A stretch of DNA of 39,340 bases from Bacteroidales bacterium (GTDB taxonomy: Bacteria > Bacteroidota > Bacteroidia > Bacteroidales > UBA932): positions 1 to 39,340 of the forward strand of contig JAFZWD010000010.1 of assembly GCA_017617495.1 (NCBI GenBank), written 5' to 3'. The notes beneath the pieces are model-generated. The model saw only the letters and a program-made list of their open reading frames with translations, did not search any database and had not been told where the DNA came from. Shown in pieces: positions 1-39,340 of this stretch (position 1 is its first letter; each line of letters opens with the position of its first letter). A program made the position numbers and the translations under genes.

Positions 1-2232
1 GATGAACATAATGAGCGCCGACACCAGCACGCTGTTTTTATAGGTGACCATCCGCTTGCGGCCGTAGGCGTATTCGTACATCAGCCCTTCGGTGATGAAT
101 ATGGTGTAGTCGTCGCCCTGCCCGAAGATGAATGTCGCCAGGATTATATTGACAATGTTGAAGGAAATGCCCATCAGCGACATGCTCCCCAAGATCCACA
201 GCCAGCTCACCGCCAGCGGCAGGAACGCCAGCAGTGCGGTTTCCACCCTTCGGAAGCTCAGCAGCAGGAAGATGAACACCACCAGCGAGCATATAGTCCC
301 TATGTAATCGAAGCTGCCCGACAGCACCTTCACCAACCCACCGGACACATCCTGCCCGCTGAACACCATCACATCGTTCCTCCCCTCCGGCACCTGAGGT
401 CTTTCTGCAGAGTACACTTTGTTTATAATGGCAACTCTTTGAGATTGCCGGTCGCCGCCGGCAATGACATATGTCCCGTCATAAACTTTCAGTACCGGCT
501 CAAAAAACTCTGCCGGTTGAACGAGATATTCCGTCGATACCAATCTTTCGAACGGTCCAAAAGCCCCGGCCGCAAAACCTTCGGCCTTTGCCTCCTTATG
601 TAGGTCGGCAATCAGCGTCGGATGAGCCGAAATAAAACTCCTCCACTTCTCCAATCTCCTCTCTTGTTCTTCTTTCGACGGCAATAAAATGCCTGGTCCT
701 TTTGTTGGCGCTTTTATTGTCTGTAGCAAACAATCATTTGCAACAAGCGCCCTCTCAAGGTCGGCCCCCTGGGCCACGGCAAACCACTCCTGCGCGTTCT
801 GGGTGCCGGCGAGCAGAGCCATATCCTCCCGCTGGGAAGCGGTCATGTAATTGATATGGTTCATGTCGGCATCGAAACGGATGCCGCGGCTGAACCACCC
901 CAGCACCAGGGTAATCGCCACGACGGCCAGCAGCAGCCAGGGGTTACGGATGCTGCGGTCCGGCAGGATCTCCCCGAGGTTCACCCTCATCGGCGTAGCC
1001 TCGTGGGCACGTGCGAACTGGGGCAGAAATATCAGCACAAAAAGAATCGTCCCCACCAGCATCAGGCCGCCGAAGAGACCGAAATCGCGCATCGCGGCAG
1101 CATCCAGCCACAGCAGGCAGAGGAACGCCGCCACGGTGGTGATGTTGCCCACCAGCAGGGGCTGCACCATCTCGCGCAGCACCTCCCGGACGGGCTTGCC
1201 CTCCTTGAGAATGTCCATGAAATGCAGCGGGTAATTCACTGCTATTCCGATAATTATGGACGCTATTCCGATGATTATTATGGAGATGCTCTGATGCACA
1301 ATCGCCACTGCGCCCAGCGCGAAAATCCAGCCGAAAGCCACCGAAACAAACACCCAGAGCAGGTCGGAGAATTTGCGGTAGGAGATAAAAAGAAGCAGCA
1401 GGATCAGCAGGGCCGCCAGCGAGATTGCCAGCACGCTGTCGCGCTTGATCTGGCTGGCATTGCTCACCGCGATGAGGGGCCCGCCGGTGGCCGAAACCCT
1501 GACCTCCGGCACCTCGTCCATAGTTGCCGCTGCCGCTTTGTCAATGAGATTCGATATCTCCGCATTCTTGCCGCTTTCGCTCATGCCGTAGGGCGAGGTC
1601 ATAAACGCCAGGCCGGTGCCGTCGGGGGTAAACACCACCCCGTCGCTCACCGACCAGCCCTCGGCCGAGGATGCTTCGCGAAGGCGCGCGGTCACACCGG
1701 CAAAGAGGCCCATCGGGTCCGCGCTCACCGCATCTGCCGTTATCTGCCCGGAGGGGAAAAGCAGCGCCTTGCGGGCGGAGGCAAGCTGATCGCGACGGGC
1801 TTCGGGGCTCGCCAGGATGGAATCGGCACGCGCGTAATCATCTTCCGTCAGGAAATAGGGGATGTTGGCGCGGAGGAAGTCCATCATCGCGAAAGCGCTC
1901 CCTTCGTCGGCAAAGAACTGGGTTTCGCTCACCAGGCCGGTGGTGTCGAGGGCTTCCCAGTTGCGCTCGAAGGCAGCCACCGCCTCGCCGATCGCGTAGA
2001 GGTCGTCGCCACGGAACAGCAGGATTATGTTATTCTTCTGCGAAAGCGCGTTGTAAACCTCGGAGTAGCGCTCGGTTTCGGGGTTGCTCGGCAGGAATTC
2101 CGAGATATCCTCGCCGTAGTGCAGGCCCTTCGCCAAAAATACCGCCCCCGCAACCAGCGCCAGCGCCAGAATCACACTCAACGCCCGGCGTTGCTGCAGG
2201 AAATCGAATATTTTTAGAAAAACCTTGGTCAT
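1..2232 (-). CDS. MMPL/RND-superfamily exporter, C-terminus beyond the window
   Basis: The minus-strand frame is open from the ATG at 2232 to the left edge (744 codons seen), so the C-terminus lies outside. After a short N-terminus (MTKVFLKIFDFLQQ) there is one membrane segment, a large soluble domain, then a cluster of membrane helices (IIIIGIASIIIGIAVNYPLH, then TTVAAFLCLLWL), a second soluble domain, and the start of a second helix cluster (FGQGDDYTIFITEGLMYEY). This two-fold layout is that of MMPL/RND exporters. Such exporters occur in aryl polyene clusters, where they are thought to move the lipid-linked product across the inner membrane. The gene is last seen in a long operon, 77 bases after the glycosyltransferase. 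A palindromic repeat at 441-468 is read in frame as YVIAGGDRQSQ between the soluble domain and the second helix cluster. Family call is firm; substrate is inferred from context. Confidence 0.88.
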   Translation of the reverse strand, partial: MTKVFLKIFDFLQQRRALSVILALALVAGAVFLAKGLHYGEDISEFLPSNPETERYSEVYNALSQKNNIILLFRGDDLYAIGEAVAAFERNWEALDTTGLVSETQFFADEGSAFAMMDFLRANIPYFLTEDDYARADSILASPEARRDQLASARKALLFPSGQITADAVSADPMGLFAGVTARLREASSAEGWSVSDGVVFTPDGTGLAFMTSPYGMSESGKNAEISNLIDKAAAATMDEVPEVRVSATGGPLIAVSNASQIKRDSVLAISLAALLILLLLFISYRKFSDLLWVFVSVAFGWIFALGAVAIVHQSISIIIIGIASIIIGIAVNYPLHFMDILKEGKPVREVLREMVQPLLVGNITTVAAFLCLLWLDAAAMRDFGLFGGLMLVGTILFVLIFLPQFARAHEATPMRVNLGEILPDRSIRNPWLLLAVVAITLVLGWFSRGIRFDADMNHINYMTASQREDMALLAGTQNAQEWFAVAQGADLERALVANDCLLQTIKAPTKGPGILLPSKEEQERRLEKWRSFISAHPTLIADLHKEAKAEGFAAGAFGPFERLVSTEYLVQPAEFFEPVLKVYDGTYVIAGGDRQSQRVAIINKVYSAERPQVPEGRNDVMVFSGQDVSGGLVKVLSGSFDYIGTICSLVVFIFLLLSFRRVETALLAFLPLAVSWLWILGSMSLMGISFNIVNIILATFIFGQGDDYTIFITEGLMYEYAYGRKRMVTYKNSVLVSALIMFI
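441..468. repeat. Palindromic element A, copy 1 (in the exporter gene)
   Basis: 28 bases with arms gattgccgg and ccggc(g)gcaatc-type symmetry; starts gagattgccggt and ends ccggcaatgac. Read in frame in the minus-strand gene as VIAGGDRQS. Identical over 28 bases to the copy at 3120-3147. Confidence 0.85.
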
Positions 2233-2233
2233 C

Positions 2234-2345
2234 GGCTGGCGGCTATCTTGTTGATTATCAGCGATTTGTTATAATCCTTCTGCGCTGTTTTTGGGGTAGA
2301 AGGAATAGCTTAATTTGTTGATTTGCTGCAAATTAGCCGCCAGCC
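2234..2345. repeat. 12-bp inverted repeat flanking the GT2/MMPL junction
   Basis: GGCTGGCGGCTA at 2234-2245 and TAGCCGCCAGCC at 2334-2345 are perfect reverse complements 88 bases apart. The right arm lies in the last codons of the glycosyltransferase and the left arm sits directly before the exporter start. They bracket the only sizeable gap inside an otherwise tightly packed operon. Confidence 0.7.
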
Positions 2346-3062
2346 AAATGTAAGGCCGCGGCGCGGCAGGCCGTAAACTAAAGCCAAAACGCAGAGCACC
2401 GTGTTGAGCAGGCTGATGCGGGCGAAGTCGGCGAAGGGGCGGAAGTGCGAAACGCGGTCCTCGGGGTAAAGCACCGTCACCGGCAGCTGCACGAAGCGGG
2501 CGCCGCGCCAGGCGCTGAAGACCAGCAGTTCCAGCTCCGCCTCGTAGCGCGAGGTGAGGAAGCGGATCGAGCGGATTTTGCGCAGGGGGTAGAGCCTGTA
2601 GCCGCACTGGGTATCGCGCAGGCGCACCCAGGTCTGGAGCGTGAACCAGAAGTTGCTGAAGCGGTTGGCGAAGGTGCTGCCGCCGGATTTGTTCTCGGCG
2701 GCGAGGTCTTCGCGGATGCCGACGATGAGCGCCCCGGGGTTCTGCCGTGCTGCCTCGAAGAAGGCCGGGAGGTCGGAGGGGAGATGCTGGCCGTCCGCGT
2801 CGATGGTTACCGCGGCGGAGTATCCCTGCCCGACGGCCAGGTCGAAGCCCGCCTTGAGGGCCGCCCCCTTGCCCTGGTTCTTGTGGCCGTTGATCGTGTC
2901 GATGCGGCCGGCGTATTTGCTCAGGATCGCGGCGGTGCCGTCGGTGCTGCCATCGTTCACCACTATCACGTTGCTGCTGTATTTAAGAACTTCGTCCAGC
3001 ACGCCCTTGAGCGTGCCGGCGTTGTTGTATGTCGGTATTATTACGCAGATGCTTTCACTCAT
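2310..3062 (-). CDS. Family 2 glycosyltransferase (dolichyl-phosphate-mannose-synthase-like)
   Basis: 250 residues beginning MSESICVIIPTYNNAGTL, a GT-A fold start. The nucleotide-binding VVNDGSTDGT motif is near residue 35 and the DXD-type metal site is in VTIDADGQHLPSDL near residue 85. QCGYRLYPLRKI near residue 155 is also typical of GT2 enzymes of the DPMS type. The C-terminus carries a hydrophobic stretch (LLNTVLCVLALVYGL), which may anchor the protein to the inner membrane. It overlaps the upstream dehydratase by 8 bases (ATGAGTGA), so translation is probably coupled. GT2 enzymes are standard members of aryl polyene clusters and presumably decorate the product or its lipid anchor; donor and acceptor are not visible from sequence. 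The reading frame after the stop stays open for a further 26 codons to the exporter start. Confidence 0.9.
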   Translation of the reverse strand: MSESICVIIPTYNNAGTLKGVLDEVLKYSSNVIVVNDGSTDGTAAILSKYAGRIDTINGHKNQGKGAALKAGFDLAVGQGYSAAVTIDADGQHLPSDLPAFFEAARQNPGALIVGIREDLAAENKSGGSTFANRFSNFWFTLQTWVRLRDTQCGYRLYPLRKIRSIRFLTSRYEAELELLVFSAWRGARFVQLPVTVLYPEDRVSHFRPFADFARISLLNTVLCVLALVYGLPRRGLTFGWRLICSKSTN

Positions 3063-3402
3063 ATCTCAATGTCTGCTTGCTGTAGATTGTTTCGGAATCC
3101 TTGACTAAAATTGTGGCTTGAGATTGCCGGTCGCCGCCGGCAATGACGTAGTCCAGCTCCTTCCCACCTTCCGGATACACCGGCGCGGTAAACTTAATAT
3201 TCGGCGCCCCTACCAGCCGGACCTTGCGGCCGAGCATGCGGCCGAGGAGTTCCACCCCGATGCGCACCAGAATCACCCCCGGGGTGATGGGCAGCTCCGG
3301 AAAGTGGGCCTTGTAGATGGTGTGCTCCGGGTTCAGCCGGATGCGGTAAACTCCTGAATCCGGGGTCTCTATGACGGTAAACAGCGATCCTTCGAGCTTC
3401 AT
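3055..3402 (-). CDS. Hotdog-fold 3-hydroxyacyl-ACP dehydratase (FabZ/ApeI-like)
   Basis: 115 residues. HTIYKAHFPELPITPGVILV is the FabZ/FabA-type active-site strand and central helix, with the conserved histidine in AHFP and the PG turn. It would dehydrate 3-hydroxyacyl-ACP during chain extension of the polyene, complementing the second dehydratase at 9248-9676. It is shorter than stand-alone FabZ. A palindromic repeat at 3120-3147, identical over 28 bases to the one in the exporter gene, is translated as DYVIAGGDRQSQ between the last two strands. It overlaps the upstream LolA-like gene by 4 bases (ATGA) and the downstream glycosyltransferase by 8. Confidence 0.85.
   Translation of the reverse strand: MKLEGSLFTVIETPDSGVYRIRLNPEHTIYKAHFPELPITPGVILVRIGVELLGRMLGRKVRLVGAPNIKFTAPVYPEGGKELDYVIAGGDRQSQATILVKDSETIYSKQTLRYE
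3120..3147. repeat. Palindromic element A, copy 2 (in the FabZ-like gene)
   Basis: Same 28 bases as copy 1. Translated as VIAGGDRQS in the hotdog dehydratase. Confidence 0.85.
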
Positions 3403-4046
3403 TGTATTTCGAACAGTTTTGCGGGAATGGCCGCGTTATACTTCTGGTTCTTCAGGGTGATTACGGTGCGGTCGCTGCCCTTTTCGAGCAGCTCGACTTT
3501 CTGCACCCGGTAGTCTTTGCCGAAATGCAGGCGCACCTTCCGGAACATCAACTGTATATCGTGGCGCGTGGGTATCAGATCCACGATAAGCACTCTGTTT
3601 TCGCGGGTAAGCGTCGCATCGAAGTCGGGAATATCTCCCAGGCCCTGGCCCAGCAGAATGTTGTTGCCGTCCGCCAGCTTGGAGATGCGGGAGAAAAGCC
3701 TGTCGGTCTTTATCTCCTTAACCTGCCGCTCCTTGCCCTGAAGCAGCACCTGAGTGCCGTCCATCACAAAAAGGAAGGGCTCCGGCGAGAGGTACTCCCA
3801 GCGCACATTCTTGCCGTCGAACCACATCTTGCCCTTGGACACCGGCTTGTCCGCCAGCATCGAGGAACTGCGCTCCTGCTCGAAGTCGCACTGCATGGTC
3901 CGGATGCTGCTGCACGCTTCGCGGATCAGCTCCAGATCGTCAGGAGATTGCCGGTCGAGGCCGGCAATGACGACAGTTGCGTCGTCACCCCGGACCTGAT
4001 CCGGGGTCCCAAGGCAAAAGAGCAATATGAAGAGGAGCCGTATCAT
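3399..4046 (-). CDS. LolA-like outer-membrane lipoprotein carrier protein
   Basis: 215 residues from the ATG at 4046, chosen because it overlaps the stop of the upstream gene as ATGA; a longer in-frame extension is only antisense to other genes. MIRLLFILLFCLG is a hydrophobic export signal. The mature part has LolA features: CDFEQERSSSMLADKPVSKG, a strand pair GKMWFDGKNVRWEYLSPEPF, and DRLFSRISKLADG. LolA-like proteins are found in aryl polyene clusters and are presumed to carry the lipid-linked product through the periplasm. The stretch just after the signal peptide core is encoded by two adjacent palindromic repeats (3944-3971 and 3984-4010), so the normal cleavage region has been replaced by repeat-encoded residues including VVIAGLDRQS. 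Confidence 0.85.
   Translation of the reverse strand: MIRLLFILLFCLGTPDQVRGDDATVVIAGLDRQSPDDLELIREACSSIRTMQCDFEQERSSSMLADKPVSKGKMWFDGKNVRWEYLSPEPFLFVMDGTQVLLQGKERQVKEIKTDRLFSRISKLADGNNILLGQGLGDIPDFDATLTRENRVLIVDLIPTRHDIQLMFRKVRLHFGKDYRVQKVELLEKGSDRTVITLKNQKYNAAIPAKLFEIQ
3944..4010. repeat. Composite of element A (3944-3971) and element B (3984-4010) in the LolA-like gene
   Basis: Element A reads VIAGLDRQS. Element B has arms ccccgga and tccgggg around a short centre and is read as LGTPDQVRGD. Together they encode most of the region between the signal peptide core and the first helix. Confidence 0.82.
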
Positions 4047-4393
4047 CTGGCCACTAGCACACACCCGGTTAAAATCAGCAACACACCCAGCCAGCGCACG
4101 AGCGAAATCTGCTCGTGGAAGATGAGCATCGCCGCAATCATACTGATGATATAGCTCAGGCTGAGCATAGGATAGGCCTGGCTGAAGGGCCAGTGCTTGA
4201 GGATGTAAACCCACATCACGGTACCCACCCCCATGCAGATGCCGGAGGCCAGCAGCCACCAGTTGGTGAGCAGGTCGCACCACCAGGCCCAGGTCCACTG
4301 CAGGCGGGAAAGGCGACCCGAAGCTATCTTCAGGAGCACCTGTCCGCCGCTGAAGAACACGGCCTGGATTATCGATAATATCAGCAGTTTCAT
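4043..4393 (-). CDS. Small four-helix DMT/SMR-type membrane protein
   Basis: 116 residues from the ATG at 4393, which overlaps the stop of the ketosynthase gene as ATGA. Four hydrophobic helices are visible: LILSIIQAVFFSGGQVLLKI, WWLLASGICMGVGTVMWVYI, AYPMLSLSYIISMIAAMLIF and LGVLLILTGCVLV. The length, the QVLLKIA motif in helix 1 and the E after helix 3 fit the EmrE/ArnE-ArnF side of the DMT superfamily. ArnE/F flip undecaprenyl-linked sugars, so a flippase role for a lipid-linked intermediate is a possibility suggested by the neighbouring GT2 gene. Drug efflux is the alternative. Context places it firmly in the polyene operon. Confidence 0.75.
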   Translation of the reverse strand: MKLLILSIIQAVFFSGGQVLLKIASGRLSRLQWTWAWWCDLLTNWWLLASGICMGVGTVMWVYILKHWPFSQAYPMLSLSYIISMIAAMLIFHEQISLVRWLGVLLILTGCVLVAR

Positions 4394-6282
4394 AAAGCTT
4401 TCAGTTTTACGGGGCCGCAGCACTCGTCTGCCTGACCGTTTGCGGCCAAACGTTCTATCGCGTTGTACAAATTCCGTGCGTCGAGCTCTCCGATGCCGTC
4501 GATTCCGGCAATCTCGCACAGTCCGTTCTCGTTTTCGGGCGTATTTGTGCACGGCACCGCCTCCAGCACCAGAGCCAACGAACCGTCGGGCACGGGATAG
4601 CCGGCAGTGTTGGGCGTGAGCTCGTCGTGGCAGCCGACCAGCGCCGTGCGGATTTTCCCGCTCTTTAGTTGCAGCCAGGCGTCCAGCAGTGCGGAAGCCA
4701 TCGAATCGGCCCCCTGCGAGTAGGTGCTGTTGTAGCCGTGGTCCTTGAGATGTATGGAGATGAGTGAGCCGGGAGTGTTGTGCGTGCTCTGCATGAAATC
4801 GGTCGGGCTCATCATTGTCTCGCCGCTTTCCAGCATCGCGGCGAGGAATTTTTCGCTGTTTTCCATGCAGCCAAGTCCGGTAGCAGTTATCACTGCGTCG
4901 GGGATGAGGCGCTCGCCGTCCTTCGAAGCAGCATCGAGCGCTTCCAGCGACGCGACCAGTGTGCGCTTCATCAGCGTGCCTAGCCTGCGGGCCTGCATAG
5001 GGTTAAGGAGATGCTTCCACTCGAAGTCGGCACCTTCCAGATAAACGGCCGAACGGACGACAATCTTAACCTCGGGTGAGGAAATTTCCTTGTCGGCAGT
5101 CTTGACGTCCGGCGCGGAAATTACCAGCGCCGAGTCGTTGCCGCCGAAGCCGAAGGAGTTGCAGAGAATATGGCGCGGGCTGCCGGCGACGGCTTCGGGC
5201 AGAGGCTGCACGCAGTCGGCATCGGGGTTCTGCCAGCCGATGTTGCCAGGGAGAAAACCCCGGCGGATAGCCTCGAGGCAGATAACCGTCTCAATGCCAC
5301 CGGAAGCACTTGTAGTGTGCCCTGTAAAGGATTTAGTGGACGAAACCGGCGGCATCGCATCGCCGAAAACACGCCGCAGCGCAGCACTTTCGGTGGCGTC
5401 GTTGTTGGGCGTGCCGGTGCCGTGGGCATTCACGTAGTCGATATCGGACGGCCTGAGGCCGGCCATCGCGAGCGCCTCGCTCATCGCGCGGAAAGCGCCT
5501 TCGCCCTCGGGGGAAGTCGCCGTCTGGTGGAACGCGTCGCAGGCATTGCCGTATCCGCTCACCAGGCCCAGAATCTCCGCTCCGCGCGCTTTGGCGTGCT
5601 CCTCGCTTTCGAGCACGACAAAGCCGGCGCCCTCGCCCAGGTTCAATCCGGCGCGGCCCGCGTCGAACGGACGGCATCGCTCCGAATCCAGAATCATCAG
5701 GGAATTGAAGCCGTTGAGATGGTAGCGCGTGAGGCTCTCGGACCCGCCCGCAAGCACCACATCCGCACGGCCGGCCTTAATCAGTTCGCTGCCGAAAACT
5801 ATCGCGTTTGCCGCGCTGGAGCATGCTGTGGAGATGGTTGTAACCTGCCCGAATATGCTGAAATATTCTGCAATGATGTCCGTGCAGCCGCCGCAGTCGT
5901 GGAGTTTTGTGTCGACGGTTGGGTAGGTGCGCTCGGTGATGTCCATGCCGCCCACGGTGGTGCCGTTGATAAGGACGGTTGCCTCGGAAGGGCAGGGGAT
6001 GGCTCCGTGGGTACAAAGGCCCGCCTGCTCCAGGGCCTCCTTGGCGGCGATTATGCCAAGGAGGGAAGTGCGGGGTACAGCGGTGGCGGCAGGGATGCCA
6101 AGGCGGGTTTTCATCTCCCCGTCGGAAAGATCGACCTCGCCGCAAGGCAGCTCCGAATGGACGGTCTGCAGATGCTTCAGGGGGCCGATTCCCGACCTAC
6201 CTTCAAGCAGCGAAGCGGCGGTCGCGGCCTTGTCCAGCCCAATCGCCGATACCACTCCGGCTCCTGTTATCGCTATACGCAT
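4390..6282 (-). CDS. Ketosynthase fused to a chain-length-factor-like domain
   Basis: 630 residues. Residues 1-390 are a FabF-type 3-ketoacyl-ACP synthase with an intact triad: Cys154 in TISTACSSAAN, His287 in VNAHGTGTPNND, His322 in KSFTGHTTSASG, and the glycine-rich NSFGFGGNDSALVIS end. From about residue 405 a second, incomplete ketosynthase-like domain follows, with SPTDFMQSTHNTPGS at 492-506, as in the Ketoacyl-synt_2 family that includes the chain-length-factor-like proteins of aryl polyene clusters. Condensing enzyme and putative length partner therefore sit on one polypeptide. It should extend the ACP-bound aryl starter with malonyl-ACP in the cytoplasm. It lies 35 bases after an ACP gene. 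No repeat insertion is seen in this gene. Confidence 0.9.
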   Translation of the reverse strand: MRIAITGAGVVSAIGLDKAATAASLLEGRSGIGPLKHLQTVHSELPCGEVDLSDGEMKTRLGIPAATAVPRTSLLGIIAAKEALEQAGLCTHGAIPCPSEATVLINGTTVGGMDITERTYPTVDTKLHDCGGCTDIIAEYFSIFGQVTTISTACSSAANAIVFGSELIKAGRADVVLAGGSESLTRYHLNGFNSLMILDSERCRPFDAGRAGLNLGEGAGFVVLESEEHAKARGAEILGLVSGYGNACDAFHQTATSPEGEGAFRAMSEALAMAGLRPSDIDYVNAHGTGTPNNDATESAALRRVFGDAMPPVSSTKSFTGHTTSASGGIETVICLEAIRRGFLPGNIGWQNPDADCVQPLPEAVAGSPRHILCNSFGFGGNDSALVISAPDVKTADKEISSPEVKIVVRSAVYLEGADFEWKHLLNPMQARRLGTLMKRTLVASLEALDAASKDGERLIPDAVITATGLGCMENSEKFLAAMLESGETMMSPTDFMQSTHNTPGSLISIHLKDHGYNSTYSQGADSMASALLDAWLQLKSGKIRTALVGCHDELTPNTAGYPVPDGSLALVLEAVPCTNTPENENGLCEIAGIDGIGELDARNLYNAIERLAANGQADECCGPVKLKAL

Positions 6283-6317
6283 AATGCCTTGTACGCTCTT
6301 CTGCCCGGCCCCGGTCG

Positions 6318-6581
6318 CTACTTTGTGCGGTTCTTTTCGATATGCTCCGCCATCGTGGCGACACTCTTGAATATCTCCTTGCCCTCGGCGGGATTCTTGA
6401 GCTTGATGCCGTAATCCCTTTCCAGCAGGAGGATGAACTCAAGGGCGTCGATGCTGTCCAGTCCGAGGCCTTCGCCGAAAAGGGGCGCTTCCGCGTCGAT
6501 GTCGGCGGGGGTCATGTCCGCAAGGTTGAGGGCCTTGATAATCTTTTCCTTTACTTCGAGAATGAGTTGTTCGTTTGCCAT
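6318..6581 (-). CDS. Acyl carrier protein (first of two)
   Basis: 87 residues with the phosphopantetheine attachment serine in GLGLDSIDALEFILLLE, four predicted helices and an acidic profile. It sits 10 bases after one ketosynthase gene and 35 before another, so it is probably the carrier on which the polyene chain is built. Its longer loop (EAPLFGEGLGLDS) distinguishes it from the second ACP at 10590-10835, and the two presumably carry different intermediates. Confidence 0.93.
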   Translation of the reverse strand: MANEQLILEVKEKIIKALNLADMTPADIDAEAPLFGEGLGLDSIDALEFILLLERDYGIKLKNPAEGKEIFKSVATMAEHIEKNRTK

Positions 6582-6591
6582 AATCTTGATA

Positions 6592-8451
6592 TTAGCCTTC
6601 TAAGATATACATTTTTGCATTAAAGTCGTTTTCGGAGGAGCATTCGCACCAGCCTGCGATGGCCGACATCCCGGGTTCCAGAGATTCTTCCACTATGCCC
6701 TGCATAAGTTCCTCGTCCGGTTCGGGGATGCAGTAGAAGGATGTCTCCGCGTAGTATTTGTTTCGGATGGCGATTTCGCCGGTGACGATGTTCGGCAGAG
6801 TGTACACAAACAGCGAGGGGCTGCCCAGATGGTCCGGCCCGTCGATGCCGCGCTGATAGTTGATGTCGTCGGCGAGCGATCCGCTGCGGTTGAACAGGAT
6901 AACCGCGCGCTTGTCTGTCGGCTGACGGTCGCCACCCTCGGCCTGCAGCAGAAGTTCGGACGCCACAAAGCCCAGTTTCGCGAGAGGATCCATCTTAAAG
7001 AACTTGGGCCAGTCGCCTATATATTTGCGGTAGATGGCTTCCAGTAGCGCCGGGCCTTCTGCCTCAACGTTGAGCTTGGCACCGTCGAGCACCACCCGGG
7101 AGGGTGTTATCTCTACATTGTGCTTCGCCCTCAATAGATTCTTCGGAGCGTTTTCTTTAACTATTTGATTACCAGAATTTTCCACAAAATCGATGCTCCG
7201 TTTTGGCGCATCAATTTTCAGTAACGCGCTATCATTCAATCTGTTAGTAAAAACGGCATCTTTGTAGAGGCGGCTGAAAAGCATCGCGGCATTGACGCCG
7301 CCGAAGCCGGACAGGAGTTTTACGAAGGATTGTTTGCCGCCCTCGATGGGAGCGTTCTGCGAGCTGAGCTTTAGGGTCCGGCTCACGCCGATGTTTTCGA
7401 ACCCGCGCGTTCCGAGGACTGTTCCGTCCTCAACTGCCGCCATACTCAGGATGGTCTCAAGCACCCCTGCCGCACCGAGTGTGTGGCCGAAATAGCCTTT
7501 GAGGGTATTCACTGGGATGTTCGCCAGCCCGGCCCTGTCGATGGCGATGGATTCCATTTCGTCGTTGTACAGGGTTGAGGTGCCGTGAACGTTGATGAAT
7601 GCAACGTCGTCGACGACAGATTGCCGGTCGCTGCCGGCAATGACAGCCTGTGATAAGCAGTCCAGGGCGGCCATAAGCGCCCGGTAGCTTCCCTCGCCAG
7701 TGCGCGACGGCCCGCTGATATGGTTGGCATCGTTGCAGATTGCGCCCGACACCGCGCACCACACCCTGTCATCCTGGGAAGCCTCCTTTCTGTCATCCTG
7801 AGGAGCCGAAGGCGACGAAGGAACCTCAGCGCCGTATATTATACAGGCAGCCGCTTCCCCCAGGTTGAGTCCGCAACGGTCGGCATCGAAGGGCCGGCAC
7901 TGCTCCGGACTGAGCGCCTTGAGACTCTGGAAACCGGAGATGACAAAGCGGCCTACCACATCGGCACCAATCACCACCGCATAATCGCAGCGGCCGGACT
8001 CGATTACCCTCAACGCCTCGATCTGCGCCGCCAACCCCGAGATACAGGCGTTGCTCACTACCACCGGGGTGTTCGGATTTCCGAACCAGCGGCTAACCTG
8101 CAATGCAGCTGCCGCTGGAGATTGCCGGTCACAGCCGGCAATGACGGTTGTCGAGCCAGCCGAAGCACCGTCCAGAAGTTCTACGTTGGCTTTTGTGGTG
8201 GAGATAATAAAGATTACCCTGTCCGACGCCGCGTCGATGCCCGCCTCTTTAATTGCCGGTTCTGCACAGGCAATGCATCGTTCTTCAAACGACGCTTTAT
8301 CATCGAAGAGCGAAGCGAAATACCCTTCCGGCAGAAGGTCCGTGGCGGGGTAGGCCTTGAGGGCGCTGAGCCCGGCCTTCACCGCACGGTAATTCGCCTG
8401 GGTTCCGACACCCAGCGGCGAAATAATATTATCTGCCAGTTTTACTATCAT
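6592..8451 (-). CDS. Ketosynthase with degenerate C-terminal half and multiple repeat insertions
   Basis: 619 residues from the ATG at 8451, chosen because it overlaps the upstream stop as ATGA. Active-site residues are intact: Cys136 in VSNACISGLAA, His289 in INVHGTSTLYND, His323 in GYFGHTLGAAG. Residues 360-619 are a weakly conserved second half with fragments such as FNRSGSLADDINYQRGID, probably another ketosynthase-like partner domain. Three repeat-encoded segments interrupt the first domain: residues about 93-111 (GASAGSTTVIAGCDRQS, DNA 8118-8170), about 209-229 (DNA 7766-7827) and about 269-278 (AVIAGSDRQS, DNA 7618-7644). A fourth, weaker resemblance is at DNA 6918-6942 (EGGDRQP). All keep the frame, so the enzyme may still be active. 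It lies between the L,D-transpeptidase-like gene and an ACP. Confidence 0.87.
   Translation of the reverse strand: MIVKLADNIISPLGVGTQANYRAVKAGLSALKAYPATDLLPEGYFASLFDDKASFEERCIACAEPAIKEAGIDAASDRVIFIISTTKANVELLDGASAGSTTVIAGCDRQSPAAAALQVSRWFGNPNTPVVVSNACISGLAAQIEALRVIESGRCDYAVVIGADVVGRFVISGFQSLKALSPEQCRPFDADRCGLNLGEAAACIIYGAEVPSSPSAPQDDRKEASQDDRVWCAVSGAICNDANHISGPSRTGEGSYRALMAALDCLSQAVIAGSDRQSVVDDVAFINVHGTSTLYNDEMESIAIDRAGLANIPVNTLKGYFGHTLGAAGVLETILSMAAVEDGTVLGTRGFENIGVSRTLKLSSQNAPIEGGKQSFVKLLSGFGGVNAAMLFSRLYKDAVFTNRLNDSALLKIDAPKRSIDFVENSGNQIVKENAPKNLLRAKHNVEITPSRVVLDGAKLNVEAEGPALLEAIYRKYIGDWPKFFKMDPLAKLGFVASELLLQAEGGDRQPTDKRAVILFNRSGSLADDINYQRGIDGPDHLGSPSLFVYTLPNIVTGEIAIRNKYYAETSFYCIPEPDEELMQGIVEESLEPGMSAIAGWCECSSENDFNAKMYILEG
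7618..7644. repeat. Element A, copy 4 (in the ketosynthase gene)
   Basis: agattgccggt...gccggcaatgac, read as VIAGSDRQS just before the active-site His strand of the ketosynthase at 6592-8451. Confidence 0.83.
7766..7827. repeat. Element D in the ketosynthase gene
   Basis: tgtcatcctgaggagccga then aggcgacgaaggaacctc at 7791-7827, preceded by a partial copy ctgtcatcctggga at 7766-7779. Read in the gene as PSSPSAPQDDRKEASQDD. Confidence 0.75.
8118..8170. repeat. Composite of element A (8118-8145) and element E (8146-8170) in the ketosynthase gene
   Basis: Element A reads VIAGCDRQS; element E (ggttgtcgagccagccgaag, then caccg) reads GASAGSTT. The same A-E order recurs at 15388-15440. Confidence 0.8.
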
Positions 8452-9251
8452 GCCTGTATATCTATTACCGCTCCTGGGCGCAATACCCGCAGGACGCGGA
8501 CCATAATCTTTTCGGGGATGCTGATGCAACCTGCAGTCGCCGTCCTTTTGCTCCGGCACTGGAACCAGCTCTTCCGCGGCCCATAACAGTGCAGGAATAT
8601 AGCCGACCCTGCGCCGAACTGCGGCTCAACGGTGTTATAGCCGATTACCGCAGCATACTTATACTGCACCGGATAGTCCGCCAGTCTTTCACCGTCCGGA
8701 ACCTTGGACTGTTCCAAACCCCCTGCATTTTTGCCTTCCGGGAACCCAGACTGATCCAGGTGTCCCGTTTTCTGGGACACCGGTGTCAAAACAGGCCGAT
8801 TTTGCTCCAAGTGTCCCGCTGTTTGGGACACCTGGAACACTTTTGGCGATATTTCAATCCAGGTGTTATACGTTCCCCGCTCCGAAGACCAGAAGGAAGA
8901 AGGGGTGATATCCTTCCAGGGTAGGGCTGTGCCGGGATTGGGGGCGATGCCGAAAGCGAACTCCAGAGGGAAGACGCCGACGGGCGTGCGGCCGTCGCCT
9001 TCGCATTTGAAGGGCGCTGGTTGGCCTTTCGGGTCGGGCAATGCCGGGGCGGGCTCCCCTTGCGGGACGCACCACGGCCCTTTGCCCAACGCGGGAGATG
9101 CGCCCGACGCGGGGAATGCGGGGGACGCGGCGAAGCCGTTGCGCCCGTAGCCGCAGTAGCAGCGCAGGAGACGGTGGCGGCGACCGTCGGGGGCCGTCTC
9201 CCAAAGCTCGAAGCGATGTCCGCGGACTATGATTCTCTGCTCTGCCATCAT
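8448..9251 (-). CDS. YkuD-fold L,D-transpeptidase-like protein inside the polyene operon
   Basis: 267 residues. CEGDGRTPVGVFPLEFAFGI, then LADYPVQYKYAAVIGYN and IFLHCYGPRKSWFQC...TATAGCISIPE make up the YkuD catalytic domain, with the conserved His (IFLH) and the nucleophile Cys (AGCIS). This family cross-links peptidoglycan peptides or attaches lipoproteins to them, normally in the periplasm, yet no clear signal peptide is visible: the start reads MMAEQRIIVRGHRFELWE. The middle of the protein contains an unusual insert (about residues 138-180) built from two GTGTCCC/GGGACAC palindromes, translated as VSQTAGHLEQ and VSQKTGHLDQ. The gene overlaps both neighbours by 4 bases (ATGA), so it is coupled to the polyene genes. 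Its role there is unknown; an acyl-transfer reaction is conceivable. Confidence 0.82.
   Translation of the reverse strand: MMAEQRIIVRGHRFELWETAPDGRRHRLLRCYCGYGRNGFAASPAFPASGASPALGKGPWCVPQGEPAPALPDPKGQPAPFKCEGDGRTPVGVFPLEFAFGIAPNPGTALPWKDITPSSFWSSERGTYNTWIEISPKVFQVSQTAGHLEQNRPVLTPVSQKTGHLDQSGFPEGKNAGGLEQSKVPDGERLADYPVQYKYAAVIGYNTVEPQFGAGSAIFLHCYGPRKSWFQCRSKRTATAGCISIPEKIMVRVLRVLRPGAVIDIQA
8758..8834. repeat. Two copies of palindrome G in the L,D-transpeptidase-like gene
   Basis: GTGTCCC and GGGACAC arms around 6-7 bases, at about 8758-8783 and 8809-8834. Read as VSQKTGHLDQ and VSQTAGHLEQ. Confidence 0.82.
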
Positions 9252-9676
9252 TCAGCTTTTGCAATATCGCTCAGCGCGATGGTCATTTCTCCCTCGGCCA
9301 GAACCTCTGTGCCAGAAGAAGCAACCACCCCAACCTTAACCATCGGGCCGATTTCCTGGATGACGTCGATGCGGGTTTCGAAGCGCTCCCCCTCAACGGG
9401 CAGGCGGTGCAGCGTCCAGTTCTTGACCGCACCGATGTAGCCGATATTCACCTCGCGATGGAGAATGTACTTATTGATGTATCCAATTCTGGCCGCACAG
9501 GTCTGGGCAAAATTCTCCAGGATGCCTTCGGCTGCGAGGGCGCCGTCTTCAAAGAAGATGTTGTCGGCCCTCACGGTCAGGGCCGTCACCACGGTTTCCA
9601 TGCTGAAGCTGATGAACTCATCCACCATCACGAATGGCGGCCTCTGCGGCAGTATGGCGGCTATATCGACTTTCAT
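9248..9676 (-). CDS. ApeP-like hotdog dehydratase
   Basis: 142 residues. The N-terminal LPQRPPFVMVDEFISF and the central helix EGILENFAQTCAARIGY are typical of the ApeP family, dehydratases of aryl polyene clusters related to FabZ. It would remove water from 3-hydroxyacyl-ACP intermediates to create the conjugated double bonds. It overlaps the acyltransferase upstream and the L,D-transpeptidase-like gene downstream by 4 bases each. Two dehydratases in one cluster match the two-dehydratase arrangement of known aryl polyene loci. Confidence 0.88.
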   Translation of the reverse strand: MKVDIAAILPQRPPFVMVDEFISFSMETVVTALTVRADNIFFEDGALAAEGILENFAQTCAARIGYINKYILHREVNIGYIGAVKNWTLHRLPVEGERFETRIDVIQEIGPMVKVGVVASSGTEVLAEGEMTIALSDIAKAE

Positions 9677-10590
9677 TTCCAGAATTCAAAGAAGTTGTAC
9701 CATTGGTCGGGGTAGCGCAGGAGGATCCCCGACACCGCGTCGGCGTAGCGCTGGGCCAACACCTGCGCCCGCTCCCGGGCGGATAGAGATTGCTGATCGG
9801 GGTCGGCAATGACGTCTAATCTCTCGATATAGATCTTGAAGCGCCTGTACCCGACCTTGACGCAGAACACCGCTATCACCGGCAATTCATCATTAATCGA
9901 ACTTGCCAGGACGAACGGCCCTTGGGGTAGGTCGGCGGGAGCACCGAGAACGGAGCAGGAGAATGCCTTGGGGGATCCGAAGAGGCGGTCGCCGTGAATG
10001 TCCACGACCTCACCGTTCTCGAGAGCCTCCTTAAGGACAAAGATGTGCGAGATCCCGTCGGTAATGGGCACCATGCGGATATTGTTCTCGGCAAGAAGCC
10101 GAGCTCGCCCGCTGCGGACCTCCTCGACCTCGCCACCATAAGCCAGCACATTCAAGCGTGCCTTGGCGCGAAGGTCATACCCCGCCATCTCGTGATTGCC
10201 GATATGCGAAGATAACATCATAAACCCGCGGCCGGAGGCCTCAATCTCGCGGTAGTGGTTATGCCCGACCACCTCGATCGAAAACTTCTTGCCCGCGTAT
10301 GCGGCGAACCTGTCCACCACCACCTGCCCAAAGCCAAAGTGGTTTCGCCAGAGATGACAAAAGGTCTTAAAAACGCCAAACCCCTGCCGACGGCGGAAAT
10401 AATGCCAGATGGCGAGGGTTGCCTTGGGGCGGACAATCATGTAGACAGGCAGGGAAAAGGCCATCAGGAAATAGATGAACCAAAGAGGGGTGAAGCGCAA
10501 AATACGAATCAGCGCCCTGTGCATCCACGGGGTGCCGTCCGTTGTTCCGCGCCACTGCCCGGTGGCCACCTGCTGTCCGCCGGAGGACAT
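9673..10590 (-). CDS. LpxL/HtrB-type lysophospholipid acyltransferase family protein
   Basis: 305 residues. An N-terminal membrane anchor (LWFIYFLMAFSLPVYMIV) is followed by the acyltransferase HX4E motif in LSSHIGNHEMAGYD near residue 130, then VVDIHGDRLFGSPKAF and a C-terminal RYPDQWYNFFEFW typical of LpxL-family enzymes. In aryl polyene clusters such enzymes are thought to transfer the finished polyene from ACP to a lipid acceptor at the inner membrane. The start ATG shares one base with the ACP stop (TAATG). A degenerate copy of the palindromic repeat at 9786-9813 is read as VIADPDQQS, suggesting an older insertion. The acceptor lipid is not identifiable. Confidence 0.88.
   Translation of the reverse strand: MSSGGQQVATGQWRGTTDGTPWMHRALIRILRFTPLWFIYFLMAFSLPVYMIVRPKATLAIWHYFRRRQGFGVFKTFCHLWRNHFGFGQVVVDRFAAYAGKKFSIEVVGHNHYREIEASGRGFMMLSSHIGNHEMAGYDLRAKARLNVLAYGGEVEEVRSGRARLLAENNIRMVPITDGISHIFVLKEALENGEVVDIHGDRLFGSPKAFSCSVLGAPADLPQGPFVLASSINDELPVIAVFCVKVGYRRFKIYIERLDVIADPDQQSLSARERAQVLAQRYADAVSGILLRYPDQWYNFFEFWK
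9786..9813. repeat. Degenerate element A (in the acyltransferase gene)
   Basis: gagattgctgatcggggtcg then gcaatgac. Read as VIADPDQQS; the loss of pairing suggests an older insertion. Confidence 0.65.
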
Positions 10591-10835
10591 TAAGCGTTAA
10601 GTTTGGCGTCGATGAAATCGTAGAAAGCCTGCAGAGTGGTTACGGTGCGCAGGTCTTCGGCCTTAATCTTTACACCGAAAGCCTTATCCACCATCACCAC
10701 GACATCAACTATGTCGAGGCTGTCAATGCCGAGATCCTTTTTAAAATTTGCCTCAGGCACGAGTTTGCCGGCTTCGATTTCGAAATCTTCCTCCAGAAAG
10801 GCGTTGATTTTCTCTATGATTTGAGCTTTATCCAT
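10590..10835 (-). CDS. Acyl carrier protein (second of two)
   Basis: 81 residues with the phosphopantetheine serine in LGIDSLDIVDVVVMVDKAFG, close to the standard fatty-acid ACP pattern. It starts 2 bases after the methyltransferase stop and its own stop overlaps the acyltransferase start. Next to methyltransferase and ammonia-lyase genes, it may carry the aryl starter unit; this is inferred only from order. Confidence 0.94.
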   Translation of the reverse strand: MDKAQIIEKINAFLEEDFEIEAGKLVPEANFKKDLGIDSLDIVDVVVMVDKAFGVKIKAEDLRTVTTLQAFYDFIDAKLNA

Positions 10836-10837
10836 AA

Positions 10838-11938
10838 TTATTTCTTTTTGCAGACAAGGATATTGTGGCCCTGTCCAATTCCATCGTAAATAGTTTCAAT
10901 CTTAAGTCCGGCCTCATCCACCAGATGCAGGAAATCGCCGCTGTGGTACATCTTGCTGTTGCCGTTGGCGATTGCAGCGAAATAGAGGCTGGTGAGCGTG
11001 AGGCACATTGCCGCCGGCTCGAAACGCTGGCGGTCCCAGAGCAGCTCCATAATGCACAGTCGGGTGTCGGGCGTCATTATCGAGGCGGCCCGCTTGAGAA
11101 TACTGAGTATCTCCGCCTCGCTGAAGCAGTCCAGGAACTGGCTCATCCAGATAACGTCGAACTTTGGCGACGAAGGCATCACCGTGGCGGGATCCAGCAG
11201 ATTGCCTCCGTATCCGTGAATACGCTTCGCCCCGGTCTTGCCGGCCACGTTCTGATACATCATCTCAATCTGCTGTGGCAGATCCATAATGGTCACCTCA
11301 ACCTTGGGGTCGTACTCCACACACTTCAGCGCCCAGCGTCCGGTATTGCCGCCGACATCCAGCAGGTTCTTTACCGGCGAGGAGAAGATTATGCGAAGCG
11401 CATCGTCGAAGGAAGTATCCGAATAGAAGTGGTCGAAAGCGAACCAGCTCTTCTTGGCGTCCTCCGGCAGCTGCGACAGGCCCTCGTACACGGTGCTCCA
11501 GTCGCCGAAATGCTTGAGTCCTTCCGGCTTGCCCTCGCGGAAAGTCTCTTCGAGACGGAAGAATCCTTCGTAGTTGACGTCGTTGTTGAAGTCGAGGTTA
11601 ACCTTCGTGGCGGGGTCGGTCAGCAGGAACCAGCCGACTTTGCTGATGCGGAACTTGTCGGTAGCCGGATCCACCAGCACCGTGCCGATACTGAGCGATG
11701 CTTCCAGAAGCACCTTGATGGCATAAGCCGAAAGTTCCGGCAGCTTCTCCTTAAGTTCTTCCTGGGTGAGCCCGTCGGAGGAATCGCGCAGGGCGTCGAG
11801 GATGCCGAACTTCACCATTAGGCGGGTAGCCTGGAACACTGCGGGGCCGAAAGCTATGAACTCCGCCAGGCGCTGGGCCTCACGGGCGGAGTACTGCTCG
11901 GCAGTGTATCTTTTCTCGAGTTCGGGGAAAAGGTTCAT
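10838..11938 (-). CDS. SAM-dependent O-methyltransferase with N-terminal dimerisation domain
   Basis: 366 residues. The N-terminal 100 residues form a winged-helix-like dimerisation domain (FGILDALRDSSDGLTQEELK), as in acetylserotonin/caffeate-type O-methyltransferases. The SAM-binding motif LLDVGGNTGR is at 192-201 and a second motif TIMDLPQQIE lies about 20 residues later. The expected reaction is methylation of a phenolic hydroxyl on the aryl head group. The gene is separated from the ammonia-lyase by one base, which supports action on the same aryl unit. Known aryl polyenes are often methylated on the ring, but by more than one enzyme type, so the exact position is open. Confidence 0.87.
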   Translation of the reverse strand: MNLFPELEKRYTAEQYSAREAQRLAEFIAFGPAVFQATRLMVKFGILDALRDSSDGLTQEELKEKLPELSAYAIKVLLEASLSIGTVLVDPATDKFRISKVGWFLLTDPATKVNLDFNNDVNYEGFFRLEETFREGKPEGLKHFGDWSTVYEGLSQLPEDAKKSWFAFDHFYSDTSFDDALRIIFSSPVKNLLDVGGNTGRWALKCVEYDPKVEVTIMDLPQQIEMMYQNVAGKTGAKRIHGYGGNLLDPATVMPSSPKFDVIWMSQFLDCFSEAEILSILKRAASIMTPDTRLCIMELLWDRQRFEPAAMCLTLTSLYFAAIANGNSKMYHSGDFLHLVDEAGLKIETIYDGIGQGHNILVCKKK

Positions 11939-11939
11939 A

Positions 11940-13463
11940 TTATTTGAGGTTCAGGGGGTTGTTACGCAGATAATCTTCCACCTTGGCAATCGCCTCGTAG
12001 AAGGGGGCATCCTCCTTGAAAACGGGGATAATCGCACGCACGTCGTCGTAGGCCTTGCGCGATGCCGGGGCCAGTTTGTCCGCGATGCCGAGGCAGTCGA
12101 CAGCCTGCGCGAGAGCGATGTACTGGATTGCAAACACCTGGTAGGCATTGTCCAGCACCCTCTTGCAAAGCAGCGCGGAGTTGGTTCCCATGCTCACGAT
12201 ATCCTGATTGTCGTTGTTGTTGGGGATGGTATGCACATAGTTCGGCATTGCCAGCGTCTGGCATTCTGCCGTGGTGGAAGTCGCGGTGAACTGGCAGGCC
12301 TGCATGCCGTAGTTAAGTCCGAGCTTACCGAGGTTCAGGAACGGAGGCAGGATGCCGTTGATGCGGTCGTGGAAGAGGTAGTTGAGCTGGCGCTCGGCGG
12401 TCTGCACAAGGCGCACGGTTGCAATCTTCACCTTATCCTCTTCGAGCGAGATATAATCGCCGTGGAAATTGCCGCCGTGGTAGACGTTGCGGGTCTCCGG
12501 GTCGACGATAGGGTTGTCGCAGGCCGAATTGAGCTCGCGCTCCAGCACCTTCGCGGCATTCGCGAATGTATCGGCCACGGGGCCGAGGATCTGGGGAAGG
12601 CATCGCAGCGAGTAGTAGGGCTGCACCTTGTGGGCGAAGACTGCTTCCTGATGCTTCCCTTCGTAGAGGGCGTGCTCGCGGCTTTCGAGGCATCCGCTGC
12701 CGGCGCTGAGTTCCCTAAGCCGGCGCGCGATGACCTGCTGTCCCTCCTGGCGGCGCACCTTATTGAGGGGCTCCGCCATCAGGTCGTCGTAGGAAGAAGC
12801 TATCTCGTTCATCATCACCCCGGCGAGCGTAGCCCAGTCCAGAAGCCGCTGCGCGTAAATCTGGTTGACCACCCCTATGCCGGTCATGAAGGAGGTGCCG
12901 TTGCTTATGGAGAGGCCCTCGCGGATGTGGATTTTGAAGGGCTTGAGCCCGTTCTCCGCCAGCACTTCGCCGCTCGGCCGCCATTCTCCCCTGTAGTGGA
13001 CCTTGCCCTCGCCAATCATGCAGAGGGCGAGATGCGCAAGCTGAACCAGGTCGCCGCTGGCTCCCACGCTGCCGTGCTGGGGGATGAAGGGGAAGATGTC
13101 GCTGTTAATCATCTCCACAAGCAGGTTCACGAGGTCCGGATGCACGCCGCTGCGCGCCTGGAGGAAAGTGCCCAGGCGGGCGATCATCGCGGATTTTACG
13201 TAGATGTCCGGCAGGGGTTCTCCCGCTCCGGTGGAATGGGAGCGGATAATATTGTATTGGAGATCAGTCAGATACGCATCATCCACGCGCCATTGGGCCA
13301 TGGGGCCGAAGCCGGTGTTGATGCCGTAGATTACCTTGTCCGATGCGAATTCCTTAAGAAATTCGTAACATTCTTTCACTTCGTCGAGAGGCAGCTGCGA
13401 GGGGTTCAGTTTCGCTCCCCCGAAAAGTACCTTTTCGACATCCTTTATTTTAAAATTGGTCAT
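11940..13463 (-). CDS. Aromatic amino acid ammonia-lyase (tyrosine or histidine)
   Basis: 507 residues, usual length for the HAL/TAL family. The MIO cofactor tripeptide Ala135-Ser136-Gly137 is in GSVGASGDLVQLAHLAL; other signatures are YGINTGFGPMAQ, YHGGNFHGDYIS and IPNNNDNQDIVSMG. The selectivity loop reads LQYNIIRSHSTGAGEPL. Flexirubin-type and aryl polyene loci of Bacteroidetes use a tyrosine ammonia-lyase to make 4-coumarate as the starter, and this is the best reading here because no other histidine-catabolism gene is nearby. Histidine activity cannot be excluded by sequence alone. It is the first gene of the long minus-strand operon, with a promoter box 20 bases upstream. No aryl-CoA/ACP ligase is seen in the window. 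Confidence 0.88.
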   Translation of the reverse strand: MTNFKIKDVEKVLFGGAKLNPSQLPLDEVKECYEFLKEFASDKVIYGINTGFGPMAQWRVDDAYLTDLQYNIIRSHSTGAGEPLPDIYVKSAMIARLGTFLQARSGVHPDLVNLLVEMINSDIFPFIPQHGSVGASGDLVQLAHLALCMIGEGKVHYRGEWRPSGEVLAENGLKPFKIHIREGLSISNGTSFMTGIGVVNQIYAQRLLDWATLAGVMMNEIASSYDDLMAEPLNKVRRQEGQQVIARRLRELSAGSGCLESREHALYEGKHQEAVFAHKVQPYYSLRCLPQILGPVADTFANAAKVLERELNSACDNPIVDPETRNVYHGGNFHGDYISLEEDKVKIATVRLVQTAERQLNYLFHDRINGILPPFLNLGKLGLNYGMQACQFTATSTTAECQTLAMPNYVHTIPNNNDNQDIVSMGTNSALLCKRVLDNAYQVFAIQYIALAQAVDCLGIADKLAPASRKAYDDVRAIIPVFKEDAPFYEAIAKVEDYLRNNPLNLK

Positions 13464-13482
13464 ATTGCTTGGTTACAATCTT

Positions 13483-13490
13483 CAAAGATA
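13483..13490 (-). promoter_or_regulatory. -7 promoter box for the main polyene operon
   Basis: On the minus strand TATCTTTG matches the Bacteroidetes -7 consensus TAnnTTTG. It lies about 20 bases before the ammonia-lyase ATG at 13463. A clear -33 box is not obvious. The box sits back to back with a plus-strand box at 13512-13519, so the two transcripts are probably regulated together. Confidence 0.65.
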
Positions 13491-13511
13491 CGAATAATTG
13501 AGTTAAAAATG

Positions 13512-13519
13512 TATCTTTG
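13512..13519 (+). promoter_or_regulatory. -7 promoter box for the divergent ketosynthase gene
   Basis: TATCTTTG lies only 6 bases before the ATG at 13526. If transcription starts where it usually does for this box, the mRNA has almost no leader. Confidence 0.6.
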
Positions 13520-13525
13520 CATTAT

Positions 13526-14746
13526 ATGCAAAACAGAGTTGTCATTACCGGCCTTGGAATATGGTCGTGCCTGGGAACCTCGCTGGACGAAGTGCGCGAT
13601 TCCCTTTACAGGGGAAAATCCGGCATTGTGGTGGACCCGATGCGCATCGAGATGGGCTTCCGTTCGCCCCTTACCGGAGTAGTGCCGATGCCCGAACTCA
13701 AGGGCGAGCTAAGCCGCCAGCAGAGGGCATTCATGCCCGAGCAGGCGATGTATGCTTACTGCTCCACCCGCGACGCCCTGCGCGATGCCGGCATCGACGA
13801 AGACTTCCTCGCAGCGCACGAAGTGGGGCTGCTTTTCGGCAACGACTCTTCCGCCCAGCCGGTAGTTAAGGGCTGGGACCTCATGCGCGAGAAAAACGAC
13901 ACCACCCTCTGCGGTTCCGGCTCCATATTCCAGAGCATGAACAGCACGGTAACCATGAACCTCGACTGCATCTTCAAGCTTCGCGGAATCAACCTTACCG
14001 TGTCCGGAGCATGCGCCAGCGGCTCTCACGCAATCGGACTTGGGGCTCTGCTCATCCAGAACGGCCTGCAGGACATCGTGGTCTGCGGCGGGGCGCAGGA
14101 AACCAACCCTTACGGAGTGGGAAGTTTCGACGGAATTTCGGCATTCTCCATACGTGTAGAGCACCCCGAAAAGGCCAGCCGTCCTTTCGACCGCGACCGC
14201 GACGGACTCGTGCCTTCGGGCGGTGCCGCAACTGTTATTCTGGAAAGCTACGAGAGCGCTGTCAAGCGTGGCGCGCACATCTACGGAGAGGTACTCGGCT
14301 ACGGTTTTTCGGGCAACGGCGACCATATCTCCACCCCCAACGTGGACGGGCCCAAGCGTTCGCTGGAAATGGCCCTGAAGCGTGCCGGACTGGGCATCGC
14401 CGACATCGGCTACATCAACGCCCACGCCACCTCGACTCATGTGGGCGACGCCAACGAAGCCAAGGCAATTTTTGCAGTTTTCGGCGAGAAGAGCGTGCCG
14501 GTTACCAGCACCAAGGGCCAGACGGGCCACGAAATGTGGATGGCCGGCGCGTCCGAGGTAATCTACTCACTGCTGATGATGCACGGCGACTTCATTGCCG
14601 GCAACCTCAACTTCGAGCACCCGGACGAAGACTCAGAGCATCTACTAATCGTGCCCGAAACCCGCGCCGCACACTTCGACTGCTTCCTCAGCAACTCGTT
14701 CGGCTTCGGAGGCACCAATTCCAGCCTGATAATCAAGAGGGTTTAA
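13526..14746 (+). CDS. FabF-type 3-ketoacyl-ACP synthase (third ketosynthase)
   Basis: 406 residues from the ATG at 13526; an upstream TTG at 13517 lies within the promoter box and is unlikely. Catalytic residues are Cys163 in VSGACASGSHA, His300 in INAHATSTHVGD and His335 in KGQTGHEMWMAGA. The glycine-rich C-terminal NSFGFGGTNSSLII is complete. Unlike the other two ketosynthases it has no second domain and no repeat insertion. It resembles the FabF/FabB-like condensing enzyme that starts the chain in aryl polyene clusters (inferred). It is the only plus-strand gene in the cluster, divergent from the ammonia-lyase and overlapping the oxidoreductase tail-to-tail by 4 bases. Confidence 0.92.
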   Translation: MQNRVVITGLGIWSCLGTSLDEVRDSLYRGKSGIVVDPMRIEMGFRSPLTGVVPMPELKGELSRQQRAFMPEQAMYAYCSTRDALRDAGIDEDFLAAHEVGLLFGNDSSAQPVVKGWDLMREKNDTTLCGSGSIFQSMNSTVTMNLDCIFKLRGINLTVSGACASGSHAIGLGALLIQNGLQDIVVCGGAQETNPYGVGSFDGISAFSIRVEHPEKASRPFDRDRDGLVPSGGAATVILESYESAVKRGAHIYGEVLGYGFSGNGDHISTPNVDGPKRSLEMALKRAGLGIADIGYINAHATSTHVGDANEAKAIFAVFGEKSVPVTSTKGQTGHEMWMAGASEVIYSLLMMHGDFIAGNLNFEHPDEDSEHLLIVPETRAAHFDCFLSNSFGFGGTNSSLIIKRV

Positions 14747-16266
14747 TCCCCGGCTTCCGCAATCATTTTACAGGTCAGCACCGATGTGATGCTGACGCCC
14801 AGCAGCCCCGCGAGATTGAGATTCTGCCCCGTGAGCCAGAGGCCTTTGACGGGGGTGCGGGAGGGAATGAGCGTGCCAAGCGGGTTGCGCCAGTCTTTGC
14901 GGATGCCGAAGGCCGATCCTCCCGGCGTGCCGGTGAAGTGCTCCCAGGTGAGCGGAGTGCTTGTCCAGACATTTTCAACTGCGCCTGAAAGCCCGGGCAG
15001 AGCGGTTTCCGCCAGCGCGAGGACCTCCCGAAGCTTTGCTTCTTTGGCCGCCTCATAAACACTTCCGGCGGCCTGATATGCCATCGGCGCAATAAGGTCC
15101 AGCCTGTCGGCAAAGCCATCCTCCGAAGGATAAAAGTAGATCATCACCCGGTCCGTGCCTTCCGCAGCGGGATGCCAGGGATCCGCCCCCGGAGCGTAGG
15201 CGTAGATGTTCCCGTCCCTTGCAGGGATGATGCCCTTTTTAAGGGCGATGTTGGCGGTGAACACGCCGAAGCTGCAGGGCAGCGAGCAGATGCGCGAGCG
15301 GTATGCCTTGCGCACCCCGGCCTCGTCGCCCACCAGCGCCAGCGTTGCCGCCGGGTGGATGTCGCTGACGACTATATCGGCAGTGATGAGATTGCCGGTC
15401 GTGGCCGGCAATGACGGTTGCTGAGCCTGCCGAAGCACCGTCACCCCGGACCCGATCCGGGGTCCCTTCGCCCTGACGCCTACCACCCGCCCGTCGACGA
15501 CGTCGATGCCGGTGACCTCGGCGCCAAGGATCACCCGGCCACCAAGCGCCTCAATCTGCTCAACCAGCCGGTCGGCTATCTGCTGACCGCCGCCTTCGAG
15601 CTTCCAGGCACTCTGCACGAAGGAATTGTTTATCTGCGCAAAATTGTACAGCGGCAGCGTGTCCGCCGCCAGCTCCATACGCATAAAGGCGCCGCTAAGC
15701 ACCCGGCGCAGCGTGTCGTCGTGGATGGTTTCCTGCAGAAACTCATAGGCGCTGCGGCTGAAGAGCGGGTTCGGCCCCTCGTTCCCGGGGCCGACAGCAT
15801 CGAAAATATGGCTTCCCACATCGCGGAGGGCCGCCACAAAGCGCTCCAGCCCCTCTCTTTCGGTGGGGAAAATCGCCGCCAGGCGGTCCACAAAATTGCG
15901 GTAGCCGGACGCCAGGGGATAGGCCTTGCCGTCCAGCACTATCTCGTCGACACAGTCGGGGTTTATCTGCTTCCAGGGCAGGTCCAGAAGGCCGAATTCG
16001 GCAAAGAGAGTGTGCAGGCTTTCGCCTTCGCCAAGGCCGCCGACGTAGTGGACGCCGGTGTCGAAGCGACAGATGCCCGATCGGGTCGGGCATGACGAGG
16101 GTGAGGTCGGGAATAATGACCTCCGGCGTTCAAAGCTTTGCAGGCAGCCTCCGGCACGGGTGGGATGCTTCTCCAGCACCGTCACGGCATAGCCACGGCG
16201 CGCCAAAATAAGGGCGCACTCAAGCCCCCCGAGACCGCTGCCGATTATGACTGCCCGCTTTGCCAC
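14743..16266 (-). CDS. CrtI-like FAD-dependent oxidoreductase (phytoene desaturase superfamily)
   Basis: 507 residues. The FAD-binding GSGLGG is at 9-14 in VIIGSGLGGLECALILARRG, followed by VLEKHPTRAGG, and the C-terminal FAD contact is in GLWLTGQNLNLAGLLGVS. This is the carotenoid desaturase/isomerase and retinol saturase superfamily. In a polyene cluster it may adjust double bonds or the head group; the reaction is not known. It has two repeat-derived insertions: DNA 16071-16120, giving LFPTSPSSCPTRSGI right after the ring-binding RAGG region, and DNA 15388-15466, a composite of three repeats giving SGVTVLRQAQQPSLPATTGN. In the second insertion the 28-bp element is read in a different frame from that in other genes. 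Both keep the gene open. Confidence 0.85.
   Translation of the reverse strand: MAKRAVIIGSGLGGLECALILARRGYAVTVLEKHPTRAGGCLQSFERRRSLFPTSPSSCPTRSGICRFDTGVHYVGGLGEGESLHTLFAEFGLLDLPWKQINPDCVDEIVLDGKAYPLASGYRNFVDRLAAIFPTEREGLERFVAALRDVGSHIFDAVGPGNEGPNPLFSRSAYEFLQETIHDDTLRRVLSGAFMRMELAADTLPLYNFAQINNSFVQSAWKLEGGGQQIADRLVEQIEALGGRVILGAEVTGIDVVDGRVVGVRAKGPRIGSGVTVLRQAQQPSLPATTGNLITADIVVSDIHPAATLALVGDEAGVRKAYRSRICSLPCSFGVFTANIALKKGIIPARDGNIYAYAPGADPWHPAAEGTDRVMIYFYPSEDGFADRLDLIAPMAYQAAGSVYEAAKEAKLREVLALAETALPGLSGAVENVWTSTPLTWEHFTGTPGGSAFGIRKDWRNPLGTLIPSRTPVKGLWLTGQNLNLAGLLGVSITSVLTCKMIAEAGD
15388..15466. repeat. Triple composite A-E-B in the oxidoreductase gene
   Basis: Element A at 15388-15415, element E at 15416-15440 and element B at 15440-15466 lie end to end, about 79 bases in all. 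Element A is read here as SLPATTGNL, a different frame from the other genes. Confidence 0.83.
16071..16120. repeat. Element C (16071-16096) and an adjoining repeat in the oxidoreductase gene
   Basis: Element C has arms atgcccga and tcgggcat. It is followed by gaggtcgggaataatgacct. Read as SLFPTSPSSCPTRSGI. Confidence 0.7.
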
Positions 16267-16284
16267 TGTGATAAAAAACGGCGG

Positions 16285-17010
16285 CTAAAAAATGCCGCCG
16301 TTGATACTGATTACTTCTCCGTTGATGTAGGCGGCCCGGTCGCTCGCCAGGAAGGCGACCAGTTCGGCCACCTCCTCGGGCTTCCCGAAGCGTTTCGCCG
16401 GGATGGTTTTGGCGAGTTCTTCGGCGTCCAGACCCTCCACCATGTCGGTGGCGATAAAGCCGGGCGCTACCGCATTGACCGTCACCTTGCGCGCAGCAAC
16501 TTCCTGGGCCAGGGCCTTTGTGGCAGCGATCAGTCCGCCTTTCGCGGCGCTGTAATTAGTCTGCCCCGGGAGCCCCTTGAGGCCGGAAAGCGAAGCTATG
16601 TTTATAATGCGGCCGGCGCGGTGCACAACCATCGGCTGAAGCAGCTGTTTGCTTACGTTGTAGAAGCTGTCCAGGTTGGTCCGGAGCACCTTGTACCAGT
16701 CGTCCGGCTCCATCCACAGGAGGAGATTGTCCTTGCGGATGCCAGCGTTGTTCACCAGCACGGCGATGTACTCGTCGGGGTGCGCGGTCTGCCATTCGGC
16801 AAGGGCTTTTTCGGTCGCCGCATAATCGGCGACATCGAACTTAAGCAGCTCTCCGTCACCGCCGGCCGACTGAATCCGGGCGAGGGTTTCCTGTGCGGCC
16901 GCGTCGTTGGACACGTAGTTCACCAGCACATAATAACCCTCGGCGGCCAGCTTAACGCTGACCGCACGTCCGATTCCCCGGCTTCCGCCGGTAACAAGGG
17001 CAACCTGCAT
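16285..17010 (-). CDS. FabG-like 3-ketoacyl-ACP reductase (ApeQ-like)
   Basis: 241 residues of the short-chain dehydrogenase family. The NADPH-binding TGGSRGIG is at 7-14, NNAG at 87-90, and the catalytic Ser140, Tyr153 and Lys157 are in IINIASLSG and TNYSAAKGG. The C-terminus NGEVISINGGIF matches FabG. It supplies the ketoreduction step between condensation and dehydration in polyene extension. Its ATG overlaps the stop of the cysteine-rich lipoprotein gene by one base (TAATG), and the oxidoreductase gene follows after 18 bases, so the three form one operon. Confidence 0.93.
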   Translation of the reverse strand: MQVALVTGGSRGIGRAVSVKLAAEGYYVLVNYVSNDAAAQETLARIQSAGGDGELLKFDVADYAATEKALAEWQTAHPDEYIAVLVNNAGIRKDNLLLWMEPDDWYKVLRTNLDSFYNVSKQLLQPMVVHRAGRIINIASLSGLKGLPGQTNYSAAKGGLIAATKALAQEVAARKVTVNAVAPGFIATDMVEGLDAEELAKTIPAKRFGKPEEVAELVAFLASDRAAYINGEVISINGGIF

Positions 17011-17261
17011 TACTTCTTGCAGCAGGGCTTCTCGCAGCCTTCTGCCTTAGGGCAGGCTTCGCCTTCGGTGCAGCCTTCTGCCTTGGGGCACTCCTGTCCC
17101 TCAGCGCAAGCTTCCTTTACAACGCAGCTGTCTGCCTTTTCGCAGCATGCCTCGACCTGGCAGGCCTTCTTTTCGGCAGCCTTCTTGCCGCAACACTTAC
17201 AGGAAGAAACGGCCAGCACCGCCAGGGCGCAAACGGCCAGAATTGCAAAAAACTTTTTCAT
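17010..17261 (-). CDS. Small lipoprotein with eight cysteines at exact six-residue spacing
   Basis: 83 residues. MKKFFAILAVCALAVLAVSSC is an SPII signal with the lipid-modified Cys at 21. The mature part has 14 cysteines in 63 residues. Eight of them, at 34, 40, 46, 52, 58, 64, 70 and 76, are spaced exactly six apart, forming C-x5 repeats such as CPKAEG, CTEGEA, CPKAEG; CC pairs occur at 23-24, 39-40 and 80-81. The rest is Glu, Lys and Ala. I do not recognise the family. Possible roles are metal binding or a disulfide ladder in the periplasm. It heads the operon with the FabG-like and CrtI-like genes, and its stop overlaps the FabG start. Confidence 0.85.
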   Translation of the reverse strand: MKKFFAILAVCALAVLAVSSCKCCGKKAAEKKACQVEACCEKADSCVVKEACAEGQECPKAEGCTEGEACPKAEGCEKPCCKK

Positions 17262-17293
17262 ACTCTATTTGTTTTAAGTTTGTTTCGGGATTG

Positions 17294-17301
17294 CAAATAT
17301 A
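17294..17301 (-). promoter_or_regulatory. -7 promoter box for the lipoprotein-reductase-oxidoreductase operon
   Basis: TATATTTG on the minus strand, 32 bases before the ATG at 17261. It also lies just beyond the stop of the convergently placed upstream gene at 17317, so the operon has its own promoter. Confidence 0.6.
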
Positions 17302-17316
17302 ATAATTTCGCCGCAA

Positions 17317-18306
17317 CTACAGGGTGTTCAGGATTGTGTAGCGCTTGCGGATCTTGAGGGCGTACGGCACCAGCGACAGGAAGTCGTCGTCGGTCCAGGG
17401 AACGTTCTCGCGGATGGCGTTCATAAGGCCCGTGCACTCGAAGAAGGCCTCGAGCCTCGCCGCTTCGCGCTCGTTGTGGCGGATATTCTTTTCGATATAA
17501 AGATGCGCCCAGCCCACCTGCAGGCCATGCAGGGTGGCCTTCTCCGGGAAGTACTCGTCGATGGCGTGCGAAATCAGGTGCTCTGCGCCGGACACTCCGC
17601 GGGTGTCGCCAGAAATAATTGTGGACATACCTGAGGTAACGATTCCTCCCGCCAGATCAGCGAAGAAGGCGTCGGAGCCCACGTCCTCGGAATGCTCGAA
17701 CAGCGGCAGCGCCGCCTGGCGAGCCAGGTTGAAGGCGAGTTCGTTGATGCGTTCGCCCGTGTCTTTCTTGGCGAGGAGCCAGTCTTCGCAGGCCGAAAGG
17801 TTGGAAATCACGTCCGCCATACCGGCGAGCGACATCTTCCTGGGGCTCTTGCTCACAACCTCGAAGTCCACCAGCACCGCGAGCGGCGGCTGGACGCTGA
17901 GGCTGCGCTTTTTGCCGTTATGGCCGATAAGCCTGGCGACGCAGGAATACACAGCGTCGTTCGACAGGGCCGAAGGTATATTTATATAAGGTAAGTCGCG
18001 CTTGGATGCGCAATATTTCACAAGGTCGAGCACCGAACCGCCGCCGAAGGCCAGCAGGAGGGCGTCCTTGTCGGTAAGTTTGGCCATCAGGTCCGACGCT
18101 TCGTCGAAATAGCCTCCCTTCACGAAGATCACCTCGTCGGCGCAGCCGTCAAGCTGGGAACCATACCAGCCGTACAGCTCTTCCTGGGTAATCAGGACCC
18201 TCTTCGGGAAAAACAGGTGGTACTCTTTGAGGATTTCATCCACTCTGGTGATTATCCCTCTGCCGGATAGTACCATTGCCGGCATCTTCATAAGGTTGTA
18301 GTACAT
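17317..18306 (-). CDS. Glycerol-1-phosphate dehydrogenase-like protein (EgsA/AraM family)
   Basis: 329 residues of the iron-containing alcohol dehydrogenase superfamily. LAFGGGSVLDLVKYCA is the NAD-binding glycine-rich loop; INIPSALSNDAVYS, MSLAGMADVISNL and GAEHLISHAIDEYF give the metal-binding Asp and His pattern of glycerol-1-phosphate dehydrogenases such as AraM. These enzymes reduce dihydroxyacetone phosphate to sn-glycerol 1-phosphate, an unusual backbone for bacterial lipids. The start is uncertain: the ATG at 18306 follows the promoter box by 5 bases, and ATGs at 18291 and 18285 are alternatives. Its closeness to the polyene operons may be chance, as it has its own promoter. Confidence 0.82.
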   Translation of the reverse strand: MYYNLMKMPAMVLSGRGIITRVDEILKEYHLFFPKRVLITQEELYGWYGSQLDGCADEVIFVKGGYFDEASDLMAKLTDKDALLLAFGGGSVLDLVKYCASKRDLPYINIPSALSNDAVYSCVARLIGHNGKKRSLSVQPPLAVLVDFEVVSKSPRKMSLAGMADVISNLSACEDWLLAKKDTGERINELAFNLARQAALPLFEHSEDVGSDAFFADLAGGIVTSGMSTIISGDTRGVSGAEHLISHAIDEYFPEKATLHGLQVGWAHLYIEKNIRHNEREAARLEAFFECTGLMNAIRENVPWTDDDFLSLVPYALKIRKRYTILNTL

Positions 18307-18311
18307 CGCCG

Positions 18312-18319
18312 CAAATTTA
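18312..18319 (-). promoter_or_regulatory. -7 promoter box for the glycerol-1-phosphate dehydrogenase-like gene
   Basis: TAAATTTG on the minus strand ends 5 bases before the ATG at 18306, implying a leaderless transcript or a start at one of the next two ATGs. Confidence 0.55.
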
Positions 18320-18330
18320 CAACATTTTAT

Positions 18331-18361
18331 TTTGCAAATTCAAAAAATCGCTCTATCTTTG
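18331..18361 (+). promoter_or_regulatory. Promoter of tRNA-Gly
   Basis: TTTG at 18331-18334 and TATCTTTG at 18354-18361 with 19 bases between them fit the Bacteroidetes -33/-7 consensus. The tRNA begins 10 bases later. Confidence 0.75.
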
Positions 18362-18370
18362 CAGTCCCTT

Positions 18371-18443
18371 GCGGAAATAGCTCAGTTGGTAGAGCGCAAC
18401 CTTGCCAAGGTTGAGGTCGCGGGTCCGAATCCCGTTTTCCGCT
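18371..18443 (+). tRNA. tRNA-Gly (GCC)
   Basis: 73 bases fold as a cloverleaf: acceptor GCGGAAA pairs with TTTCCGC, the D arm is GCTCAGTTGGTAGAGC, the anticodon arm AACCTTGCCAAGGTT has GCC as anticodon, and the T arm contains GGGTCCGAATCCC. The 3' CCA is not encoded. A terminator hairpin follows at once. Confidence 0.95.
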
Positions 18444-18453
18444 CAAAACATTG

Positions 18454-18483
18454 CAGCTCGGCACGTCAGTGCCGGGCTGTTTT
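18454..18483 (+). terminator. Rho-independent terminator after tRNA-Gly
   Basis: Stem CAGCTCGGCAC / GTGCCGGGCTG with a four-base loop, followed by TTTT. Confidence 0.75.
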
Positions 18484-18506
18484 GGTATCCAACCCGCGTC
18501 AGAAGC

Positions 18507-18537
18507 TTGCATTATTCCTATAAAATTCCTACCTTGC
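18507..18537 (+). promoter_or_regulatory. Possible promoter of the secreted repeat protein
   Basis: TTG at 18507-18509 and TACCTTGC at 18530-18537 are 20 bases apart, an imperfect match to the Bacteroidetes consensus, 20 bases before the ATG. Confidence 0.35.
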
Positions 18538-18557
18538 TTCGTCAAACTATATCACGT

Positions 18558-19133
18558 ATGAAAAAGACCCTCTTACTCATAATGATGCTGTCGATGGTCA
18601 TCGGCGCATCTGCACAGTCAAGACTTCAGCACCGTCGCAGTTCCGGCATCCGCAGGCACGAACCCCAGCGCGTCGAACCCCCGAGGCATCACGACCGCCA
18701 CGCCGGCCCCGCCCATGAAATCGTGGCCGACACCCCCTGCATTCGCGAATGGCAGGAGCTATGGAACGGCTGCCACGTAAGGATTGGCGAATTCCGGGTA
18801 AAGGTTCTCGACCATGGCGGAAGCACGGTTGTCAGCGGCGAAGAGATTGTTCTCCTCCACAACGGCGACTATCTTGTACGCAACGGGGACATCTGGCGCA
18901 TCTACGACTGGCGCGGAGGTCACACTTCCATCTCCGGACACGAAATCCATCTCTGGCCCAACGGCCTCTACCCCGTGCGCTTCGGCAGCAGCTGGCGCGT
19001 TTATACTCCCGAAGGCAACAGGCTCTTCAATGTCTGGGGCGACCGTGTGGAACTCATGCGTAACGGCCTCATCCGCTGCGAACGCGGCGGCCGCCTGTAT
19101 TACTACGACGACCGCGGTAACGAAAGAAGGTAA
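18558..19133 (+). CDS. Secreted protein with internal 34-residue repeats, function unknown
   Basis: 191 residues from the ATG at 18558, chosen because MKKTLLLIMMLSMVIGASA-Q is a clear signal peptide; upstream in-frame codons run through the tRNA. After a His/Arg-rich linker (RHEPQRVEPPRHHDRHAG) come about three repeats: SGEEIVLLHNGDYLVRNGDI, SGHEIHLWPNGLYPVRFGSS and WGDRVELMRNGLIRCERGGR, each followed by WRIYDW, WRVYTP or LYYYDD. The alternation suggests a small beta-sheet repeat fold. I do not recognise the family. It stands alone between tRNA-Gly and the convergent rhaM, with 10 bases between the two stops. Confidence 0.75.
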   Translation: MKKTLLLIMMLSMVIGASAQSRLQHRRSSGIRRHEPQRVEPPRHHDRHAGPAHEIVADTPCIREWQELWNGCHVRIGEFRVKVLDHGGSTVVSGEEIVLLHNGDYLVRNGDIWRIYDWRGGHTSISGHEIHLWPNGLYPVRFGSSWRVYTPEGNRLFNVWGDRVELMRNGLIRCERGGRLYYYDDRGNERR

Positions 19134-19143
19134 ACCTTTCGGC

Positions 19144-19458
19144 CTATTCCATATAGAATAATTCCGGCAGAGGAATGCTGACGGGCGAATTATCCGGATT
19201 CGTCTCCATAATGTCGGCCATATAAGCCCACCACTTCTGGACTATCGGATTGTCGCCAAGGTCCTGCGAACCGCCTTCGCCCGAGGTCTTCTGGACGGCG
19301 AAAAGGATGTTCGTGTCCTTGTCCCAGAAAATAGAATAATCGCTTACGCCGGATTCCTGGAGCAGAGCCTTGAGTTCCGGCCAGATGGCTGCATGACGCC
19401 TTGCGTATTCCTCCTCAAAACCGGGTTTGAGGAACATTTTGAAAGCTTCTCTCTTCAT
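19144..19458 (-). CDS. rhaM: L-rhamnose mutarotase
   Basis: 104 residues, the usual family length. MKREAFKMFLKPGFEEEYARRHAAIWPEL holds the catalytic His at 22, the same position as in the E. coli enzyme, and GVSDYSIFWDKDTNILFAV and NPIVQKWWAYMADIM are family signatures. It interconverts alpha and beta anomers of L-rhamnose in the cytoplasm. It is divergent from rhaB, with a 75-base shared regulatory region. Confidence 0.92.
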   Translation of the reverse strand: MKREAFKMFLKPGFEEEYARRHAAIWPELKALLQESGVSDYSIFWDKDTNILFAVQKTSGEGGSQDLGDNPIVQKWWAYMADIMETNPDNSPVSIPLPELFYME

Positions 19459-19533
19459 GTTTCAGTGTTATTTTTAGAATTAGTGCTAATATAATCATTA
19501 ATTTGGGTATATTTACATCAATTCATAGTATAA
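19459..19533. promoter_or_regulatory. Divergent control region of rhaM and rhaBATD
   Basis: 75 AT-rich bases between the two starts. TATATTTA at 19509-19516 is an imperfect plus-strand -7 box, and ATTAGTGCTAAT near 19480-19491 is a near-palindrome that could bind a regulator. No AraC-type rhamnose regulator gene is in the window. Confidence 0.35.
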
Positions 19534-20940
19534 ATGATGGATAAGCGTTTTCTTGCCTTTGATTGCGGCGCAACTTCCGGCCGCGCCGTGCTGGCCACTT
19601 TTTCCGACGGCCGCTTCGAGATGAAAGAAGTTTACCGCTTCCCCAGCGGCATAATTGAACTGCACGGAAAGTATTACTGGGATATCCTTGGCATCTATGA
19701 GCACTTTTGCAAATGCCTGTCCCAGCTGGAACACGAAGGCATCGTGCCGGACTCCATCGGCATAGACACCTGGGGTGTCGACTTCGGTTTCGTGGCCTGC
19801 GACGGCTCGCTGCTCGGAAACCCCCGCGCATACCGCGATCCTTACACCGACGGCATCCCCGAGGAGGTCTACAAGACCATTCCACGCGAGGAACTCTACG
19901 CCGCCACCGGCATTCAGATAATGAACTTCAACTCCATCTTCCAGCTCTATGCTCAGAAGAAGGAGGGGTTCGCTCCGCTGCTTAACGCAAAGAACATCCT
20001 GTTCATACCGGACCTGCTGGCCTATATGCTCACCGGCAAAATGGTTTGCGAATACACCATAGCCTCAACCTCCGGCATGATGGACCAGGCCACGCGACAG
20101 TTCAACAAAGGTCTTCTGGAGAGTCTGGGCCTGCGGAGCGACGTCCTGCTCCCTATAGTCCAGCCGGGGGTGGAGATCGGCAGATACCACGGCATACCGG
20201 TCGTAGCGGTGGCGGGCCACGATACCGCCTCTGCCATCGCCGCAGTGCCGGCAGCGGACGAGAAGTTCGCCTACCTGTCCAGCGGCACCTGGAGCCTTAT
20301 GGGAATCGAAGTGCCGGCGCCGGTTATCAATGCCGACAGCGCCCGCCTCAACTTTACCAACGAGGGCGGCATCGAAGGCACCACCCGCTTCCTCAAAAAC
20401 ATTACCGGAATGTGGCTCCTGGAGCAATGCCGCAAGGTCTGGAAGGCCGAAGGCAAGGACTATTCCTACGCGCAGCTTGTAGAGATGGCCAAGGCCGAAG
20501 TCGCATTCCCCGGGCGCATAAACCCCGACGATCCGAGGTTTGCCAACCCTGCCAATATGGTGGAGGAGATTGCCGGTCAGGCCGGCAATGACGGTCGTCA
20601 TGCCCGACCCGATCGGGCATCTCTTACCGATGCGCAGATTGTCTCCTGCATCTACCACTCCCTGGCCGACCGCTACAAAGAAGTCCTGGAAATGCTTCAG
20701 GGCTTCGCCCCCTTCAAGATAGAAAAACTCCACATAATAGGCGGAGGCAGCGCCAACGAACTGCTCAACCAGTGGACTGCCGATGCCATCGGGATGCCGG
20801 TGGTTGCCGGCCCCACCGAAGCCACTGCAATCGGCAACATAATGATTCAGGCCAAGGCCGCGGGTCTCGTTGCAGACCGTTGGGAAATGCGCCGCATGAT
20901 TGCCGCAGCATTCGAAGTTAAAACTTATAACCCGTCATAA
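19534..20940 (+). CDS. rhaB: L-rhamnulokinase
   Basis: 468 residues of the FGGY kinase family. FLAFDCGATSGRAVLATF is the N-terminal phosphate motif, GIDTWGVDFGFVA and GHDTASAIAAVPA follow, YLSSGTWSLMGIE is the adenosine-side motif and IIGGGSANELLNQWTADA lies near the C-terminus. It phosphorylates L-rhamnulose with ATP. The gene starts the rhaB-rhaA-rhaT-rhaD operon. At residues 345-363 an insertion, IAGQAGNDGRHARPDRAS, is encoded by two palindromic repeats (20566-20592 and 20597-20623). Here the 28-bp type element lies in the opposite orientation relative to the gene from that in the polyene genes, yet the frame remains open. Confidence 0.94.
   Translation: MMDKRFLAFDCGATSGRAVLATFSDGRFEMKEVYRFPSGIIELHGKYYWDILGIYEHFCKCLSQLEHEGIVPDSIGIDTWGVDFGFVACDGSLLGNPRAYRDPYTDGIPEEVYKTIPREELYAATGIQIMNFNSIFQLYAQKKEGFAPLLNAKNILFIPDLLAYMLTGKMVCEYTIASTSGMMDQATRQFNKGLLESLGLRSDVLLPIVQPGVEIGRYHGIPVVAVAGHDTASAIAAVPAADEKFAYLSSGTWSLMGIEVPAPVINADSARLNFTNEGGIEGTTRFLKNITGMWLLEQCRKVWKAEGKDYSYAQLVEMAKAEVAFPGRINPDDPRFANPANMVEEIAGQAGNDGRHARPDRASLTDAQIVSCIYHSLADRYKEVLEMLQGFAPFKIEKLHIIGGGSANELLNQWTADAIGMPVVAGPTEATAIGNIMIQAKAAGLVADRWEMRRMIAAAFEVKTYNPS
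20566..20623. repeat. Composite of element A (20566-20592) and element C (20597-20623) in rhaB
   Basis: The gagattgccggt end of element A comes first in the coding direction, the reverse of the polyene genes. Read as IAGQAGND and RHARPDRAS. Confidence 0.85.
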
Positions 20941-20942
20941 AA

Positions 20943-22193
20943 ATGAAAGAAGCACAAATCCTCAAGTCCTACGAGATAGCGAAAGAGCGTTATGCCGCTG
21001 TCGGCGTGGACACTGACAAAGCTGTCGAGATTCTCGAAAAAACTCCAATTTCCCTGCACTGCTGGCAGACCGACGACGTAATCGGTTTCGAAAGCGCGGC
21101 GGGCCTTTCCGGAGGCATCCAGACCACCGGCAACTATCCCGGCAGGGCCCGCAACATCGACGAAGTCCGCAAGGATGTCCTGTTTGCCAAGAGCCTCATC
21201 GCCGGCAACCACCGCCTGAATCTGCACGAAATCTACGGCGATTTCGGCGGCAAGTTCGTCGACCGCGACCAGGTGGACGTCCGCTATTTCGAAAGCTGGA
21301 TTCAGTGGGCGAAGGAAAACGGCCTCAAACTCGATTTCAACTCCACATCCTTCGGACACCCCAAGAGCGGGGACCTGTCGCTGAGCAATCCAGACAAGGG
21401 TATCCGCGACTTCTGGATCGAGCATACCAAGCGCTGCCGCCGCATTGCGGATGCGATGGGCAAGGCCCAGGGAGACCCCTGTATAATGAACATCTGGGTG
21501 CACGACGGCAGCAAGGACCAGACCGTTGAGCGCAAGCGCTACCGCGAGATATTCGCAGAGTCGCTCGACGAGATTCTGAAAGAAGATCTCCCCGGCATGA
21601 AGACCTGCCTGGAGGCGAAACTCTTCGGCATTGGCCTGGAAAGCTACACTGTAGGTTCCCACGATTTCGTGGCCGGATACTGCGCCACCCGCAAACTGAT
21701 GTACACCCTGGATACCGGCCATTACGAAATGACGGAAAACGTGTCCGACATGGTGGCTTCCCTGCTTTTGTTCGTTCCCGAACTGATGCTCCACGTGTCA
21801 CGCCCCATCCGCTGGGACTCCGACCACGTTACCATCATGAACGACCAGACGCTCGACCTCTTCAAGGAAATCGTACGCGCAGATGCACTGCACCGCGCAC
21901 ATATCGGACTGGACTACTTCGATGCCGCAATCAACCGCATAGGCGCCTATGTGATCGGCAGCCGCGCCACTCAGAAGTGCCTGCTGAGCGCACTCCTGGA
22001 GCCGCTTGCAAAACTTCGCGAATACGAAGACGCCGGCAAGGGCTTCCAGCGCCTGGCGCTTCTGGAAGAAGCCAAAACCCTGCCTTTCGGCGCCGTGTTC
22101 GACTGGTTCAACTATAAGAACGGCGTACCTGTGGGTGAGGCCTTCATTCCCGAAATCGAGAAGTACGAGAAAGAAGTAACCAGCAAGAGATAG
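20943..22193 (+). CDS. rhaA: L-rhamnose isomerase
   Basis: 416 residues, as in E. coli RhaA (about 419). Signatures include CWQTDDVIGFE near the N-terminus, GNHRLNLHEIYGDF, LDFNSTSFGHPKSG, NIWVHDGSKD, CLEAKLFGIGLESYTVGSHDF and LDTGHYE, which supply the metal-binding Glu, Asp and His residues. It converts L-rhamnose to L-rhamnulose. It follows rhaB after 2 bases. No insertion of the palindromic repeats is seen in it. Confidence 0.95.
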   Translation: MKEAQILKSYEIAKERYAAVGVDTDKAVEILEKTPISLHCWQTDDVIGFESAAGLSGGIQTTGNYPGRARNIDEVRKDVLFAKSLIAGNHRLNLHEIYGDFGGKFVDRDQVDVRYFESWIQWAKENGLKLDFNSTSFGHPKSGDLSLSNPDKGIRDFWIEHTKRCRRIADAMGKAQGDPCIMNIWVHDGSKDQTVERKRYREIFAESLDEILKEDLPGMKTCLEAKLFGIGLESYTVGSHDFVAGYCATRKLMYTLDTGHYEMTENVSDMVASLLLFVPELMLHVSRPIRWDSDHVTIMNDQTLDLFKEIVRADALHRAHIGLDYFDAAINRIGAYVIGSRATQKCLLSALLEPLAKLREYEDAGKGFQRLALLEEAKTLPFGAVFDWFNYKNGVPVGEAFIPEIEKYEKEVTSKR

Positions 22194-22195
22194 AC

Positions 22196-23203
22196 ATGAA
22201 CATATTATTCGGTTTATTAATCATTGCGATCGGGGCGTTCTGCCAGAGCAGCTGCTACGTTCCCATCAACAAGATCAAGGCCTGGAGCTGGGAGAGTTAC
22301 TGGGTGGTGCAGGGTGTATTCGCCTGGCTGCTGTTCCCGCTTCTTGGAGCGCTCCTGGCCATTCCTGCCGGGGAATCCCTGCTGCAACTGTTCGCCGCCA
22401 ACGGCAAGGCCAGCCTCCTCACCATCCTGTTCGGAGTGCTGTGGGGCGTAGGCGGACTCACCTTCGGACTCAGCATGCGCTATCTGGGCATAGCCCTCGG
22501 GCAGAGCATCGCCCTCGGCACCTGCGCAGGCCTCGGCGCAATCCTGGGCCCGGTGTTTACCGGGCACGCCCATGACCTCACGTCATCCGTCATCATCGGA
22601 GTGGTTGTAACGCTTGTCGGCATCGCAATCATCGGAGTCGCCGGCGCAATGAAGGCTTCGGCGCTTCCCGAGGAGGAAAAGAAGAAGGCCGTAAAGGACT
22701 TCAACTTCGGCAAGGGCATCTTCGTGGCTCTTCTCTGCGGATTCATGAGCGCCTGCTTCAATATCGGTCTCAGCTTCGGCGAGCCGCTTTCCTGGGCAGA
22801 AACTCCCGATATGTTCAAGAGCCTTCCCGCTACGCTTCTGGTTACCCTGGGCGGATTCATCACCAACGCGGTTTACTGCTTCTGGCAGAACAGCAGGAAC
22901 AAGACCTGGGGCGACTACAAGCAGGGCTCCCTCTGGGGGCACAACCTCGCTTTCTGTGCGCTGGCCGGTCTGCTTTGGTACAGCCAGTTCTTCGGCCTGT
23001 CGCTGGGCAAAGGCTTCCTTGCCGAATCCCCCGCACTCATCACTTTCAGCTGGTGCATACTTATGGCGCTCAATGTCATATTCAGTAATGTCTGGGGCAT
23101 TATCCTGAAGGAATGGAAGGGAGTTTCCGGGAAAACCATCGCAGTTCTTGTCTGCGGCCTGGCAGTTTTGATTATCAGCACTTTCCTTCCTCAGGTAATA
23201 TGA
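22196..23203 (+). CDS. rhaT: L-rhamnose-proton symporter
   Basis: 335 residues with ten or so hydrophobic helices, starting LLIIAIGAFCQSSCYVPINK and including GLSMRYLGIALGQSIALG and FKSLPATLLVTLGGFITNAVYC. The length and these motifs match RhaT of the DMT superfamily, which brings L-rhamnose into the cell with protons. It begins 2 bases after rhaA and its stop overlaps the rhaD start as ATGA. Confidence 0.93.
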   Translation: MNILFGLLIIAIGAFCQSSCYVPINKIKAWSWESYWVVQGVFAWLLFPLLGALLAIPAGESLLQLFAANGKASLLTILFGVLWGVGGLTFGLSMRYLGIALGQSIALGTCAGLGAILGPVFTGHAHDLTSSVIIGVVVTLVGIAIIGVAGAMKASALPEEEKKKAVKDFNFGKGIFVALLCGFMSACFNIGLSFGEPLSWAETPDMFKSLPATLLVTLGGFITNAVYCFWQNSRNKTWGDYKQGSLWGHNLAFCALAGLLWYSQFFGLSLGKGFLAESPALITFSWCILMALNVIFSNVWGIILKEWKGVSGKTIAVLVCGLAVLIISTFLPQVI

Positions 23204-24009
23204 GCGTTTTAGACAAAAGGCCGGGCCTGAAGGCCCAGATCGACCGCGTGGCGGAAGTGGCCGGCTACCTTTGGCAGAAAGGCTGGGCGGAGCGCAACGG
23301 CGGGAATATCACCGTGAATATCAGCGACCAGGTAGATGATGCCCTGAGGGCCCTGCCCGGCATCAGCGGACCGCACCCTATCGGTAAGACGCTGCCTCAC
23401 ATCAAAGGCTGCTGGTTCTACTGCAAGGGCACCGGCAAACGCATGCGCGACCTGGCACGGGACCCTATGGCAAACGGCGCCATAATCCGCATTCTGCCGG
23501 ACTGCGCAAACTACGAGATAGTTGCGGACAGCACTGTCGCTCCCACATCGGAACTGCCTTCCCACCTTGCGGTACACGACTATCTGCTCGCCAAGGGCTC
23601 CCCTTACCGCGCATCCCTGCACACCCATCCCATCGAACTGGTCGCGCTTACGCACAGCCGCAAATGGCTACAGAAAGATGCGGCCACCCATATGCTTTGG
23701 TCCATGATTCCCGAGACCAAAGCCTTCTGTCCCAGAGGTCTGGGAATGGTCCCGTATATGCTTCCTTCGAGCGTCGAGCTGGCGGATGCGACCATCAGGG
23801 CCATCGACGAAGACTACGACGTGGTCATGTGGGAAAAACACGGTGTGTTTGCAGTAGACGTGGACATTATGGACGCCTTCGACCAGGTGGATGTGCTTAA
23901 CAAAGCCGCCCAAATCTACATTGCGGCAAAGAATATGGGCTTTGAGCCGGAAGGTATGACCGATGCCCAGATGAAGGAACTCAGCGAGGCCTTCTCATTA
24001 CCGAAATAG
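23200..24009 (+). CDS. rhaD: Rhamnulose-1-phosphate aldolase
   Basis: 269 residues from the ATG at 23200, which overlaps the rhaT stop (ATGA); the longer in-frame extension lies inside rhaT. Class II aldolase features: GWAERNGGNITVNI, the zinc-binding HTH in RASLHTHPIELVALTH, and the third His region WEKHGVFAVDVDIMDAFD. It cleaves L-rhamnulose 1-phosphate into dihydroxyacetone phosphate and L-lactaldehyde, completing the pathway in this operon. No lactaldehyde reductase or dehydrogenase gene is adjacent. Confidence 0.94.
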   Translation: MSVLDKRPGLKAQIDRVAEVAGYLWQKGWAERNGGNITVNISDQVDDALRALPGISGPHPIGKTLPHIKGCWFYCKGTGKRMRDLARDPMANGAIIRILPDCANYEIVADSTVAPTSELPSHLAVHDYLLAKGSPYRASLHTHPIELVALTHSRKWLQKDAATHMLWSMIPETKAFCPRGLGMVPYMLPSSVELADATIRAIDEDYDVVMWEKHGVFAVDVDIMDAFDQVDVLNKAAQIYIAAKNMGFEPEGMTDAQMKELSEAFSLPK

Positions 24010-24183
24010 TTACCGGACCCATCAGGCCGGAGGGAGTAAGCGGGGAGTCTGCGCTGTAGAAGGCCCTGGTGGTGTAGGTATGCTTTTGGGCTCCCGGCTG
24101 AGCGTCGCCGATCAGGCGGTTCGGCCAGGTGTTGACCACCTTTACCTCGACAGTGTTCTTGCCGGGTTTAAGCAAACCTGTTT
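23981..24183 (-). pseudogene. C-terminal relic of a rhamnosidase-like (GH106/GH2-type) glycoside hydrolase
   Basis: The minus-strand frame just after the GH3 stop reads TGLLKPGKN, NTVEVKVVNTWPNRLIGD, then YTTRAFYSADSPLTPSGLMG and PVTI. This is the C-terminal beta-sandwich end typical of GH106 alpha-L-rhamnosidases and related GH2-like enzymes. Only about 55 recognisable residues remain; the catalytic part and any start are absent. The fragment begins at the GH3 stop codon and its end runs into the 3' end of rhaD. It looks like the remains of a deletion that fused the tail of one hydrolase gene to the end of another. A rhamnosidase would fit the adjacent rhamnose genes. Confidence 0.7.
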
Positions 24184-26253
24184 CTAAAACGACACTTCCT
24201 TCTCCAGGCGTATGTCTGCGGAGGAGGCGCCGATGAGTATCCGATAGTCGCAATTGTCAACCTTCCAGGTGTGAGTGGCTGGGTCATAGTAACTGAAAGC
24301 GTTGGAGTCCAGGTGGATTGTGTAGTGTTGTGTTTTTCCGGGCTGGATGAGGTGCTTTTCATACCCTTTGAGCTCTTTTTCCGGACGCGGGACCGAAGGA
24401 TTGACCGGCGCCACATAGAGTTGAGCTGTTTCCTTCGCAGCAACCTTGCCGGTATTGCGCACGTTAAAGTGCACATCGAAGCCGTCGCCGGATTCCTCTA
24501 CCGAAATGTCGCTGTACTCGAAACTGCTATAACCCAAACCGTATCCGAATGGATACAGGGGCTCGACGCCGAAATGTTTCGCACCTCGGTATCCCAGGAA
24601 GATCCCTTCTCCATAAACTATATAAGGATAGTCGTCCAGGCTGTGCCCGTAGCGGGCTGCGGCCTTTCTGGGTACGATTCCGTACCACTTCTGGGCTGGA
24701 TTCTTTTCGAGTGCACCCCAGAAAGTGAACGGGAGTTTTCCGGACGGAGAGGCCTTTCCCGAAAGAATGGCCGCCAGGGCACTGCCGCCTTCCTGACCGG
24801 AATACCAGGTCAGAAGAATTGCCTTCACTTTTTCCGACCATGGCGACAAATCAAATTCACCTCCTGAATTCGCCACCACAATCACATTGGGATTGCAGGA
24901 CGCAATGCTTAGAATCAGCGAATCCTGCCCATTCGGCAAGTTGTACGTACGGTCGAAATTTTCGCCTTCCGTCTTACGGTCAAAACCTACGCAGACCACC
25001 ACGGCAGCTGCATTTTTCAGCAAATCGGGAGCAGGGAAATCTTCAGCAACCACATTCCAACCCTTTCCGAGACCAAGCAGGCCGGATGCGGGCGTTACGC
25101 CCTTCCCCTCTCCGGGATTTACATATCCCGATCCGCCGCCGCACGCCAACACATGCGCATTCGGGCCGGTTACCACAATCAGGTTCTTCTTCCCGGGCTT
25201 CAGAGGAAGAATGCCGTCTTTGTTTTTCAAAAGCACCGGACCTTCCAGGGCAATTTCGTATGCGCGCTTCTGCGACAGTTCCTGGTCCTCGGCTGCAGGA
25301 TCGGGCTCCAGTTTTGCATCCAGGAAGCCAAAAGCCGACAGTGTCTGCAGGATATGCCGGCATTTTTCGTCGATATCTGTCTCCGAAATAACTCCGTTTT
25401 CCAGGAGCGCCTTCAATTCTGCCGGTCTGGTCACAAAAATACGTGGCATCTCCAGGTCGGCTCCGCCTATTATGAAGCCCAAAGAAGAATAGGTCGAACC
25501 CCAGTCCGTCATAACGATGCCCTCATGCCCCCAGGCGCGAAGATTATCCTTAATCAACCAGGGGTTTTCGCCGGCGTAAACGCCATTGACCGGATTGTAA
25601 CTGGTCATTACAGCGCCCACGCCCGCCTTCTCCACTGCCTTGCGGAAGGTCGGGAAATAGATTTCGTTAATGGTGCGCTCATCGGCATTGGAACTTACAC
25701 CATGTCGGTCGTACTCCTGCTGATTAAGCGCGAAATGCTTGATGGTAGCGATTACACCCTGGTCCTGCACGCCTCGGATATAGCTCGCTGCCGTCTCGCC
25801 GGCAAGATAGGGATCTTCGCCATAATACTCGAAATTGCGGCCGCAAAGTGCACTGCGATAGATATTAACACCTGGGCCAAGGACAATCTGCACTCCTTGC
25901 TTCCGTGCGGCACATCCAATGCCGGCCCCCATCTCATAAACTACAGAACGGTTCCATGTAGCAGCCACGGAAAGACCACACGGGTAAAAGGTGCTGTGGA
26001 CATTCTTAAGGCTTACATTTGTAACGCCCTGCGGACCATCTGCCATCCGGACGGACGGAATGCCCAATCTGGGAACGGAGTAGGTATTAAAACCGTCCAC
26101 CTTGCCGGAAAGCATTTCAATCTTTTCGTCCAAAGTCATCTGCGACACGAGTGCCGCAGCACGGTCCTTATCCGCCTGACGGACAGTCGGCGCAGCTGCT
26201 AATCCTATGCTTACCAGCATAGATGAGAACAACAAGGAGAAAAACCTAAGCAT
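24184..26253 (-). CDS. Secreted GH3 beta-glucosidase-like glycoside hydrolase
   Basis: 689 residues from the ATG at 26253. An ATG at 26283 in the same frame precedes and overlaps the -7 box (26273-26280), so the later start is preferred; it also begins a clean signal peptide, MLRFFSLLFSSMLVSIGLAAA. The GH3 N-terminal barrel has RMADGPQGVTN, GRNFEYYGEDPYLAGE, the KHF sugar-binding motif in ATIKHFALNQQE, and the nucleophile Asp in GIVMTDWGSTYSS (about residue 250). The C-terminal sandwich holds CVGFDRKTEGENFDR with a likely acid/base Glu, and a fibronectin-III-like domain closes the protein. It probably removes terminal beta-glucosyl or related residues in the periplasm. It faces the rha genes convergently. 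Confidence 0.92.
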   Translation of the reverse strand: MLRFFSLLFSSMLVSIGLAAAPTVRQADKDRAAALVSQMTLDEKIEMLSGKVDGFNTYSVPRLGIPSVRMADGPQGVTNVSLKNVHSTFYPCGLSVAATWNRSVVYEMGAGIGCAARKQGVQIVLGPGVNIYRSALCGRNFEYYGEDPYLAGETAASYIRGVQDQGVIATIKHFALNQQEYDRHGVSSNADERTINEIYFPTFRKAVEKAGVGAVMTSYNPVNGVYAGENPWLIKDNLRAWGHEGIVMTDWGSTYSSLGFIIGGADLEMPRIFVTRPAELKALLENGVISETDIDEKCRHILQTLSAFGFLDAKLEPDPAAEDQELSQKRAYEIALEGPVLLKNKDGILPLKPGKKNLIVVTGPNAHVLACGGGSGYVNPGEGKGVTPASGLLGLGKGWNVVAEDFPAPDLLKNAAAVVVCVGFDRKTEGENFDRTYNLPNGQDSLILSIASCNPNVIVVANSGGEFDLSPWSEKVKAILLTWYSGQEGGSALAAILSGKASPSGKLPFTFWGALEKNPAQKWYGIVPRKAAARYGHSLDDYPYIVYGEGIFLGYRGAKHFGVEPLYPFGYGLGYSSFEYSDISVEESGDGFDVHFNVRNTGKVAAKETAQLYVAPVNPSVPRPEKELKGYEKHLIQPGKTQHYTIHLDSNAFSYYDPATHTWKVDNCDYRILIGASSADIRLEKEVSF

Positions 26254-26272
26254 ATTACAATTCACGAACATA

Positions 26273-26280
26273 CAAATATA
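26273..26280 (-). promoter_or_regulatory. -7 promoter box for the GH3 gene
   Basis: TATATTTG on the minus strand, 19 bases before the chosen ATG at 26253. Confidence 0.55.
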
Positions 26281-26317
26281 CATTATTTGCTCGTTTTACA
26301 GTCAACACAAATTTTAT

Positions 26318-26349
26318 TTTGTACAATTTAAAAATTGTTTATATCTTTG
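26318..26349 (+). promoter_or_regulatory. Promoter of the toxin-antitoxin-like pair
   Basis: TTTG at 26318-26321 and TATCTTTG at 26342-26349 are 20 bases apart, a full Bacteroidetes promoter, 15 bases before the ATG at 26365. Confidence 0.75.
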
Positions 26350-26364
26350 CGAAAAGTATTAGTT

Positions 26365-26913
26365 ATGAAGTTTGCAGACATATTGAACAATGGGAAACTC
26401 TGGGCTGTAGTGTATGATGGTGATTCTACCGACATACTAACAAAAACGTTGTCAGACTGGTTGAACCCAGCGTTTTTGTTCCAGTTTTTCTCTGCCAATA
26501 TGGACGATTTGGCAAAGTACTTCAACATTACAAACTTAGACCTTGCAATTTACGATACCGTAACGGACGCCGCTTCCCTTTCTTGTTTAATATTAGATAT
26601 AAGTCCCAAGGCCGATTTGGACACCTTGTTCCGCCCCTTGGAGAACTATAGAATAAAAGAAATGCTTCTATCAAGAGAAAAAGCCAAAGGGCGTCGACAG
26701 TCAAATCATCCCTCCTGGTTGAGGATATATGCAATCAAACTGGATAATGGCATCTATTTGGTAACCGGGGGAGCCATAAAACTCACGCATTTGATGAGCG
26801 AACGACAACACACGATAGATCAACTCTCAATAATGGAAAAAGTGAGGAATTATTTGATTGATTCTGGTATTTATGATTGTGATGGATTAAAAAATTATAT
26901 GGCAAGCATATGA
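26365..26913 (+). CDS. Candidate RelE/HigB-like toxin
   Basis: 182 residues from the ATG at 26365; an earlier alternative start at 26335 falls inside the promoter. No signal peptide or membrane segment. The N-terminal half (MKFADILNNGKLWAVVYDGD, then WLNPAFLFQFFSANMDDLAKYF) is not familiar to me from a named domain. The C-terminal half, SWLRIYAIKLDNGIYLVTGG followed by AIKLT and a helical QHTIDQLSIMEKVRNYLID, resembles the core strands and last helix of RelE/HigB-type toxins. The gene overlaps the following Xre-family gene by 4 bases, in the toxin-first order of higBA. Base composition is visibly richer in A and T than the flanks, which suggests transfer. Toxin activity is inference. Confidence 0.6.
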   Translation: MKFADILNNGKLWAVVYDGDSTDILTKTLSDWLNPAFLFQFFSANMDDLAKYFNITNLDLAIYDTVTDAASLSCLILDISPKADLDTLFRPLENYRIKEMLLSREKAKGRRQSNHPSWLRIYAIKLDNGIYLVTGGAIKLTHLMSERQHTIDQLSIMEKVRNYLIDSGIYDCDGLKNYMASI

Positions 26914-27332
26914 CAACACTTGATTTCCTTAATGCCAATAAACAAACAGAGGGCAACCAGTTTATTGAGCAGGCACAATATCTGAAGGACAACTGGGGTT
27001 GGTTGAAGTATTCCTATGCGGTTGCTATCAAAATGCGACGGCGTATGGCAGAGTTGGGCCTCACCCAGAGAATGCTGGCCAACGAACTGGGGTGCACTCA
27101 ACAACACATTTCTGTACTTCTAGCCGGGCGGGCAAACATGACTCTTGAAACGCTTTCAAAACTCGAAAGCGCATTGAAGATTAATCTGCTCTCTTCCATT
27201 TTATCTGGTTATCAGGAAGAGTCAGTCGGGTATCTATCTGACTCTGGGGACAATAGCAATCTGCCTCTGGGTACCAGCAAATTCGTTGACGGTTACAGCC
27301 CCCGTAAGAAAAAAGGCCCTAAAAAGAAATAA
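26910..27332 (+). CDS. Xre-family HTH protein, candidate antitoxin
   Basis: 140 residues. The helix-turn-helix is RRRMAELGLTQRMLANELGC followed by TQQHISVLLAGRANMTLETL, a typical Xre fold near residues 43-85. A short helical N-terminus and a basic tail (PRKKKGPKKK) flank it. The start overlaps the previous gene's stop as ATGA, so the two are translated together. In HigBA-like modules the HTH protein neutralises the toxin and represses the shared promoter, which here carries a full -33/-7 pair. It ends immediately next to the stop of the convergent gene at 27333. Confidence 0.75.
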   Translation: MTTLDFLNANKQTEGNQFIEQAQYLKDNWGWLKYSYAVAIKMRRRMAELGLTQRMLANELGCTQQHISVLLAGRANMTLETLSKLESALKINLLSSILSGYQEESVGYLSDSGDNSNLPLGTSKFVDGYSPRKKKGPKKK

Positions 27333-27899
27333 CTATTTCACCAGCGCTTTGACGGCACCCATCGGGAGGGCGACACAGACGAGGTTCAGGCGGGAGTTGA
27401 TTTCGTCATAACGGAACTGCATCTTGGGGTTGACGCTGCCGTCCTTGCGGAAGTAGTGCTTCCACTTGATGTATTTTGGGAAGTCCGAGAAGCGTTCGAC
27501 CGAGAGATTCGAGGGGGCGTAAACCTTGACGAAGCCGTCCAGAGCCTCGAAGCGCACGGTGTAGCTGATGGCCTCGACGAAAAAGGTCTTGCTCAAATCG
27601 ACGCTGGTGCCGGAAATGGCGATGATGCCACCCTCTTCTTCCTTATACTCGGTATTGTAATAGCAGAGCTTGGGGTTGTCGCTGTTGCGCTGATATGCCA
27701 GGAACAGCTGCCCCTCGATGTGCTTGCGCGAGGCGCTGTCCACCTTCACCAGCACGAAATCGGCTCCGTCGGCGGCCTTAAAGGATCCGTCGGGCTGAAG
27801 CGTAAACAACTGCTGGTCGAAACTTTTGAGTTCGACCCCCTGGGCCATGGCCGCAAGAGACATCACGGCCAGAGCCAAAACAATGATAAGACGTTTCAT
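27333..27899 (-). CDS. Secreted protein of unknown function
   Basis: 188 residues with an SPI signal peptide, MKRLIIVLALAVMSLAAMAQ. The mature part is beta-rich: VELKSFDQQLFTLQPDGSFK, FFVEAISYTVRFEALDGFVK, KMQFRYDEINSRLNLVCVAL. There is no recognisable catalytic motif. It begins 3 bases after the pheS stop and is probably the last gene of a three-gene operon with pheS and the small secreted protein at 28942-29370. I do not recognise the family. Confidence 0.75.
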   Translation of the reverse strand: MKRLIIVLALAVMSLAAMAQGVELKSFDQQLFTLQPDGSFKAADGADFVLVKVDSASRKHIEGQLFLAYQRNSDNPKLCYYNTEYKEEEGGIIAISGTSVDLSKTFFVEAISYTVRFEALDGFVKVYAPSNLSVERFSDFPKYIKWKHYFRKDGSVNPKMQFRYDEINSRLNLVCVALPMGAVKALVK

Positions 27900-27902
27900 A
27901 AA

Positions 27903-28940
27903 CTAAACTTCAGTTGCCGCTTCGAATTCGTGGAGGAAGCGGAGGTCGTTCTCGAAATAATGCCGCAGGTCGTTCACCTGCCACTTGAGCATGGCGATAC
28001 GTTCCAGGCCCATGCCGAAGGCGAAGCCGCTGTATTTCTTGGAATCTATTCCGCTGGCTTCCAGCACGTTAGGGTCTACCATGCCGCAACCCATAATCTC
28101 CAGCCAGCCGGTTCCTTTGCAGATATTGCAACCCTTGCCGTGGCAGATATTGCAGCTCACGTCCACCTCGGCGGAAGGTTCGGTGAAGGGGAAGAACGAA
28201 GGACGCATGCGGATCTGGGCGTCGGCACCGAACATCTCGCGGGCGAACAGCAGAATCGCCTGCTTAAGGTCGGCGAAGGTCACGTGCTCATCGATATAAA
28301 GACCCTCGATCTGATGGAAGATGCAGTGCGCGCGGGCGCTGATGGCCTCGTTGCGGAAAACGCGGCCGGGGCAGACAACGCGGATGGGAAGAGGCATCTT
28401 CTCCATCGTGCGGACCTGCACCGAAGAGGTGTGGGTGCGGAGCAGAAGCGGGTTCAGGTGCCCTGCGGAGATGAAGAAAGTGTCCTGCATGTCGCGGGCA
28501 GGGTGGTTCGGAGGGAAGTTGAGCGCCTCGAACACGTGGTAGTCGTCCTCGATCTCCGGGCCTTCGGCCACGTCGTAACCGAACTTGCGGAAGATGTCCA
28601 CAATCTCCTGGCGCACGATGCTCACGGGGTGGCGCGAGCCCAGCTCGAACTGCTCCCCGGGGAGGGAGAGGTCCTGCGCGGGGCCTTCGGCCGATGCCGA
28701 CCCGGCGGCAGAGGCCTTCAGCTCCTCGATACGGGCGAGGGCGGCCTGCTTGAGTTCGTTCAGCGGGCGCCCGAACTCCGCCTTCTGCTCGCGGCTCACC
28801 TCGCGGAACGCTTCGAACAGCGCGGTTATCTCGCCTTTCTTGCCCAGAAAGCGCACGCGCGCTTCTTCAACTTCCTTTTCGGTCTTGCACTTGAGTTCTT
28901 TCAACTCAGCAAGAACCCTGTCTATTTCTGCTCTTGTCAT
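27903..28940 (-). CDS. pheS: Phenylalanine-tRNA ligase alpha subunit
   Basis: 345 residues. The N-terminal coiled coil (LAELKELKCKTEKEVEEARV and AALARIEELKASAAG) binds tRNA. Class II synthetase motifs follow: FNFRKFGYDVAEGPEIE-like region, NFPPNHPARDMQDTFF, LLRTHTSSVQVR (motif 2 region), and GFAFGMGLERIAMLKW (motif 3). A four-cysteine loop, CNICHGKGCNICKGTGW, lies near residue 265, as in many bacterial PheS proteins. It charges tRNA-Phe with the beta subunit, which is not in this window. It lies between two small secreted-protein genes with gaps of 1 and 3 bases. Confidence 0.96.
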   Translation of the reverse strand: MTRAEIDRVLAELKELKCKTEKEVEEARVRFLGKKGEITALFEAFREVSREQKAEFGRPLNELKQAALARIEELKASAAGSASAEGPAQDLSLPGEQFELGSRHPVSIVRQEIVDIFRKFGYDVAEGPEIEDDYHVFEALNFPPNHPARDMQDTFFISAGHLNPLLLRTHTSSVQVRTMEKMPLPIRVVCPGRVFRNEAISARAHCIFHQIEGLYIDEHVTFADLKQAILLFAREMFGADAQIRMRPSFFPFTEPSAEVDVSCNICHGKGCNICKGTGWLEIMGCGMVDPNVLEASGIDSKKYSGFAFGMGLERIAMLKWQVNDLRHYFENDLRFLHEFEAATEV

Positions 28941-28941
28941 A

Positions 28942-29370
28942 TTACTTCTTGCCTTCCAGTTTGGCGGCCCTCTTTTCGCGGATCTTCTTGTTGCGGGCCG
29001 CTCCCATCTTGAGATACTTGTTCCACTGCTGCTCGTTCAGGATCTTCTTGACGGCATCGTAGGTCCTGTCGGCCCACTTGTCCTGGACCAGGATGTAGAG
29101 GTCCTCGTTGGACACCTTGGCCTCCGACATACTCTTGAGCTCGTCCCTCAACCCTTTGAAGTCGTTTACGAGGATGGAATCCAGATAGAAAACCTGCCAG
29201 TCTGCCAGGTCCAGCGACTGGGTGTACTTGTCCAGCTGGTTCTCGATGGCCTCGTAGAACTGCTTTTCCTCTTCGGCGGGGCTCAGCGGCGCGCGCTGCT
29301 CTTCCTGCGCAAAAAGCGCCGAAGGCATCAGGGCAACCAGGGCCGTGAGTATGATTTTAAGTGCTCTCAT
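28942..29370 (-). CDS. Small secreted helical protein of unknown function
   Basis: 142 residues with a signal peptide, MRALKIILTALVALMPSALFAQ. The mature part is predicted helical and charged, with EEKQFYEAIENQLDKYTQSL, LADWQVFYLDSILVNDFKGL and YDAVKKILNEQQWNKYLKMG, and a basic tail NKKIREKRAAKLEGKK. The layout recalls periplasmic chaperones of the Spy/CpxP type, but I see no diagnostic LTxxQ motif apart from ILNEQQW. It is the first gene of the operon that contains pheS, one base before the pheS start. Confidence 0.75.
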   Translation of the reverse strand: MRALKIILTALVALMPSALFAQEEQRAPLSPAEEEKQFYEAIENQLDKYTQSLDLADWQVFYLDSILVNDFKGLRDELKSMSEAKVSNEDLYILVQDKWADRTYDAVKKILNEQQWNKYLKMGAARNKKIREKRAAKLEGKK

Positions 29371-29383
29371 GTGCGTATCGCCG

Positions 29384-29391
29384 CAAAATTA
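29384..29391 (-). promoter_or_regulatory. -7 promoter box for the pheS operon
   Basis: TAATTTTG on the minus strand, 13 bases before the ATG at 29370. Confidence 0.55.
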
Positions 29392-29399
29392 ACACAAAT

Positions 29400-31094
29400 T
29401 TACTTTTCTTCTAAAACATTTCCGGCAAAATGGGCCACCGCCTCCTTCCAGGTGTCGGTGTATCCGGGCCAGCCTATCTGCACGGGCAGGCCCTCGGAGT
29501 ACTCGCTGTGCTTGAAGCTGCCGTCCTCGTTCTGGGCCTTGACGTTGCCGTCGATAAACTTCACCAGTAGGAACTCCTCGAGCTTCACCCACGCGGCAAA
29601 CTGGGCCTGGGCCGTGTTCACGGTGTGCTTCGTAAGCAAACGGCGTGCCTTGCGGACGCGCCCCTTCTTCAGGAGCTTCGCAAGTTTTGCATCCAGCGAA
29701 GGCACCGCGCCGAACATCTGCTCCTGCTCGAAGGCATCGGCCGCGCAGCGGGCCAGGGGCGCCATCTGGTTGTACATCTTATAGCATGCGTTGGCCACGC
29801 GGTTGCAGATCCAGAACTGGGCGGTAGGGCTGTAGTGCAGCATGTCGCCGTTACCCTCGCGCAGGCACTCGGGCACCTTGCGCGTGCTCACATATATAGG
29901 TGTAAGATAGCTTGTGGCGGCATCGTCGGTGCCGAACCAGACCAGCGCGCCGGCCACGTCGGGCAGCCATCCGCGCGCCTGAGCGACAAACCAGAAGCCC
30001 GTCTGCTGGGTTGCTATCGCCCTCTCGTTCACATACTTATGGCCATTCCACTTGAAGCTCATCGGCCTCCAGCGGTAGGGCAGGGCATTGCCACCGGCTC
30101 CGATATCCTGCGTCATATCCATCGGGGTACCCTCGAAATGGTCGCGCATCACATCCGCCACGTCCTTGACGGTAATTTTGCGCGAAGGTTTCACGAACAG
30201 CGGCATCTCGCCTTTAAGGTCATAGCCCATCGCATAGTGCAGCCAGTCGGAAGCGGGGCGGGTGACCTCTTCGCCATTCTCCTCATAGGTGAACTGCCCG
30301 TCGCAGAGGATGTTGAACGCGCTCCAGGCGCGGGCGTCGCATGCACGGGCGCCGCCGAAATCCAGCGGATTGTAGGCATCGCGGAAGCTGAAGTCCTCGT
30401 CGCGGCCGCTGAACCAGCCCTTGCTGCGGGCAAATTCAATCACGTCGGGCGCGAATAGCGTATTCTCGGGATCGTCCAGGGGGAAGCGGGTAATGCGCGC
30501 CTGGTTGGCGTGTGCGCAGATATACCCGTCCGGCACGCGGCGCGCCACCCACACTATGCCCTTGTTGTCGGAGCCCTTGCCCACGAGATCCATCACCCAG
30601 GCCTCGTCCTTGTCGGCGATGGAAAAAGTCTCTCCTTCCGAAGGATAGCCGTAGGTGTTGGCAAGGTCCACTATTATGGAGATGGCCTCACGCGCGCTGG
30701 CCGCCCTTTGCAGGGTGACGTAGATTAGGCTGCCGTAATCCATTATGCCGGCGGTGTCCACCTGTTCCTCGCGTCCTCCCCAGGTGGTTTCGCCGATGAT
30801 AACCTGGCGCTCGTTCATATTGCCCACGGTCTGGAAAGTCCTGCGCACCTGCGCGATGCTGCCGAGGGGCTTGTGGGTGTCCCATTCAACTATGTCGAGC
30901 GTGCTGCCCTTTGCGAAGCGCTTGCCGGGATGGAAGTACAGCTCGCCGAAGAGCGCGTGGCTGTCGGCCGCATACGAAACCATGCAGGAGCCGTCGGCGC
31001 TGGCGCCTTTGGAGATTATTACATTGGAGCAGGCCTCGGCCCTGTTGCCGCAAAGGCAGGCCGCTGCCGCGATGATGAGTGCAATTCTTTTCAT
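29400..31094 (-). CDS. C69-family dipeptidase, secreted
   Basis: 564 residues from the ATG at 31094. An in-frame ATG at 31130 lies inside a terminator and upstream of the promoter box, so it was rejected. MKRIALIIAAAACLCGNRAEA is a signal peptide and its removal exposes the N-terminal nucleophile Cys in CSNVIISKGASADGS, as expected for this Ntn-hydrolase family. Further signatures are NMNERQVIIGETTWGGRE, EGETFSIADKDEAWVMDLVG and ICAHANQARI. It cleaves dipeptides in the periplasm or outside. Length is within the family range. It has its own promoter. Confidence 0.93.
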   Translation of the reverse strand: MKRIALIIAAAACLCGNRAEACSNVIISKGASADGSCMVSYAADSHALFGELYFHPGKRFAKGSTLDIVEWDTHKPLGSIAQVRRTFQTVGNMNERQVIIGETTWGGREEQVDTAGIMDYGSLIYVTLQRAASAREAISIIVDLANTYGYPSEGETFSIADKDEAWVMDLVGKGSDNKGIVWVARRVPDGYICAHANQARITRFPLDDPENTLFAPDVIEFARSKGWFSGRDEDFSFRDAYNPLDFGGARACDARAWSAFNILCDGQFTYEENGEEVTRPASDWLHYAMGYDLKGEMPLFVKPSRKITVKDVADVMRDHFEGTPMDMTQDIGAGGNALPYRWRPMSFKWNGHKYVNERAIATQQTGFWFVAQARGWLPDVAGALVWFGTDDAATSYLTPIYVSTRKVPECLREGNGDMLHYSPTAQFWICNRVANACYKMYNQMAPLARCAADAFEQEQMFGAVPSLDAKLAKLLKKGRVRKARRLLTKHTVNTAQAQFAAWVKLEEFLLVKFIDGNVKAQNEDGSFKHSEYSEGLPVQIGWPGYTDTWKEAVAHFAGNVLEEK

Positions 31095-31100
31095 AGAACG

Positions 31101-31108
31101 CAAAGGTA
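31101..31108 (-). promoter_or_regulatory. -7 promoter box for the C69 dipeptidase gene
   Basis: TACCTTTG on the minus strand, 6 bases before the ATG at 31094, so the transcript should have almost no leader. Confidence 0.6.
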
Positions 31109-31110
31109 GC

Positions 31111-31140
31111 AAAAAAAAGGAGACCCCCATAGGGGCCTCC
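31111..31140 (-). terminator. Rho-independent terminator of the outer-membrane protein gene
   Basis: On the minus strand GGAGGCCCCTATGGGGGTCTCC forms a strong hairpin with one mismatch in the stem, followed by eight T, 23 bases after the stop at 31164. Confidence 0.88.
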
Positions 31141-31163
31141 CTGTTATGCAGATGAATAATCTG

Positions 31164-32105
31164 TTACAGATAGTAGTGGAATCCGAGGCGGACACCGAAG
31201 TTCTGTGTGCCATAGAGAATGGCGCTGCTGCCGGGGCTCACGAGAGCGTTGAATTCCACGACCTCCTTGTCATCAGTGTGCCAACCTTCGAACTTGGCAT
31301 AGGTCTGAGGCTGTGAGTAATAGGTAAAGGGAGCAAAAGTAACAGCGGCGGTGATGGACATCTGGCCGATGAAGAAGTACTCGATACCCATATCACCTAT
31401 AAGGGATATTGCCTTGCAGTCACCCACATTGTAGCGCTCCAGAGGGCGGGCATAATTCACCTTGGCAACGTCGCCATTGTACTGATTCAGGATACCGCGC
31501 TTGGTGGCGTCGTTGTCCCACTGGCAGTAAGGCATCGTGGTCGGGGCATAGCCATTGGCATCCTTGTCGAAGCCATTGCCGTATTCAAAGGTGAGGGTTC
31601 CGCCGCCGGATGCATACTGAAGACCGACACCTGCAATGAAGGCAAGCCTGCCGAAGGATTTATGGTATTCGGCAACTGCGCTGACAGAATATCCTCTCAG
31701 GATTCCATGGACACAGTCAACTTCCCTGTTTTCGGTGTTGGGATCGAGATGATGCGAAACGTCATCCTGGATATACTCCCTGTAATTTACTTTGCTTCCG
31801 CTGAAGCCGAGGGTTGCGCGTAATGCCCAGCTGTCGGTAAGATGATAACGGAGAACAAAGTTAATCTTAGGATCGACTCCAAGAAAATACAGTTCATGGG
31901 GATAATCATTCAATCCCTTGATGAACTCCCCTGCGAAACCCTTGATTTCGGGCTGATAACTTGCAAATTCCGACATGGGGTTGTAGGCGACACCGAAGGA
32001 GAAGTCACCTTTCTTGGGGTTAAATACGGAGCCCTTGGTTAAATTCTGCGCTCCGGCCATCAGGCACATGAAAAGCGCTGCTGAAATAAGAAAAAGTTTT
32101 TTCAT
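31164..32105 (-). CDS. Outer-membrane beta-barrel protein
   Basis: 313 residues with signal peptide MKKLFLISAALFMCLMAGAQ. Alternating aromatic and polar strands run to the end, for example GDFSFGVAYNPMSEFASY, INFVLRYHLTDSWALRATLG, SVSAVAEYHKSFGRLAFIAG and MGIEYFFIGQMSITAAVTFA, and the protein closes with NFGVRLGFHYYL, a barrel-insertion signal. It probably forms a barrel of about 10 to 12 strands in the outer membrane. The function is unknown; it resembles the many outer-membrane barrel proteins of Bacteroidetes. A dedicated promoter and terminator mark it as a single-gene unit. Confidence 0.87.
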   Translation of the reverse strand: MKKLFLISAALFMCLMAGAQNLTKGSVFNPKKGDFSFGVAYNPMSEFASYQPEIKGFAGEFIKGLNDYPHELYFLGVDPKINFVLRYHLTDSWALRATLGFSGSKVNYREYIQDDVSHHLDPNTENREVDCVHGILRGYSVSAVAEYHKSFGRLAFIAGVGLQYASGGGTLTFEYGNGFDKDANGYAPTTMPYCQWDNDATKRGILNQYNGDVAKVNYARPLERYNVGDCKAISLIGDMGIEYFFIGQMSITAAVTFAPFTYYSQPQTYAKFEGWHTDDKEVVEFNALVSPGSSAILYGTQNFGVRLGFHYYL

Positions 32106-32144
32106 TGGACTATTGTGTTAGTAGTTTTCCGGTTGTTACATCTG

Positions 32145-32152
32145 CAAATATA
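32145..32152 (-). promoter_or_regulatory. -7 promoter box for the outer-membrane protein gene
   Basis: TATATTTG on the minus strand, 39 bases before the ATG at 32105 and 5 bases after the upstream stop. Confidence 0.6.
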
Positions 32153-32156
32153 ATAA

Positions 32157-34358
32157 CTATATGTTAAAGTCGCGGATTTCTGCGGCGTATTTATCATACA
32201 TCTTCTGCGACAGCTTCCTCGGATTACCGGTCGGCCTGGACCGGACGGCCCCGTGACTGTGGGCCCAGTCCCACTCGAAATCGAAGCACCATTCCTTGAA
32301 CGCGCCAAAGTCGAAAGGCTCGCCAGCGGCAAGGCTTTCCTGCAGGCCGGTCACATATTTTTCCCATCTGGGATAGTAGTAGGAGCCTATCAGGCCGTTC
32401 CAGTCGTGGTTGGAATAATCGTTGAGAGGGCCGCCCCTGTAGCCCCAGGTACTCACCAGAAGGCGGGCGTCGGTCTCGTAATAATCCTTCTCCTCCTGAG
32501 TCGCGCCCCATTCACGCGCCATTTCTATCCACTTGCCAAGGAGAAAATAGGTGTCGGATGCCACCAGTTCGTCCACATCCCGGGCAATTTCCAGCATTCT
32601 GGAGCCGATGGCCTTTACCGCTTCGGCATCCCCGGCGGCGTAAGCCTCGCGAATCTTCGCATAAAGCGCGGTAAAAAAATTGTCCAGGCACTGGCGGGCC
32701 CAGTTTACGCAGTCGAAGCGGAACGAAGGCGTATTATGGTCGCCCGCCTTGAGCAGTTCGCCCCAGGCGTCCAGCAGGTCCTTGTTGTCGTATGCATCGC
32801 TGGGGGTGTTCCAGTAGGCTTTGCCGTCTTCCGAAGGCCTTGACGGCAGCTGCGAAACCCTATGGCCGCCTATCTGCTTCTGCACCTTTTCGCAGAGCAG
32901 ATGCCAGGCCGCACGCACGTGCTCATCCTCAGCTCCGGCGCGGGAATCCGCCATCGCATTTATCCACGCCTCGTCGCCGACATGCTCCCAGGCGCGGTCC
33001 AGCATATATTCGTACATCATCGGGTTCACATCCAGCGCCTCCAGCGTGCAGCCAAAGCCAACAAGCGATTCCGGAGCGTCTTCATACAGTTTGTCCGCCC
33101 TGGCGCTCATATCGTAGAAATCGCCGGCTATCATTGTTTCGCCGCCGAAATTACCCAGGTACGACCAGATGAAGTCCTGCCCGAAGAAATTCTCGGTCTG
33201 GCGGAAGATCTCCACCTTCTCCACATAGTAGTCCAGCAGCACCAGCTTGCCCTTCGGCACCGGCGAGATGTATGCCTTGATGCGCTCGGGCGTCCACATC
33301 CGTTTCTTGTTCCAGAACAGCCAGCCCATCTGCAGCCATACGGCCTCGGGGTCGTTTTCGCTCAGGGTTTCGTAGGTGTCGCGCGAGACTTTCTCCAGGA
33401 AAGCTTCCTCCCATGAGGGCGGGTTCATCTCGTTGAACAGGTCCACCGCATACACGTGGCAGGCGTCGCCGTAAATCTCCTTCTGCTTGCGCAGGAAGGT
33501 CTTCTGAATGGAGCGGAAGAGCGTGTCGGCGGGGTTCAGGTACCAGGCGTTATGTTCGCCTTTGAACCCTGCCCAGCGGTTGAGCTCCACTATCTGCGCG
33601 TCGGGGAAGACCTCCCTCAGCGCCGCGGGCACATGCCCGGAGAAGGCGCTCAGGATCGGGGAAATGCCGAGAGCGCTCTCCCTTGCGATAATTTTGCGCT
33701 GAAGCTCTTTCTGTCCTTCGAGCCAGCCTTCCGGCAGGGGTCCGTGCCAGCGGTCGATATTGGTCATGCGGTGCCATGGCAGGAAGGCTGGACCGGTAAA
33801 GTATGCGCGGATCTGCTCTTCGCTCAGCCCGAATTCCTTCCAGGTCTCGAGCCAGGCGCTTTCCTGTCCGGTGTTAGCCAGCGCGAGCGTCACTCCGTGG
33901 ATCGCCATCCAGTCGATGAGCCTCTCCCAGTCCTTCCATTGCCACCAGGGCAGGGTGTAGCCGAAGGTGCAGTAGTTGAAGAAGAAGCGCTCCTTCACCA
34001 GAGCCTTGCGGCAGATGCGGCCGTCCACTGCGGGGAGCCTGCGGGGTTCGCGAACCTTGTCCCTTGCGAACCAGGTGAGTTCTATTTTGCACTGCTCGCG
34101 CAGATATGCCCCCAGACCCACCGCCAGCGAGTTGACGTTGTCGCCGCTGATCTGCAGGCGGCCGTCCACCGTCTCCAGTGCGAAGTAGCTGGTGTCCGCG
34201 GGGGCGATTTTAAAGTCTATGTTCCGGCTTTGCCGGGGAAGAATGCGTGCGCAGAGTTTTTCGGCTTCCGCCACCTGGGGGTCGTCCGACCATTTGCGCT
34301 CCTGCGAGCAGGAAAGGGCCAGCAGCAGAGCCGCTGCAAGAAGAAGATAGTGCCTCAT
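32157..34358 (-). CDS. GH89 alpha-N-acetylglucosaminidase lipoprotein
   Basis: 733 residues. MRHYLLLAAALLLALSC is an SPII signal with Cys17. After a small N-terminal domain (RQSRNIDFKIAPADTSYFAL) the catalytic domain shows the NAGLU signatures WWQWKDWERLIDWMAIHGVT, NTGQESAWLETWKEFGL, FLPWHRMTNIDRWHGPLP, VYAVDLFNEMNPPSWEE with a likely acid/base Glu, and FIWSYLGNFGGETMIAGDFY. A helical C-terminal domain follows. The enzyme removes terminal alpha-linked N-acetylglucosamine, for example from mucin O-glycans or heparan-type chains. It is tethered to the outer or periplasmic membrane face. A promoter box ends only 4 bases before the ATG. Confidence 0.95.
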   Translation of the reverse strand: MRHYLLLAAALLLALSCSQERKWSDDPQVAEAEKLCARILPRQSRNIDFKIAPADTSYFALETVDGRLQISGDNVNSLAVGLGAYLREQCKIELTWFARDKVREPRRLPAVDGRICRKALVKERFFFNYCTFGYTLPWWQWKDWERLIDWMAIHGVTLALANTGQESAWLETWKEFGLSEEQIRAYFTGPAFLPWHRMTNIDRWHGPLPEGWLEGQKELQRKIIARESALGISPILSAFSGHVPAALREVFPDAQIVELNRWAGFKGEHNAWYLNPADTLFRSIQKTFLRKQKEIYGDACHVYAVDLFNEMNPPSWEEAFLEKVSRDTYETLSENDPEAVWLQMGWLFWNKKRMWTPERIKAYISPVPKGKLVLLDYYVEKVEIFRQTENFFGQDFIWSYLGNFGGETMIAGDFYDMSARADKLYEDAPESLVGFGCTLEALDVNPMMYEYMLDRAWEHVGDEAWINAMADSRAGAEDEHVRAAWHLLCEKVQKQIGGHRVSQLPSRPSEDGKAYWNTPSDAYDNKDLLDAWGELLKAGDHNTPSFRFDCVNWARQCLDNFFTALYAKIREAYAAGDAEAVKAIGSRMLEIARDVDELVASDTYFLLGKWIEMAREWGATQEEKDYYETDARLLVSTWGYRGGPLNDYSNHDWNGLIGSYYYPRWEKYVTGLQESLAAGEPFDFGAFKEWCFDFEWDWAHSHGAVRSRPTGNPRKLSQKMYDKYAAEIRDFNI

Positions 34359-34362
34359 AGCA

Positions 34363-34370
34363 CAAAAATA
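34363..34370 (-). promoter_or_regulatory. -7 promoter box for the GH89 gene
   Basis: TATTTTTG on the minus strand, 4 bases before the ATG at 34358, predicting a leaderless transcript. Confidence 0.55.
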
Positions 34371-34404
34371 GCATTATTCTTTTTCTAAAGCAAAGGGTTT
34401 TAGT

Positions 34405-34412
34405 TACCTTTG
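34405..34412 (+). promoter_or_regulatory. -7 promoter box for the exported deformylase gene
   Basis: TACCTTTG, 7 bases before the ATG at 34420. It is divergent from the GH89 promoter within 61 bases. Confidence 0.6.
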
Positions 34413-34419
34413 TCCTGTT

Positions 34420-34977
34420 ATGCGAAAACTGATTGCCGCCTGTGCGCTTCTGTGCCTGGTGTCCTGCGGACAGCGGGGCGTAATGAGGGTTTTAACCGTG
34501 GACGACCCCGCGGACCTTGCCGTCCTGCGTACTCCCTGCGAGGATTTTACTTCCGCCGAACTGCGCAGCCGCGCGTTTTCGCGGCTTGCGGAACGGATGA
34601 TTGCAACCGTTACCGATTCCACCCAGAACGGCGTGGGCATCGCTGCGCCCCAGGTCGGTGTAAGCAAACGGCTGATCGTTGTCTGCCGTCTCGACCAGGA
34701 GGGCGAACCCTTCGTCCCGTACGCAAATCCGCAGATCGACTCCACCTTCGGCGACATAGTTGTCGGCCGTGAGGGTTGCCTTTCCATTCCCGGCCTGCGC
34801 GGCAACGTCCCGCGTGCGTATGGTATAGTGGTGTCCTACGCCTCCCCCGACGGCAAGTCCCGGGTCAGCGAAACCGTCGTGGACTACACCGCACGCATTT
34901 TCCAACACGAAATCGACCACCTCGACGGTATCCTCTACACCGACCGTACGGAGGATACGTGGCAGGTGGAAGAATAA
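34420..34977 (+). CDS. Peptide deformylase-like protein with a lipoprotein signal
   Basis: 185 residues. All three deformylase motifs are intact: GVGIAAPQVG at 71-80, EGCLSIP at 118-124 with the metal-binding Cys120, and QHEIDHLDG at 162-170 with the two metal His and the catalytic Glu164. The N-terminus is unlike the cytoplasmic enzyme: MRKLIAACALLCLVSC is a short SPII signal with Cys16 as lipid attachment site. Deformylase normally acts on nascent chains in the cytoplasm, so an exported copy would act on formylated peptides outside the inner membrane, or the activity has shifted. The next gene, also a lipoprotein, starts 15 bases downstream and may be co-transcribed. Confidence 0.9.
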   Translation: MRKLIAACALLCLVSCGQRGVMRVLTVDDPADLAVLRTPCEDFTSAELRSRAFSRLAERMIATVTDSTQNGVGIAAPQVGVSKRLIVVCRLDQEGEPFVPYANPQIDSTFGDIVVGREGCLSIPGLRGNVPRAYGIVVSYASPDGKSRVSETVVDYTARIFQHEIDHLDGILYTDRTEDTWQVEE

Positions 34978-34992
34978 ACGTTAATGTATTGA

Positions 34993-35682
34993 ATGATGAG
35001 AAAACTGATTCTTGCCATTGCCGCACTGACGCTCTTGTTCTCCTGCGGAACAAGCCGGGTTGCGGTTTCAGAAGAAGAAAAGGAACAGAAAGTTATTGAC
35101 TCTCTCGTCCTTATCCGCCCATGGACTAATATTGCTTTTCTGGATGCTGAAGGGGAATTTCACCATAACGACTCCCTCTCGCACGTTTCCGAGAGTGTCC
35201 TTGTCCCTGTTTTACAGAACAGTGAATTCCCTATCAAAAAATATCTGGATATTGATTACTCCGAAAAGAATACGGAACTTCGCAAGTATCTCAACTGGTC
35301 TATCCGTGCCTCCGCAGAACAGGCAATGCAAGTAGCACTTACAGATTCTATCTGCAATTTAGTCCTTTCCTGTGGCTACCGCTACGGCGTAGTACTGATA
35401 TCAACAGGTTTTGAGCGCGACAAAAAGTCCCAGAAAAAGAAAATGGCCGGTGCAATCGGAATGGGTATTCTTACCGGAGTGCTTACTCTAGGTACTGTGA
35501 GTGCGTATAAAGTCCCTTACAGACACGGCTCCAATATTTTTCTTTCAGTCATCGACGCTCAGGAAAAGAGGGTTCTTTTGTTGGCCAAGAATACTCCGAA
35601 CGACTACAGTCCGTTTGAACAGCGCTATCTGGAAGACCAGGTACAAACACTTTACCGATCCTACGTAAAAGCCAAACTCTAG
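34993..35682 (+). CDS. Lipoprotein of unknown function
   Basis: 229 residues. MMRKLILAIAALTLLFSCGT is an SPII signal with the lipid Cys at 18. The mature part is mixed: IDSLVLIRPWTNIAFLDAEG, YRYGVVLISTGFERDKKSQK, and a hydrophobic glycine-rich segment AGAIGMGILTGVLTLGTVSA near residue 155 that could insert in a membrane or pack a core. HGSNIFLSVIDAQEKRVLLL follows. I do not recognise the family. The first part (34993-35680) is less GC-rich than its neighbours. It probably shares the deformylase promoter. Tandem hairpins follow the stop directly and the first, followed by TTTT, may terminate transcription. Confidence 0.78.
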   Translation: MMRKLILAIAALTLLFSCGTSRVAVSEEEKEQKVIDSLVLIRPWTNIAFLDAEGEFHHNDSLSHVSESVLVPVLQNSEFPIKKYLDIDYSEKNTELRKYLNWSIRASAEQAMQVALTDSICNLVLSCGYRYGVVLISTGFERDKKSQKKKMAGAIGMGILTGVLTLGTVSAYKVPYRHGSNIFLSVIDAQEKRVLLLAKNTPNDYSPFEQRYLEDQVQTLYRSYVKAKL

Positions 35683-35683
35683 G

Positions 35684-35770
35684 TGCTGTCCACCTCCAAT
35701 TATTTGCGAGGTTGACAGCATTTTAGGCCGTTTTTGTCGTCCACCTCTCAAATTGTTTGAGGTGGACGAC
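35684..35770. repeat. Two tandem related palindromes
   Basis: Hairpin 1 pairs TGCTGTCCACCTC (35684-35696) with GAGGTTGACAGCA (35708-35720), one mismatch. Hairpin 2 pairs GTCGTCCACCTC (35736-35747) with GAGGTGGACGAC (35759-35770), perfect. The arms share the core GTCCACCTC. T runs at 35721-35724 and 35731-35735 follow hairpin 1, so it may also work as a terminator for the lipoprotein gene. Confidence 0.75.
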
Positions 35771-35773
35771 AGT

Positions 35774-35986
35774 GGGAGGGACGAGATTCCGTCGCCCCTG
35801 CGGGGCTCCGCTATCTCGGAGCTTCCGCCGGCAATCAACTGGCAAGGGGCCACCTGTGGCCCTGCATGTTAAGACGGTAACCCCGACAAAAGCTAGCTTT
35901 TGCAAGGGCTGCCGCTTAACAAATAGCGCCGCACCGGAGGTGCAGCGCTTGCCAGTTGATTGCACTGAGCGGAAGGGACGAGATTC
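35774..35986. repeat. Element flanked by a near copy of the tRNA-Ser 3' end
   Basis: GGGAGGGACGAGATTC at 35774-35789 repeats GGAAGGGACGAGATTC at 35971-35986 (15 of 16 identical); the second is the 3' end of tRNA-Ser. The two copies are 197 bases apart and enclose small hairpins (CCCC/GGGG at 35795-35805, CTCCG/CGGAG at 35806-35821) and the branched element at 35831-35963. Direct duplication of a tRNA 3' end is typical of an integration site, but no integrase is present. Confidence 0.5.
35831..35963. repeat. Branched inverted-repeat element (outer stem with three hairpins)
   Basis: A perfect 16-bp outer stem, GCAATCAACTGGCAAG (35831-35846) with CTTGCCAGTTGATTGC (35948-35963), encloses three hairpins in order: GGGCCAC/GTGGCCC (35847-35862); GTTAAG/CTTAAC (35868-35873, 35915-35920), which contains CCG pairing and the palindrome CAAAAGCTAGCTTTTG (35887-35902); and GCACC/GGTGC (35931-35935, 35939-35943) inside GCGC/GCGC. 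No open reading frame of interest covers it. It could be a miniature mobile element or a structured RNA. Confidence 0.7.
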
Positions 35987-36056
35987 GAACTCGTGATACG
36001 GTTTCCCGTATGCAGGTTTAGCAAACCTGTGGTTTCAGCCACTCACCCACCCTTCC
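35970..36056 (-). tRNA. tRNA-Ser (GCT)
   Basis: 87 bases on the minus strand. Acceptor GGAAGGG pairs with CCCTTCC; the anticodon arm CAGGTTTGCTAAACCTG carries GCT; a long variable arm (ATACGGGAAACCGTAT) is diagnostic of serine tRNA; the T arm contains GAGTTCGAATCTC. No encoded CCA. Confidence 0.94.
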
Positions 36057-36084
36057 TGATGGGCATTGTTGCCAAACGGGACCG

Positions 36085-36092
36085 CAAAAGTA
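36085..36092 (-). promoter_or_regulatory. -7 promoter box for tRNA-Ser
   Basis: TACTTTTG on the minus strand, 28 bases upstream of the mature tRNA 5' end. Confidence 0.55.
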
Positions 36093-36104
36093 GGAATTAT
36101 TTCT

Positions 36105-36112
36105 TAATTTTG
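36105..36112 (+). promoter_or_regulatory. -7 promoter box for malQ
   Basis: TAATTTTG, 22 bases before the GTG at 36135 and divergent from the tRNA-Ser box. Confidence 0.5.
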
Positions 36113-36134
36113 CAAAAATAGAATTGAAAGAAAA

Positions 36135-37997
36135 GTGGCGACAGTTTTCAAAATCGAATATCATACCCGGTGGGGCGAAAGCCTGTGCCTGATGGCGGAC
36201 GACAAAATGTACCCGATGGCATGGAGCGAAGGAGACGTCTGGACGGTGAGTCTGGAGGGTGTTCCGGAAGAGTATTTTTATGCCGTGACCGAGGGCGGAA
36301 TCATCACCCGGACGGAGTGGGAAAACCACCGGATTTCGAGACGTCCGGCACGCAGGGAAATCCGGGATAAATGGCTCGACTGTTCCATCCCAGGATGCCC
36401 CTTCCTTCGCAAGCATTCGGCTGCTATTTTCGACACTCCGGGATACCGCGGAGCTGGCACTGCGATACCGGTATTCTCCCTACGCGGAAAAGACGATTTC
36501 GGGGTGGGCGAATTCAACGATCTCCCTACCTTTGTGGACTGGATGGAAAAGTCGGGACAAAACGTGCTCCAGCTACTTCCTGTCAATGATACCACCCGAC
36601 TTGGGAAGTGGGGAGATTCCTACCCTTACAGCCCTGTTTCCGCCTTTGCTCTGCACCCGATTTATGTACACCTTCAGGACGTCGGAGTAAAGCCCGACAA
36701 GCGCTTCCGTGAGCTCCAGAAAAAACTCAATTCGGAGCCCTTTGTGGACTACCCCGAAGTGATGCGCCTGAAGACGGAATACCTGCTCGAAGCGTTTGCC
36801 CGGAACGGAGAAAAAGACAGCCAAAAACCGTCCTATAAAAAGTTCGTAAAAGACAATGCCGAATGGCTGGAACCATACGCCATATCAATGGCGGAAAATC
36901 CGGATTTTTACCGCTGGGTGCAGTACCATCTGGACAGGCAGTTGAAGAAGGCGGTGGCGTACGCTCACAGCAAGGGTGTTTACCTTAAAGGCGACCTGCC
37001 GATCGGGGTGGGACGCGACAGTGTGGACGCGCATTCGTTCCCGGAACTGTTCAACCTGGACAGCAGCGCCGGAGCGCCGCCGGACTACTTCAGCACCGAA
37101 GGCCAGAACTGGGGCTTCCCCACCTACAACTGGGAAGAAATGGCAAAGGACGGCTACTCCTGGTGGAAACGCCGCCTACGCAAGATGTCCGAATACTTCG
37201 ACGCCTTCCGCATCGACCATATTCTGGGATTCTTCCGCATCTGGGAGATTCCGGTAACCCAGAAAGGCGGCCGCCTGGGCCACTTCAACCCGGCAATCCC
37301 GTTCGTTCGCGGCGAAATAGAAGCCGCGGGGCTCCCGCTGGAAAGCCTCTTTGTGGAGGACCCGCACGCCGAAGGTATGTATCACCCCGTCATCAGCCCG
37401 GACACATCCGGCCTTGCCGACTGGCAGAAGGAACGCTTCAGCGCAATGTGGAACGACTTCTTCTTCCACAGGCACAACGAGTTCTGGAAGCGCAACGCGC
37501 TCCTCAAACTCCCGCATCTGCTGTCAGCTACCGGCATGCTGGCCTGCGGAGAGGACCTCGGAATGGTGCCCGACAGCGTGCCGGAGGTTATGGCACGCGA
37601 AAGAATCCTCTCGCTGGAGATGCAGCGCATGGACAAGGGCCACGCCTGGCCCTATCTGAGCGTATGCGCAACATCGTCGCACGACATGACTTCCATCCGC
37701 CTTTGGAATTCGGACGACAAGGACCCTATCGAATGCCGCCGCATCCTCCAGGACCACCTGAATTCCGGCTCGATGCTCGCAATTTTCCCGCTTCAGGACT
37801 GGTTGTCGATGGACGGCGAACTGCGGAACCCCGACCCGAACGCCGAACGCATCAACGACCCGGCCGACCCCGACAACAGGTGGCGGTGGCGTATGCACAT
37901 CAGCCTCGAGGCCCTGCAGAAGGCTGAGTCTTTCAATGCGGAAGTGGCAGGGTTAATTGCAGGGAGTAAAAGGAACCTTTTTGGTAAAGGTGTATGA
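36135..37997 (+). CDS. malQ: 4-alpha-glucanotransferase (GH77) with one starch-binding-like N-terminal domain
   Basis: 620 residues from a GTG start; no in-frame ATG lies between it and the promoter box. Residues 1-90 (VFKIEYHTRWGESLCLMADD, then DVWTVSLEGVPEEYFYAV) look like a CBM20-type starch-binding domain. The GH77 barrel follows: AIPVFSLRGKDDFGVGEFND, LPVNDTTRLGKWGDSYPYSP, DLPIGVGRDSVDAHSFPELF, the nucleophile Asp near 360 in DAFRIDHILGFFR, the acid/base Glu near 473 in LACGEDLGMVPD, and ATSSHDMTSIRLW. It transfers alpha-1,4-glucan chains in maltodextrin metabolism. Bacteroides MalQ proteins usually have two such N-terminal domains and are longer, so this one is shortened. Its 3' end overlaps the convergent gene by 45 bases. 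Confidence 0.93.
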   Translation: MATVFKIEYHTRWGESLCLMADDKMYPMAWSEGDVWTVSLEGVPEEYFYAVTEGGIITRTEWENHRISRRPARREIRDKWLDCSIPGCPFLRKHSAAIFDTPGYRGAGTAIPVFSLRGKDDFGVGEFNDLPTFVDWMEKSGQNVLQLLPVNDTTRLGKWGDSYPYSPVSAFALHPIYVHLQDVGVKPDKRFRELQKKLNSEPFVDYPEVMRLKTEYLLEAFARNGEKDSQKPSYKKFVKDNAEWLEPYAISMAENPDFYRWVQYHLDRQLKKAVAYAHSKGVYLKGDLPIGVGRDSVDAHSFPELFNLDSSAGAPPDYFSTEGQNWGFPTYNWEEMAKDGYSWWKRRLRKMSEYFDAFRIDHILGFFRIWEIPVTQKGGRLGHFNPAIPFVRGEIEAAGLPLESLFVEDPHAEGMYHPVISPDTSGLADWQKERFSAMWNDFFFHRHNEFWKRNALLKLPHLLSATGMLACGEDLGMVPDSVPEVMARERILSLEMQRMDKGHAWPYLSVCATSSHDMTSIRLWNSDDKDPIECRRILQDHLNSGSMLAIFPLQDWLSMDGELRNPDPNAERINDPADPDNRWRWRMHISLEALQKAESFNAEVAGLIAGSKRNLFGKGV

Positions 37998-39161
37998 CGA
38001 GGAGGCGCCCACGACCTCTTTGTCGGCATCCGAAGCAACTTTGCCGGGGTCGATGACCACCCCGTGCCTAAGGAACTCCATCTCTATTTTCTGAAGTTCC
38101 GCAGTCTTGGCGGAAAGCTGTTTCTGCAGCAGCGGCAGGCCTGCCTCCATACGGGCGATTTCCTTTGTGAGGAACTCCCGTTCGGTGCCCACAGAACCCG
38201 AATACCTGGCCCTCATTGCCGCCAGCTGGCGGTTGTGCACGGAAATGCTGTCGCGTACCGCACGGACTTCCGCCGTCTTTGCAGAATAGCGGGCCGTACT
38301 CGCATCGCCGGCCGCTCCGGACGAGACCGCCGTGCCTGTGTTAATCTTCTTGGGGCTGTAAGTTGGGTCCAGGCTGCACAGTCTGGCAAGCGCTTCAGCC
38401 CCCTCGACCGCGCTGCGCACGGGCATCGCGTCATATTCTATAACGTAAACATTGACGCTGTCGGCGCTGCATCCACGGGACGAAGCGAACAGCGAATACT
38501 TGCCGTCCGGGCTGTCGACATAGAGATAATCGTCCGCGGGCGAAGAGAAGGGGAAACCCAGATTGGCAGGTTCTCCCCAGCTGCCGTCGGCCTTGCGGTT
38601 GCACACGTAGAGGTCGAAGCCACCCACTCCGAACAGGCCTTTCGCCGAGAAATACAGCTGTTCTCCGGAGATAAAGGGGAACACCGCGTCGCCGGTTGCG
38701 GGTATCTGAACGGCCTCTGCAGGGCCCCAGACGCTGTCTTTCTTCTCCCGGAACCAGAGGCGGCTCACTCCGCAGGAGTCCTTCAGGCTCCAGGCATAAG
38801 CGGTCGCGCCAGCCGGGCGGCAGTAAGCCAGGGTGTCGCCGGAGGAAAGATGCCAGGAGGAATCTGCAAAGGGGTAGAAAAGGAAGAAATCTTCCAGGGC
38901 GAAGCGCTCCCGCGCAACCACCACCGGCTTGAAGCAGAAGCCGGCAAGGTTTGCGCCGTTGACGCAGTCGGTTATGCGGTCTTCCAATTCCGCCCGGACA
39001 AGCGAATCGGCATGCACCTGGGCGCTTCTGTAAAGGGATACCGCCGCGCCGAAATCGTAGTTTTCGCAGAGCCTGTCCGCAGCCGCACGAAGCGAGTCGG
39101 TCTGGGCCCCTGCCCCGGCGCAAAATGTGGCCAGGAGTACTATGAGAAGCGCTTTCTTCAT
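37953..39161 (-). CDS. Secreted PD40/TolB-like repeat protein
   Basis: 402 residues from the ATG at 39161; a TTG further upstream lies inside the promoter box. MKKALLIVLLATFCAGAGA is the signal peptide. The N-terminus has a short helical repeat (CENYDFGAAVSLYRSAQVHA). The middle has PD40-like beta-propeller segments: GDAVFPFISGEQLYFSAKGL, GVGGFDLYVCNRKADGSWGE, PADDYLYVDSPDGKYSLFAS. The C-terminal third is a coiled coil (EREFLTKEIARMEAGLPLLQ, then KQLSAKTAELQKIEMEFLR). Proteins of this type are often envelope or gliding/secretion accessory factors in Bacteroidetes; the OmpA peptidoglycan-binding domain that some carry is absent. Function unknown. Confidence 0.8.
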   Translation of the reverse strand: MKKALLIVLLATFCAGAGAQTDSLRAAADRLCENYDFGAAVSLYRSAQVHADSLVRAELEDRITDCVNGANLAGFCFKPVVVARERFALEDFFLFYPFADSSWHLSSGDTLAYCRPAGATAYAWSLKDSCGVSRLWFREKKDSVWGPAEAVQIPATGDAVFPFISGEQLYFSAKGLFGVGGFDLYVCNRKADGSWGEPANLGFPFSSPADDYLYVDSPDGKYSLFASSRGCSADSVNVYVIEYDAMPVRSAVEGAEALARLCSLDPTYSPKKINTGTAVSSGAAGDASTARYSAKTAEVRAVRDSISVHNRQLAAMRARYSGSVGTEREFLTKEIARMEAGLPLLQKQLSAKTAELQKIEMEFLRHGVVIDPGKVASDADKEVVGASSSYTFTKKVPFTPCN

Positions 39162-39173
39162 GTTAACGGACAG

Positions 39174-39181
39174 CAAAATTA
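39174..39181 (-). promoter_or_regulatory. -7 promoter box for the PD40-like gene
   Basis: TAATTTTG on the minus strand, 12 bases before the ATG at 39161. Confidence 0.55.
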
Positions 39182-39198
39182 AGAAATAAAGGGCAGAA

Positions 39199-39231
39199 TT
39201 GGCATTTATCTGAAAATAAATCGTAAATTTG
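39199..39231 (+). promoter_or_regulatory. Promoter of the secDF-like gene
   Basis: TTG at 39199-39201 and TAAATTTG at 39224-39231, 22 bases apart; a second TAATTTTG lies at 39237-39244. The ATG is at 39280. Confidence 0.5.
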
Positions 39232-39279
39232 TCGGCTAATTTTGAAATTTATAATTTATTATAACTAACTCAAGTATTT

Positions 39280-39340
39280 ATGCAAAGCAAAGGTGCTATC
39301 AAGTTTGTAGCGATTCTGCTCATTCTTGCATGTGCGTGGC
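39280..39340 (+). CDS. secDF: Probable SecDF N-terminus, cut by the window edge
   Basis: Only 20 codons are visible, MQSKGAIKFVAILLILACAW. A short basic start followed by a hydrophobic helix matches the beginning of Bacteroidetes SecDF fusion proteins, the accessory part of the Sec translocon. The call rests on this short stretch and the promoter upstream, so it is tentative. Confidence 0.5.
   Translation, partial: MQSKGAIKFVAILLILACAW

Follow-up and report, generated by a model that had tools for sequence, protein, structure and literature searches.

Why should one short palindrome recur within the genes of unrelated proteins and leave their reading frames open? The question is raised by a 39,340-nt stretch of DNA (hereafter the window) from a Bacteroidales genome that we designate G000, whose relatives are Bacteroidales MAGs of gut and rumen. 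A sequence-only reading of the window had listed eight copies of the palindrome, all of them intragenic and in frame, and this description is borne out: the eight copies lie in open frames within seven genes. Seven of them match GAGATTGCCGGTCNNNGCCGGCAATGACR with at most three mismatches, versus none in each of 100 shuffles, and the eighth, at 20566, has a loop that is one base shorter than the GAGATTGCCGGTCNNNGCCGGCAATGACR form. We regard chance or an assembly artifact as a practically negligible explanation. The assembly is an incomplete MAG (74% complete, 61 contigs), which could favor such an artifact, but besides the empty shuffles a backwards-pattern control gave zero matches in every genome listed, and the same element is common to 143 of 400 genomes of the genus, G000 included.

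Hairpins of the window and their common plan

Most of the listed copies are CGTC-type hairpins with 6-nt loops on the minus strand. They are located at 441..469 in an MMPL exporter gene (1-2268, minus), at 3120..3148 in a FabA-like dehydratase gene (3055-3402, minus; this assignment scores 20.7 bits in Pfam, under the cut-off of 23), at 3944..3972 close to the start of LolA (3399-4046, minus), at 7617..7645 (the copy listed as 7618) and 8118..8146 in a single ketosynthase gene (6592-8451, minus), and at 15388..15416 in an FAD/NAD oxidoreductase gene (14743-16266, minus). The minus-strand hairpin at 9786..9814, in an acyltransferase gene (9673-10590, minus), is degenerate, with three mismatches to the window consensus. 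The 5-nt-loop hairpin at 20566..20593 (minus) resides in an FGGY-family sugar kinase gene (19534-20940, plus). Six of the eight copies encode VIAGxDRQS or a variant, as the sequence-only reading had noticed, and the remaining two read SLPATTGNL (15388) and EIAGQAGND (20566). By eye, the LolA copy follows an apparent signal peptide. The host of the 9786 copy is a lipid A-type acyltransferase.

A scan of the window for tagged palindromes found 11, versus three in the reversed control sequence, and four hairpins were added to the eight already listed. Three are plus-strand partners with 5-nt loops: one at 3983..4010 (stem ACCCCGGA) forms a pair with the 3944 copy in which the tags face each other, another at 15439..15466 (stem ACCCCGGA) follows the 15388 copy after a 22-nt spacer, and the third at 20596..20623 (stem ATGCCCGA) follows the 20566 copy after a 2-nt spacer. 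The fourth, at 16070..16097 (minus; stem ATGCCCGA, 5-nt loop), is a further hairpin in the oxidoreductase gene and encodes SCPTRSGI.

The unit consists of [C/T]GTC, an 8-bp stem, a loop of 5 or 6 nt, and a 3-nt tail that is mostly CTC or CCC. The unit length of 28 bp proposed earlier is therefore correct for the 5-nt-loop form, whereas the 6-nt-loop form measures 29 bp. In G000 the stem is ATTGCCGR/YCGGCAAT, and its last pair covaries as G-C or A-T. Among about 87 distinct exact hairpins in the G000 stretches, loops are 5 nt in 50, 6 nt in 36, and 4 nt in one, and six have a stem starting with AC. Our hairpin search demanded C or T followed by GTC, and three permuted tags gave no matches in G000 and all other groups, except for one match in the genome G019. 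When up to two mismatches were allowed across the whole G000 genome, the 6-nt form was found in 34 exact copies, five with one mismatch, and two with two, and this scarcity of mismatched copies suggests that the element is young. Loop bases are highly variable and the stem is nearly constant, a disparity that offers a handle on the copying mechanism of CGTC repeats.

Relation to known palindromic repeats

The plan of the unit resembles that of the CGTC-tagged REP superfamily (families CGTC-1 to CGTC-4) described by Di Nocera et al. 2013 (PMC3733652). As characterized there, these repeats have a terminal CGTC (with TGTC and CCTC variants), a stem of 8-9 bp in which positions 1 and 2 are nearly always A-T, a loop of 4-5 nt (Table 1 therein), and an unpaired 3-nt tail, mostly CCA. 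They are mostly intergenic, with some intragenic copies in several species, are associated with no transposase, form dimers whose tags are mostly outside (HH), and occur in five phyla, Bacteroidetes among them. The element in G000 shares the CGTC/TGTC end, the 8-bp stem mostly starting with AT, the 3-nt tail, the occurrence in pairs, some intragenic copies, and the lack of an associated transposase, for which we checked PF01797. Its tail is mostly CTC or CCC, where CCA prevails in the published repeats. Of the approximately 87 hairpins, 36 have 6-nt loops (the other 51 fit 4-5 nt), so we file it as a variant and not as one of CGTC families 1-4. It also differs in being intragenic in the majority of cases in the G000 stretches and in the arrangement of its pairs. 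Close pairs (at most 40 nt apart) have their tags inside in 15 of 16 cases in G000, a type that the same account lists as rare for CGTC repeats. This is likewise the arrangement of 4/4 pairs in G070 and 9/10 in G024, while the 14 pairs in G019 comprise four inside and 10 tandem, and 15 of 26 in G342 have tags outside.

Protein-coding palindromes are best known in Rickettsia, with scattered cases reported elsewhere (PMC3733652). The parallel with Rickettsia palindromic elements (RPEs) drawn in the sequence-only reading is right in kind, since the superfamily takes in RPE-4 as CGTC-4 and RPE-6 as CGTC-1 (PMC3733652), although this likeness rests on the shared plan and not on stem sequence. As with RPEs, the palindromes are in frame in unrelated proteins, many of them conserved, and for one Rickettsia enzyme the insert-bearing protein was shown to be made and active (PMC2229807). 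Unlike RPEs, they occur in Bacteroidales, and the RPE class of 105-146 bp covered by that report (PMC2229807) is much longer. The dRS3 repeats of Neisseria, which are assigned to CGTC-1, follow the same superfamily plan, and many are clustered in intergenic mosaics (PMC3733652), which places them nearer to the G342 copies than to those of G000. It had also been remarked that no description existed for this clade. Our literature search found no paper on this lineage, but Bacteroidetes CGTC repeats and intragenic CGTC repeats are both published, at least in the account cited above (PMC3733652). The element thus resembles RPEs but belongs to a different phylum, and the share of its copies that lies within genes, core genes among them, is unusually high.

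A RAYT was considered as the mover and rejected: our transposase check in G000, which covered the PF01797 family, found four such genes, none flanked by the element. Three had no hairpin in the examined stretch, and the fourth is 410 nt from a pair inside the adjoining tsaB gene. Identity with RAYT-associated (GTAG) REPs was likewise dismissed given that the tag is CGTC and that no PF01797 gene is flanking.

Placement in G000 and across the genus

We consider it probable that the hairpin is a recently multiplied, non-autonomous CGTC-tagged REP that is tolerated in the form of extra protein loops. A short hairpin moved by an enzyme acting in trans would have multiplied recently within the species, and copies that broke genes would have been purged. 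Copies leaving a gene open would persist as loop sequence, adding approximately 10 residues per hairpin and at least 20 per pair to surface loops of proteins that remain under purifying selection, often at positions also expanded in the nearest relative sampled.

Only intragenic copies had been seen in the window, and there this holds, but 25 of 92 copies in the examined G000 stretches are not intragenic. The 67 intragenic copies are spread over 44 genes, and 79.5% of bases fall within called genes at a depth of 45 nt or more. Thus, taken together, copies of the family are no more frequent in genes than chance predicts; they simply do not avoid them. An excess in genes, which the sequence-only reading had made a condition of its interpretation, is seen only for the 6-nt-loop form, and there it is slight: 36 of 38 copies are intragenic (p = 0.015 against the base share). 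Among 5-nt-loop copies the figure is 31 of 53 (p = 8e-5 between the two forms, a comparison picked after the data were seen). These counts leave out copies less than 100 bases from a stretch end, duplicates from overlapping stretches, and copies with a stem mispaired at more than one position. The stretches were picked for ATTGCCGR copies, and other stems were counted only where these stretches contained them. Coding regions were called with our own codon-score caller rather than a published gene finder, and because called genes must be open, a gene-breaking copy would count as not intragenic. We scanned 40 of the 44 host proteins, and among the families matched above the cut-off are IleRS, FtsY, ATP synthase gamma and a, TsaB, TilS, Asd, TruB, RadA, RdgB, RsmE (with hairpins at three sites), and topoisomerase IV/gyrase A. 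Single proteins hold up to four hairpins.

Placement differs strongly among species. None of 58 sampled copies is intragenic in G342, versus 15/18 in G070, 11/33 in G024, 10/31 in G019, 2/15 in G272, and 10/27 in other genomes (all in sampled stretches). The stretches cover 29 of the 76 ATTGCCGR-stem copies counted in G342, 10 of 30 in G070, and 9 of 35 in G272, and those of G342 were picked because their DNA matched a block of G000 genes. Loop length alone fits the placement in G000, but intragenic 6-nt-loop copies number 0/26 in G342, 4/14 in G019, 0/2 in G024, 0/1 in G272, 8/10 in G070, and 5/16 in a mixed group, so loop length sets placement at most in part.

It is also conceivable, though we judge it quite unlikely, that selection maintains the hairpins for a function in RNA or DNA, for example in transcript stability or as protein binding sites, and that their genic placement is secondary. 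The stem is nearly invariant and compensated, and the element is oriented both ways and is read by its host genes in at least four ways (20, 8, 7, and 1 of the 36 intragenic 6-nt-loop copies), which indicates that it is not the encoded peptide that is conserved. However, ATTGCCGR-stem copies range from 0 to 76 among the 400 genus genomes, with no exact copy in the whole assembly of G284, the nearest sampled relative, and placement in G000 is wholly different from that in the sampled G342 stretches. The genus has at least 400 sequenced species, and from one to another the hairpin may be lacking, lie between genes in every sampled copy, or lie mostly within them. This makes it testable whether such elements are selfish DNA that is merely tolerated, whether a host's tolerance of longer loops came first, and how new protein segments originate.

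Insertion sites in host proteins

The sequence-only reading implied that distant homologues should lack the shared peptide at the same position, and the hairpin-encoded peptides are indeed absent at these sites in the aligned relatives. The net added length is 12 aa at 7618 in 10/10 orthologous hits and 6-12 aa at 8118. At 441, two homologues give 4 aa and two others were unalignable, and at 3120 homologues range between 9 aa shorter and 3 aa longer. The RadA site is shorter by 19 residues in ten genomes and by three in G284, where the sequence is unrelated. Because net length differs by homologue, an insertion may involve the exchange of existing loop sequence. None of the relatives compared offered a clean empty site, and the closest has approximately 78% DNA identity to G000, too little to fix exact insertion boundaries. 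Flanking bases exhibit weak preferences at most and no target consensus. A modulo-3 rule on summed pair length was abandoned, as spacers showed no consistent net length. Host genes compared with G284 yield dN/dS values of 0.09-0.22 in 8/8 tested, a measure that spans the whole time since the G284 split (dS 1.2-2.6) and not just the time since insertion.

Many of the positions that hold hairpins in G000 proteins are occupied in G284 by long insertions that are not palindromic. Perhaps long loops preceded the hairpins, such that protein loops in this lineage grow in several ways, hairpins being one possible content. This proposal, which is compatible with a multiplying REP, seems to us a real possibility but not the expected one. 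The G000 ketosynthase contains insertions of four or more residues at five sites, two of which are the hairpin sites, and each of the five is also expanded in G284 (by 41, 18, 58, 17, and 14 residues) without CGTC hairpins. Among 35 other sequences, the 8118 site is expanded in 11 and the 7618 site in none. Sites also coincide in the exporter, the oxidoreductase, RsmE (sites 1 and 3), ApbE, and RadA. In contrast, LolA 3944 and the second RsmE site are not expanded in G284, and the acyltransferase 9786 site differs by a mere three residues. Moreover, the loops of G284 may just as well be the decayed remains of old elements. A search of 59 kb of G284 for decayed hairpins found one tagged palindrome only, with a 7-bp stem and unrelated sequence, although more strongly decayed copies may have escaped it.

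A more elaborate version of the REP explanation, which we find unlikely, holds that the 6-nt form is a subfamily adapted to genes. The extra base would make it frame-tolerable, and copying would keep the stem and re-draw two central loop bases per insertion. The result would be ready-made surface loops with one variable residue, which might later decay into long linkers such as those of G284. Returning to the idea that loop expansion came first, the G284 host genes also contain three close direct duplications, with spacings of 36, 51, and 57 nt, which are consistent with expansion by more than one means.

The hairpin unit and its known relatives

Read from the tag onward, the element consists of (C/T)GTC, ATTGCCGR, the loop, YCGGCAAT, and CTC or CCC, with a final stem pair that is either G-C or A-T, both sides changing in step. 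The sequence-only reading had listed copies at window positions 441, 3120, 3944, 7618, 8118, 9786, 15388 and 20566 and had claimed that they reside in frame within genes. All eight are real, and all lie within open frames, in seven genes. Seven fit a 29-base consensus at three or fewer mismatches, a result not obtained in any of 100 shuffles, and the loop of the eighth is shorter by one base. A scan for hairpins of this overall design (a tag, at least 7 bp of stem and a short loop) returned 11 hairpins in the window versus three in a reversed control sequence. Four of the scanned hairpins had not been listed, of which three are partners of listed copies and one stands alone in the oxidoreductase gene. 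Near-identical 22-nt sequences (GTTG..GAGCC.GCCGAAGCAC) follow two hairpin copies, at 8147-8168 and 15417-15438, and therefore some units may be part of a larger composite element.

The examined stretches of the window's genome (G000) hold about 87 distinct exact tagged hairpins, 50 with a 5-nt loop, 36 with a 6-nt loop and one with a 4-nt loop. Three permuted tags yielded no hairpins in these stretches and one match in one group of relatives. The same plan also occurs with other stems, namely ATGCCCGA (nine), ACCCCGGA (two) and several singles. By whole-genome scan, the 6-nt form has 39 copies with at most one mismatch (34 exact, five with one) and two with two mismatches, the 5-nt form has 36 and three, respectively, and the 4-nt form is represented by one copy. 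Among 400 genomes of the genus, the exact ATTGCCGR-stem pattern is present in 143, with 0 to 76 copies each, and only G342 exceeds G000 (76 versus 68). It is absent from all 117 genomes surveyed from other families of the order; the full survey of 119 also included G000 and another member of the genus.

The architecture of the element places it with the CGTC-tagged REP superfamily. According to PMC3733652, this superfamily includes dRS3 of Neisseria as well as the Rickettsia conorii elements RPE-4 and RPE-6, has been reported from Bacteroidetes, has some intragenic members, and has no known transposase. The G000 element departs from that account by its 6-nt loops, its inward tags (15 of 16 pairs) and its intragenic majority. 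The sequence-only reading knew of no description for this clade. Literature searches, one of them swamped by another meaning of RPE, listed nothing on the repeats of this lineage as judged by title or abstract opening.

Loop length and placement relative to genes

Copies were called intragenic when at least 45 nt of a gene, as predicted by a codon-score caller, lay on each side. By this criterion 67 of 92 G000 copies are intragenic, against 79.5% of the stretch bases, which gives no over-representation of the family within genes. The exclusively intragenic placement noted by the sequence-only reading is true of the window but not of the genome. The 6-nt form does not avoid genes (slight excess, p = 0.015), and the 5-nt form does avoid them (p = 0.0005). 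The intragenic fractions are 36/38 for 6-nt and 31/53 for 5-nt loops (Fisher p = 8e-5), or 33/35 and 16/35 for the ATTGCCGR stem alone (p = 1e-5). Placement also differs among genomes. G342 has no intragenic copy among 58 sampled (p = 6e-22 versus G000), while G070 resembles G000, with 15 of 18 intragenic in sampled stretches. Lower shares were found in G024 (11/33), G019 (10/31), G272 (2/15) and a mixed group of six further genomes (10/27).

The tag and stem are near invariant among copies, and for this reason the copies look young relative to the split from G284 (dS 1.2-2.6), the nearest of the 400 genomes by window DNA (~78% identity). The loop is variable. From searches that favor perfect stems (a two-mismatch scan still added few copies), loop positions 2 and 3 carry 3.0 of a maximum 4 bits in intragenic 6-nt G000 copies (n = 33), 1.9 bits in intragenic 5-nt copies (n = 16), 1.2 bits in non-genic 5-nt copies (n = 19), and 1.1 bits in intergenic 6-nt G342 copies (n = 25), some of which may be local duplicates. 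All seven intragenic 6-nt loops of G070 are distinct. This variability could arise from changes introduced during copying, from the existence of several source lineages, or from selection acting on the encoded residue.

Host genes and encoded peptides

The 67 intragenic G000 copies are spread over 44 genes. A protein scan covered 40 of the 44 products, three of which had no NCBIfam match. Matches over curated cut-offs include isoleucyl-tRNA synthetase, TsaB, RadA, the RsmE family, ATP synthase subunits gamma and a, FtsY, TruB, aspartate-semialdehyde dehydrogenase, TilS, RdgB, and a domain of the topoisomerase IV/gyrase A type. Most bacteria require several of these genes. Between G000 and G284, dN/dS is 0.09-0.22 for eight host genes. 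Four of the counted hairpins fall in the RsmE gene, at three sites, and three hairpins in ApbE. Window positions 1-16300 encode ketosynthases, a hotdog dehydratase, LolA, an MMPL exporter and an acyltransferase, a set that we take to resemble an aryl polyene/flexirubin-type cluster.

The 36 intragenic 6-nt copies are read in four ways: 20 as VIAGxDRQS, eight as SLPA-TGNL, seven as RLPVxAGND and one as another peptide. Under equal probabilities for five open readings, 20 of 36 would be improbable (p = 3e-6); one reading is favored, through either selection or the insertion process. The hairpin is on the same strand as the gene in 28 cases and on the opposite strand in eight.

Two unusual arrangements were also seen. 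A single open frame at L117:1876-4332, which may reflect a gene fusion or a lost stop, resembles LptF over its first half and methionyl-tRNA formyltransferase over its second, and has a hairpin near its end. In G024 (stretches L205 and L214), four similar long open frames have the same hairpin pair in the same position, and thus these copies seem to have spread together with a gene family.

Host sites in relatives and other repeats

Alignment of host proteins with insert-free homologues had been proposed to define the insert boundaries. The comparison does not yield one insert length, since net length varies among sites and homologues. At 7618, each of the ten orthologous matches (nine genomes) is shorter by 12 residues; at 8118, homologues are shorter by 6-12 residues; at 3120, six range from 9 shorter to 3 longer; and at 441, two are 4 residues shorter and two are unalignable.

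The G284 assembly has no exact copy of the ATTGCCGR-stem hairpin. The G000 ketosynthase has insertions of at least four residues at five sites, two of them occupied by CGTC hairpins, and the G284 protein is expanded at all five (41, 18, 58, 17 and 14 residues). The other 35 aligned ketosynthases have an insertion at the 7618 site in no case and at the 8118 site in 11. G284 is also expanded at the hairpin sites of the exporter, the oxidoreductase, RsmE (two of three sites), ApbE and RadA. No such coincidence is seen in LolA or at the second site of RsmE. Ten other genomes are 19 residues shorter at the RadA site. These shared sites reflect either old elements that have decayed in G284 or protein loops that were already prone to expansion beforehand.

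Long, low-complexity insertions that lack CGTC hairpins are numerous in G284 proteins (L174, L175 and L196). Three of the insert-bearing genes contain closely placed direct duplications, with spacings (36, 51 and 57 nt) that are each a multiple of three. Another palindromic repeat, longer than the hairpin (AAATCGATGCTCC...GGAGCATCGATTT), is located in the window's ketosynthase gene at 7146-7255 (core 7187-7217) and at L174 ~18814-18844. At three or fewer mismatches it occurs at 11 sites in G000, 13 in G284 and none in four other genus members. It lies in frame at the same ketosynthase place in G000 and G284, and visual inspection of 35 other homologues showed it in none; apparently it has been retained in frame since their common ancestor. 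The window also carries two neighboring GTGTCCC/GGGACAC palindromes 51 bases apart at 8752-8832 (repeat family D17) and a tandem pair of 36 bases at 17034-17105 (repeat family D15).
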